Source of the DNA: Trebouxia sp. TZW2008
Taxonomy: Eukaryota > Chlorophyta > Trebouxiophyceae > Trebouxiales > Trebouxiaceae
Assembly: GCA_002118135.1 (NCBI GenBank)
Contig: BDIU01000224.1
Span: 1-64,000, forward strand
Length of the DNA stretch: 64,000 nucleotides
Direction of reading: 5' to 3'
A model generated the notes under the pieces. It did no database searches. It worked only from the letters and a program-made list of their open reading frames with translations, and was not told the origin of the DNA. Positions 1-64,000 of this stretch are shown here, piece after piece (position 1 is the stretch's first letter; each line of letters opens with the position of its first letter). Position numbers and translations under genes: made by a program.

Positions 1-445
1 TCCAGTGTTGACGACGGTGTAAAGACAGTGTAACATGTCAACAAAGTCTTTGACCCCTCCCCAATCAAGCTTTTGAATGTGAAGTGCCCTTCAGCTGTAC
101 AAGATCATGCAACTTAATCCTGCAACACAGAAGTCCAGTGTTGACGACGGTGGAAAGACAGTGTAACATGTCAACAAAGTCTTTGACCCCTCCCCAATCA
201 AGCTTTTGAATGTGAAGTGCCCTTCAGCTGTACAAGATCATGCAACTTAACCCTGCAACACAGAAGTCCAGTGTTGACGACGGTGTAAAGACAGTGTAAC
301 ATGTCAACAAAGTCTTTGACCCCTCCCCAGTGCAACCAAGCTTTTGAATGTGAAGTGCCCTTCAGCTGTACAAGATCACGCAACTTACGCCTGCAAGACA
401 CAGATACAGTGTAAAGCTGGTACAGCATGCAACCTACGCCTGCAG
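1..445 (-). repeat. 133-bp tandem array of amidohydrolase exon-7 copies
   Basis: Three copies start at 1, 134 and 267. The first two are nearly identical; the third has a small insertion near 330. Read on the minus strand, each unit carries an acceptor (TTGCAG) followed by exon-like sequence that translates to LVQLKGTSHSKAW and WGGVKDFVD, the expected continuation of the amidohydrolase after exon 6. A further acceptor-like remnant lies near 425-435. The array runs off the left edge, so the copy number is unknown. Confidence 0.85.
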
Positions 446-3400
446 GGGACAAATACTTTGTAATGGCGATGTGATGGCTCCTTTGATTGCAGTCAGTGTG
501 ACCTCTGAAATGACGTCAAGGATGTTCAGTACAGCGCATTCACAGCTCCAAAGGTAAGCGTAACAAGTGTTTGCAAAGCGCAACTACCATTGATCATTAT
601 CAAGTCTACAGCTCTGTTGCCATGCTGCTGCATTGAGTTTGCCAAGGGGCATGCACCATGTCGATATGCAGATGACCGTCACACAATCAGACTCACTTGT
701 TTACAATGGCTTGAATGGTGGTCAGCGTGCATGTTAACCATCACGTGAGGCACAAAGCTGTTCAAGGTCAACGTAGAACTCTACCAGGTGGGCAGAGGAA
801 CCATAGCCATGATGCGAAGAGCCAATTCCCCATCTTCAGCTGCTGGCATATACACATTCTGCATTGTGTCCCAAGCATCGTCTGCGTCTTGGACGGATCC
901 CATGTCACACACAGTCGTCACCCCTTTGCTCAGAAGGTGCTTGGCTGCTGTTTGTAGCGCCCTGCGTTTGTCCTGCCGCATTTGCTTGGGAATGTGCTTA
1001 GTGACTAGCGTCATCGCATGATCCCTAAATGACACAAAGCCATTGATATACGCTGCTGCAACTGCTTGAGTATGTGGACAGATCACATATCATATACAGT
1101 GGTCACTCCTGCTTGGATGCTTTCTGTGGCGCCCTGTGATTGTCTTGATGCATTTGCTTGCAAATGTGCGTGCTAAGTAGCGTCACGGCAAAGTCACTAC
1201 ACAGCTTGATCCTGATTTTGCACGGGAACTTTCGTGTGGGTACGTGCTTACTGACTAGCATTCTTGCCTACTCTCTGCATGACACACAGCCAATGATGTT
1301 GCTATGAGGCATTTGCTTTGGTACTTGCTCACTGACTGGCATCAGTGCACAACCATTGCACAGCACAGCGCTCTTCATGTTGCACTGGAATCTTTGTGTG
1401 GGTATGTGCTTACTGAATGGCGTCTCTGTGTGGTGCCTGCATCACATAAAACCCTAGAAATTACCCTCAGGAGGCCTTTGCCATCACGTGACTCATACCC
1501 TTGAACATGAGAAGAAGACTTTCCGCATGCCGTTGAAGGGACAGGCAATGCTTGAAGCTGTCTGCATTGCCATTCAGCTGCAACTTTTCAAGCAGTGTTT
1601 GTCCTCAATATTTGCCCTTAAGAAATCTTTGCCATGATGCGTCTCATGAGCTTGACCGTCAGAGGAAGACTTTGCGCATGCCGCTCAACAGACAGGGAAT
1701 GCTTGAAGCTGCCCGCAATGGCCTTTAGCGGCAACGACTCGATCCTGCAGAGTCCTGTGTTGCAAGCAAGCATGCCGCTGAGCAGTGACAAACGAAAGTC
1801 AAGACAAGCACGAGTCAAGACAAGCAGGCGATCATGGCGGATAGTGTGTACTGCACAATGAGCAAATTAAGCATGCAGGGACTACGTTGTCACACTTTTG
1901 TACAAAGATGCTTAGAACAAGCCTGCCTGGCCAGACAGGGCTTGGGCCGCACACACCTAGCACATGTGCTGGAAGGTGTAATGATTACTTGATAGGTATT
2001 ATGCTGATGTCAGTCAAAAGGCACAGCAGAATAGAGCTCACGCCAATATTCCACTTAGCTTGCCCTCATCATCTTTATCTATTCTGCCACCTGGAGGCGA
2101 CTCAGTCTCAGGACTCAGGTTGGCAAGTCTCAGAGCTGCTGAGTTGACAAGGGCCATGTGCATGTCTGAGCGGGACAGCAGTAATGGGTTGTTGGGGGTC
2201 ACATGGTCCACCCATGTGATTGAGGGCAGGGCACCCCCCCAACTGCCCTCTGTCCAACCATGCCCTAGCAACCATTGACCGGGTGCTGCACTGTCTGCAA
2301 TGCATGATTGCAGTTTGACAATGTTTCCAAGACAGAAATTGCAAGCAATCATACGCCTCAGAAGTCAGCCATCTCTCTTCCATTGGTATTTGAAGCGTTC
2401 TGCAATAACGCATTGAGGTTGACAATGCAGTTGACGGCAACAACATTAGAAGTACAGGTTGCAGACACTGTCACATGCACATTAGCAGCTGACACAGAAA
2501 GGCTAACGTAGTCAAAGACAAAATCAAGACAGAAAGAGGGACGGACACTCACGAGCACAGATAGAGAGCTGCTCGCAGATGAAATGACCTTCAGTAACTT
2601 CTATTTGTAAGGACACTCGATGTAAGGACATTCTCACTGTAAGGACAATGCATGTGGTGACCAATCTCTGCATCCTGACTGTAGCGGCACCTCTGAGCAA
2701 AAACAATTCAATGTAAGGACAGCCTTTTTGGAATTCAAAGCAGTCATTACAAAGAAAACTCACTGTACCTACTGCCTGTTGTACAGCTGCAGCAAAGTCC
2801 TCTTTGCTGCGCACATTTCTCAGATCAATCTGCTGGAGTGTGGACCCTCCAAACAGCATGTGCACATGAGCGTCAATGAGCCCCTGCAAACATTTGTACA
2901 GGTCACATGTGTGAAGATCAAACTCTGATACATGTCAATGTTTGCTGATGTCCCGTGACATAACTTGCAAACAATCCACGCCTCAGAAAATGTCTTGCAC
3001 CAGGTTGAGCAAGTCCAAAGCTGTCTGCAGCTAAGGACGTGCCAAGTTGCTTCTAAGTTGATAGATTTTGATGTTGCTGTTTTGTGTAGAGTGCTTTCTG
3101 GGCATTAGGTCAGATTGCATGCTTGCTAGGTGAGCAAAACATGACCATCCTGGCGTCCAGAATGCGACCCTATGTAAATCAGTTTGGTGCACAGACACAG
3201 TTTTCCTGCCATTTTTACTGAGCAGAAATGTTAGAGGATCATCAAGGACTGGATGGCATTCTTACTGAGTCACAAAGAACCCTTGCATGACAATGACTTG
3301 AGCCTCAAAAACTGTCAGAGTAAGCGTAGCTGCTGTTGTTGAGTGTTGCATGACATGCTTATTGGTTTTACAAAAGATCCTTGCAGATCAATGAGATGGG

Positions 3401-4363
3401 TTGCAGAGCCTACTAACGCAAGCATGGCTGCTGTGATTGTCAACATTTTAATGATATACTTACTCGTGTTACAAAGGATTCTTGCAGACTGACGAGTTGA
3501 GTTTCAAAACCTACCAAAGCAAGCATGGCTGCTTTTGTTTTCAGAATTTTGATGTTATGCTTACCGGTGTTACAAAGGATCCTTGCAGATTGACAAGCTG
3601 AGATTGAGAACCCGCCAAAGCAAGCATTGCTGCTGATGAGCCGATAGCTGATAAGTGTCCAGTAGCATTGCAAGCAAATGCCTCTGCTAAGGGCGCCTGC
3701 AGCAACCAAGGGCATTTTGTACACAAGCTTTTTGTAAAAGCTCAATCTCAACTGGAAGGACTAGTCAATTTGCAAAAAGGTGTTTGACCTGGCAACAGGC
3801 GTGCAATGTATGTCAACAGCATGACACATGAAGGTCTGTGTTAGGCGTCAATGCAGTGCACGTTGAAGTGGTGCAACAAGCATGATGCATTGGCTGCATG
3901 CTAGTAAGTGCCGTTGTCTTGCAGATTGTGGAATGTAAAGCATAGGCTTGACCTGCAGGGGTCCCCTTTGACACAAAAGCTCCCTTCATGGAATAACCGG
4001 GCGATCAAAGCGAAATTGCGCGCAACGTGAAAGCTGACAGCTGACAAGTCAGTTTGCCGACACACCTGCACGTCGCCTGTCCAGACGGAAGCGTTGTAGT
4101 ACACAGTCGGGCCAGGAGATCCCGCGAGGGCCTGCTGTGCAAACGCGGGAACGATGCGCTGCCATGCCGATGTGAGCTGCTGACGATCCTGCACAGGATC
4201 AAACTGTATCGGGCATTCACGCCGCCTATCCGCTTAGCTGTCCGCAGCGAGCAATCAACGCCAGCTGGTCTCGGGCGCTTACCCTTTGCATCCAGACAGC
4301 GGCGCCAATGACGAGCAAGCAAAGTGGCAAAATTGGCGAGCTTGATGCCTTGACGCTAGCCAT
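1..4363 (-). CDS. LAF3/YtcJ-type amidohydrolase, membrane-anchored (partial, C-terminus beyond left edge)
   Basis: Metal-dependent amidohydrolase of the YtcJ family, which includes plant LAF3; the substrate is unknown. Phase-consistent exons on the minus strand are 4363-4283, 4131-4066, 3696-3565, 2883-2769, 2285-2042 and 1024-785; the next lies at about 390 or beyond the left edge. Exon 1 starts with ATG at 4363 and encodes a hydrophobic stretch (residues about 9-24), so a signal anchor is likely. Exon 2 carries the family's N-terminal strand (YYNASVWTGD). Exon 4 opens with GLIDAHVH, whose H99 and H101 are the usual metal ligands. Exon 5 has GHGWTEGSWGG and a PPGGRI segment, and exon 6 has GVTTVCDMG, all typical landmarks. 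The exon 7 type sequence (WGGVKDFVD) is present only as tandem copies, so its functional copy may lie outside. Exon 2 has a CAGCAG double acceptor that could add one glutamine. Confidence 0.85.
2590..2767. mobile_element. MITE copy A (TA-flanked, terminal inverted repeats)
   Basis: 178-bp non-coding element, one of three relatives in this window (others at 10826 and 43649). The ends are imperfect inverted repeats of about 25 bp resembling TACAGTNNACTYTCTTTGTAA. The interior repeats the motif TGTAAGGACA. TA at the right end suggests Tc1/mariner-type (pogo-like) insertion. It lies in amidohydrolase intron 4, directly against exon 4. Confidence 0.8.
3270..3564 (-). repeat. Donor-side copies of amidohydrolase exon 3
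   Basis: Three decaying copies of the 3' end of exon 3 (LVNLQGSFVTP) lie downstream of it in transcription at about 101-bp spacing. The shared core is at 3577 (functional exon), 3476, 3375 and 3276. The copies read as LVSLQESFVT, LIDLQGSFVK and a degenerate version. Each is followed by intron-like sequence. Confidence 0.8.
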
Positions 4364-5457
4364 CTGATCGTCAAAGCTGCTCAACCGACGCTATTGTTGT
4401 TACAGATGCTTCGCAGATCAAGGGCGTGGTAACGTAGAGACCAATCCAACACCGCAGCGAAGAGTCTTGGGAATTGACAGATCTTTTCGACATCAGCCGA
4501 TGCGCAATGCGACTTGCCCACGACCCGCACAGGGTGCGCTTGCAGAGGCAATTGCAGAGAGTCAAAAAGGGCGGTTTGCTTGAGCAATCGACTAAACCGG
4601 GTTTAGTCATGACTAGATGTTGCAAGCAACAGTGAAAATCTGCACACACAGAGCTGAGACTGCACGCTGCAACTGCATATTCCCATCATGCTGCAACTGC
4701 ATATTCCCATCATGCTGCAATAAACTTGGCTGCATCAAAGCAGTTGAACAACTTTTGCTCACATTGCGGTCATGATTGTACGTCATCAGGCGTTGCAGTT
4801 CCAAGCGTCAGCTGCTTTCCACAGGACATGCAGCATGGTGTGCGCACATCACCCACAAGCAATATTTGCATGGATGCCAGACTGCCAAAGCTGTGCAAAC
4901 TGCGGACTTCACGCTAGTAGGTCAAAATTCAGTGATTGTCCTTCAGGGCCTGAAGTTCAGGCCCCTACCTAGGCGCCTGCTGTACTTTGGATTCCTTGTC
5001 AGGCGAAGCGCGCATCAGCTGTGTGCTGTATGTTATATGCTATGTATGTGGTCTGTCCATACTCTACAGCTGTGTCGGCACAGTTTCCGAAAACTCAAGG
5101 CCTGCACTTTCTGAAGGCTGTTGGCTTTTGCACTGATCTGTGTGAAGTAGCTACATATATGGTTTGCCAGAAGCAAGCGCCTGATGATTCAATTTGATAG
5201 CTGTCAAAGAAAACAAGGCATTGCTAGCTAGATGGCGAGGTGCTGAATCCTCACACTGCTATGGCAGCTTTTATTTGCTGTTGCATCACTTGGTGGCGCG
5301 ACTTTGGCCGTATGCTCGCTCCTGCACAAGAAGTAAAGCACATTCATTTGAGTCAGATCCAACAATGTACAAACTAGGACCAGTACAACTCCCAACAAGT
5401 GAGCAACTGCACATTCTCATGATCAATGAACTGAGCTTCTGATGCTACTGTGGGCAA
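4364..5457. other. Intergenic: 3' side of uS15 and 5' side of the amidohydrolase
   Basis: Both flanking genes are on the minus strand, so this should hold the uS15 terminator and the amidohydrolase promoter. A short minus ORF at 4381-4587 precedes the amidohydrolase ATG and could be leader sequence or a uORF. A 21-bp direct duplication (CATGCTGCAACTGCATATTCC) sits at about 4667-4708. I see no other gene. Confidence 0.5.
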
Positions 5458-7369
5458 TCACCTGCCTTGAGGAGAGGAGTCAAAACATAGCTTGCAAACA
5501 AGCAGGGTATTGCGCAGGCTTTTCGTAGTGCCGACTTGAGTCACTGCGGCTTGCTCATGCTCCATTTTGCAGAAAACTGTACATAGTGCTTGAAGACAGC
5601 AATGTCTGTGTGCGCGTGTGTGTGTGAAGGCTTGACAAAGTTGCAGCATGCATGCATAGAATTGCCTTGCTTTGTGACTGCATGGCTGTGTGGCTGCAGG
5701 GCTCACCAGCTTCATATAGTTGTCTTTGAGACCAAGCCTGCTGAGTACAATAGCATAAGTGTCGAAATCTGTGCGCCGCAAGTACTGTAGCAGAGATCTC
5801 CGCTGGTTCAACATGGCTTGTAGGCCTCGTCGTGAGTGGTAATCTTTTCTGTGAATCCGCATGTGCTCTGCCATTGCTTTGATTTTGGCTGTCAATGCTG
5901 CAACTGCAACACAAATGATGTGCTTAGTCTTTGTTGTGTGCTCACATGTGCTCTGGTAGCGTGTTGATTCTGGGTTAAATGCTGCAACTGCAAAAACATG
6001 TGACATTTAGTCCTTTCTGTGAACCTGGATATGCTTGGCCACTGCTTTGATTTTGGCTGTCAGTGCCGCAACTGCAAAACATACGTTGTGCTTAGTCCTG
6101 AAAAACTAAGATTGAACTTAACCTCCCCTTTTGATTTGCCGGTTTCAGCAGCGTTTTGATTTTGGCTGTCAAGGCTGCAAGTGCAACACAGATATTGTGT
6201 GTGGTTGTTTCTGTGAACCTGCATATGCTGGGCCATTGCTTTGATTTATGCTGTCAGTGTCGCAAATGTAGCACATGTATCATTCTTACTTTCTCCTGTA
6301 AACCTGTATTCGTTTTTGACTGTCACTGCCGTCACTGCCACAACAACGTCATGCTTACCCCTGTGGAGAACCCGCAGTTGCTCTGTCATTGCTTTGATTT
6401 TGGCTGTCAGTGCCGCAACTGCAGCTGTTATGCTTAGTCTATTGTATGAATCTGCATGTACTGTGGGCGTGTTTCATTTTTTGGCTGTCAGTGCAGCAAG
6501 TGCAACACAGATGCTGTCTTTAGTCTTGAATGTGAATGTGAATGTGCATCTGCTCTGGCAATGCTGTGATTTTGATGTTCAACAAGTTGCTGCCAGTTGC
6601 AGCACAATTGCCATGCTGATGACTTCAGTCACTGAAAACAGTTTGGCACAGCAGCCTTCCCTGTTTCTTTGGTGGTCACACTATTGTCACAGGCCGCAAA
6701 CTAGCAAGAATGGCAACAACTGGTGTCAGTAACAAGGCACTATTGGGAACGAAGGGATGGAAGGCGTTGATGCGTTGCATTGCCTGATTGAGAGATGCAT
6801 AGATGCGTGTGCACATCCACAGATCAATGCTTGACTGCTTCTCTCGACTTGCACACAGTACTGCAGTTCGACAAGGATGTGCAGGTTGCCACTTGACTGT
6901 AAAGTAGGCTGTACGCTAGATCACCTTGAACTTCAGAGCTGCCACAGTCGCCTTCTCGTCTCTGGAACGACTGTCTAACTTGTTGCAGATCGAGCTTTCG
7001 TCGCTCCGCTGACGACATGCAGTCCACACTCCAAAACTGCATCAAGAATTGGCAAGTTGCGTCAGCTCAACGAAATGCAAGCAAAATTCAGGGCCACTTG
7101 CCTTTTGCACTAGGTCGTCTTGTGGTTCTTGGGCCTCACGCTCGTCGTCTGCAGAAAACAGCGTGGTGCTTAGTATTTCGAGGTCAGAAGAAGGCTATGA
7201 ACGCTTTTAACTCACCGTCTTCCGGCCTTGATGGCGGCGCCATTGGCGCATGATATCTCGCCAACACAGCTGACGAACTCAGCATTCGGGCTGAGTGCAC
7301 TTGTGCCGCATTGGCTGACTGGGCTGTGAGTCGCTGCAAGATCAGACGAAGTCCGTCCACCAGCGCCAT
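5458..7369 (-). CDS. Ribosomal protein uS15, bacterial type, probably mitochondrial
   Basis: Small-subunit rRNA-binding protein of an organellar ribosome. Exons: 7369-7216, 7148-7102, 7036-6925 and 5903-5707. Exon 1 encodes an N-terminal extension rich in R, S and A with almost no acidic residues at first (ATG at 7369), typical of a mitochondrial or plastid presequence. Exon 3 gives SFQRREGDCGSSEVQ, and exon 4 gives the hallmark helices (HRKDYHSRRGL, LLQYLRRTDFDTY, LSRLGLKD). Splice phases agree (1, 0, 1). Intron 2 appears to use a GC donor (AAG/GCAAGT). Exon 4 ends at 5707 before a good GTGAGC donor but I could not place a later exon. Reading through, the frame stops at 5458, giving a 252-residue protein with an 82-residue tail that resembles nothing I know. 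The conserved domain is complete either way. The gene is divergent from the MFS transporter. Confidence 0.88.
5904..6610 (-). repeat. Acceptor-side copies of uS15 exon 4
   Basis: About eight copies of the first ~45 nt of exon 4 (encoding VAALTAKIKAMAEH) with the acceptor GCAG. They lie upstream of the functional exon in transcription, near 5990, 6075, 6184, 6270, 6337, 6423, 6503 and 6600, spaced roughly 70-110 bp. Several remain open; the copy at 6010-6075 reads VAALTAKIKAVAKH and then meets a stop. Confidence 0.85.
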
Positions 7370-7884
7370 AACCGGACCTCTGCCCGAAAGTACCCACACG
7401 CAGACCTTAACCAACAGTCTGTAGCAACAAACAACGTGCAACTTGTTGTGCTGCCTCGCGCATGCAGCATCAATTGCAGTTCTGCAGCCAGACTTAGCGA
7501 GCCAAGCACAAAAAGCAACTGTACGCGGAGCGTGCAATCGTAACGCCGTCACGGCGTGGCCGTACATATCGTCGCAGTCCGTGCAACTGACGCTCCGTGT
7601 GCTGTAGCATGTGATCAAGAGTCGTGGCACAGACAGCAGCAAACTTGCTGATCAGGAAGACGAAGTAGAGATCATTCGCGACAAACTCCCTGTTCCAATA
7701 CGCTCTCATTAGTCTGCAGCATCGACCCGTGTTGTTTAAAAGTGTTGTGTGACCTTTTGCTGCTTGATTCGAGGCGTGATTGAGTGATCCTGTGCATGCC
7801 GAGGCCATAGCAAGCTCTGAGCTAGAGCTAGCACAGACTAGCTCTTCGCGAGTCTTGACCTCTTGGCCTGCGTTGCTGAACGCA
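7370..7884. promoter_or_regulatory. Divergent promoter region between uS15 and the MFS transporter
   Basis: 515 bp between two start codons pointing away from each other. It must carry both 5' UTRs and probably a shared promoter. CpG and GC content look higher than in the flanking introns. I see no clear TATA box. Confidence 0.5.
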
Positions 7885-9936
7885 ATGCCGGAAAATCCCG
7901 CTGCATCAGACCGCAAGACCGATACGTCGGGCCTGCTGCGCGAGTTGTGGCAGTCTGGAGTCTGGAAACTGTTTCCGCTTTTGCTTCTGTATATCACAGG
8001 TCAGCTGCGGGTGCCGTTTCGAGCAGCATTGCATGCATGTTCGCATAGTTCGCACAACAGCAAAACAGCATAGCGAGCTGCGCCTCGCATACAGGGTATG
8101 GCGTCATCGTTCCGGTTACCCCGACACTTATGACAGACTTCTTTGCATCTCGCCACTCAGACGTATACATACACTGCGAGGACTACACATCTCAGCATGC
8201 ACCTGCGCCGTGTCGTGACGCACATTCAGACGCTGTCAACTGGTCCTCAGCTAGTTCATTCATATCTAATTCAATTCTGAGCTTTGCACTGGTGAGTTTC
8301 AAGTTGTCTTTGACAACTGTCATATGCTGCATGCGATGCAAGCTTACATGCATACATGGCTTCCTCAGCATTTGAGATCTCTTCACAGCTTCATCATATG
8401 TAAAAACAATTCATGCATGGCCTTACAGCATGCCCTTTGCAGTGCACTGCAACAGGTGTACACACAAAGTGAGCTGACACATTCAAGGCTTTGCCTTCCT
8501 AGATGCACATCAGCATTTGTATGATAAGTTTGATTGCTGCTGTGTAGGCTCCCATGATAGGCAGTTGGAGCGATAAATATGGCAGAAAACCATTTCTGAT
8601 CATTGCCTTCTCAACAGCTTCACTTCCGCTTCTGGTCATTTTGTGTCATCTTCAGTTTGGTCTGTCCATGCTGTTTTACTTCCCAGCCCAGGTGAGTCAT
8701 TCAAATCCAAGCGCCTGCTGCATGCCAAAACGACATTGTGTGGTCATCATGTAAACATGTTCATGTTCATCATGTAAACATGTTGTACATGTTCATCATG
8801 TAAACGTGTTGCACATCAGGCCAGCATGCTTGTTATACAAACATGTATATGCTGCTTTCACATGTGCCAGAGATATGCATGCTGAACTTTCAAGTCAATG
8901 CTTGGGGTCAAACCTTTCAGTGCATCATCATATGCTGCATGGCAACTTCAGCTTGGCACTGCTGGACTTTTGGCAGCACTTCAAGACATCGAAACAGGTC
9001 AGCATGCGCTACAGTCTGACCACATGTTTGCTTGCTTGCAGGCTTTGAATGGGTCAATCTCATCAGTGTCCATATGCCTAGCATATGTAGCTGACAAACT
9101 CCCGCCAGGTCACAGAGCAGCGTGCTTTGGGCTCATTTTGGCGTCTTTCTCCATGGGGATTCTGATTGGCCCGCCAATTGGTGGGCTTTTGCCGCCAATC
9201 ATTGCTTCCTACATTTCCATGAGTTGCGTGGGAGTGGTGCTGCTGTATGTGGTGTTTGTGCTGGAGGAGAGTCTGTCTGTGCGTGCGAGGACTGAGGTGA
9301 GTACTACAACTGGCTGGAAATATGCCCTGGCCTCAGTTTGGCGCCCATTTCCATGGGAATTCTGATTGCCCTCCCGCCCTTTGGCGGGCTTTTGCCGCCA
9401 ACCATTGCTGCCTTCACTTCCATGAGTTCCATGGGAGTGGTGTTGCTGTACGTCGAGTTTGTGCGTCGAGTTTGTGCTGGGGGAGAGTCTGTCTGTGCGT
9501 GCAAAGACCGAGGTGGGTTACTAAGCTGGCTTCAAACGCCATTTGGGCTTTATTCGGTGCACCTGGGTAGCACCAACATTCTGCTATTCGTCCATGCATG
9601 CATAAGTTGCGTGGGAGTGGTGCTGCTCCATCTGGTGTTTGTGCTGGAATCGCTTCAGGCACGCCAGGACAGAAGTGGGCTGCAAAAGCTGGCTTCTCCA
9701 TGCTTTAGCCTAATTTTAGAACCACTGTCCTGCGTGTTGTCCCAGAAGTGACAGCTGGCAGGTTTGAACTTTCATCCTGATGATGAGTCAATTCAGTGTC
9801 AATCGTGTTTTCAACAATAACAAAGATGACGTCAATGATGATCAACGCAATGCCAGCACCAGCAGCAGCAACAGCAAAACTGCTATCCACACTTAAACCA
9901 GCAGCGATGCTGCTGCTGATGATGATCAAAGCAATG

Positions 9937-9976
<40 letters not shown>

Positions 9977-10033
9977 TACTACTATCTACACTTACCAGCA
10001 GCGATGCTGCTGCTGATGATGATCAAAGCAATG

Positions 10034-10082
<49 letters not shown>

Positions 10083-13000
10083 TACTACTATCTACACTTA
10101 CACCAGCAGCGATGCTGCTGCTGATGATGATCAAAGCAATGTCACCACCAGCACCAGCAGCAGCAGCAGCAGCAGCAATACTACTATCTACACTTACACC
10201 AGCAGCAATGCTGCTGCTGTTGATGATCAAAACAATGTCAGCACCAGCAGAAGCAGCAGCAATACTACTATCCACACTTACACCAGCAGCGATGATGCTG
10301 CTGATGATGATCAAAGCAATGTCAGCAGCAGCAGCAGCAGCAATACTACTATCTACACTTACACCAGCAGCGATGCTGCTGATGATGATGATCAAAGCAA
10401 TGTCAGCACCAGCACCAGCAGCAGCAGCAGCAGCAGCAATACTACTATCTACACTTACACCAGCAGCGATGCTGCTGCTGTTGATGATCAAAACAATGTC
10501 AGCACCAGCAGAAGCAGCAGCAATACTACTATCCACACTTACACCAGCAGCAATGATGATCAATATCAGCATAAGTCATGCAATCAGCAAATTTTCAAGT
10601 ATTCATATGCCCAAGCCTGCATTTGCATGCCCTGCTATGCAAATCTGCAGCTGCAGCTTTTTCTGAGGCCACAAACTTGTTGTGGTAGATTTCAGGCGCA
10701 TCTACTCCAGCTGTAACCGCTGTGATGTAACAGCTGTAATGCATAGCCTCAGATTTGGCCGCAACACTGTTGCGACTTGTCAGTGAAAGCAGCTGGCTAA
10801 GTGCATAGCAGCGCAGTGGCTGTCGTACAGTAACCTCTCCTGGTAAGGACACTCAATGTAAGGACAATGTCAATGTAAGGACAAAGCCATTGGTCACCAA
10901 TCACTGCATTGTGACTGCAGCGGTCCCTCCGAGTAAGGACAGGTTGACGTAAGGACAAATGTTTCTGGTCACCAAAGCAGTCGTTACAAAGACCGCTGAC
11001 TGTGAGTGAATTCACTGACAGGCAGAGATTGTGCCCTGTTTTGCTGCGGCACGTGTCAATGCAATGCACGATGGCACTTTTAAATCCTCTTTATTCTGAT
11101 GGAAAGGGATTTTGCGCTTCAAATAATACATAATTTCCTGAACTAAGAAGTCTACATATTGCTTGAAGCTTCAGGCGATGATGCTGATTGTGCGACTGAA
11201 ACTGCCAGCTCTGCAGAGCCTGTTTCCTGATCTGCTGCAGTATCAGCATTGCGCAAGAACCCAAAGCAATTAGGAGCTTTTTGTAGTGCTGGTAGTGTAG
11301 CAAAGCTGGCAATAGGCTCTGCAAAGTGTGCAAGTTTTGATGGCGACAATATTACCACGTTGTCTCATCAATTACTGTGGGTTGTGTCAAGACCCTGCTA
11401 AGCTGACAATCTTTCTTGCTTGGTATCGAAATACACTTGAACCTGGTGACCAAAACTTAGAAAAAATCTAAAGCCCAACAGCTATGGCTTCCTGTGTTGC
11501 ATGCCTTCAGCAGAAAGCAGACAATATGCTGTCGATGTCTTTCTTCTTCAGGGCCCCGCAGTGAAATTGTGAACACCATTCTTCAAGATCTGCTTGCACT
11601 GTCTTCAAGAAACTTATGAAACAGCAGGCGCTGCTCGACTTGTGATATCAAAACAAGCGCGCCAATCAAGCTGCAGGCACTGCACGTTCAGTATGCAGGG
11701 CATGTTGTTGGTGATTCTTACAAGAATGGGCTGCAATCTTGGTGTTCTATGCAGATGTCTCACTTCTGTGTCTGCTGCAGCGCAAGAGAAGCACGTCAAT
11801 GTCCCTCAGAGCCTTTCCACACAATAGAAGACCGTCAACACTTTGTTGAGGAGCCAGCTTTGGTTTACCCATCTGGTGTCACTTCTGTGTCTGCTGCAGT
11901 CTCAAGAGAAGCACATCAATGTCCCCCTGAGCCTGTTCACACAGCGCAAACCCATCAAGATTTTGTTGAGGAGCCAGCTGTTTGAGCTCTTTACGTGTTG
12001 CATCACGTACACAGATCATAGTGTGCTCGCATGCTTGCATACTTTTGGTACCTTATTGGCTGTATCTCACATGGCTCTTGCTTGCAGGCTCGAGACAAGC
12101 ATATCAATGCCCCTCAGAGCCTTTTCACGCAATGATCAAGACTTTGTTTAGAAACTAGCTGTTCATTTCTTCTGGTCTGATTTAGATGATGAATGCAGGC
12201 CCAGGAAAAGCACATCAATGCCCCTCAGAGCCTTTTCACGCAATGGAAAACCATCAAGATTTTGCTACGGAGCCAGCTGTTCAAGCGCCTGACGCTTTGC
12301 ATCATGCTGACGGGGATCATTCAAGAGGGGTTGCAAGATTTGATGATCCAGTACCTTCAGCTCAAGCTTGACTTTGGCATCAAGGATCAGGTACAGCTGA
12401 GCATTCATTTTGAGGTTACCAGTAATTGTTGAGTCACGTCGCAACCTGGGGGCAGTGAAGTGCTTTGCATCATGCTGACTGGGGTGATTAAAAAGAGATT
12501 GCAAGATTTGATGATCCAGTACCTGCAGCTGAAGCTTGACTTTGGCATCAAGGATCAGGTACGGCTGAGCTTTCATTTTGGTTTTACCAAATGTTCTATT
12601 GATTGATTGATTGATTGGTTGACAAATGTTGAGTCAGGTTGCGACCTGATGGCAGTCAAGTGCTCTGCATCATGCTGACTGGGGTCATTCAAAAGAGACT
12701 GCAAGATCCGATGATCCAGTACCTCCAGCTCAAGCTTGACTTTGGCATCAAGGATCAGGTGATTCAAGTCTCTCATTTTGATACCATTAGCAGGTGCAGC
12801 GATTAGTAATCTTGAGTCATGCTGGCACTTGATGGCATCGAACCTTTGTTTCTTGCTGACTGGAACCACTCAAGAGGGGTTGCGAGGTTTTGTGATTCAG
12901 TACCTTCAGCTCAAGCTTGACTTTGGTATCAAGGACCAGGTACGGCTTAATCCTAATGATTGGCGTCATGCATGTCTAGTCATGTTTGACCACTATTGGC

Positions 13001-16000
13001 CAAGCTTCTGTGTGCATGCCTCTGGTACTGCAGTGTAACACGTGGTGATACAGTGTGTACAGCTCAATGTTGACCTTGGCATCAGGCATCAAGCAACGGC
13101 TGACCTTTTACATGTATCTTGCCAATTGCTAGTGGTTCCTGAGCTGAACAGTGGAGATGGTTCAGCTCAGGAACCACTAGCATGAAGTCAACAGCTTGCA
13201 CTTCACTGCTTGACAGTTTGGAAAAGACAAGCTCAAGAGCTTCAAAAGTGCTGAGGGCGTAAGGCCGGTCTGCAACCTTTTCCAACAGGCTGCAGTCAGC
13301 TCCATGTCCTCAGCTGTTCAAGCTTTTCTATTTTGTGCTGCCTGAAAAGTCTGCGGTATTGTCCTCAGCTGTTTATGTGCTGTTGGTTGCGCTTCCTGAA
13401 CAGTCTGCAGTATGCCCATCGGCAGTCCCAGGCTGGTTGTGAGATGTGATGTTCCAATATGGAGACCTACAGCTTGACAGTGGCGTCAAGAACCAAATAG
13501 GTTGCAGGTCGCTGCTTGACAGCCCATGGAAGACAAGCTAATTGCTTGACGTGCCAAGGTCGTTTAGCTGGCTTGCGACTTGTTCAGACAGGCTGCAGGT
13601 AGCTACTTGTCCCCAGCTGTTCAAGCGCTTTTGGTTGTGCTTCCTGAACAGTCTACAGTATGTTCATTGGCAGCTCCAGCTTGGTTGCAAGACTTAATGT
13701 TTGAGCATCTGCAGCTTCAGCTTGATTCTGACATCAAGCAGCAGACTTGCAGTCCACTGCTTAACAGCCCAGGAAAGACAAGCTGAAACGCTTGAAGTGC
13801 TAAAGTCCTTGAGCAAAGCTGCAACTTGCACAGACAGGTGCAGTTTGCTCCACGGTTTCGGCTATTCACATGCTTTGAGTTGTGCTTCCTGAACAGTCTG
13901 AAAATTGCTCACACAGTTGCAAGACTCGATGTTCCAGCATCTGCAGCTTAAGCCTAGCTCTGTCATTGTGTATCAGTCAAGTTGCAGTTTGCTGCATGAC
14001 GCCTCAGGAATGAGAAGCTCAAGTGCTTGAAGCGCTGAGGTCATTTAGCTGGCTTGCGACTTGTTCAGACAGGCTACTTGTCCCCAGCTGTTCAAGCGCT
14101 TTTGGTTGTGCTTCCTGAACAGTCTGCAGTATGTTCATTGGCAGCTCCAGCTTGGTTGCAAGACTTGTTCCAGCAACTGCAGCTCAAGCTTGACTTTGGC
14201 ATCAAGAACGGATCAGATTGCAGTTGCACTGCTTGGTAGTGCTAGTGACAAAGAGCTAGCATGCACTTTGTTTTGACAGGCTGCAGGTAGCTCCTTGTTC
14301 TCAGCTGTTCAAGCGCTGTTGGTTTTGGTTGTGCTTCCTGAACAGTCTACAGTATGCTGACTGGCAATCCAGGAACTCTTGCAAGACTTGATATTTCAGT
14401 GTCTGTACGTCAAGCTTGACTTTGGCATCAAGAAGCAGACATGCTGCAGTTTGCTGCTTGTTAGTGCAAGAAAGACATGCTTAAAATGCTTGCAGTGCTG
14501 GGGCTCCATGCGCCAGCCTGCAACTTGCACAGACAGGCTGCAGTTGGCTCCTTTTCTTCAGCTATTGAAGCGCTCTTGGTTGTGCTTCCTGAACAGGCCG
14601 CAGTGTGCTCATTACTAGTCCCAGGTCAGTCGCAAGACATGATGTTCCAACATCTGCAGCTTAAGCTTGGCTCTGGCATTGTGTTCCAGTCAGGTTGCAG
14701 TTTGCTGCACGACGCCTCAGGAAGGAGAAGCTCAATCGCTTGAAGTGCTAAAGTCCTTGAGCATAGCTGCAATTTGCACAGACAGGCTGCAGTTTGCTCC
14801 ATGATTTTGGCCGTTCAAGCACTTTTGTTTGTGCTTCCTGAACTGTTTGCACTAAGCTCATTGCTAGTCCCAGGTCGGTTGCAGGACTTGATGTTAAGAG
14901 TATCTCTAGCTCAAGCGTGACTCTTTTGACAAAAGCTGAACATATGAACAATTGATGCAGTCTTTGCAGGTTGTAATTGTATCCTAGATGGCTTTGGCAA
15001 GGCAAGCTAAAGTGCTTGAAGTGCTAAAGTCGTTGAGCAAAGCTGCAAATCGCATCGACAGGCTGCAGTTTGCTCCTCGTATTCAGCTATCAAAGCGCTT
15101 TGAGCTGCGTTTGCTGGACAATCAAGTCTAGCAGCATGTTGTCTGTTGTTCTCATTGACAGCACATTGACAGCTGCAACTGTTGCTCTCATAGTATCAGC
15201 TGAAGCTGGGACCTGACATCAACAATCAGACAGGTTGCATTTCAGCGCTTGATAGCTGAGGAAAGACAAACTCAAGTGTCTGAAGTGCTGAAGCCATGGA
15301 GTTGGTGCGCAACTTATTCAGACGGGTTGCAGCCTGCTCCTTGTGTTCAGCTGATGAGAAGCGTCAGGCTGTGTTTGCTGCACCTCCAAGTCAAGCAGTT
15401 CGTGTGTTGTTAAGCTCAAGGGCAATGCAACAACAGCTGCAGTTTCTGATCTCACAGTATCAACAGCTGAAGCTTGAGTTTGGCATCAAGTACTCAATCT
15501 ACCGCCATTCAGTGCATGCTTTTACCTGCTCAAGCACGTTTAGCTGTGGTGTTTGAATCATCTCAACTTGCGCTCTTGCTTTGCAAGATGCTGAGCACTT
15601 ATGCAAGCAAGGATGCAAAGTGTGGTGAATCAATATCTGCAGCTGAAGCTTGACTTTTGCGTCAATATCTGCAGGTCACATTCCAGCGCTTGTGGCAGCG
15701 CTTTGCAAGTGGTTTAGGTTGTGCTTCCTGGCTCATCAGATCTTGCGCTCTTGTTTAGCAAGATGCTGATCATCCATGCAAGCAAGGATGCAAAATATGG
15801 CGTTCAGAATTTGCAGCTCAAGCTTGCTTGTGACAGCTGAAAACACTTGTGATGCACATCATGCTTTGATTGCCAGCTACTCAAGCGCTTTTAGCTGTGT
15901 TGCCTGGCCCATCATATCTTGTGTTCTTGTCTAGCAGGGTGCTGATCACCTACGCAAGCAAGGATGCAAGATACGGTGATCCAGTATCTGCAGCTCAAGC

Positions 16001-19000
16001 CTTGGGCAAGCAAAACAACATGTTGGTTGCACCGTAGGTGACGTGTTGCCAATAGCTGCCTTGGACTGTGACAGACTTTGCTTTGCAGCACCTTCATGAT
16101 GTAGCCGACATGAGGCTGATCGTGAGTTAGTCATAGATGCTGTGCAGGCGCGGCTATTCGTCATATATTGCGCATGTGGGCTGGTGGTACAAAGCCTGAT
16201 GTTGATGACCAGCGGCAGCTTTTCTTTGTCAACGGCAAGTTTCTCATGTACGCTGTGCAGGCGCCGCGGTTCATCATATATGGTGTCCCAAGAATGCAGC
16301 TGTGAGATGTATCCTGACAGCCATGGGTCTGCAATTATGCTGTGCAGGCACAGCCGTCCACTGTGTACGGATTTTGTGAGCTGCTGGCGATAAAATTGGT
16401 CCTGCTCAGCAATGCTGTTGGTGACGTTAGTTTGCATTTGTGTTGTGCAGGCACGGCTGTTCATCATATATGGTGTGTGCGGATTGGTTGTGCAAACCCT
16501 GGTGCTAAGGACCATGTTGAGTTGGTTCAATGAGAGCAGAGTCCTACTCATAGGTGAATCTTACTTTCTGCATTTTTGGAGTTGCTGCCTCACGCATGAT
16601 AGCTTTGTTATCTTCCCAGCGCATGACAAAATGTGAACTGCTTATGAGCCAGTACTGCTTACATGGACATCTCTGGCTCTAGCTTTGGCACCAACACGGG
16701 TTGTCTTGAGTGGATGAGCTGTATGGTTGAGTGTCAAGGTCTTGCAACTTTGATATGAACAGTTTTGTCTGCAGCACTGTATGCAAGTCTGGTTGCCGTG
16801 GTCCTTACAGAACCGTTCAGTAACTAGCGGCTTCTTTGGTTGCAGGATTGTGCGCTAGTCTGACTAATGAGGTGGCTTTGGCTTTGGCGCCAACAAAAGG
16901 GTGGGCTTTTGCCGCCATTGGAGTGGGCAGTCTGGGCTCTGTGGCTTTTCCCGCCATCAGCAGCATCAAAGCCAACAATGTCAGAGACTCAGAACAGGTA
17001 CCCTTGTGTCTGTATCTCTCAAGCCTTGCTTGACATGGGTAGCATCAGCGTTTACAGTGTCAAAGACTGTGGACAAGTCTTCTTGCTGTAATCAATCACC
17101 ATGCATGTCAAGCAAAACCTTGTGAGTATGTTCAACAGTCTGAGTAGGTCATCACGGGTCACTCATTCATTGTAGGGAACAATCCAAGGGGCATTGTATG
17201 GGGCAAGAGCCCTGGCTCAGGGCACTGGCCCTATCATCTTTGCTGCCGTATTCGCTGCCTTCACTAGGGATGAGTCACCCTTCCCCAAGTTTGCTGGTAA
17301 ACCCCACTCTGTAGCGTTACACATATGGTGCACATTGCGCTGCACGTCATACATTTTGAGGTCAAGATGATCTGTACTGTGACCTTTGCTGCTATCATCG
17401 TGTGTAAGTCATCTCGAAATTTGCTGGTAGAGCTCATTTCCAGTGATGCATAGTGCAATGTGCAACATCTTTGCTACTTGCTTTGCTGCTTTTGCCAGGA
17501 ATCAGTTGCCATCTCAACTTTGCCTGCAAGACTTGCTCGCTTTTGATGTGCTGCTTGCATGTGCTTGGTTCTCGAGCCGATGCTCCACCTGATGCTGAGC
17601 ACGCTGCAGTGTCTGGATCAATTATAACTGTAGTTATAATAATAGTATTAATGATAATTGTAGTAACAATAAAAGCAGTAATAGTAATAACAGCACAGAT
17701 TCCAGCACGTGTGCTATGTGTATGTCCCCCAATCTGGACCAGTGCTTGCACCGATGCTGATGAACCAGGGCATTTGGTCACGCCACCTGCTTCGTCACAG
17801 CCCTCCGTCACAATCAGAAAGGGCTGTGGCGGAGCACTGCACATGACTCAGTGCCTTTGCATGTCAGCATCAGTGCAGCCATTGAGTCGCACCCAAGTGC
17901 TGCATGTGGAGTCGCAAGGAGCCACTGGGCCTGACTCAGTGTTTCTGTTGTTGTGAAATCTCTGTCTCGCATTGCGTTTGAACAACTTGCCTTGCCATTC
18001 ACCACCAATATATGATCATTGACTTTGCTGAAGGCTGCCTTCAACTAATGAGCAAAGGCGCTTGATCACATCACTGCTTCCTTCACGGCCCTAAGCCTCC
18101 ACTGACAAGGGCTGTGGCGGAGCAGTGCGCATGACCAAGTGCCTTTGCATGTCAGCATCAGCATAGCTGTTGAGTCTGACAAGAGCCTCCCGTGCTTACT
18201 CATAATCAGCCACTGGGCTTGCGTCAAGTCATCAACCTTGTTGAGTCACTCCTAGGCGTCGTGTTTGGATCCAAGCCTACATGTTAGTCACCAACAGTCT
18301 TGTCGATTGACTGCATTCAGACCAGTGACCAAGGAGCACCTGATCGCAGTGCCTGCCCCTCTGCAATTGTCACACCCCCCTCAAAGGAGTGCAGTGGGGC
18401 AGAGCATGTGACTAAGCGCCCTTGCCTATCAGCATCAACGCCTTGTGTGCGTGAACCCTTGGTCACATCATCAGCCTCACTGTAGCGCTCAATCACAGTG
18501 AAAAGGGCTGTAGTGGGGTAGCGCACGTGAGCAAGTGCCTTTGCATGTTAGCAACAGTGCAAGTAGTGAGTCTGATGATAAACCCCCATGCTCACTCACA
18601 ATCAGCCACTGGGCCTGTGTCAAATCCACTCTCTGTGAAGTTGCTGTAAGGCATTGTGTCTGAGCCCAAGCACTTCTTGTCAGTCACTAGCAGTCTCTGG
18701 TCACTGGCTGCACTGATGCTGATTAGCCAAGGCGTTTGGTGACGTTCCTCGGTCCACTGAAACCCTTGATTCATTTCAGAAGGGCTACAGTGGGGCATGT
18801 GACCAAGTGCCCTTCCCCATCAGCATCATTGCAGCCTTTCATTCTGAGTTGGGTCTTTCTCTAGGCAGTCACAGAAAGGCATTGGGCTTGAATCGGAAGT
18901 TCCTACTCTGGAAGTCACCGTCCGGCATATCTGAGCCCAACCGCCCCTTGCCAAGCACCAACAGGCTCTGGATGCTGGCTGCACTGATTCTACTGAGCAA

Positions 19001-22000
19001 GGGCGCTTTGTCACATGCCATGTTCCTTGCAGCCCTCAGCTAAGTTTGAGAGGGCTGTGTGGTGGCACAGCATATGATCAAGTGCCCTTGCATATCAGCA
19101 CCAGCGCTGCTTACCTTGTCACAGTCCACTTGTCAGTCAGCAACCAACAGTCACTGATTGCACTGATGCTGATGACCCAAGGCGCTTGGTCACGTGCCTT
19201 GGCTCCACTGAAGCCCTTGACTCATCTGAGAAGGGCTGCAGTGGAGCAGAGCATGTGCCCAGGTGCCTGTGCTCATCAGCACCGTTGCAGCTCACTGTGT
19301 CTGACTCAAGTCCCTTCTTTGGCTTTCAAATGTCCTGTCAGGCACTGTATCTCAGCCCAAACCCCCTTGCCAGTCCCCAACAGTCTCTGGCCATTGGCTG
19401 CCCTCACACTGATAAGCAAGCGTGCTTTGTCACATCCCTTGCTCCTCTGCAACCCTTGAACTCATTTGAGAAGGGCTGCAGTGAGGCAGAGCATGTCAAC
19501 AAGCGCCCTTGCCCATCAGCATCAGTGCAGCTTTTTGGGCTGCTCTCAACGCCTCCTTTCTCAATCAATGCAATCAGCCATTGTTTCTGACTCAGTTTGT
19601 CTTTTCTGAAGTCATACTGCGGCTTCAAGGCTGAGGCCAATTCCCTTTGCCACTGCTCAGCCAGTCTCTGCCCTTTGGGTGTGCTAACACAATGAGCCAA
19701 GGCGCCTGGTCACATGAATCAGCTCCTTTGCAGCCCTTAGAATCAAGGTGGCAAGGGCTCAAATAAGCCCAAACCGAGCATTTCTGCCACCGCCCCTGCC
19801 ACCACCCCTGCCTGAGATGTGTGTGGGAGGGGGGTGGGGGTGGCTCTGCCCCCGCCCCTGCCACCCCTGTTCCTCTGGATGACTGGAATTGTTGAGTGCC
19901 AGTATCATTGACCGCCAAGCTTGAGCGCGACACCACAGTTGGAGCTTGCATTCTCAGATGCGTGCTCAATGCGTTCATCAGCGATTCTAGTGAGCATAGC
20001 AGAGGCATTGAGCACCACCCTTCAGCAGGGCTTGGGTTCCATGACATGCAGGTTCAGTGCTTCAATTGAGAACTGTGCTCAATATAACAGAGGCGCTGAG
20101 CATGATGCTTGAGTGCAACTATCATGTTGTCTTCCATCAATTTTGGTTGTGCTGCTTGCATGAGCTTCAGTCTTGGATGGTTGCACTGATGCTGACCGAC
20201 AGCTGTCCTTGATCACATATCCGGTTGCGCTGCAGCTCTTAGACTCATCTCAAAAGGACTGCAGTGGGGCAGAGCATGTGATCAAGTGCTTTTGAAGATC
20301 AGCACCAATGCGCTTTATGCTGTCCGATTCAAGTTACTTCAAGTCACTTCACATCAAGATACTTGTCAGGCATTGCGTTTGCGTTCAAAACCCCCTTGCA
20401 AGTCACCAATTCTGGATGTGGGCTGCACTTGTACTCTTGAGCGTGGGTGCTTGTTCACATGACTTTTGCTGCCCTGCATTCCTCATGAAACTAAGTGTAA
20501 GGACTGCAGTGAGGCAAAGCATGAGACCAACTCCTCTTGAACATCAGTACGGGAGCCACTAGTTCTGACTCATACTTCCTGTGCCAGTTCATGTTAGCTG
20601 CCTATAGCTAACATATAATAGATAACATATGATAGCTAACATATGATAGATAACATACGATGGAAGAACAGCTTTCAGGGGTTGTGAGCGACCATGCTTC
20701 CGCGGCTGCACTGGTGTCAATGAGCTGCATCTCTTTGTCATGTGAGCTGTCGCTCTGCAGCGCTCAAACTTGTGTGAAAAGGGCTGTAGTATGACACAGC
20801 ATGAGACACACTGCAGTGTGACTATCAAATGCCTTGCAACATCAGCACCTGTACAGGTATTGGCTCAAAATCAGAGCATGTAAGCTTCAGTGCGATGAAT
20901 TCTTGAAGTCAGGCCTAAGGGCTGCCCTGTTGCTGATGAGCAAGAGCGCTTTGTTACGTACTCAGTGCCATTGCACTCCTGAGACCCAAGGGGCTGAGTA
21001 CGTGATCAAATGCCTTTGCCTATGAGCAGTTTTGCTGCCTGTGGGTCTGACTGAAGAATTCCTCAAACTGTCAGCCTGACATTTCAGCCTGACTCAATGT
21101 TTGCGTTGTGAAGTCACTTTCACGCATCGCACTCAAAGCTCAACCCACTTGCGAGTCACAAACAGTGTCTGCTCATTGGCTGCTCTGCTACTAATGAGCA
21201 AGAGCAGATGGTCACATGTGCTCGTCAGTTGCACCCTTAGATCTCAGAAAAGGGCTGCATTGTGGCAGAGCATGTTACCAAGCGTCTTTGCCCGTTAGCG
21301 CCAATGCAGTCTGCTGTTTACGACTCAAGGCCCTTCTTTGAAAGTCACTGTCAGGCATAGCATCCAATGGGACCCCGCTTGCCAGTCACCAACAGTGTGG
21401 TCACTGACCGCACTGCCACGGATGAGCCACGTGGTCACACGGACTGGTCAGTTGCACCCTTAGACCTTAACAGCAGCTGCATTGTGGCAGAGCATGTTAC
21501 CAAGTGCCACTGCCCATGGGCACCACAGTGCGGATTACTGTGTATGGCTCAGGAGCCTTCTTGCAAGTCACCGTCAGACATAGCATCCAGTTGGGACCTA
21601 CCTTCCCACTGGTCAGCAGTCTCTGGCTGATGGCTGCATTGACACTGATGAGCAATGGCAGCTGACTGCGTTGCGTGCCCTTCTTGCTGCCCTTCAAAAG
21701 CCCAGTTCAAACCCAACTGAAAAGGACTGCAGTGCACCAGGGCATGATCAAATGCCCTTCCCCACCAGCATCAACGTGGCTGTCTCTGTCTGATTCAAAT
21801 CCTCAATCTTGTGAAGTCACCAGCAGGCGTTGCGTCTGAGTCCAATGCCCCCTTGCCAGTCACAAAAGGGGTCATTGCCTCCATTGACGCTGATGAGGCA
21901 AGGCACTGAATCACGTGCCTTGGTCTTTTGAAGCCCTTGACTCATCTGAGAAGGGGTGCAGTGGAGCAAAGCATGTCAGCAAGCGCCCTTGCCCATCAGC

Positions 22001-25000
22001 ATCAGGGCAGCTTTTGGGGCTGCTCTCAACGCCTCCCTTCTCCATCAATGCAATCAGCCTTTGTTTCTGACTGAGTCCTTTCTGAAGTCACACTCCCGCA
22101 TCAAGGCTGAGCCCAACTCCCCTCAGCACTGCTCAGCTAGTCTCGCCCTTTGGTTGTGCTACAACAATGAGCCAAGGCGCCTGTTCACATGCTCCTTTGC
22201 AGCCCTGAGAATCAACTGGCAAGGGCTGCAGTGGAGCAGAGCATGTGACCAAGTGCCCTGACTTATCAGCATTGACACAGCCCAAGTTCAGTCCAAGGCA
22301 GATTGACTGAGTCCCCCCCTCCAAAAGGTCATAGTGAGCCACCGAGTCTGAATCAAGTCCTCAGTTTTGAGGAGTCACTGCCAGGCATAGCGACTGAGTG
22401 CCATTGCCAGTCAACAGTTTTTGTTCATTGTCTGCACTGATACTGACATGCAAGGGGCGCTTGGTCACATCCAATAGTCCCCTGGAGCCTTTAACATCAT
22501 CTGAGAAGGGCTGCAGTGGGGTAGAGCATGTGACCAAGTGCCCTTGTCCATCAGCATCAGTACAGCCTTCTGAACCAAGTCAGACTGACTGAAGTTGCTC
22601 CTCTACAAAGTCATAGTGAGCCACTGGGCCTGCATCAAGTCCTCAGTTTGAAGGAGTCACCGCAACTGAGTGCCATTGCCATTCATTCAATGTCTCTGGC
22701 CACTGGTTGCAATGATGCTGACAAGCAAGGGCGCTTTGTCACATCCCCTTACTTCTGTGGATCCCTTGATTACAACTGAAAAGAGGTGCAAAGGAGCAAG
22801 GCATGCGACCAAGCCCCTTTGCCCATCAGCACCAATGCACGTACTGTATATGGCCCAAGGCCCTTGCGCCCAATTGGGACCCCCCTTGCCCAGTCACCAA
22901 TGGTGTCTAGCTATTGGTTGCGCTGACTTTGATGGGCCAATGCACTTTGTCACATCCCTTTGCTTGGGGCCAGCCGTCAATCACAGTTGGAGAGAGCTGT
23001 TGTCAAGCAAAGCATGTGGCCAAGTGTCCCTTTTCATCAGCAGTATTGCAGCTAGTGAGTCTGACCCCAATCTCCCCACGCAAATTGTGACCGGCCATTG
23101 GGCTTGACTCAAGTTCCCCCTCCCACACGAGCTCACCGTCCAGCCCAAAATCCTCGCCAGTCATGACCGGTCTCTTTCCCACCCACACCAATGCGGCCTA
23201 CTGGGTCGCCTGCTGGGTCTCACTCCATTCCATCCTTTGTGAAATCACTGTCAGGGATTGCATCTGAGTCAAACCTAAACCCGAAACCCTAAAATATAGT
23301 CAAACCACCAGTCACCAACAGTCCCTGAGTACTGGCTGCACTGCTACTATTCAGCATGGATGCCTGACCACATTTCTTATTGTCTGAAGCCCTTGAACTC
23401 ACCTGGAAAAGGGCCGCAGGGGGGCAGGGCGTATGCTCCAGAGCCCTTGCCCATCAGCATCAGCATGGCTACTGAGTGGGACCCAAGTCCTCATGCAACT
23501 CACAACTGGCCACTGGGCCTGTGTCAATTCCCCCCCCCTTACCTTTTTGTGAGCTCACTGTCAGGCATTGTGTCTGAGCCCGACCACTTCTTGCCAGTCC
23601 ATCACAGTCTCTGGTCATTGAATTCACTGATGGCTGCTCTGATACTGATGAGCAAGGGCGCTTGGTCACGTCGCTGTTTCCTTCACCGCCCTAAGACTCA
23701 ACTGAAAAGAGCTGTGGTGGAGTTGGACACGTGACCAAAAGCTGTAGCCTGTTAGCGTCGGCACAGCCAGTCCCAAAACCCCCATGCAATTCACAATTGG
23801 CTACTGGCCTGTGTCAAGTTCCCCCCTTTGTGAACTTGTTGTCAGCCCTTTGCCTGAGCCCAGGCCCGTTTGCCAGTCACCAACAGCCTCTGGTCATTGA
23901 CTTCATTAATGGCCACTGTGAAACCAATGAGCAAGGGCGCTTGGTCAAATTCCTTGGTTCACTGCAAGCCCTTGGAGTCATTTGAAAAGGGCTGCAGTGG
24001 GGCAGAGCATGCGACCAAGTCCCCTTGCTCATCAGCATCAGCACGGCTACTGCCCTAGAAATCCCATGCAATTCACTATTAGCCGTCAGGCCTTGACTCA
24101 ACTTGCAATGTGTGAAGTCACTGGAAGGCATTGAGTCTCAGTCAAAACCCATTCGTCAGCAGCAGTCTCTGGACATTGGCTACATTTTTACTGATCAGCA
24201 ATGGCACTTGGTCATATGACTCGGCGCGCTGCAGTCCTGCTACATGTGACTGAAAGGACTGCAGTGGCGCAGAGCATGTCATCAGTCGCCCTTGCCTATG
24301 AGTATGAACGCAGCTTTTGGATCTGATTCACTCCCCCCCCCGCAAGTTACACTTAACCACCGGGGTATATGACCTCCTCTTGTGTGTGGTTGTTGGTGGT
24401 CATTGCTTTGAGCCAACTCCATCTTGCCAGTCATTGGCAGCCTCGGGGCATGGACTTCACTGATCGCTGCTCTGATACTGATGAGCAAGTGTGCGCTTGG
24501 TCAGGACATCGCTTCCACAACAGCCGTCAGACCCAACTGGAAAAGCTATGGTGGCAGGAGTGACCTGACCAAGTGCCCTTGCACAACAGCATCAGCACAT
24601 GTATTGCCTCAGATACACAGCCCCTATGCACTAGTACAGGTGGTTCTTAGATCAATCCAAAGGCTGCTATGATACTCTGAGCAGGGCCGCTTGGTCACGT
24701 CATTCTTGCCACCTTAGCCCTTAGACTCCCCTGGAAAGGGCTGCAGTGGGAGGCATGACGTGACCAAGTACCCTTGCACATCGGCATCAGTACAGTGATT
24801 GCTCCAGACACACAACCCTCATGCACTAGTACAGGCAATTCTCAGATCAGTTCAAAGGCTCTCCTGGTACTGATGGTGAGCAAGAGCGCTTTGTCATAGA
24901 CAACACTGCTCTCAAGCAGCCCTTAGACTCAATTGAAAAGGGCTCCAGTGGGGTATAGTATGTACTCAGGTGGCCATGCATATCAGCATCAGCGTAGTGG

Positions 25001-26381
25001 TTGAGATCCAGCCCATATGCATTATCACAGAGAGGCAATGGCGCTTTGTCGCATGTTTTGTTTCATTGCAAGCCTTAGATTCAAGTAAAATGGGCTGTAG
25101 TGGTGGGAAAGTCTGTGTCGAAGTGTGTCTGCACAACCTGCGCGGTCATTGGTGCTGCTCCAAGTCAACAAAACTTGGCCGATCTGGCCAAGGGCTGCTG
25201 CAAACAAAGTTCACAACACAATCACATATACTGATCTGGCTGAAATGCAGGTGCTCCCTTTGTTCTTGGAGCAGTGTTGATGCTGGTAGCCATAGGGATT
25301 GCCTCAACAATAGACGGCCGATCTGGTCAAGGACTGCTGCATGAGCATCAACAGCAGAATCCCAATGAAGAGCCTGCAACTCCAGCCTCAGATTATGATG
25401 AAGAATCAGGTCAGCTTCAACTTGCGTGTCTCTGCACTTGCTGAGTGCAATATACAGATTGACTCTGTTGGTGTGACTGTTCGTGAGCATCAACAGCAGA
25501 ATCCACATAAGAAGGCTGCAACTTCAGCCTCAGACCATGATGAAGAAGCAGGTCAGCTTCCATTTATGTGTCTCTGCAGTTGCTGAGTGCAATGTTCAGA
25601 TTGACTCTGTTGGTGTGTGACTGTGCGTGAGCATCAACAGCAGAATCCACATGAGAAGGCTGCAACTTCAGCCTCAGACTATGCTTAATAATCTGGTCAG
25701 CTTTCACCTACGTGTCTCTGCACTTGCCGAGCGCCATGTTCATCTTTACTTTGTTGGTGTGTCACTGTGCACGACCATCAACAGCAGAACCCCAATGAAG
25801 AGCCTGCAAGTCTGGCCTCAGATTATGATGAAGAATCAGGTCAGTTGTTGCCTTGTTGTTTGCAGTATACATGCTTGCTGCCATAGTAGGTGTGTTAACT
25901 GTGACCTCATGCAACTGTGTGTCATTGCAGTCAAAGACTGCTCAAGTTGCTGAGCTAGATGCTGACAACTTCAGCGCATCGCATGAGCTGTCAATTGGAC
26001 CCGGACAAATGCAGTCAGCATGCCTCACATGCCCTTTCATGTGACATCAAGAGCCTGTGTGTCCAAAGCCTGTCAAAGCTACCAAGCCTGTTTGAGCCTC
26101 CAGACCTTGCTCCATGCAAGTGTTGTCATTGACGCATCTGCTTTTGTTGCACAGGCTTGACACCTGGCACTTCAGAAGACACAGAAGTACCAGCAGAGTA
26201 CAAATCAGACAACGAGCGGTCAGCGTTACTTACCCGGAAGTCGTCGCTGCAGTCAAGGAATAGGGCTAGTGGTGGTTTCAGCCGGGCGCATTCAACACAA
26301 TCAGATTTCCTTAGACGGAAATCCGGCTCTCCTACGCGATCTAGGGCTGGAAGTGCAGCCCTAGGTAGCGATGTTCCCTGA
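7885..26381 (+). CDS. MFS transporter, MFSD14/HIAT1-like
   Basis: Predicted 554-residue major-facilitator transporter in an endomembrane or plasma membrane; substrate unknown. Exons: 7885-7999, 8095-8291, 8548-8691, 9042-9296, 12199-12390, 16451-16553, 16846-16997, 17176-17296, 25251-25409 and 26155-26381. Lengths sum to 1665 nt and all phases match. MFS motif A (GSWSDKYGRK) is at residues about 109-118. Further family segments are AYVADKLPPGHRAACFG (exon 4), LMIQYLQLK (exon 5), VCGLVVQTLVL (exon 6), AFPAISSIKANNVRDSEQG (exons 7-8) and a last membrane span in exon 9. The C-terminal tail is hydrophilic and rich in S and R, ending at TGA 26381. Start: the ATG at 7885 gives a normal short N-terminus; an upstream in-frame extension has no better support. 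Less than 10% of the locus is coding; the introns hold exon-copy arrays, a MITE and satellites. Confidence 0.9.
8752..8816. repeat. Short minisatellite (CATCATGTAAACATGTT)
   Basis: Three copies of a motif around ATCATGTAAACATGTT separated by TGTTCATG-like spacers, in MFS intron 3. No function seen. Confidence 0.6.
9297..9690 (+). repeat. Donor-side copies of MFS exon 4
   Basis: Two further partial copies of exon 4 follow the functional one (9042-9296). Copy b (about 9326-9512) keeps GILIALPPFGGLLPPTIAAF and ends in a donor (GAG/GTGGGT). Copy c (about 9590-9674) keeps SCVGVVLLHLVFVLE. Both miss the 5' half of the exon. Copy b has a small internal duplication (GTCGAGTTTGTG twice). Confidence 0.85.
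9850..10562 (+). repeat. Compound AGC/GAT minisatellite in MFS intron 4
   Basis: Eight higher-order units of about 80-105 bp, each built as ACTACTATCTACACTTACAC, a (CAGCAG)GATGCTGCTGCTGATGATGATC block and a CAATGTCAGCACCAGCAGC block of variable length. The conserved ACTATC core recurs near 9883, 9981, 10086, 10184, 10266, 10347, 10442 and 10525. Long open frames on both strands arise from the trinucleotide content, not from a gene. CAGCAG and CTGCTG blocks in one unit can pair. Confidence 0.9.
10826..11004. mobile_element. MITE copy B
   Basis: 179-bp relative of the elements at 2590 and 43649, same orientation as copy A. Left end TACAGTAACCTCTCCTGG, right end close to the inverse (CAGTCGTTACAAAG...CTGACTGTG). 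It contains TGTAAGGACA repeats and GGTCACCAA near each end. Located in MFS intron 4. Confidence 0.8.
11770..12198 (+). repeat. Acceptor-side copies of MFS exon 5
   Basis: Three copies of the 5' half of exon 5 (encoding KHINAPQSLFTQ) precede the functional exon at 12199. They start near 11780, 11897 and 12091, each next to a GCAG-type acceptor. The copy at 11897 extends to the residues matching ILLRSQLF and then diverges. Confidence 0.85.
12391..15850 (+). repeat. Long donor-side array of MFS exon 5 copies
   Basis: About fifteen decaying copies of the 3' half of exon 5 (encoding LMIQYLQLKLDFGIKDQ), spaced about 170-270 bp. The first three end in intact donors after positions 12558, 12758 and 12939. 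Later ones (near 13490, 13738, 14207, 14428, 14680, 15225, 15487, 15660) keep the AAGCTTGACTTTGGCATCAAG core but lose frame or donor. A second motif (GCTTCCTGAACAGTCTGCAGT) recurs in the middle of the array, so the unit grew by added intron sequence. Confidence 0.85.
13128..13181. repeat. Perfect 22-bp inverted repeat with 10-nt loop
   Basis: The arm 13128-13149 (GCTAGTGGTTCCTGAGCT then GAAC) is the exact reverse complement of 13160-13181. The loop is AGTGGAGATG. It lies inside the exon-5 copy array and would form a strong hairpin in the MFS pre-mRNA. Confidence 0.9.
16140..16450 (+). repeat. Acceptor-side copies of MFS exon 6
   Basis: Three copies of the exon 6 start (GTGCAG acceptor, then sequence encoding ARLFIIYGVCGL) begin near 16148, 16251 and 16350, spaced about 100 bp, before the functional exon at 16451. 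The first keeps an open frame for about 20 residues. Confidence 0.85.
17800..25130. repeat. Hairpin satellite filling MFS intron 8 (~27 units of ~240-270 bp)
   Basis: Each unit has a left arm of the type CTGCACTGATGCTGATGAGC + AAGGGCGCTTGGTCACATG, a central segment with CAAGCCCTT...AAGGGCTGCAG, and a right arm GCATGTGACCAAGTGCCC + TTGCCCATCAGCATCAGTGC. The left and right arms are reverse complements over about 38-40 bp and the centre can pair further, so most units can fold into a long hairpin. The rest of each unit has CAGGCATTGTGTCTGAGCC and TTGCCAGTCACCAACAGTCT. Right arms occur near 17840, 18130, 18407, 18797, 19070, 19490, 22240, 22530, 24005 and 24755, among others. Scattered ORFs are by-products. 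Confidence 0.85.
20604..20660. repeat. AT-rich minisatellite (AGCTAACATATGATAGATAACATA)
   Basis: About four copies of a 14-bp motif (TAGMTAACATATRA) inserted inside one unit of the hairpin satellite. Confidence 0.6.
25410..25850 (+). repeat. Donor-side copies of MFS exon 9
   Basis: Three copies of the 3' part of exon 9 (encoding EHQQQNPNEEPATPASDYDE) follow the functional exon, ending near 25551, 25697 and 25839. Spacing is about 145 bp. The first and third end in donor-like CAG/GTCAG; the second has a stop and a changed end. Confidence 0.9.
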
Positions 26382-28592
26382 TACGCTTCTGTTGCATAGC
26401 CATGCTGATTTGGCATGTGCATGTGCAGCTGTGCTAGATGAAGAATAGACGATTCCAGGCCCATTAGCTGCATGTTGCATCAGCTTCCGTATGGTTTCTA
26501 GCTGTTTGTGCCATTTATTTTTCCTCCCTGTGTACTACAGCCATTTCATATTCTTCAGCATTTGATCGTGCTTGCAAATGGCATAGTAAGAGGTCCGGGT
26601 TACTGTCGCTCATTGGTGTGTACCCGATGCATGATGCAGTTCACTTTGCACAGCATTTATAAAAACTGGTGCTCTGTTCTGGTGATTGTGAATGTAATGT
26701 TTGACAAAACCAGAATGCAACCGCTGAAAGACTGCAAGACCTGGTGACAATACAGAATCTAGCACCAGATGTGGAATTATTCCAATCCACGAACGGCAGT
26801 CAGCAAGGGACCAATGCTGCGATGTCGTCAAGAAGCCATGCTGTTTGCAACAGCCTATGCTCATGTATGCATTTGCAATTCAAATTTTAGGCACAAGAAC
26901 CACAGTGGCACATGGCTTTCTGTGATATCAAGAACTTCATGTCAGCTTATGCAAGTCTTCTTTGCAACATGCCTGATGTCTTATGACCTACAACCTAAGG
27001 TGGCAAACTTGCAAGCACTGTTGCAACTTTGAAACACGTGTTTTGTTGCACAGGAACCAGAAAGGCATTGCTTTCAGCTAACATCTCCCTGAGATTGCAG
27101 CAGTTTGGCAGAAAGCTGTGCGTGCTATGCCTGGCATAGCATTTGCTGGGGCACACAAGCAACTGTACTGACTGAGGTTTGTGATCATGATCAAACTGAA
27201 GTCACATCAGTGGTCAAAACTGGAAAACGATTGTACATGTAAGATGATACACATGGCATTGCTGCCATTTCACACTCTTCAAAATTGTCAGTGTTCTGCA
27301 CCCTGCTTTACATGCTGCAGTAGTGTTATCTTTTCGCTTCATTCTGTGTTGCCACGAAGCCAAAACGCCATGACCATCAACTTTGGGGACCGCAGAGCAA
27401 TGTGCCCATGCCATTCTCTACACTGTGCTTCTTGATTGTTTTCGCAAGTCACATCTTGTATAGCAGCTGCCTTGAATACAGGATTATCTCAACTTGTGCT
27501 GACTGAGAGAACCAGCCTGCTGTGATGCTGTCGGCAAAGCTCCTAGTGGCAGCCTGCACCGAAGCAAAGTCGATCAAGCACAAAGTTGTGTATTTCGCCC
27601 CTCGTCTGATACATGAGCTCGCTCGGCACAGATTGCACGTGCGCAAAGCCTGTATACCTGTTCTGCACTGCCCTTGCTTACCCGCTGCGCCGCATTTGAC
27701 GATGCATCACAGACGAGTTGTGTTGGAACAGGCATTCGAAGTGAGCGCGCGTGATGCGGCTGGATGGTCAAATCTGCAGGCGGTTGCTGAGAGAGGCTCG
27801 TGACCCTATTCCGGAAGCTATCTTTCGCTGTCAGCACGCGGGAAGGTTGCGCTTCAGAAACTGCACACTTCATTTGCTATGTCGAGAACAAGCAACAAGG
27901 GCAGACCCGCCAAAATGACTTTCGTGGTGCTGGCTAGAGCGAATATGGCTACAGAGTCGATCAGCATGCTCAATACAGTGTGCTCGTTGAGATTGGTGCA
28001 ACCCGCCATGATGCAAACACGGCCTCAAGACTCCCCGCAATCTCACCGCGGTCGTGCTGCGATGTCAAAATCGCTGTGCAGTGCGAGGTCTCGGAGACGA
28101 GCACAGTCAGCAAAAAGCTGTATTACTAAGCAGAGAGGAATTGTTAAATGGCACATAATTGTGATTATTTGGTCACGTGAGTAAACTCATGTGACCCAAT
28201 CAGCTGCAAAGTTGTGGCGCTAAACACCAATCAAGTACTAATCTTACGTACAAGCTGTAGGCGGTACTTGCTTCAAGGAATTCACGAGCGGGTTATAAAT
28301 AAAGGCAATCGTGACTACGGGGGAAAACGTGGCGCCAAAAATCTGATCATGATCGGTTTACGCTCGTCGATATCGATGTGATTCATCGTTGCCCTGGCGC
28401 CAGCGCGTTGTTAGCTAGGCTGTCAACTCCTTGATCAGCTGCTGCAGCTAGTAGCAGTAGTAGTAGCAAATCGCGCATGGCTCAAGCATTCGAGCGGTAG
28501 CTTGTGTCTTGTTAAGCAAATTGAATTCCTTGATGAACACTGACCCGCTCGCTGTGCAACCTCTCGAAGCGTTGCCCTGAACTCCTTGATCC
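26382..28592. other. Intergenic region between the MFS gene and the LINE
   Basis: No exon series is convincing. A minus-strand ORF at 27574-27873 (99 codons) contains a GTAAGC donor-like site and could be the first exon of an unrecognised gene, but I could not extend it. A TATAAATA box at 28294-28301 is followed by palindromic GGCGCC-containing sites (TTTTTGGCGCC on the minus strand near 28335), resembling E2F-type elements. No ORF follows it before the LINE. Confidence 0.4.
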
Positions 28593-30470
28593 AAAATAAT
28601 AATAATCATTACATGTTCCAGCATATACTGCTAGGTATGTGTGGCAGAAGTCCTATCTCGCCAGGCAGCCTTGTCTTGAGCGTCGCAATATGGACGCCTG
28701 ATGTTCAACTGTTGAAAGTCGGACAAAACAATAGTAATGTCATTCCAGATCTTCCTTGGGCGACCTGGAGGATTTGATCCCTTGACTTGACCAAACATCA
28801 TGACCTTAGGCAACCTAGTGTCTACCATCCTGCAGACATGTCCATACCACCTCAGCCACTTACTCCTCAGTTGGGAGTTTATGGAACAAGTTTGACACAT
28901 TGACAGTATGGCTGCATTTGAAACACAGTCTCTCAAAGAAATGCCACAAATGTGTCTCAAACAACTCATCAAAAAGACAGACATAGCTGCACAAGGCTTG
29001 TTGAGCAGAGTCCATGTCTCTGCACCATACAACAGCGCCGACATGACAATAGACTGGAAAAACTGGAGTTTGGTGAAACGCGTCAAAGCCCTTGTGGACC
29101 AAACTTTGGCTTTACGCAAACGAACAAAAGCAACGTTTGCTGCAGCAATCCTATGCCTCACTTCAGCATCAATGGTGGCATCTGAGGAAAAGATTGAGCC
29201 CAAGTATTTAAATGACGAGACCACTTCTAGCTTGTCACCCCGTATAAAGATGTTGGTGTTGGCAGCTTGGTACTCAGCATCATGACCCACAATTAACACC
29301 TTTGTCTTATGTGTGTTGATGGTCAGGCCCCACTGGGTAAATGTGTTGTCCATGAGTGTGACAGCTGTGCTCAGATTGGCAATGTCATCACAGATCAGTG
29401 AAATGTCGTCCGAGATCCACAACAAGTCTTCTACAGTGGGGTTCCCGTTGTGCATGATCTGCCCATCTAGCTTATAACTGATTGTGACTCCAAGCTGTTG
29501 GAGTTGAGGCAATAGCTGTTTCACTATTGTGTCAAGGGTGATGGTGAACTTCACTGAAAAGGTCAGGTGCAAGATTGCAGCCTTGCTTGAAGCCTACATT
29601 GGTGGGGACTGGTTGTGAGTCTAGCTCTGCTCTGATGATGGCTGAGTGATTGAGGTGGAGATCTTTGATGAGGGTGACCAACTTGTTGGGGACGCGCCTG
29701 CTCAGCAAAATCTGCCAAGCCATGTCTCTGTCCACTGAGTCAAAGGCCTTAGTCAGGTCCAGCATGCACAAGAACAGTGTCTTGTGTCTGTTGTGTGCTG
29801 ATTCGCACAGAAGCCGCAAGCTGAAAAGAGCATCTGTGCAGCTGCGATCTGGCCTGAAACCATACTGTTGCTCAAGGAGCTGACCTTCAATGTCTTGACA
29901 CAAGCGTGCCCTGAGCACATTGGCATATGCCTTGGCTGCAATGCTCTGAAGAGCAATAGTCCTGTAGTTGGCACAGAGGGAGCTGTCATCCTTCTTGGGG
30001 ATGGGGATGAGGATGTCCTGCTTGAAGTCCTGGGGAGCACACTCCGTGCGCCAAATGTCCAGGATGAGCCGGTGCATGGCCAAATGCACTTCATCACCGC
30101 CGTATTTGAGTATTTCCGGCAAGATGTTGCAGATGCCTGGTGCCTTGTTGTTCTTGAGGCGCCGGATGGCTGTGACAACCTCCTTGAGACTGGGTTCAGG
30201 ATATGAGGGGGTGGAGGGGATTGGTGGGGGCGGGCTAGGCAGATGTGCAAGTTGTTGGGGAGATAGGGGGTTTCGCTGAGAGCAAGCTTGTGCAATGACT
30301 GGTCCACTCAACAATGCGCTCTTCAGCTGTTTGCAGTAGCCTGCCTGTTCCCTGTTGTCGCAGGGCTGTGATAGCCCTGGACTTTGGCTTGTTGAGTTTG
30401 TCGAGGCATTTGTAGGCTGAGTGGATGATCCATATGGCCAGTAAAGCTGGAGTATTGTTCAGGTGCATGT
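28593..30470 (-). mobile_element. Degenerate, 5'-truncated non-LTR retrotransposon (LINE) with reverse transcriptase
   Basis: Minus-strand RT of the endonuclease-type LINE group. From 30314 the frame shows KNNKAPGICNILPEILK, YGFRPDRSCTDALFSLR, DLTKAFDSVDRDMAW and FKQGCNLAPDLF. It then shifts frame near 29555 into WISDDISLI, the position of the usual YADD or FADD box, and GLTINTHKTKVLI. It ends with the typical LRWYGHVCRM and PPGRPRKIW tail and a stop at 28631. About 20 nt after the stop comes an (ATT)n tail at 28593-28606 (AATAATAATAAT on the plus strand). A second frame break lies near 30270, where upstream sequence (about 30470-30320) continues in another frame. No endonuclease is visible. 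The catalytic box lacks its aromatic residue, so the copy is probably dead. Confidence 0.9.
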
Positions 30471-30793
30471 GCTACTGGGCAGCAAGTCTCAGAACCGGAT
30501 TGTGTTCAGTAGTCCCAAAAGGAACCGGGTCTGCTGGACAGGTGCATGATATTGTGATGGCGCCTGTCTTGTGCCGATTGAGCGATAGCACCTGTACTGA
30601 CACTAGTTTGACCACTGAATCCAACAATCCAACTTTGCCTAAAATCTGGGTCTGGCTTCGGAGCTGCAACATCCAACTGCATCGAGGTAGCTGCACATCA
30701 TGAATGACTACAGAACGGCATTTCTCGCAAGTATGCTTGCTGCCATCAGTCGTGACAGAAAGATAGTTCAGCGCTGGGGAGATCAAACCTGCA
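30471..30793. other. Region upstream of the GNAT gene
   Basis: Probably GNAT promoter and 5' UTR. The LINE integrated just upstream. A minus-strand ORF spans it but shows no recognisable domain. Confidence 0.4.
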
Positions 30794-33074
30794 ATGCTGT
30801 GCTCAACATTGACAGCTAGCTTTCACGGCGCGGTTCGCAGCCTGACCCCCGATGGACACGCATTTCCTAGCCACGGAACACGATTTTTCTCCGCTGCGTG
30901 TCACAGCAGGTCGACATGCCGTCCAGTCAGAGTTGTCAGGTGCTCAAGCACAAGCAAGCATCAGCTCAAATTCAGACAGGCCAATGCTCAAGACATGTCA
31001 AGCATCAGAAAGATGGTCATCAAGGAAAGGTGCTGCATCATATCTGCCAAAGTCATACTTAGCTATGCTACTAGTTAAAGTTTCTGCAGCCGGTGTCAAA
31101 ACAACCAGCTACATGAAAATCCTGGAAAAGACCCAACCTGCACTGCAAATCGCTGCACTGATTACCCACTGCTGTTGCAATTGCTGTGCTTATATGACCC
31201 ATGCTCAGAACCGCAATGTCTTGACGCCTTGATGTGAGCACACACAATCAAGCAAATTTGGTTCCTGTTACAGCTGCCTCTTGAGACAGAGGCTCCCGCT
31301 ATACCACCAAACGGTGTAGACTTTTCTTTTTCTTTACAGGATGAATCCGCTTGGGCTGCCTGTAGAGCGTTTCATTGTAGCTGAAAGTGAAAACAAGCTT
31401 GTGGGCTTTGGTCAGCTACAACAACAACCCAATCAGCAGGATGTACAGTTCTTGGAGCTCCGCACACTGATTGTAGATGATGCTCTGAGGTAGGGCTAAT
31501 CTGAAACTTCCGTGCTAATGGTATGTGTCAAAGTATCTGAAGCTTTACGGCCAGCTGTGCAGTTCTTGCAGCTATGCACTCTGTTTTTGAGGTACCGCTT
31601 TTCACATCTGCTTTTGCTGCATTCAGGACCAGTGTCATCGCGCTTATACAACAATAAAGCATGCCTTTCATGGCCAAATCCCTGATCAGTTGCTGTGAGC
31701 ATAGAGTCCCTGGGCTCAGCAACTTGCTGACATTGAAGGGCTCATCTTGCTGCAGGGGTCAAGGGATTGGCTCAGCTGCTGTTGTACAGACAAGAATTAG
31801 TCAATGTGTTTACTTTGCAGTCATACTGTATAAGGTCGAGGTTTCTCAACTAGACGACATATGCAAAGTTTTCAGCATGATGTTTTGGTTTTGTTGCAGG
31901 GGTGAAGGCGTCGGCTCAGCTGTCATGGAGCACTTCTTGGACACACCTGCGCCTTCACAGACAGATGTGTACCGGATAACTCTCGAGAAAACTGTATCTT
32001 TGTACCAATATCATTTTGATTTGCTGTAGGGGTCAAGGCATTGGCTCAGCTGTCATGGAACACTTGTTGGACACATCTGCGGCCTCACACACAGATGTGT
32101 ATCTGACAACTCTCAAGAAAACCATCCCCTTTTACCAAAAAGTTGGCTTTCAAGAAGTTCCACGGGGTCAAGTCCCCAGGTAAAGCCCATATTCACATGA
32201 TAACAGGCATTACTGCAGTAACAAACGTCGCATGCAGGCTGTATCGGCAGCGTAGTGTGGTTTGGCTTGTGTGTTCAACACAATGTGGTCTCATCTTTCT
32301 GTGTATGCCAAGCATTTGATCAAAGTGCTGTCAGTTGTGCTTGCTAGTACACCAGTACTTGCTCAGCCATGCTGTTGAAAGAGTTAGCGCCTTTGTTACA
32401 TTGCATGCTTGGTTGTAAGAGCTGTCAGCGTTGCAAATCTGTTTGCAGAGCCATGAACTTCAAAGTGATGTTGCTCTTGCTTACTTTGTTCACACAGCCG
32501 TGTGTATGATGTGCTGGCTGAGTAAAATGTTGCGCCCTCAGACAGCGCAAGATGTGCGTTGGTGACCATTGTCTTTTTGAATGTCGGAGACGTCATTTCA
32601 TCACACTGGTCTGTACGCCTGTCAGCTGTTTGCCTGCATCTGCAGATGTATGTGGTTTGACACGCTGGCAGGCTCAATTGTTGCACCCTCAGTAGCAACT
32701 GATACACCTCAAGCATTGCAAATTCTGTCTTATTACGGCCCTGTATTCATCAGTGTTTGCTTGCGGACAATGTGGTTTCTGTGGTTGCAGAGTCATGTGG
32801 TCAGAAGTGCTGGCTGACTCCATTGTTATACCCCTAGCAGCTGCAAATCAGCCTTAAGCATCCCAAAGTGTCTTACATGATGTCCTTTGGTCAGCAGCAA
32901 ATCATGCTACCATCAGTTTTGTGTGCCTGCTTTTGCAGAGCCATGTGGTTTGAAGTGCTGGCTGGCTCAATCGTTGCGCCCCTAGCAGCAGGAGATAGCC
33001 TTGTTGTGTTGAAGCGGTCTGCGCCTGAGCCAACAACAAACGCAGCAGCAGCAAGCAAGAAGACCCTTCTCTGA
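30794..33074 (+). CDS. GNAT-family N-acetyltransferase, probably plastid-targeted
   Basis: Acetyl-CoA-dependent acetyltransferase, 223 residues; acceptor unknown. Exons 30794-31029, 31340-31489, 32030-32179 and 32939-33074 sum to 672 nt with matching phases (all phase 2). Residues 1 to about 55 are rich in S, R, T and H with few acidic residues, suggesting an organelle transit peptide. The GNAT domain starts at LKFRQANAQDMSSIRKM. Exon 2 has MNPLGLPVERFIVAE and VGFGQLQQQ. Exon 3 begins with the acetyl-CoA motif RGQGIGS (residues 129-135), followed by FYQKVGFQEV. This arrangement resembles plant and bacterial GNATs with a MNPLGL strand. The C-terminus (residues about 200-223) is low-complexity. 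The stop is at 33072-33074. Exons 3 and 4 each have extra copies; I chose the copies that keep frame, donor and acceptor. Confidence 0.85.
31756..32029 (+). repeat. Acceptor-side copies of GNAT exon 3 (duplicated acetyl-CoA motif)
   Basis: Two copies precede the functional exon 3 (32030). The copy at 31756 gives GQGIGSAAVVQT. The copy at 31900 gives GEGVGSAVMEHFLDT and stays open for about 40 residues to a TAG at 32027. Both follow strong acceptors (TGCTGCAG and TTGTTGCAG). Neither has the exon's own donor. Confidence 0.88.
32447..32938 (+). repeat. Acceptor-side copies of GNAT exon 4
   Basis: Copies start near 32447, 32645 and 32790, each after TTGCAG or CTGCAG, and encode versions of RAMWFEVLAGSIVAPLA. 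The 32645 copy (CMWFDTLAGSIVAPS) is open for about 30 residues. The 32790 copy reaches a TAA. The functional copy is at 32939. Spacing is about 145-200 bp. Confidence 0.88.
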
Positions 33075-33960
33075 TTCAGCTTGAGAAGTTGTTGGCTTGC
33101 CGCAGCCAACACCTCAGCTCAACCCAAGATGCCCTGGCAGCAACCAAGAAGACACTCCTCTGATGCAGGAAGCATATACGTTGGATGTTGTCCATGACAC
33201 CAGGCGGCAGATGCTCTTGGCAGCGAGCTTGCAGTAAGCAGATCAGACTTGACTCTTTGAGACTGGGAGATGCATTTGCTGTCTTGAAGCAGACTGCGCC
33301 TCGCTTGAGATACCACAACCGCAAGCAACAGGACTCTTCTCTGATACAGCTGGCAAATGAAACCGCAAACAGGAATTAGGCTTGTGATCCTGAAGCATTC
33401 AGCACCTCTGCCGTTTCAAGATACCCCAGCAGCAGCAGGCAAGAAGTCCTTAACCTGAATCAAGAGATGCCCAATTCAGACAAGGTTTCACGCTGTGATA
33501 TCCAAGAGTAGCCTGGCAGATTTGTGGCAGCCTGCCCCTCCTACCACCCCCCCGCCCCCCCTTCCAAGACGTCTCAGCAGCAAGCATGAAGCCATTCCTC
33601 TGATGCAAAAATGTGTCAGCAACCACATGAGTTTCAGCGCCGCGACACCAGCTTCTTGCCTTCCAGCACCCATCCTCTGATACACAGTGCTTCAGCAGTA
33701 AGCAAGACGACACCTCTGTGAGCGACAAGCTTTCAGCGAGCGGATACCTTGAGCGAATGTGCTATGACACCAGGAGACAGTCTTGTCATCTTGAAGCAGC
33801 CGGCGTCCAAGATGCCATAGCAGCGAGACAGACAATCCAGGAGCAAGATCCAAGCCACCAAATTGGATGAGCTGGGCGCTTTGTTGTTTGCAGTCAGCAT
33901 GCAAACCCATCCTGAATGCTCCAGCAGCAAGCAGACAGACATTGCTATGCTTTCAGCAAG
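33075..33960 (+). repeat. Copies of the GNAT C-terminus continuing past the stop codon
   Basis: At least six decaying copies of the last ~90 nt of the gene (the part encoding LKRSAPEP...SKKTLL and its TGA) lie downstream. They end near 33165, 33345, 33460, 33605, 33720 and 33850. Each shows CAGCAAGCAAGAAG followed by a CCTCTCTGAT-like end. This is the donor-side rule applied to a terminal exon. Confidence 0.75.
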
Positions 33961-34183
33961 CAGCTGCAGTGAGACAGCATGCTATGACATCTGGAGATGG
34001 TTTATTGACGTGAGACGATTGCAAAGGCCTGCTGCAAAACAAAGCATACCACATGCAATATGAAGCTATCGATCTCTGGAGAGATATTTGGAGAGCTTGA
34101 ATCCAGGCATTTTGCCTACGGCACAGCTTACACAGGGCTGTCCAGCAGTAGGTCACAATGCCCTTGCTTCATGCAGTCAGGAT

Positions 34184-34864
34184 CTCAGCTGATGCAAGTT
34201 GTGAGTGTCCAGATCTCTTCAAGAATGCCGTGAAATTCCTCAAGTCGCACATCACTGGTGGGCGACAGGACAAGATGAGGTTTTAAGGCAATTTATGTGC
34301 ATGATCTGATTTTACCTATAACAACATCATGTGGAGTTTGGCAAGCGGTTTCAGTCAGTATTTGGACTTTGGTGAGGTTGAGGTACTCAGACTGGGATTC
34401 TCATGATGCCTTAGCAGTAAGACACAGTTTGACGCCCTTGATAAGACTCTGGAGTCGTTTACTGCGCTCCAGGGTTGCCTGAAATTTGACTGCTGCCATG
34501 ATTTGCCCGTACCTGCTGTGGGACACCGCTTCATACGTCAAATCACAATTCTGCTCAAAGCTGCGTCCATCATGTTGCTGGCTTACCGCAGCCTTCATGT
34601 TGCCCCAGTGCTTGAGAGGGCAAGCATCAAAATTTTGATGCTGTATTGACACCTTGACATGTTAGACATACACTTCATGAAAGAAGCAATTTCAGACAAA
34701 CCTCTTGCAATCACATGCTGGTCGTGACGACATCCCTTGGACCTCCAAGCAGCAAGCAGGCTTTTACGCACCTTGAATGCTTGAGCCGCTGAGCGTGCAG
34801 TAGATTGTTTGAAGGCAGTCAACGTTGTCAAAGCTTGTTGCAAGCTGAGGGGATGCAATGACAT
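34184..34864 (-). CDS. Doubtful small gene, unrecognised product
   Basis: Three minus-strand stretches look protein-like. 34864 to about 34700 starts with an ATG and is rich in A, K and R (AQAFKVRKSLLAAWRSKG). 34495-34405 gives ATLERSKRLQSLIKGVKL after an ATTTCAG acceptor. 34280-34184 gives VLSPTSDVRLEEFHGILEE and ends in TGA. I could not join them with agreeing splice phases and recognise no family. It could be a decayed or mis-modelled gene between GNAT and CRTISO. Confidence 0.25.
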
Positions 34865-35142
34865 GTGTATGAGATGACACAGGGTCTGGCTAGGTAGAGG
34901 AAAAGTTTGGATAGCATGCCGTACGCGCTGAACTGTGTTGTGCTGCAGAGAGCAAGGTGGGTTCCCATACTAAACCCACATGACCACTCACATGTCTTGC
35001 ATGCTTGTGGTCAAGGTCCAGGCATTGCTTTCGGAATTGATAAACGCAGCAGCGAAATCTTCTGACCCACTGAGCTATGTGCGTAAACCTTGGCGCAAAG
35101 TGGCTAAAATTGTGCGCGTTCACGCTGGCGTTGTGAAGTGGG

Positions 35143-38100
35143 ATGTGCAAGCACCTGACCTTGAGTCAGGCTCCAAGCACAGCTCATAGTGCAAGCTATC
35201 AAGCCCGAGCTTTTCAGCCAAGCAGATCTCTGAAGACTAGGCTCCCTGCATTGCGCCCGCATAGCAAGAGGCCGTCCAAACACGCTCCCCCTTTCGGTCC
35301 CTGCAGTGCAGTTGCTACGAATCAGCGCTCGTCCGACACAATCAGCATAGACAAGCCCGACACATCTACCGACTCTCATGAAACAGACTACGCAGTGATC
35401 GGCTCCGGCATTGGAGGTCAGACAGCCTGACACGCCAGCATCTGCACTTTTCAAACCTGATCACAGACCACCAGATCAGCAAGCACGTCAATACAGCTGC
35501 TGATGCTGTTGTGCAGGCTTGTGCTGTGCCGCTTTGCTGGCTCGGTATGGCTACAGAGTCACAGTCTGCGAGTCTCACTACACCTTGGGCGGAGCCGCAC
35601 ACGGCTTTGAAGTAAAGGGTCATCACTTTGATTCTGGACCATCATTTTTCGCTGGGCTGTCTGGTGAGATGCATGATACTCCTTCAAGATATTGCTTGTC
35701 TTGCGTCAATCATTTTGTTGAGACAATGCAAGTTGTGAGTTGACCTACAATTTTGCTGAGCCGGCTGGTGCGATGCATGACATCACTGCACTGTTTGTGT
35801 GGTGCCTGTCATGCCATCACAAACAACTGAACACTTGCATCCTATCATGCACTCTGGTCATGTGCAGCCTTTTGAACTCATGCTGAGTCTTGCTGTCAAT
35901 TGCTGTCATCACTGTTGGATATGCATTGTCGTCACTGCTGCTGTGTGTTCATTCAGACAAAGGCAGCGCATCAAACTCCTGCAGTCAATTACACTCATCA
36001 CTATGCGCATTGCTTTTGTTATCACCATTGTATGTTCATGCAGGTGAAGGCAGTTCATTGGAACCCTGTAGTCAAACACAGTCATCAGCACATGATATTG
36101 CTTTAGTCATTGCCATTGTATGTTTGTCCAGGTGAAGGCAATCTATCAAGAGTGACTTGATACGTTGCTTGTTGCCTGGACAAACCTGCAATGGCAATGA
36201 CAAATGCAATATCACATGTTGATGATTTGCATACGCATTGTAATCATTGCCATTGTATGTTCATTCAGGCAAAGGCAGTTCATCCAGTGGATTGGAGCCC
36301 ATGCTAGATCTTGCAGTCAAGCACAGTCATCACCAAGTATTTATTGTAGTCTAATCACTGCCAATGTATGTTTATTCAGGTGAAGGCAATTCAACCAATT
36401 GATTGCAGCCCACACTAAATCTTGCAGTAAATTACAGTCATCACCAAGAAATGTTGCTTTAGTCATCGCCATTGCATATTCATTCAGGTGAAGGCAATTC
36501 ATCCAATCCCTTGAAGCAGACCCTGAATGCCATTGGAGAGAAGGTGGAATGCGCAACATATGACAGGGTGAGCATCACACAAGCACAGTCATGACGTAAA
36601 CGTTGATGAGTGCGCTCCTAGAAACCATTTCCCAGCAAACACAGTTACTGTGACGAGGTGTCTGCTCAAATGTGTTCAACTGGTTTTCATAGCATGGCAG
36701 CATCGTCATTTGTCTAGAGCAAAACGCTGTCTTGTTGCCGCATCACGTAAGCCAGCAGCCTTGCACTGGCATTCCAGTCTTCACCTGCCTTGAGTTGCTC
36801 AGACCGCCCTGAGACAGATAGCAAATTCAGACCAGCGGATCTGCCTAGAAAGCATGTGATGCGATGACAATGGTGTGACAAGCTCTGATTTGCAGTGAAT
36901 ATGTCACTCCAGAAGTTTCAGTTCCAGTCGTATGTAATACTGACTGTTACGCTGAGGCAACATGGTCATAATGGCAGAAGCATCCTGCACACATTTACAG
37001 CTAGGGCATATGTTTCCAAATTTTAGATTTTGCAGCATTTGCAGCCACTGGCAATTTCCAACAAGTCCAAGTTGTGCCATGCAGTGGTTTACTCACACCC
37101 CAGAGGCTTTAGTTCCAGCGGTGTAAAGGCGACTGCCACGCTGAGATGATGCGGCTGCAAAGGGCAAGTTGTCGAATTCAGTTGTATGCCGACCAAAGGC
37201 ATCATTGGATGGTCACAATTCATACAATTTGCTGTACCTGGAACTCTACTAGATGCGTTTCTTGTCTGGAATAGATTACTCACACCCCAGAGGGTTCATG
37301 ACCTGTGATGTGTAACAGTGATTGTTACGCTGAGATGATACGGTCACAAGGGAGGGATGAATCATACTGACAGAAGTCCAAATTCACTGTGCCAGAAACC
37401 TCAGTCTTTGCTGCAACTCACAATTTGGGAAGTCAAGGTTGTTGCATGCAGTGGATTACTCACACTCCTGAAGGGTCATTCCCTGTGGTGTGTAACGGCG
37501 GCCATTACGCTGAGATGTTATACGTCACAAGGGGGAGATGAATCACACTGACAAAAGTCCAAATTCACTGTTCCAGAAGCCACAGCCTTGACGTGAAGTC
37601 AATGTTGTTGCATGCAGTGGATCACTCACACCCCTGAAGGGTCATTCCCTGTGGTGTGCAATGGAGACAGTTACGCTGAGATGATTCGGTCACAAGGGGG
37701 AGACGAAGCATTGCAACAATGGAAGGCGCTTGAAGACAAAATGAGGCCCTTGCAACAGGGCGCTGCCCTTTTTCCTGCAGCAGCCCTCAGAAGCGATCCA
37801 GGTCTGCCCTTTGTTTCAAAGTTCTTCTTCTTTGGTATCAAGCCCTGCATTCTTTTTCTCGAGGACATGATGAGGTGTTGGTATCAAGGCGCTGCACTGT
37901 TTCCTGCTGCTGTTCTTTGAAGCGACCCAGGTCTGCCTGTCAATTCAAAACGCTTTTGCAATGCGTACTTGTCCTGTTTTGCATCTTCCCCATCAATGTA
38001 GCAGGCTATGAAGGCTAAAGCGCAACAGAGGCCTCTGGTGAGAAACATGCGCAAGCATGAGTGTTGACCTCACAGCCTGTCCATGCTGCGCTTTGTCACA

Positions 38101-41100
38101 ATTTCTTAATGCATCAGATTCACAGGAAGCATGCCTTAGAGAGGCTGCCTCCACCACTTTTGGCATGAATCTGTTGAGTTGAGCTCTGATCAACAAGCAA
38201 TCAATGACCAATGTTGTAAGGTGTGCAAGCAGCAGAAAACGGAGAACAAGGCAAAATTTAAATTTGGAAATTAGTTGTGCAGGGGTGTGTTGCTGCGCAT
38301 GATGCACTTTGGCCACAAAGTTGGCTGCAAACAGGTCATAAAGCTGGTAGCATTTGATTTATTGTACAAGCAAGAGAGAAATCCAAGAGAGCACCACAGA
38401 CCTGTGTTTTAACTTGGAACACCAGCTGTGTCATGCAGGTTTGATGCTGTCCATGCTGCGCTTTGGTCTCAAGTTTGTGCTGACTGGTGTTCAAGTACTG
38501 CGCTTGGCACCATTTCCTCTTAGGACGCGCAAGTAGCAATTGTTTAATATCCGAAATATATTCTCTAGGTTTGGTGCTATTCATGCTGCGCTTTCGTCCT
38601 AAGTTAGCTGCAACAGGATGTCCTGCTGGTGTGCAGGCCTGCACTTACTCACAATAAGCAGAGGTAGAAGAAGCAAGCACTTTGAAGATTTATATCCAAC
38701 TTTAGGTGCAAAGTTTGTCATGCAGGTGTGGTGCTGTCCATGCTGCGCTTTGGTCCCACATTGGCACTGACTGGCCTCCAAGCACCGACACTCACAGCAC
38801 CTTTTGCCAAAGCAGGTGACAAATAGCAAAATTACAAGTTTGAAATTGAAACTGCAGGTGTGGTGCTGAGCATGCTGCGCTTTGGTTTAAATTGGCGCTG
38901 ATTGGCCTTCAAGCGCCAACACTCACAGCACCTTTTGCCAAAGCAGGTGACAAACAGCAAAACTACAAGTTTGAAATTGAAACTGCAGGTGAGGTGCTGA
39001 GCATGCTGCGCTTTAATTTAAATTGGCGCTGATTGGCCTTCAAGCGCCAACACTTGTAGCGCGTTCTGCCAAAGCAGACGACAAATAGCAAAAATACAAG
39101 TTCAAACTTGACATTGCAGGTGTGGTGCTGAGCATGTTGCGCTTTGGTCCTAAATTGGCGCCAACCAGGCTCCAAGCGCCAACATTCTTGGCGCCTTAGC
39201 CAATCAGGTGTTATGTAGCCAAAGTACAAGTTCAAACTTGAAATTGCAGGTGTGGTGCTGAGCATGCTGCGCTTTGGTCCCAAACTGGCGCTAACCGGCC
39301 TCCAAGCACCAACACTCACGGCGCCTTTTGCCAAAGTGGTGGACAAAGTGGTGACTAACCCCTGGCTCAGAAAATTCCTGGATCTAGAATGTTTTGTGCT
39401 CAGGTACAGCCCAAATCTGAAACTCCCCTTGCTGAAATTTTTTTGACTCGCTAAGGAACCCTGCTTATGTGTTTTGTCAAAATTTTGTTATTTTATAGAC
39501 AACATACAGTCTGTGTTGGAATGGCATTCCTGCTCATGGAGCGCAGCAGACATCATTTGGAAGCATAATAAAATTCCCTTCTGCTTCTTCCTCTGCTGTG
39601 TGTTCCTGTCTTTTGTCTTTGTCATCAATCCTTGACGTTTTCACTGTGTTGCAGCGGCATGCTAGCAAAGGAGACAACCTGTGCCAAAATGGCTGTCATG
39701 CTCATGGAGCGCTACAGACTCAGCACCACCAGCGAATTCCCTTATCCTTCTTCCTTTGCCGCGTGTCCTTGCCTTTCTTCTTCACTATCAAACTCTGATG
39801 TCTTCACTGTGTTGCAGTGGCATGCTAGCTAAGGGCATGTTGTGTGCCAAAGTGGCATTCACGCTCAAGGAGCACAACAGACCCATCACCACGACAAGTT
39901 CCCTTCTCCTTCTTCCTCTGCTTTGTGTCTATGTATCGCGTCTTCACCATTAATCTGAGGTGTTTGCTGTGTTGCAAAAGACACAATTGGTGCCAAAATG
40001 GCATTCATGCTCTCAGAGCAGACCAGACCTGGCAGCACAGCAAACCTTTTTGTCCTCTTGTTCTTCTTCCTGTGCTGTGTGACTTTACTGTTCTTCCTCT
40101 TCACATGTTTGCTGTGTTGCAGCGGCATGCTAGCTAAGGACACAATTTGTGCCGAAATGGCGTTTATGCTGATGGAGCGTAATAGGCCTGGCAGCACAAT
40201 TGATTATCCCATGGGAGGTACTAGCAGCATTGTGAATGCATTGAGAAGAGGAGTAGAGAAGAATGGCGGCAGAGTTATGATGAGATCACATGTTGAAGAG
40301 ATCCTTGTTGAAGGTGAGTCGCTCTGGAAAGCATCCGCACATGAAGACTCACAAACTTTGTAAGATTGTACAAACATTGAAACAATGCAATGTCATTCCA
40401 GCTGCACTATTCATGTCTTGACAAGGAAAAGAGAGAAAAGAGGAGGCAGAATCATGATGAGGTCACATGTTGAAGAAATCCTTGTTGAAGGTGATACTAG
40501 TACTACTCAAATAATTTGTGAAACACGGTCACATTCATCCTCACAATCACAGCCACAATCAGTACATGTCACCTGGTGTAGCAAAGCCTGCTTAACGTGT
40601 GTGGCGCAAGCCCTCTCTCACACACAAAATTGTTCTGAGCACGACACGGCGGACATCTGCGCATCAACGATAACTGACTCGCAGAAGTTACTCTTAGTAA
40701 GCTACCATTAGTAACTGATATTAGTAACTGATGGGAAGAAATCCTGCAAGGTTGTTAGATGCCAAAAGTGATGCCAGTATCACTGTGTCCGCCAATGACC
40801 ACCAGCATGCACATCACATGACACACATGTCACAGGACAAAGTGCCTTTTCAGTGCATGATTGGGCAGTCTCCAGGTACCAAGGCTGTGCTGAACACAGA
40901 GGCTCAGCAGTCAACTGTGGACATGTCCAATACGGTCCATTATAGTTCAGGCTAGCACAGGGTCAAACTGGTTGGAGACGGTTGATTGCTCCAGTGCCCA
41001 CCTAGCTGTGCCTGCAAATCCTGTCTAGCATGCGTTTTGAATGAAACAAATGCTCATCAGTTGTGAAAACCCTTCAAAAGAGGACTGGAGGAAGTCTTTA

Positions 41101-44100
41101 TTTCCTTGTTTCTGTCTGTCCAGATCAAAATTTCCAAGAACATGACTCTATCAGATATTGATGCAGGCGGCAAGGCTGTGGGTGTTAGGGTTCGCCCTCA
41201 GAACTCCAGGAAACCCCCAACCATAATCAGGACTGCAAAAGGTGTGGTGAGTAATGCCTCAGTCTGGGACACTCAGAGCCTGTTGCCTCATCAGGACATC
41301 ACTCCCAAGCAGCAGCAGTGGAGTGAAGAAGCTGATCGGACACCTCAAACAGGCAGCTTCATGCATTTGCACTTGGGTGAGTTTGCAAACTTCTAGCATC
41401 AAACAGAGCAATAGTTGCCTAATCAGGACATTACTCCCAAGTAGCAGAGAGAGAGAGAGATTACACGCTTTGGCCAGCCAACAATGCAGCAGCAATGGAG
41501 TGAAGAAGCTGAATGGACACCTGAAACTGGCAGCTGCATGCATTTGCCAGGTGGCATGTTTTGTCACAAATGTATGACATACTGTTACTGCTTTTGCAAC
41601 AATGTCTGTTGTCTTGTCTGGACATCATCCTGAAACATCAGTCATGGAGTGCTGAAGCTAAATGAACTCTTCAGACTGATGGCTTCTTGCTTTTGCAGGT
41701 GAGCTCACAAGTTTTAAAGAAGTGCAAACAAACAAGCTTTGTGTTCAAAATGTTGTTTTACCGTGATTGACTTTTCAACAATGGAATTAACAATCTCAAC
41801 AGACCCTAAACCTTGAACCCTAAACCCAGGGCAACACAGGCTTCATATAACTGAGTATCGAGTCTCCACAGAATTAGATGTGACAGCTTTGTGCATTTGA
41901 ACCTTGGTGAGCCGACTTGCTAGAAGCAATGGAATGTAGCAGTTTGAAAATTCAGGATACAGCAGTTCTGTATTTAGTGTTTTGATATTTGACCATAAAG
42001 TTGAAATGATGTTGCTTCATTTTTTGTTGTGCAGGGATTGATGCCAAAGGCTTGGATCCAAATCTAGACTGCCACCATTTGGTGGTGAATGATTGGGATG
42101 ACTTAGAAGCTGCACAGAACGTGTGCATCATCTCCATTCCCTCCGTTTTTGACTCGTCCTTGGCGCCGCCGGGAAAAGCTACCATACACGCATATGTGGC
42201 GGCAAACGAGCCATATGATATCTGGCAAGGCTTAGACCGCAAAAGCAAAGAATACAAAGATTTGAAGGTACCCACCGACCTCTCCAAAAGATGCTTCACC
42301 TCAGCGCTATGTTTGCTTTTTATGCTTCTGTTGTCTGACTCAAGCAATTCTACAATCCAGCAATCATCGCACAAGGCATGTAGGCTGAGTCACGAGCCGT
42401 GATGACGGTGATTACTGCACGGTATTTGTGACGCTGCACGTGCGTTTAGATGTCACAGTTTGCGCTTGCATTGCTTCCGTTGATTGCATAGCAGCTTTCA
42501 GATCACCGCTAGACTAGGCTTACATCTCACCCACACATGAAATCTGCCGTCCCTAAGCAGGCCAAAAGAGCTGAGCCACTAGGGTACAGATTTATCTCAT
42601 CCATAAACCACGAACAGCATGCTAGCGACCGTTCTTGTCACTGCTAGGGTAGTCTCAGGGTTTGCCTCACCCATACGTAAGAGCTGCCATCCGTGTGTAG
42701 GCCAGAAGAACATAGCAACTAGCGCAGAGTTCTTTTCAACGCATTTGTGACAACTGTCAAGCCTGCAAAAGTGCCCATCACCGCTAGGGTAGCCCTAGGG
42801 CTTTGCCTCACCCGTACGTGAGATCAGCCATTCCTATGCAGGCCAGAAGAGCAGAGCCACTAGCGCAGAGTTGCATTTCACCCATACACGACAAATGCCA
42901 TGCTTGCAAAAGTTCCTGTCACCGCTAGGGTAGTCCTAGGGCTTTGCCTTACCCATACATGATATCGACCGTCTCTGTGCAGGCTAAAAGAGCAGAGCCA
43001 CTATGGAACGCTTTAGAGCGAGTCATCCCAGATATCAGGAAGAGGGCAGAAGTAACCCTACTAGGTTCCCCGCTGACCCATGAGTTCTGGCTAAGGCGGA
43101 ATAAGGGCACTTATGGTGCTGCCATCAGTGCTCAGAATGGATCATTTCCAGGACCCCAGACACCCATAAAAGGCCTTTACAGGTGCAGTCAGTTCGCGTT
43201 GTGGTAATCATGCTTGTCCTCAAAAACTGGTGCTGCCATCAGTGCTCAGAACAGGTCATTTCCTGGACAACAAACACCCATCAAAGGCTTCTACAGGTAC
43301 AAGGTGTTTTTGTTGCAACAACTGTGCGGTCAAAAGATTGTTCTATGTAGAGCGTCATTTCCTGAACAGCAAGTACCCATCAAAGGCCTTTATAGGTACA
43401 ATAAATCATTGCCGTGACGACTGTGTTTGTCGCCAAAAGATCGTCCTTCTTATTAGACTGGCCCCTACACTGAGGTACCACCGCTGTCAAGATGCAGTGA
43501 TTGCTTCTTGCTGCATTTGCAACATGCAAAGCAAGTCTGCACATAGTGTGTTTTGACCTTGAAAATCCACTGTGTTGCATTTGCTGTTGCTCTCTGTTGC
43601 AGGATCATCATCACCACAGGCGGTCAATTGCCTCACATGTAAGATTAATACAGTAAACTCTCTTTGTAACGACTGCTTTGGTTACCAACAAACTGGTCCT
43701 TACATTGAGTTGTCCTGACTCAGAGAGACCAGTGCAGTCAGAATGCAGTGATTGGTTACCACTGGCGCTGTCCTTACATTGAGATTGTCCTGACATCGAG
43801 TGTCCTTACAAAGAAAGTCTACTGTACATCAATTGCCTCATGCGAAAGATCAGTACATCAGTTGCCTCACATGTCAGATGAGTACATCAATTGACTCGGA
43901 ATCAACATATTGTTGTTGGTGTAGAGATTCAAAGCAGCCCAGCATTGGCGTGTCAGCAGCAGCAACTACAGGAATGATCACAGCCAACAATCTAGCAATG
44001 TTACGTCTGATGGGCATGACTTTTGTTTTGTTGTGTTATCTCTTTCTGCATGATCATGATGTTACTTGTTGTGCTATGGTTGTAGGTGTGGAGATTTAAG

Positions 44101-44542
44101 GCAGCCTGGCATTGCAGGTTCAGCAGCAGCAGCTAGCAGAATGATTGTATCCAACACATTTGCCACACTACGCCTAATGGGGCAGACTTTTGTTTTTGCT
44201 GTGGAATATCTTTGTCAATGCTCATTATGTGAACTGGCATTTTGTGTTTGTAGGTGTGGGGACTAAGCGCAGCCTCATATTGAAGGTCCAGCAGCAGCAG
44301 CTACAGGAATAATCACAGCCAATACTCTTGCCACACTGCGCCTAGCGGAACAGACATTTACTTTCGCTGTGTTCTCTCTTTCTGAATGATCATGATGTGA
44401 CTTGTGATATGGTCGTAGGTGTGGAGATTCCACACAACCTGGCATTGGCGTACCAGCAGCAGCAGCTAGCGGAATGATCACGGCCAATACTTTGGCTCCC
44501 ATCTGGTCTCATATCAAGATGCTAGACCAACTTCACATGTGA
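35143..44542 (+). CDS. CRTISO-like FAD-dependent carotenoid isomerase, plastid
   Basis: Flavoprotein of the prolycopene isomerase/phytoene desaturase family, probably acting on carotenoids in the plastid; 609 residues. Exons: 35143-35416, 35517-35663, 36488-36567, 37618-37834, 39250-39403, 40123-40313, 41167-41376, 42035-42267, 42983-43182 and 44419-44542. They sum to 1830 nt with all phases matching. Residues 1-80 form an S/R/P-rich transit peptide. The FAD-binding motif GSGIGG is at 87-92. Family landmarks in order: FDSGPSFFAGLSG, FLDLECFVLS, STIDYPMGGTSSIVNALR, GKAVGVRV, SNASVWDT, DCHHLVVNDW, SIPSVFDSSLAP, THEFWLRRNKGTYGA and the C-terminal CGDSTQPGIGVPAAAASG. Length is close to plant CRTISO. 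It could be a paralogue with another polyene substrate. The stop TGA is at 44540-44542. Seven exons have adjacent partial copies. Confidence 0.92.
35945..36487 (+). repeat. Acceptor-side copies of CRTISO exon 3, one inverted
   Basis: Copies of TTCATTCAG/GTGAAGGCAATTC lie near 35948, 36040, 36130, 36268 and 36379, before the functional exon at 36488, spaced about 90-140 bp. Between the third and fourth, an inverted copy (about 36172-36224) pairs with 36091-36145 over roughly 45-50 bp with few mismatches. Confidence 0.85.
36890..37617 (+). repeat. Acceptor-side copies of CRTISO exon 4
   Basis: Four copies near 36897, 37087, 37270 and 37453, spaced about 165-190 bp, before the functional exon at 37618. 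The last copy (37453) still encodes WITHTPEGSFPVVCNG before breaking. Older copies carry more changes. One partial donor-side copy of the same exon (GAALFPAAVL) lies at 37870-37960. Confidence 0.9.
38060..39249 (+). repeat. Acceptor-side copies of CRTISO exon 5
   Basis: Seven copies of the exon 5 start (GCAG/GTGTGGTGCTGAGCATGCTG) lie near 38070, 38436, 38568, 38726, 38857, 38989 and 39120, then the functional exon at 39250. The last four spacings are 130-132 bp. Copies keep GCGCTTTGG and CTCCAAGCRCCAACACTC blocks and most end after GCCAAAG, short of the exon's true end. Confidence 0.9.
39500..40122 (+). repeat. Acceptor-side copies of CRTISO exon 6
   Basis: Copies near 39505, 39657, 39820 and 39974 (spaced about 150-165 bp) precede the functional exon at 40123. 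The 39657 copy encodes GMLAKETTCAKMAVMLMERY. The spacer is pyrimidine-rich (CCTTCTTCCTCTGC), like an extended polypyrimidine tract. A donor-side copy of the exon's end (MMRSHVEEILVEG) is at 40440-40490. Confidence 0.9.
41377..41905 (+). repeat. Donor-side copies of CRTISO exon 7, with a degenerate telomere-like tract
   Basis: Copies of the exon's end (Q/HQDITPK...WSEEA...TGSFMHLHLG, then donor GTGAG) lie at about 41410-41560, 41610-41705 and 41865-41915. The first contains a (GA)n insertion at 41448-41460. A degenerate CCCTAAACC tract lies at 41803-41827. Confidence 0.8.
42535..42982 (+). repeat. Acceptor-side copies of CRTISO exon 9
   Basis: Three copies of CAGGCCAAAAGAGCAGAGCC near 42562, 42700 and 42842 precede the functional exon start at 42983, spaced about 140 bp. 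The spacer repeats CACCGCTAGGGTAGTCCTAG and TTTGCCTCACCCATACATGA. Confidence 0.9.
43183..43400 (+). repeat. Donor-side copies of CRTISO exon 9
   Basis: Two copies of the exon's end follow it: 43231-43297 (encoding GAAISAQNRSFPG...PIKGFYR, donor GTAC) and about 43348-43395 (ASFPEQQVPIKGLYR, donor GTAC). Confidence 0.9.
43649..43826. mobile_element. MITE copy C, inverted relative to A and B
   Basis: 178 bp, from TACAGTAAACTCTCTTTG to CAAAGAAAGTCTACTGTA. The ends are inverted repeats of about 24 bp with three mismatches, and TA at both ends fits a TA target duplication. It contains TGTCCTTACATTGAG repeats. In CRTISO intron 9. This is the best preserved copy. Confidence 0.88.
43905..44418 (+). 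repeat. Acceptor-side copies of CRTISO terminal exon
   Basis: Copies near 43924, 44091 and 44253 (spacing about 165 bp) precede the functional exon at 44419. Each has TGTAG/GTGTGGAGA and a block encoding GIGV..AAA.GMI.ANTLATLRLMG. All three have lost frame. Confidence 0.9.
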
Positions 44543-45648
44543 CCTAGATGCTGCGACCATCTGGACCATAGGCCTCTTGGGTGGTTGACTGATTTCATTT
44601 GTGACTTGAAAGAGGGAGAAGAACAGACATGCCCTCTGGCATCATACTGGGAGGTTCTTTGGGCAAGACCGCTCCTGCGTTTGGCATTACAGGGTTTTGC
44701 ACTTTGTAAGGTCTGCATTGACGTGGACATGCAATGTTGATCACAGCCCATGCTGTGCATTATACTCAGACTCACATCAGTTTGCTAGACTAGCTTCATG
44801 TTTGACCTGCCTCGAACACCACAAAGTTTCGCACATTACATCCTCTTCGCTGATCTGGACATTTAATCCTGAGCACGCCTCTGCGTTCATCTGGACACGC
44901 AATCCTAATGATCTGGCTTCCATCTAGTCTCATGACAGGTGCTAGGCCAGCTTCACATGTGACCTGTTATTGACAATACAAGGCTGCAGCAGAGCCACAT
45001 ATCATGCTGAAGGAGTTGGGTACATGACAATGCACTGATGCTACTTTCTTACTGATGTTCAAGGCGTCAACATGGTGCATAAGTGAAGCAGATGCACATA
45101 CATTCTGGCATGACAGAACAAAATTGACATCTTTGACGTCGGTAAATCAGGCCAGTGCTTAAGGCAGCAAGTATCGCAGTTTGAAACACGCTTTCCACAG
45201 GGGAAGACAACACATGCGTCCTTGACAATGCATGCATACATCATGAGCATATGTGGCATCAACTCCAGCAAATTTTCACCAAGCAGCTAATGGTATAACA
45301 TCCTGCAGAGCAATCAAACTGAAAAGTTTAGGCTGCTATCTGATACCCAATGACAAAAAGGGTTTTGTATCCCCTCCCAATGATACCCTCACCTCATGAA
45401 AGCAGAAGGCAGACCTAAATGCCGTTTCTGAACCACCAAGCTGCCTGCCTTGCCGCTTGCATGCGCTTATGTCATCAAATCATCTCTGCGATGATGCCAC
45501 CAAGCATGAATGCTTTGCGATGTGTTTGTCTCATCTCACGCACATTACAGGCCTTGATACTATTGGTTGTCTCAGTTTTGCATCTGGTTTGACACACACA
45601 ATCAAAATCGTCGGTCGGCCAACGTGTGTGATTTCATCTCTCTCAGGC
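44543..45648. other. Convergent 3' region between CRTISO and TTL
   Basis: Both genes end here. It contains decayed copies of the CRTISO last exon (near 44925-44970, TCATGACAGGTGCTAGGCCAG type). On the TTL side there is a partial copy of its last exon near 45425-45450 (CTGCCTTGCCGCTTGCAT). No separate gene seen. Confidence 0.5.
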
Positions 45649-48600
45649 TTACTGAAAGGCCATTCCGGATCCACCGAGGTGCCTGCCTTGTTGCTTGTCC
45701 AATACTTGCACCCATTGACCAACAAACTTCTTGCCATCGAGCTTTGCGGTTGAGGGCACAATTCCCTGCAACAATAGAAACTTCGTTGGGAAAGGTATGT
45801 AAGGACAATGATTATTTCTTGCCATCAAGCTGTGGAGATGAAGGTACAATTTCCTGCTCAACACAATGGCAGGTTGCTTTGCAAATGTGTTCTGAGGAAA
45901 TCATTGTCTTGTTTTAGATCAGCTTGTGAAGTTGACAGGGCAACCCACTCCAGCACCCACAATGCTGGCTCAGAAGAGAGTAAGCATGGATTGCTGGGGC
46001 TATGTATTCACCTGGCACTGCGCAAGAGGATGATGCCCTCAAGCAGGTGCTCTTAGACTGCCATTCTAGTGCAGGCACCAAACAAACCTTGCTGGGAAGA
46101 ACATTTTATCAAGGGTTTTGCAACAACTTTATTCCTTTTGTAAATGGCTGAAAACACGTGAAACAGGTTGTTCTGAACGCAATCATTGCTAAGGCATTCA
46201 CCTGGGATTGGGCAAGAGGATCAACAACCAGCTGCATGATGCCCTCAAGCAGGCCGGCAACTATAGGCTTCAATCTCTCTCCTGTCTGCTGCAAATCTGG
46301 TTCTGCATTTGCCTGCAGCACAAAAAGTGAGTGAGTGAGTGAGTGAGTGAGTGAGTGAGTGAGTGAGCGCCTGAGTCAGCAAGCGAGCCTGCTCTCATTT
46401 TGGAAGTGACAACAAAATACGCTACATTGTGTTATGTAGCAGATTTGTCTCCAGAAGCCATGCCATTGATTTTGCAACACCTAATTTCACAGCATTCAGT
46501 GACATGTGCAGGCTCACTCCCTGATCACGCACCTGTAGTTTGAACATATGACCAGGTGTGTGTGGAGCAGCGTATGCAAGAGGAGCGGACAAATTGACAT
46601 GGTTTATATGTCCCTACTTTGATCTTTGAGACAACACCCATGACTTATTGGTCAACTGACTGATTACTGCATTTGTCTGCTCATCTCCAGAAGCAAAACA
46701 TGCCATTATCAGGTCAAACCCAAACAGCTCAAAGCAATTCAACTGGTGGAAAAGGACCGTCGTGTAACGACAATCATAACAAACATATAGGAAACTGTAC
46801 TGTGTAGCAGACCCACCTCTAGAAGCCAATCACGCCATTCATCATCTATCAGGAGGTCAAACCCAAAAAAGCTCAAAGCAGTTGGGCAGGGTGAAGAAGA
46901 CCACACTTTCTGAACAGTCAAAAGAAGCATATGGGGAGATGTTGATGTAGCAGACACACCCCGAGAAGCCAAACATGCCATTGGTCATCTATTACGAGGT
47001 CAAATTCAAAGAGACCAAAAGCAGTTGGGCAGGGTGAAGAAGACCACACTTTCTGAACAGTCAAAAGAAGCATATGGGGAAGTATTGATGTAGCAGACAC
47101 ACCTCAAGAAGCCAAACATGCCATTGGTCATCTATCATCAGGTCAAACCCAAATAACTCAAAGCAGTTTGGCAGGGTGAAAAAGGTCAACTCGCCACTCA
47201 CAGCATCAATGCATTCACCTGCAATTGCAGAACAAGATCTCTTAATTTACTGCGGCAAAAGCTCAAAAAAGCCATCACTAAAACCAGAATAGAAAGAGGA
47301 TATGCTTTGGCATCAGACACTATCATATACGGTGCAGCAGCAGAATAAGATATCAACAAAGTCTTGACCAAAACTGAAGTGGCTGAATGCACTGTTTGCT
47401 TTTATTTCACTTACCCACAACGCTGAGTTATATTGAGCAGAATGCGTCTATCCTGTTGCTTCAAGCTTTTGATCAAATGATCAATGCAGTGAAGACAGAT
47501 GGAAGTGCCCATGCAGCAGCACAAGACACCATTCAGTGGAAAGTCAGGTGGAGCAGGGCATCGGGGCAGGGTGATCCGGGAAGAGCAGGGCAGGGCAGGG
47601 CGGGGCGAGCTATAAATCACATCTGTTCTCCAATTTCACGATAGCACTGCTCACCTATGATGGCTTGCATGTCTGCATTGACCTGCTGCACTCGTTGCTC
47701 TGCTTCTTGTTTGTCCATGCCTTCATGATGTAGCACCTACATACATCAAAGCGCTTTGTCAAACATGACACATTGTCTTACAAGCTCAAAGCCGTCACTT
47801 GACTGCAAAGCTATGTTCAACACATGAAGACTGGAACTACAGGCAGAAGTAGCACTGGCTGAACTGAGTCTTACGTACTGATAACAAGTTGCATGAGCTG
47901 TCAATGGCTTGAATGCATGGCCAAAAATGACAGACCATTCAAGGCTTCCAGTCCAAAGAAGACGAAACGTTGCTTTACTCAACTGTTCTCATCGTAAAGC
48001 CACGAGCTGGTGAGAAGGTCGCACGCAGCCTAAAATGCTTTGTGCTGCATCGCATTCGCCGATTTGTGCGAAGTTTCACAAGTCGACCACAGAAACCTGA
48101 CCACAGACTGCGCAATCATGGCACCTACATCAGTCCCCAAGTACAGCCCCTTCGATCTGAAGTCGGCCACCGTACTGCTCACCGGCGGTTCCAGCGGCAT
48201 CGGCCAGGAGCTAGCCAAGAACTTCATCGATGCTGGCAGTACCGTCATCATCACAGGGCGTAGAGAGCAGGCACTCAAGGATGCTCAGGCCAAGCAGCCC
48301 AAGCTGAAGTATGTCGTCAACGATGTCTCACAAGTCTCAGAGCGAGAAAAGCTTGCCAAGTGGATAGTTGACAACCACCCTGAGGTCAACGTCCTGGTGA
48401 ACAATGCTGGCATCCAACGGAGGGTCTCTTTGAAGGATGACAACGACTGGTCCACACGTTACACAGAGATCGCCACAAATGTTGAGGCACCAGTTCATCT
48501 GATTCAGCTCCTGACCCCTCACTTCTTGAAAAAGAAAGAGGCTGCTTTTGTCAATCTAGGATCTCTGCTAGGCTTTGTCCCCACAGGAGCAGCACCAGTG

Positions 48601-51600
48601 TATGGAGCAACAAAGGCGTTTGTACACTCCTTCACAGTAGCTTGCAGATTCCAGTATGCCAAATCCAACATCAGATTCGTCGAGATTGTACCCCCAGCCG
48701 TCAAGTCGAACCTAGGCGGCAGTCATGACTATGGCGAGGAGTGTGATGAGTTTTGTGAGCATGTGTTCAAGCGCTTTGCTGCTGGCGAAGCAGAAGTAGG
48801 GTTTAGAATGTCTGAGGAGGGCCGTTTGGCTGATAGAGCAGGGCTGGATCACAGGGCTGAGGCAATGTTTGAGAAGATGGGCAAGGAAATTTCAGTGTTT
48901 GACTCACAATCATAGAGAGTGTCTCACTTGTGCAAGGTATCTGAGTACTTGGCACACGAAATGTAGCAATGGCAATGATACGAGCCGAGGAACCGATCTA
49001 CAACACAGCTTTGTGTCAAGTGAAGTGATGTTGACAGTCTTAGCATGGTTTCTGTTTAAATTGACAGACCAGAATGAGAGCAGACAGAATTTTAACAGTG
49101 AACTTTTTCACTCTTCTTTTGTTTAGCTGCAGCTACTTACCAAATCGCACACACACACATACACGTATATGTGCTGCTGCTATGTAACACCTGCTGTGAC
49201 ATATCCAATAGCGTTCTAGCTGCAGCTGTTGTGCAAGTACATGACAGTCTGACGCTGCAGCACTGCTGACTACAGCATTCTTATGCCAGAAGCACCTTTG
49301 TCGTGCGCAAAACTTGTCTGTCTGGCGTTACAGCTGGAATTCAGACGTTCATGCGTGCGATAGCACAGCATGTCTGCTTGGTGCAATTGGGACGAGAGCA
49401 AGGCCCAGGCATTTTGGCATGGCCTGGTGCAAATGCTTGTGTGCCCACATCCTTGTCTGCTGCGTAGCTGTTGTGTGATTCACTGCTAATCAATTGTGCT
49501 CTATGCTCATCAATTATGCACGTGAGACATACCTACATACATGACACGCGTACTAGTTGGGCTTAGAGGCCTTTGTAGGTATGCAAGGCTTGCGCATTTG
49601 ATAGCTTGGAGACTGAGCACGGACAGCTGTCTGTTGCAAAATGCCATATGACTGGTTGACACTGCTGGGCTAGCCTCAGTAGCGTATGTATGGCAATCCA
49701 GAGAGCTACTTGAAATTGCTGTGGCAACCATGGCCTGCATTTGACTTTAACCATGCCACTCAAGGCTTTCACAGAATACGATGCTTTGACAGATGCTGAA
49801 AATGCTGTGTCAACCTTAAAGCGCTGACAGACATACCGAAGATTCCAACATGACATGACAAGCACCTTGGTGACTCATGATTTTGGATGAGGCAGTGCTG
49901 AGTCAGCCACTTGGACTCTTGCAGACAGACGCCTTCTTCCACAATGTCAAAAACCCATTTGTATCGTCACTAGGAAAACATGCCTCTGTCTGTGAGCGCC
50001 TCAGTTGCTGAAGCAGCAATGCAATATTCAGAACTATCAGTCGACAAGGTGTCTGTAAACACCAAAACCCTTTCTCACACACATGAGCGCCCATTTGTGG
50101 TCTCATGGTGGAGACAGACTTTGTCTGTGAGCGCCTCAGGGGTCAACTCAGCACCACAACACTCAAAACTATCAGTCACCAAGGTGCTCGCAGACATCTG
50201 AAGACTTTGTAACACCCAGGAGCGCCCATTTCTGGTTTCATGCTGGAAATAGACCTTGTCTCTGAGCGCCTCAAGGGCTCACTCAGCACCGCAAGCACCT
50301 TGGTGACTGACAGTTTTGAGTGTTGCAGTGCTGAGTCAGCCAGTCAGGCGCTCAGAGACAAGGTCTGTTTGCACACCGGAACCACAAATGGGCACTCAAG
50401 GGTGTGAGAAAGTTGTTTGATGTCTGCAACCACCTTGGCTTGCAGACACCAAGAAACTTTCTCACACCCACGAGCGCCCATTTGTGGTATCATTGCAACA
50501 AGATACCCTGTCTGTGAGCACAGGACTGGCTGACTCAGCAATGCAACAGTCAAAACGGTCAGTCACCAAGGTGCTCACAGACACCAACAAACTTTCTCAA
50601 CAGCAACAACGGCAGCAGTTTGCTGTTACCACGGGAATCAGTGCTTTCCTTGATAAATTGCATTTTGTTGCTGTCATTTCTGTTGAGCAGGATTGTTGGT
50701 GTCTGTGAGCACCTGCGTGTTTGACTCAGCTTTGCCAATTTTCCACTAAGCAGTGAGCAGTCACAGCTGGCATGTGCACCCATTTACTGATTGGTGAAAG
50801 CGCAACCAGTTTGCAGCTCAAATCAGCTACAGACACGCCATACTTTACTCCACCTTGTCATGATTTTCAGCGTTTGCACGACCCTGGCGGTGCTCTTTTA
50901 TTTCAGAATTGCTGCATCAGAGGAGCTTTTGAGTCAGATCCCTGGAACGGTAAACATATACAATACTTAAGTGTGACCATGCCACTGATCTTTTAACAGA
51001 ATGTCAGGTTTGACACATGCCATGAGAGCTCTCTTAACAATCAAGTCCCTGACAGACATCTGTACAGTTCCACAGCAACAAGCACCCATGGCACTTGTCA
51101 TTGTGAAAACGTGAATCTGTCTGTGACTGCCTCAGCGGCTGACTCAACGCTGCAAACTTGGAATTTACTTTACACAAGTCACAGCTGAATTGGGCATGTA
51201 GCTTCAGCAGATGTCCACGTGTGCTGCACAGCCTATAAATAGCTTTGCTTACTTCCAACTTCTCAAAAGGCAGCTCACATTCCATCTGAGTCTCACAAAG
51301 GAGTGACTTTCAGCAATCAACATCACATGTCTACAGACGGTCCCCTATAAACGCAGGTGATACGGGCGTATTGGAGTATCTGAAGACGTATGGTGTTGAC
51401 TCACTCAGTCAACCTTCTGTCAAAAACAAATATGGGTTGTGAGGGTTTTGTCTGAGCTGTCAGTGCCTAATCTGTCACAGCCCTGTTTCAACTGCTGACA
51501 CAGAGTATTTGGCGTTTGTGAAAGTTATTGAGGCAGTGTCGTTTGCATGCAGCCTGTTCTAAAATGTTCTGCCATTTGTGTGCCAGGATTGATCTGCCTT

Positions 51601-53284
51601 GCATAACCAGTTAGGAACGCAGCCTTATTACAATGGAAGCAGTTGATTACACCTGTACACCTAGTCACTGACACTCAAATTCTGCCCAGCAAGTGCATTC
51701 AAATGAATTCTGCAACAGCTGTTGCCCCTGCATTTGAGCATATCGGTTTAGCTGCTGGTCCAACCATTACTTTTTTCAAGTTACTGATGACAGTACAAAG
51801 AAGAATTTGTATGTGATGTTTTGCAACAGTGCGGGCCGCAGCATTGGCCCCTTGGCTTCTGCAGCGCTGGTCCCCAAGCAGAAAAACAGGAACGAGTGAA
51901 GCAAGGCAAGAGTAGGAACGACAAAAGAAGAAGAATGCAAATGAAGAGAAGAGATTGCTGACCTGTGGCAAAGTAGACAGCAGACAATTCATAGCCTTCT
52001 GCTTAGTGGGACACCGTGAAGAAGAAGAATCATGAGGAGACAAGAAGAAGAACAAAGGGGGAAAATTGGTTGCGGTTGCGTCTGCTCACCTGTGGCAGCT
52101 CTGACAGCAGCTTCACCGCCTCTTCTTCTTCAGCAGTTCCCGCCAAGCGGCAGGTGTTGGTCAAGTGTGCATCCAAGTTGTTCAAATTCTGAAGCTCTGA
52201 GTCATACGGCTGTCCAGCAAACAGTGCAAGCACCTGTAGCGCAAATTGAGTATGTTGATGTGAAGGACTGCATGACATGCACAAAGAAACAGATCAAGCG
52301 ATATCCGCATGAAAGAAACAGCTGACTCAAAGTCTTGACGCTCTGAGTCACATGGCTATACAGCAAAGTTTGCAAGCACCTGAGTAGTAACAACCTCATT
52401 TGGCTGACGTATAGGGTTTGTTGACACAGTGTACAAATTGCAGAAACAAATTGAGTCAGACTTGAACAGAGTCCCAAGAAAGGGCATTAGCGCCAGCCCT
52501 TGTATCCCAAAGGCGTCCTGCTGATCTCAGGAATGATTGGCAGACACAATCCGACGCAGAACTGAGCTGACTTTGAGTCATGCTGTTGTGAAGCAAGACC
52601 ATTAGCACCAGCACTTGTACCCCAAAGGCATCCTGCTGATCTCAGGAACGTTTGGCAGACGCAATTTGATGCAGAACTGAGCTGACTTTGAGTCATGCTG
52701 TTGTCCAGCAAACAGCGCCAGCGCCTGTATCACCAACAGATCTTGCTGAAGTGAATTTTTGAATGAACAGAAACAGGTGAATGTCAGGAACATTTGAGGC
52801 GCGCACCAAAAGGCAGTCCCAGGTTGTGTCACAATTTGACGAAACCAGGGAGAGAACAAGCAGCAGCAGCAGCAGCAGGACCCAGTGAAGAAGAATACAA
52901 GCAAAAAATGTCAGCCAAGGAGTATAGAAACAGTAGCTTGCTGTACACACACACCTTCAAGATGCCAATGCACACAATACCTTCAGCTGTCAATGCCACA
53001 TTAGCTGTCAGAGCTACATGAAGACATGCAACAAAGAAGATGAAGGAACAATGACGACATCGACGTGACGTCGCTATACACATATGCCTTCAGGCTGATA
53101 ATGCATACCATGATTTTAATTGTCAATGCTACAACAACGCATGCAACACAAAAGGTAAAAGCGAAGTAGAAATGCTGACGTAACCTCGCTATACGCATAT
53201 GCCTTCAAGCTGCCAATGCACAGCACATAAGCCCTCAGAACAGTTGACCGACAGCAAACAAAAAGAGGGACAAAACCAGCAACA

Positions 53285-53319
<35 letters not shown>

Positions 53320-56300
53320 TTGAGAGAAAAAAGATCACATGATATCAGGAGGAAGCACGAAAGAATAGCTGTTTGAGATACCTCGCTGTATACATATGCC
53401 TTCAAGCTGCCAATGCACAGCACGTAAGCCCTCAGATGGAACTTCCTCCTTTGGATCAGCAACGGCCGCTCTATATACCTGCACCACAATATGCTTCAGA
53501 CGTCAAAATATAAGTCATGAGAAGAAGATGGTAATGATGTGATATGCGGAACAATGTTGACAAGCTCTCAGGTGAGACTTCCTCCTTTGTATCAGCAGCG
53601 GCCGCTATATATACTTATGTCACAATCTGCCTTTGTACACGGAGTAACACGAGCCGCGAATACAGAACTGAGTCTCGTACTCAAAGCATGATTACAATAC
53701 TGTGGCCACACTCTAGAGAGTGAGCTCCTCATTCAAACCAGCAATGTTCGCTCTGTACACCGGCTCAAATTGATCCTGCGCACTTCACTAGTTTGTTGGT
53801 TGTGCGAGGTTGCCAGAAGCAACAGTTCATTTGAGAGTATCAGCTGGCTGCAAAGGAATACACTCTACTGACATGAGACTGTGGGCTGTCAAACAGTTCA
53901 ACAGCGTTATGCTTTCTTACAAGATAGGTCTAAGGCATTATGCTTAGATTGTCATTGACACACACTGATGATGGGTCAGCATGCAGGACCAGTAGAGGCT
54001 GCCGCAGCATGTGACACATCACGTGTACAACTTGGCAAATGAGTGCAAAGTATTGCAGCGTGTTGAAGCCTTGTTGACCACTTGCATGTTGACCATGCAA
54101 AAGCGAGGTGTTTAGCTCAAGTGATGATTGAGCTGTCGCATGAAGGCATGGTCCTGTTGGGCGGCACAAGACATTTGCTGTAATGCATCTTTCTTAGGCA
54201 CCATGCATACGGTAAAGCGTTCACACAAGCAGGAACTACACAATATGCGTGGCAAACACCATCAGCATCTGCATAGGCAGCAAAGATGTGCATCAAGCCC
54301 TGATTGCATCATGAAAACCCTGTTTCCCAGACACAACAGCCAGGCTAGTTGTCACAACGAGCACCTTGTTGCTCAGACTGGCCCGTCGAGCTTTGAAACG
54401 CAAACTGCTTGACCGCCAAGCAATCTTATTGTGGGAGTGTGCTGAGCAGGTCGCTTGGAAGGTGAGAATGACCAGCACACCTTTCTTGCAGGTCTTTGCT
54501 TGCATGCAAGGCGGCTTCAAGCTGTTACATTGCAGTCAAAGGTGCAAATCCAAGTAGCTTTGTTGACGAGGTTCATGACAGTAATAATCTTCCATGTCAG
54601 GATGCTTTGCACACCTTTGTAGAACCAAATTGGTGATTGAAGCAGAATATGCAAAAGCCAAGGAAAATTGTCACCTTTGCAGAACCCATTCTCGCAGGTC
54701 CTCATTTGCATGCAGGGCCGCTTCAAGCTGTAACACGCGGTCAAAGATGCAGATTCCAGTGGCTTGATTAGTGATCGAAGGTTTGGCAATCCAGCGTGCA
54801 CTGCCATCAGCCATGTCACGCACCTACGCACAGACAGACAATGGGTTGAATATCACATGACTTGAAAAGCAATAGTCAACAGAGCCTCATATAAGTTTGA
54901 GAGACGCGCTGAAATATGCAGATTCCAGTGGCTTGATTAGTGATTGAAGACTTGGAAATCCAGCGCGCACTGCCATCAGCCATGTCAAGCACCTACAATC
55001 AGACCAACAATGAGGTGTATGACATATGGCGTGTGCTATTTATGCTGCTTTTGACTGTTTGCATTGCAGTTTGCTCAACAGCATGCATGCATTGCAGGCT
55101 GAAGTGGGTTCTGCATCTGATGTGAACAATCTGACAGCTGCTGGCTTCCCATCAGTTTCAGTTGTAAGAACATTGAGACATGGCAAACACAGCATCATAA
55201 ATTGGATGTGCATGCTGCATGCTTTTCCACAAAAGTCCCATCAGGCGTCTATCAAAGCTACAAAAACAGGCTATTCAACAGCAGCCTCTTCAAAGTAAGA
55301 CCTGTTGTTGACCAGCTGGAGCTGGTGCGCTGAAAAGACACGCGACTGAATCTTGTATGAAAGCAAAACATCTAGCATTAGTTGAGCATGACCATAGATT
55401 TTGATCATGGAAATCAGCATAGCGAAAGGTGAGAACTTGTGCTGATCATTATCATCAGTAAAACTTGCATTGCAACATACCGCATGCATGTCATTGTTGT
55501 ATAATGTCTTGCATCCAGTGAGAGACATGGCATTTCAACACTGGTTGCGTTTGTTGCAATGCAAGCGCAACAGAAAGTGAAGAATGTACGAAAGCAAAAT
55601 TGCTGGCTTCAGTTTAGCATGACCACAGATTCTTGTCATGGGGATCAGCACAGTGAGAAATGAGAAGTTGTGGTGATCATTGCTGACCGGATTTTGACTT
55701 ATTCAAGTCATATCATTTTTGTGAAGCACGAATGAAGACAGCTGGCTTTAGTTTAGCATGCTTACAGATTTTCATCATGGGGATCAGCATAGTGAGAATT
55801 GAGAGGTTGTGGTGATCATCGTTAGCCAGACTTCAGCTCATTCATTCATTCATCCATTCATTAAAACACATGCTACCCAGGCTCAGCAGGCCCAGCTAGA
55901 TATGCACTGGATTGATCAGCTGTGTCCGACCAGCTCGGTCCTTTGCTGAACTGAACCATCCATACTGAAACAAGGAAGTTAAAGAGACTTTGATTGCATA
56001 CAGAGTGTAGTCATAAGTGTGTTGCCGCCTGCATATGCTGCTTTGCATCCAATCAGAAGATGACAGTTGAAGGGCGTGCAACACTTCCTGAAACTTGCTA
56101 ACCCCAGATCATATAGCATGCTGCTTGTTGATGCAGCAACATGCACATATGCTAGCATGTTAGCTGTACAAGGGCATCAATCTCAGCTTGATGTTCAACC
56201 AGCATCTGTTGCGGACATACTGAATGCATGCTGGCAACAGTATTGCATCCTGTCATGGTTAGTGGCACAGTTAGGTGAAAGACACAGCGCCAGGAAACTG

Positions 56301-58338
56301 AACAATAGGCAGCAGGCTTGTCAACGAAGCCCATGCTGAAGTAAGGGCTATCAAAGGATAATTGCCGCGCCTTACAACATCAGCAAGCAAAATTTGCATG
56401 AAAAAGGTGACTGGCCTCAGTTTAGCATGACTACAAATGTTCATCATGGCAATCAGAATAGTGAGAATTGAGAAGTTGTGGTGATCATCACTGGCCAGAC
56501 CTTTTTGCAAGCGGAATTTGATGAGCTGAAGAGCTGAAGGATTTCGACGAATGCACCTCTGGAATATCGCACAAAGCCTCTTCAATGTAGTCAATATCAT
56601 CAAGCTCAAAGATAAAGGCCTCTGACTTCACCTTAGCTTTGTCATGTCTGTTATCACGCTCCCAGGTAAGTTTCTGACACTGCTTCTCATTGCACTGCTA
56701 AACATATTGAGGGTGCAGGATTTCAGTGAACACACCTCTGGAACATGACACAAAGCCTCTGCAATGTAGTCAATATCATCAAGCTCAAATGTGAAGGCCT
56801 CAGGTTCTGGTTTGCTTTGCTTGAAAGATTGAGGGTGCCTCTGACATTGCTTCTGATTGCATTGCTAGACGAATGAAGGGGGCAGGATCAGTTCGTACTG
56901 TCATCCTCACAAACAAGCCTCTGACACTATTTCTGATTGCAATGTCATACAACCTGAGGGCAAAGGATTTGGACCGCACCTCTGAAACATCGTACAAAGC
57001 CTCTCCAATGTAATCAATGTCATTAAGCTCACATGCAAGCCTCTAACACTGATTCTGATTGCACTGCTCAAAGATTGAGGGTGTCTCTGACACTGATTCT
57101 AATTGCACCTCTAGAAAGATAGAGGGTGCAGGATTTCGACAAATGCACCTCTGGGACATTGCACAACGCTCTTCAATGTAGTCAATGTCATCAAGCTCAA
57201 AGATGAAGGCCTCAGGTTCTGGTTTGCTTTGCTGGAAAGATTGAGGGTGCCTCTGACATTGATTCTGATTGCATTGCTAGACGAATGAAGGGTGCAGGAT
57301 CAGTTCATGTTGTCATGCTCACATGCAAGCCTCTGACATTATTTCTGAATGCAATGTCATACAACCTGAGGGCAAAGGATTTGGGCCAACACACCTCTGG
57401 AACATTGCAGGACGCCTCTTCATGTAGTCAATGTCATCAAGCTCACAAGCAAGCCTCTGACATTGATTCTGATTGCACTGCTAGAAAGATTGAGAGTGCA
57501 AAATTTGCAGCTCTATAATACTGATAAGGGTGCAGGATTTGAACCACCGCACCTCTGGAACATCGCACAAAGCCTCTTCAATGTAGTCAATGTCATCAAG
57601 CTCAAAGATGAAGGCCTCCGGCACTGATTTTGCCAGCCATCCTTCAGGATGCTTTGCTGCCCATTTCTTGGTGTTATGGCACAGATGTGCTTTCCTGATC
57701 AGGCCTTTGCGGAAGCAGTAGCAACAGGCGTGTTGATGGCCTGAACTGCAGATGCAATCCAGTTTTGGCAAGAGACCAGCACAGCATCACTTTGCACCAG
57801 GCACATGTGCATGGTGCAGTAATGGAGCAGGAGCGAGCCAAATTGCAAACAGCAGCAGGGCAAATGCTTGTGGACGCAGCACTGTGATGCATGATTGCAA
57901 CTTATGCTGCATTATGCAGGGTATGTTGGCTGAATGCTGTATAAACCGTTGACATGCAGGGAATGACTGACCAGCATGCACTTTATCCCAGTCAATGCTC
58001 TCGTATTCGCCCCAGAAGAACAAGCTGTCATGATACTCTTGCCGCGCTTCTGATTCTTGTGACTCAAACGCGTTATTCGTGACTGTCCACTCAGGCCTTC
58101 GCTTGAAGGCGTCAACGACCAATGTCCTGCAGCAGTCCAGGTGTTTTGCTGACCGCCAGCCACATACGTCGCTGATCTCAATGTTCAAGCAATAGGCCTG
58201 ATCACACCTGATGTATGCACTGTCTAGCGCTACTGTGGCAGACAAACAGACGCTCGTCGATGCTTGAGGATCAACGACATGCTGACTCGCGTCCGACACG
58301 TCGCCGTCGAAAGCAGCGAAACGCTCATCCCACCACAT
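45649..58338 (-). CDS. Tubulin-tyrosine-ligase (TTL) family protein
   Basis: ATP-dependent amino-acid ligase of the TTL fold, expected to modify tubulin tails; 456 residues. Exons: 58338-57972, 57740-57553, 54823-54675, 53478-53382, 52233-52090, 47736-47655, 47218-47103, 46312-46202 and 45765-45649. They sum to 1371 nt with matching phases (1,0,2,0,0,1,0,0). Landmarks: CFRKGLIRKAHL and ELDDIDYIEEAL (exon 2); WIAKPS with the ATP-contacting lysine K199 (exon 3); ERPLLIQRRKFHLRAYVL (exon 4); LDAHLTNTCR (exon 5); LPNCFELFGFDLMID followed by WLLE/ANAEPD (exons 7-8), where E381 and N383 form the metal-binding ExN. The first Met (58338) is assumed; an upstream start is possible. The resemblance is closest to short TTLs of plants and fungi, but I cannot say whether it ligates tyrosine or glutamate. 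An SDR gene sits in intron 5 on the other strand. Confidence 0.9.
45990..46065 (-). repeat. Donor-side copy of TTL exon 8, with an acceptor-side copy of exon 9 nearby
   Basis: 46005-46060 repeats the end of exon 8 (LLEGIM...LAQ type, then CAG/GTGAAT). At 45805-45865 a copy of the start of exon 9 (TAPTAKLDGKK-like; AAGCTTGATGGCAAGAA on the minus strand) precedes the functional exon at 45765. Confidence 0.7.
46327..46366. repeat. (GTGA)n microsatellite beside the TTL exon 8 acceptor
   Basis: Ten GTGA tetranucleotides. On the transcribed minus strand this is (TCAC)n located about 12-55 nt before the exon 8 acceptor, so it replaces the usual branch-point and pyrimidine region. Confidence 0.95.
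46440..47102 (-). repeat. Donor-side copies of TTL exon 7
   Basis: Four copies of the exon 7 end (LPNCFELFGFDL...WLLE) follow the functional exon. They end near 46970, 46817, 46690 and 46450, spaced about 130-240 bp. The first two retain frame through FFGFDLLIDDEW and FGLFEFDLVIDDQW versions. The last is a short remnant. Confidence 0.88.
48118..48915 (+). CDS. DltE-type short-chain dehydrogenase/reductase, intronless, nested in a TTL intron
   Basis: NAD(P)-dependent oxidoreductase of 265 residues, single exon. Rossmann motif TGGSSGIG at residues 22-29, TGRR at 46-49, NNAG at 95-98, N121, and the catalytic S149-Y162-K166 (YGATK). The GIQR after NNAG and the overall length match the DltE group (COG3967), common in bacteria and fungi. 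The substrate is unknown. The ATG at 48118 is chosen because the family N-terminus starts there; an in-frame ATG at 48040 would add 26 residues of no family character. It is the only intronless gene here and lies wholly inside TTL intron 5 (52089-47737) on the opposite strand. This suggests arrival as a retrocopy or by transfer from a microbe. I see no poly(A) tail or target duplication. Confidence 0.93.
   Translation: MAPTSVPKYSPFDLKSATVLLTGGSSGIGQELAKNFIDAGSTVIITGRREQALKDAQAKQPKLKYVVNDVSQVSEREKLAKWIVDNHPEVNVLVNNAGIQRRVSLKDDNDWSTRYTEIATNVEAPVHLIQLLTPHFLKKKEAAFVNLGSLLGFVPTGAAPVYGATKAFVHSFTVACRFQYAKSNIRFVEIVPPAVKSNLGGSHDYGEECDEFCEHVFKRFAAGEAEVGFRMSEEGRLADRAGLDHRAEAMFEKMGKEISVFDSQS
49860..51150. 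repeat. Satellite with units in both orientations (TTL intron 5)
   Basis: About eight units of roughly 120-210 bp sharing TCTGTGAGCGCCTCAG, GGCTGACTCAGC, TCACCAAGGTGCTCGCAGAC and GAGCGCCCATTTGTGGT. Units near 49990, 50131, 50253, 50512, 50705 and 51121 face one way. Those near 49900 and 50290-50450 face the other way, so they can form long hairpins. I could not link it to an exon of TTL. Confidence 0.75.
51950..52740 (-). repeat. Copies of TTL exon 5 on both sides
   Basis: Upstream in transcription (about 52690-52740, 52590, 52500 and 52360-52385) are acceptor-side copies of LALFAGQPYDSE (GCTGGACAACAGCATGACTC type). Downstream (51955-52015) is a donor-side copy matching KLLSELPQ. The functional exon is 52233-52090. 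Confidence 0.75.
52930..53770 (-). repeat. Copies of TTL exon 4 on both sides, with a CAG tract
   Basis: Donor-side copies (LGSLKAYVYSE type) end near 53184, 53070 and 52937, about 115-135 bp apart. Acceptor-side copies of the start (IERPLLIQR; GCGGCCGCTATATATAC) lie near 53610 and 53760. Between them, (CAG)n tracts occur at 53287-53321 and 52857-52881. The functional exon is 53478-53382. Confidence 0.82.
54400..54995 (-). repeat. Copies of TTL exon 3 on both sides
   Basis: An acceptor-side copy (about 54992-54910) repeats MADGSARWISKSSITNQATGI in nearly full form. A donor-side copy (about 54570-54490) matches TGICIFD...LEAALHA with changes. A shorter remnant lies near 54400. The functional exon is 54823-54675. 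Confidence 0.82.
56555..57552 (-). repeat. Donor-side copies of TTL exon 2
   Basis: Five copies of the exon 2 end (AFIFELDDIDYIEEALCDVPE then donor GTG) follow the functional exon (ends 57553). Their donors lie near 57396, 57148, 56982, 56737 and 56558, spaced about 155-250 bp. The 56558 copy is almost intact over 60 nt, although it is the farthest from the exon. Confidence 0.92.
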
Positions 58339-58946
58339 ACGCTGCTAGTAGGTGATGTACCTATCGTTGCACATCGTTTCGCTGCTGCATCATGCGGCGT
58401 TAGAGCGGACCTAATGACATCGGCTAGCTCGAGCATGACAGATTGCTATGATACATCATGCATACATTGCGTGGCTCAAGCTACAGTTCAACACCGACGC
58501 AGCAGCAGCAGCAGCAGCAGCAACTGTAAAGTCTGCATTTTGTGCGAAAATTGTGCGGCACATGCATCAGCTTTAGTGCAACAAATGCTGTCATGCTGAC
58601 AAGTGACCTTTAAGTCTCGTACGTTGCATGGCCCACATTTTATACTATCAGGCTTGCCTTCGACTCCAACTTTGCTATTGCCCATACAGGAGTCTCTGTA
58701 TGACTCCTGTTTGGCATTTGCATTCACTCAGATGCGAGATGTTTCACAGATGCTCTCATGCGTAGGGACCATCGACTTTCATGCAGAAGTCAATGTGACA
58801 ACTCTTGCAACCCTTGGTGGCTGCTGCACCACCAGCTGACCTGCAGATGGCCGCAAGTATGGGGTTCTGTTTACTGTCTCACCATATCATGCGTTTGCCC
58901 TAAACCCTAACCCTAAACCCTTTGGGCCCATGCATCTGCATTGTAC
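58339..58946. other. Intergenic between UCH-L3 end and TTL start, with interstitial telomere repeat
   Basis: 608 bp between two minus-strand genes, so it holds the UCH 3' region and the TTL promoter. A (AGC)n tract lies at 58497-58523. At 58897-58920 there is CCCTAAACCCTAACCCTAAA followed by CCC, a short array of the plant/green-algal telomere unit. Confidence 0.7.
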
Positions 58947-61414
58947 TCAGGCCTGCTCACTTTTGGCAAGCGCTATAAGGTTGAACTTGATTGTGTTGGC
59001 ATTGGCAATAAACTTCTTGACCACTTCTGTTGAGTCCTGCAACACATGACGGTACTTTCAGTCCATGGTTTGCAACAAGGTTTTAGCACCAAACATAGGA
59101 AACAGTGATTGCACTAGCACTGATGCAATGCTGAATGCAGTGCCAATGTGTTACTGGTGATGCCCATGCTACATTGTGCCTGACTAGGCAACCAGGGCCT
59201 GAATGAACAGTGCTCATGTGCTCAACTATGACCTGCAAAGCTTTCTTGTGTCAGCCACATGTGCAATGCATGCCTGTGCTTGCTGTACTGGTTCATGCTA
59301 TGCAAACGCTGAACTTGAGATTCTATGTGACATCTTGCCGGCTGTGTTCAGACCCATACCTGTAGCAACGTGCTGTCTGAAGTTTTGCCATGGTCTATCG
59401 GAAAAGACTTGCGCCCATCCAATTCCACTAGGCGGTTGTTTCTGTTGACTAGCGCAACAAAGTGCAAGTCTACAACGTCCTCTAAGGCAGGAGGTGCTGT
59501 GTCACCTTCCTGTGCAGCTGCCTGCATTGCATAAGATGTGTATTTTGGCACGTCACCATTCTATGCAGCTGCTTACATTGCATAACATGCATCATTCTCC
59601 CACAGTACCTTCTGATGCAGCTGCCAGCATTATACAAACATGCATCAACTGACATGACCTTGCATGCAGCTGACTTGCACTGTGTCAAGCTTGTGATATG
59701 ACTCACAGCATTGCAAGATGCATTCAATTACAGCGCATCTTGCAATGCTGTAATTGAGCACACAACATAAGTGCAATTATATGCATCGTTTGCCATGCTG
59801 TGCATTGACAACATACTGGCCTACAGTGCATATGCCTTGACCTGGGACATGAAACTACGTGCAGTAAAAAGCAAGTTAGTTGTTGAGCCTGCACAATGGC
59901 TGACTCGCACATGACAGACAGCATAGCTTGCTGAAAAGAAATTGCAGCTAGTTGGAAGACTGCAGTTCAAAAGTAAGGCTTTCAGAAGTCACATCAACTC
60001 GATCCATTTGTTAAAATGGTGCTCCGAAACCAATGTAACAGAGTGAGATTTACAATAGTGGCTTGGTGCTGGAAGGCACCCAAGACCANNGATAAGCCTC
60101 CACGCATTGGCCTTGGATAGCCGCAACCCGACAGGAATCAGAATGAAGCTATGCACCTCATGGGCTTGGTCTACGTCAGTGAAATCTTGAATGCCTTTTC
60201 TCAGGGTAGTGCAAGCGAAGAAGAAGAGCAAAGCTCACCTCATGGGCTTTGTCTATGTCAGGGGCGCCTTCAGGGGGCTGTTCCAGGAAGTGCCCTCGCT
60301 CATCTGGGTTCATGCTGGCTGAGTCAGCTAGGAAGCTTTTCAAAAATGAGCCCTCAGCTACATCTCATAGGCAATATCTTTGGGTGAACAGCTCAAACAA
60401 CCGGCAGGACAGATAAGATCTGATCATGACATTTGCTTCAGCCAGAATGCAAAGGGTTGACCATGCAGGGGCAACAGACGACAGTGATGCAGGATGGAAC
60501 ATCAGCCACAATCAGTGTTACAATGCAGAGCGATGGCCATGCTGCGCCAGCGGGGGCTTTGTGTACTGCAGCTGGCCTAGTATCTCTTGCTGACAAGCTG
60601 TCAAAAGCTGTCAAAATCCTGTGCAAGGGACTGCCCTGAGTTTACAAGTTGAAGTGTCAGCTCGAAAGCACTGCTGCGACGCAAAGCGTGCTTGAGTAGC
60701 TGTGATGACACGGGAAAGTTCCTTGCAATACCTTGCAGTCGCCATACACTGCCAGCTTGAAGCATGACGGGGACGCGGTCATAGTCATGCATGTTTGCAG
60801 ATTTGATGCAGTGCCAGAATTGCCTCAGGAAGACAGCAATAGTCTAATTTTAGTTTTCTAGCTTTCATTTGAAATAGCCAACCTGGTGTGGACTTGTCTT
60901 GGTTGTTTGCAATGGCATGCAGTGCTCCAATGGTGCCACACGCATTGCTGATAGTTTGCTTCATGAAGTATACACTGGGATCTGGCTTGTAACCTTGGCT
61001 TTTCAGCTCTTTGTCCTCTGCAGGGCAGTTCAATTGATGGTGGCATGGCAGACTTGGAGAAGCAGTGGCACCAGCATGCATGCGAATCCTACAAATTTGC
61101 ATTTTGGGCATTGCACCGCAGGCAAGAGTACCTGACTCTTTTGCTGCTTCTGACTCTTTGGTGACTGGGAACAACAACAGAACTGCGACGACTGGCTGTG
61201 GAACCATTTGAAGCAGCTCCTGTACCACAGCTATGGCTTCAAGTGGAACGAAGAGACCTGTGCCTCTGCTGCTTAGTGCAGTTTGTTACAGTCTTACCGC
61301 ATCTAGGCCGAAAACGTCGCAGAAAGAGTACTTCGTGGTATCGAATCCAAGCTTGCTGACGAAGTCATTGAGCACTTCAGGGTTTGACTCCAAAGGCAAC
61401 CACTTCTTGCCCAT
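58947..61414 (-). CDS. Ubiquitin carboxyl-terminal hydrolase, UCH-L3 type
   Basis: Cysteine protease that releases small adducts from the ubiquitin (or NEDD8) C-terminus; 236 residues, near the 230 of animal UCH-L3. Exons: 61414-61298, 61219-61132, 61017-60883, 60357-60239, 59521-59360 and 59036-58947. They sum to 711 nt with matching phases (0,1,1,0,0). Start [16 protein letters not shown] is the family start. The catalytic residues are all visible: Q89 and C95 in [15 protein letters not shown]173 in [10 protein letters not shown]188 in [13 protein letters not shown]. The cross-over loop region is exon 4 ([18 protein letters not shown]), and the C-terminus is [12 protein letters not shown]. 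Two N bases at 60089-60090 lie in intron 4 and do not affect coding. It diverges from the zinc-finger gene. Confidence 0.95.
59535..59690 (-). repeat. Acceptor-side copies of UCH exon 5, and exon 4 remnants
   Basis: Copies of the exon 5 acceptor and start (GCAGCTGCA) recur near 59565, 59617 and 59665 upstream of the functional exon (59521). Around exon 4, a donor-side copy lies at 60141-60175 and a degenerate acceptor-side copy near 60590-60645. Confidence 0.65.
59706..59750. repeat. Perfect 16-bp inverted repeat with 13-nt loop
   Basis: 59706-59721 (CAGCATTGCAAGATGC) is the exact reverse complement of 59735-59750. The loop (ATTCAATTACAGC region) is itself repeated inverted just after (GCTGTAATTGAG), so two alternative hairpins are possible. 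In UCH intron 5. Confidence 0.85.
60089..60090. other. Two undetermined bases
   Basis: NN in UCH intron 4. It breaks one spurious ORF only. It may be a collapsed repeat or a low-quality join, since partial exon copies lie on both sides. Confidence 0.95.
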
Positions 61415-62458
61415 TGTGCTCGTCGCACACGCGAAGGCGACCTGATCAGCTGGCTGCTAGGAACAGATGATCGGTGTAGCGACGAGCCCGTCACACGCTT
61501 GACAAGTCTCCGCTCAAATGCAATCAAACCATTCAAGAGTATTTGAGCAGGATCGTCAGGCGGGGTGTCTCGAGAGGTTGCGGGTTGCACCGGTTAAGTC
61601 GACATTGCAGCTGGTTGCACGAAGGAACGTGCTGGTTTGGCAAGCGCAAACTTCTTCTTCCGCTGCCAGGCTGTCGATTTCTGAATGGACCATTCCCATT
61701 GGTACTGCATTTTGTCGTACCAGCATAAAGCTTCCATCAGGACTGCTCGTGACACACCTTTGAGCAATTATGACGCACAGCTTATGCAGGCGATCTTGAA
61801 TGAGATTGGCTGCATTATTCTGACTATGCCTAATATGTATGATTGCATTCCAGATCTGAGCGCAAAATTGTGCGCTTGCAATGCAGCATTTCATTGGCGC
61901 AGAATGAGACATCCTTGTGTAGTGATGCTTGGATGCATCATGCTGTGAACTCAGGCTACCAACTTTGCCAAATGCACATGGAAGCTGTTTGCCTTCAATC
62001 TAACACACCGCGCGCATGCATGGCATTCTGTGTGTGTGCACCCTTGTATGCTTGCAAGGAGGCATCGCATCTGCGCATCTCTGCGCAGGCTTTCGTCGTG
62101 TGCAACGGTGTGTGCGCAGGTGTGTGTGCTATGATTGTTCAAGCTGAATTTGAGGATTAGTACAGCTGTCAAATTGCAAATTTGCATGTCATGTGGACAC
62201 TAGGGATGCAGATTCTGCAAATCTTCCGGCTCGGACTTCGCTTGCTTCCAGCTAAGTACAGCGATTGCCCTCACGCGCATCGGCTCGCAGCACGCGATCT
62301 GCCTTGTCTTGATCTGCTGCGCCCGAGTGTCGCTGTCGACAACGCAGCGCGTTTGCTGTGACACTTGAGGAAGTTTGCAGGCAGCGTCCTGCTGTTGTAG
62401 AGCTGTTGTGAGCTCCTTCCGAGGTGGCGAGCGATCGCGCAACACTGCGCTACACCTC
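61415..62458. promoter_or_regulatory. Divergent intergenic region between UCH-L3 and the CCCH gene
   Basis: 1044 bp between two outward-facing start codons; must contain both promoters and 5' UTRs. Short ORFs occur on both strands but none has a recognisable motif or splice support. I see no clear TATA box. Confidence 0.5.
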
Positions 62459-63453
62459 ATGGCCAGCACATCAGCTCCTCAGGTGCGTCGTACCGCATCG
62501 TACAGCCTTTACGATGCCTGCTTGCGGTGCCATCCCTCCTTTTTAGCAGTGATGTGTATTGCTGCTGCAAGCGGCCTCCTGCTGTCGCAAATGCTGGAAT
62601 TGGTCAATGATTCGCAGGATGTGGCAACAGAAGCAGAAGATGACAAGGATGCTAACGAGAATTCGTTGTACAAGGAAGACTCTTTCCGGATGTATTGCAT
62701 GAAGGTACCTTAGCCGTCTCTCGAGAGATCTTGCTCTCGGTGACCGCCAAACGCCGATTTTGCTACTGCTAAATCTGCACATTGATCAGCCTAGCCATAC
62801 TTGCATGTCACAAACCGTCTTTGTAAGCTCTCCTTGCAGCATTTGCACCAACTTGACAGTTCCATCTGGTCTGCACAGGTGCTGCCTTGCTCCAAAAGAT
62901 ACTGTCACGATTGGACCACATGTCCATTTTCACATCCAGGAGAAAAAGCTAGGAGGCGGGATCCCAGAACACAGCCTCACACTGGCATTGCATGCCCTGA
63001 CAGGAAAAAGGTAATTTATGGACCCTTCAGTGCCCCTTTACTAAGCATTTGTGTGAATGGCAGATGCATGCGTCGCATGTGACTTTCTCGTAGTAAAGCG
63101 TCACCTGTCACTTTACAGGAGGGCACATGTGTCAGGGGAGACAGCTGTCCTTATGCACACAATGTGTTTGAATACTGGCTACATCCAACAAGGTGCGCAG
63201 CAAAGTAACAGAAGCAGTCATTGATGTTTCCTTCTGCAGTAGTCTCACAGCATAGCTATGCATGCCCAAGTCATCTGCATTGACGCGCAGGTATCGCACA
63301 CAGCTGTGCAATGACGGCATCAAGTGCCGTCGGCACATATGCTTCTTTGCACACAGCCTTGAGGAGTTGCGGGTCCCAACCTGCAAGCCGTTTGTGCCCC
63401 CTGATGCGCTAGCAGCTGCCACAACAGCTGCTGCTGCTGACATTGCTCGCAAG
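62459..63453 (+). CDS. Plant-type arginine-rich tandem CCCH zinc-finger protein (RR-TZF), 3' end beyond window or unplaced
   Basis: RNA-binding regulator of the plant and algal RR-TZF group. Exons: 62459-62704, 62879-63010, 63119-63192 and 63291-63453, phases 0,0,2. The ATG at 62459 is the first consistent start. The plant-specific arginine-rich region is complete: C86-X5-H92-X4-C97-X3-H101 with [11 protein letters not shown] after it. The first finger is C121-X8-C130-X5-C136-X3-H140. The second is C157-X5-C163-X4-C168-X3-H172. Both match the RR-TZF spacing exactly. [14 protein letters not shown] links them as in plant members. After K205 there is a GTAACA donor; family proteins usually have a long C-terminal part, so more exons probably lie to the right. 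Read-through would stop at 63489. Target mRNAs are unknown. Confidence 0.93.
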
Positions 63454-64000
63454 GTAACATTGTGCTTTGAAAGCGGGCTGTCTCTTTAGACAAAGCCTCC
63501 CGCTATAATGCCTAATGGCGTAGGCCTTTTCTGTTTTTGTTGTAATACTATGCTGCTGCTGGCTGCATGAGCTCAAGCTGGTTGGCCAAATCACAAGCTT
63601 TTCAGCACTGACTCTCATTGTGTGTCTCTCCTGACGTTATCTTCTCTTGTCAGCAAGCGCTAGGTCATGCATTTTTGCAGCAAAATGCATGGATCTAAGC
63701 CAACTTCAGGCTGCCTTTTTTGGGGCTGTAAGTGCTCCACATTGCTACATGCAGCAATGAGCACAACAATGCTCACATCATTGCAGAATGGCGCAGATTG
63801 TTGCTGCTCAGTGGCATGCAGTATTGCCTGGGCCACATTACCCTTCTTTTGTCTGCGGTTCAATGTTAATCTCACATGAATTACCTTTGCAGGCTGTTGT
63901 TTTTTCAATGCCAATGAGTGTTGAATGCAGCGTAATCAATACTCGCTGACATGATCAAGCAACAGCCTGTCAAGGTAGCTCATGTGAGGTGAACTTTGTT
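63454..64000. other. Intron and possible later exons of the CCCH gene
   Basis: Begins with the exon 4 donor. It contains the string TCTTTAGACAAAGCCTCCCGCTATA followed by TGGCGTAG...TTTTTCTG, which resembles the GNAT intron 1 end at 31281-31339 (GAGGCTCCCGCTATA, GGTGTAGACTTTTC). A dispersed intronic repeat is therefore shared by the two genes. No further exon could be fixed. Confidence 0.45.

Follow-up and report, generated by a model that had tools for sequence, protein, structure and literature searches.

Tandem duplication across an intron-exon boundary has been described for the potato RdRp gene, in which the 3′ end of an intron and the 5′ part of the exon that follows it are duplicated in tandem, and an 83-bp intronic tandem duplication is reported for the same gene (PMC4974935). 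The arrays that we describe here in Trebouxia resemble this single-case precedent in that the duplication runs across the boundary. As that report presents it, however, the potato case concerns one gene, two copies, and a new spliced intron, whereas in Trebouxia several genes carry multi-copy arrays and the spare copies lie inside a longer intron. Tandem genomic duplication is also given as an accepted route of intron gain in PMC3443670, and in both settings it supplies intronic sequence; in the model outlined there an exonic AGGT is duplicated and an intron is created, whereas existing introns appear to lengthen in Trebouxia. Among green algae, tandem-repeat density in Chlamydomonas and Volvox is highest in introns and rises toward the intron ends (PMC3887541). 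These repeats share with the Trebouxia arrays the algal background and the position near intron ends, but the motifs named in the relevant passages of that paper are short, and neither exon-derived copies nor sidedness is described in them. Direct repeats of 4–30 bp are further stated to border introns (PMC11782384); like the Trebouxia arrays they adjoin splice sites, but they are much shorter, are discussed there as insertion marks, and are not exon-edge arrays. Searches of an open-access library turned up no description of multi-copy exon-edge arrays in many genes of a single genome, or of exon-edge arrays in Trebouxia, and the word "tandem" does not occur in the available text of the Trebouxia A48 genome paper (PMC12712428).

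The window, meaning the whole stretch of DNA that was analyzed, spans 64,000 nucleotides (contig C216:1–64000) of a 68.5-Mb assembly of 527 contigs, which was the one searched with probes; with the window included, about 233 kb of this one genome was examined. Because ab initio gene prediction failed, a splice-aware aligner was written. In the ab initio trials, self-training drifted and genes were merged, and these models were discarded; a leave-one-gene-out test, for which the training set consisted of two genes only, recovered almost nothing. Exon models of CRTISO, TTL, and MFS were then derived from splice-aware protein-to-genome alignment to P0002, P0145, and P0121, respectively. The CRTISO gene (35143..44539, plus strand) is complete, with a full-length alignment to P0002, GT-AG introns, and 10 exons at 35143–35416, 35517–35663, 36488–36567, 37618–37801, 39250–39403, 40123–40313, 41167–41376, 42035–42267, 42983–43182, and 44419–44539; a protein of Trebouxia sp. 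C0009 matches its product at 84% identity over the query. The TTL gene (45652..58338, minus strand) likewise has 10 exons, at 58208–58338, 57972–58126, 57553–57740, 54675–54823, 53382–53478, 52090–52233, 47655–47736, 47103–47218, 46202–46312, and 45652–45765, and its product shares 83% identity, across 94% of the query, with a protein of Trebouxia sp. C0006. For the MFS gene (7918..25409, plus strand), four tiny terminal exons were dropped from the alignment as unreliable and nine core exons were kept, at 7918–7999, 8095–8291, 8548–8691, 9042–9296, 12199–12390, 16451–16553, 16846–16997, 17176–17296, and 25251–25409, the first of which has a poor acceptor score. The three modeled proteins align with their homologues without large insertions. 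These splice-aware models support the claim that, among the copies, the functional exon is the one in which reading frame and splice phase are preserved.

Comparison of the window with itself yielded 237 local self-matches, against none in three first-order Markov sequences of 64 kb (E ≤ 1e-4), and 34 tandem-like arrays with unit sizes of 85–291 bp were cataloged. When the exons of CRTISO, TTL, and MFS were compared with their own genes (E ≤ 1e-3), 69 exon matches were obtained. All 23 copies that cross the 5′ edge of an exon lie upstream of it, and all 16 that cross a 3′ edge lie downstream, 15 of them at donors and one where the last CRTISO exon ends; the predicted placement of 5′ exon parts upstream and 3′ parts downstream was thus recovered in full. 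The remaining 30 matches cross neither edge (21 downstream, 9 upstream). Not one of the 69 comprises a whole exon including its two edges, and inverted copies are absent at this threshold, though inverted matches occur elsewhere in the gene regions; six short inverted exon matches (12–39 bp) emerge at E ≤ 1e-2. The copies stand in periodic register with the exon, in direct orientation, as tandem arrays do. Among the 27 arrays in the three modeled genes, 15 run across an exon edge in the alignment. At least 4 of the other 12 contain copies linked to an exon edge.

Arrays are found at six of the CRTISO exons, all on the plus strand. Acceptor arrays with copies upstream occur at exon 3 (35915..36528) and at exon 4 (37274..37710), the latter exon also having a donor-side copy downstream (37729..37937). 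Further acceptor arrays are present at exon 5 (38429..39347, unit about 132 bp), exon 6 (39520..40198, unit about 168 bp; used as a genome probe, it matched only itself), exon 9 (42502..43003), and exon 10 (43908..44491), and donor-side copies follow exon 9 (43114..43401). In TTL, on the minus strand, a donor array with five donor copies lies downstream of exon 3 (56535..57632) and another at exon 8 (46682..47184), while acceptor-side copies lie upstream of exon 4 (54735..55025) and exon 5 (53426..53630). MFS, on the plus strand, has a donor-side copy downstream of exon 4 (9128..9531), an array that flanks exon 5 on both sides (11757..12947), with decayed copies of the 3′ part of this exon running on to about 16000, and a donor-side array with a 143-bp unit downstream of exon 9 (25332..25844).

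Arrays had been noted in seven genes, and the remaining four gave a mixed picture. An acceptor-side array whose copies cross the acceptor lies upstream of the uS15 exon (5840..6509, minus strand), the Pfam match of which is above cut-off. GNAT contributes one exon, with a Pfam match below cut-off (E.006), and a 130-bp partial copy (31884..32138, plus strand). In the amidohydrolase gene, one exon (Pfam match below cut-off) has upstream copies, none of which crosses its junction, and two other exons gave no copies in the exon survey described below. For UCH the case is weak: a 51-bp Tandem Repeats Finder array covers the 5′ end of its exon (59501..59625, minus strand), and no exon copies were detected at E ≤ 1e-3. 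The arrays had also been said to radiate outward from each exon, which holds for the position of the copies but not clearly for their age. Copy identity drops with distance at CRTISO exon 4, but at TTL exon 3 the highest similarity is that of the farthest copy (90% at +996), and at CRTISO exon 5 a distant copy (86% at −524) is more similar than nearer ones.

Similar arrays were detected outside the window. The 20 kb that follow it contain 8 tandem-like arrays, and seven other contigs, picked by number and sampled over 20 kb each, contain 5, 3, 13, 4, 1, 2, and 7, giving an uneven density of 1 to 13 per 20 kb. Of ten open frames at arrays on the sampled DNA, seven match a Pfam family (VPS41 three times, NOC2, SBF-like, coatomer epsilon, and a VLRF1-like domain). 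We also surveyed 13 exons with heuristic ends (10 with Pfam matches above cut-off and 3 below), seven of which are on other contigs and were chosen because they are located at arrays. This survey found 10 acceptor-side copies upstream, 3 donor-side copies downstream, 21 non-crossing copies, and 3 overlapping ones. One acceptor copy downstream and one donor copy upstream were on the wrong side, both at GNAT, whose upstream copy had probably been mistaken for the exon; the four inverted matches all belong to one VPS41 exon, and 5 of the 13 exons gave no copies. With the family profile PF00270, which is insensitive to short decayed copies, no adjacent partial copies were seen among 40 matches.

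A sample blind to arrays was provided by a CRTISO paralogue on contig C316, which was fetched by homology alone and in which some weaker exons are uncertain. It has eight local repeats, five of which cross an exon edge, while one begins exactly at an acceptor, one is exon-internal and ends 31 bp before the donor, and one is intronic. All seven exon copies lie on the predicted side. The central claim, that introns here have grown by gene-specific duplication across splice junctions, is supported in unrelated genes of the window, on other contigs, and in this paralogue.

In our judgment, this intron growth is likely caused by short tandem duplications that occur frequently and are filtered through selection acting on the exon. 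Short direct tandem duplications with units of about 85–290 bp would arise often in the genome, and those tolerated in genes would either be wholly intronic or cross exactly one junction, so that a complete exon with both splice sites remains. A duplication that crosses an acceptor would leave its spare copy upstream of the exon and one that crosses a donor would leave it downstream: when an intron tail and an exon head are duplicated, only the downstream head joins the rest of the exon, and when an exon tail and an intron head are duplicated, only the upstream tail does. The two-sided geometry is thus forced for head-to-tail duplication, because a single copy placed otherwise would interrupt or repeat the exon. 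In the original prediction this geometry was taken as the sign of an undescribed process, a reading that these results do not support; the pattern is real, but sidedness shows only head-to-tail duplication and an exon under selection, and special machinery is unneeded. Spare half-exons with a single splice site would probably be poor substrates for exon definition and would remain intronic and decay, and a repeat once seeded could expand further and lengthen the intron. The genome in this way allows intron growth to be read stepwise, each step carrying a recognizable, datable piece of the neighboring exon, so that intron growth, the tolerance of decoy sites, and the neglect of half-exons by splicing become directly testable.

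A different reading makes the junction itself the target, with exon-intron borders preferentially copied, for example via a transcription- or splicing-linked break, and exon edges seeding arrays at a far higher rate than other DNA. We give it a small chance, and we are equally doubtful of its wider form, in which borders would be duplication hot spots and introns would lengthen from both ends by transcription- or splicing-coupled copying as part of lineage-wide gene growth. With introns as long as they are now, a junction is expected to be crossed by 25%, 15%, and 11% of the duplications that are tolerated in CRTISO, TTL, and MFS, respectively, whereas 8/8, 4/8, and 3/11 of the observed arrays cross one. 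The CRTISO share is well above this null (P about 1.5e-5 to 2e-4), the excess in TTL is marginal, and MFS shows none; in addition, arrays are sparse in those parts of the window that look non-genic, the annotation of which is not rigorous. Present introns may nevertheless mislead as a null because the arrays themselves have probably lengthened them. Taking 13 array-free introns (81–853 bp, median 292) as a guide, the expected junction share is 51%, or 68% if junction arrays remain detectable for twice the time, the two-fold advantage being an assumption. At least 2 of these 13 introns hold a spaced donor-side copy missed by the array definition, which makes the 51% expectation, if anything, low. 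The strict junction count, including the C316 paralogue, is 20/35 (P.29 against.51 expected) and becomes 22/35 when two non-crossing exon copies of C316 are added, while a count that includes arrays linked by sequence to an exon, with the MFS intron 8 family entered a single time, gives 26/31 (P.0001 against.51 and.04 against.68). Hence, the strict count is compatible with random placement if introns are given their array-free lengths, and the linked count leaves a modest excess in favor of junction targeting. Detection, however, favors junction arrays, since the functional copy changes little in its exon half. Moreover, edge-spanning arrays overlap the exon by anything between 21 and 169 bp, breakpoints show no fixed position, and both exon edges are affected, which leaves the proposed anchoring of the arrays at splice junctions unsupported.

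The copies themselves have lost coding constraint, as duplication filtered by selection on the exon would have it. Differences between copy and exon at codon positions 1, 2, and 3 amount to.158,.148, and.285, and those between copies to.215,.214, and.279, a pattern that is that of a constrained exon beside unconstrained copies. A stop or a net frameshift is present in 19/34 copies. The exonic halves of the units are 84–94% identical and the intronic halves often barely alignable, a gap that counts against this account, as it exceeds what twice-as-fast substitution alone explains. The uneven density of arrays, the surveyed exons without copies, and the unevenness of splice-site retention described below also speak against it. 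Separate insertions with unrelated spacers were considered for the units but not retained. Intronic flanks were tested at five acceptors of C316; they are alignable at two (P.000 and.015), and at the other three, where the tested stretch was in some cases longer than the intronic part of the unit, the similarity is non-significant (P.10,.13, and.35). Copy-copy identity of the intronic halves was too noisy to use.

Half-exon copies might instead be retained by selection for a role in regulating splicing, as decoy or alternative sites. AG or GT is kept in 44/47 local alignments that span a junction, but this figure is biased by the ends of local alignments, as an exon-anchored repeat test showed, and was set aside. 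The repeat test comprised 60 rows, of which 8 were left out, 5 for stopping short of the junction and 3 for low intronic similarity; in the 52 scored, splice dinucleotides were retained in 35, against 36 expected from the identity of the exon part. Retention is lowest at the MFS exon 5 donor (4/14), where many distant copies are old or may lack the donor. Outside this donor it reaches 31/38, slightly more than expected (P.009 to.13, depending on the assumed identity), and restricting the copies to an intronic identity of.70 or more gives 18/19 against about 15 expected, a cut that also favors well-aligned rows. Retention is thus near chance but uneven, and no clear selection is seen overall on the suggested decoy splice sites, though weak retention at some junctions is possible. 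As more than half of the copies are also broken as coding sequence, we regard a selected function as quite improbable. Whatever their fate in splicing, intronic exon copies with good splice sites suggest a source of disturbance for gene predictions in such genomes.

Locus specificity bears on whether a mobile element or introner has spread the units between genes. The units do recur many times per gene, and a dispersed repeat family of about 175 bp is present in the genome. Four probes (the left part of the window, MFS intron 8, CRTISO exon 6, and TTL intron 3), however, match only contig C216 among the best candidates scored, which agrees with the claim of gene-specific units, and the units include the gene's own exon. 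Judged from these four probes and the content of the units, spreading by such an element is extremely unlikely.

False tandem expansion during assembly is very unlikely as well, given that the copies diverge by 6–35%, that a like pattern occurs on other contigs, and that an extra unit is found in another public record. This record, P0144, is a predicted protein that matches MFS exon 3 without a difference for 46 residues. It then has an extra unit of 50 codons (about 150 bp) that ends in a copy of the exon end and that the window lacks, from which it follows, at the level of a protein record rather than DNA, that such duplications differ between relatives. After the extra unit, P0144 resembles, by eye, the intron of the window.

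When the genome was probed with a repeat of approximately 175 bp located in the amidohydrolase gene region (window positions 2590-2765), the best 40 of 1044 candidates all matched, with 79-100% identity, and were found on many contigs. This dispersed repeat represents a transposon-like family, unlike the exon-edge arrays. Short repeats whose unit is similar and TGTAAGGACA-like were also found at 10843-10883 and 43769-43810. The repeat-rich 8-kb intron of the MFS gene carries an abundant local repeat family in both orientations (17757-25003), and a genome probe derived from this intron had its own stretch, 17757-25003, as the sole match among the best candidates scored. MFS intron 4 contains a CAG-rich array built of 96- and 261-bp higher-order units (9835-10558), for which a link to any exon was not seen.

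In CRTISO, the stretches 40255-40494 and 41309-41547 involve copies of the 3' parts of exon 6 and exon 7, respectively, each copy lying 177 bp from its exon; this shared spacing is possibly a coincidence. A second CRTISO-like gene (L019) was located on another contig of the assembly (C316:14003-19559), and exon by exon it showed 38-60% identity to P0002, the database protein used to model CRTISO.

Within TTL intron 6, and antisense to TTL, is nested a single-frame short-chain dehydrogenase gene (48034-48912, plus strand; Pfam adh_short). P0184, a database TTL protein of Trebouxia sp. C0009, comprises only 246 aa and its tail looks unrelated; both features could perhaps be attributed to a gene-prediction failure caused by exon-edge arrays. 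Finally, two open frames on the minus strand at 28631-30314, as judged by eye, read like fragments of a non-LTR retrotransposon reverse transcriptase.
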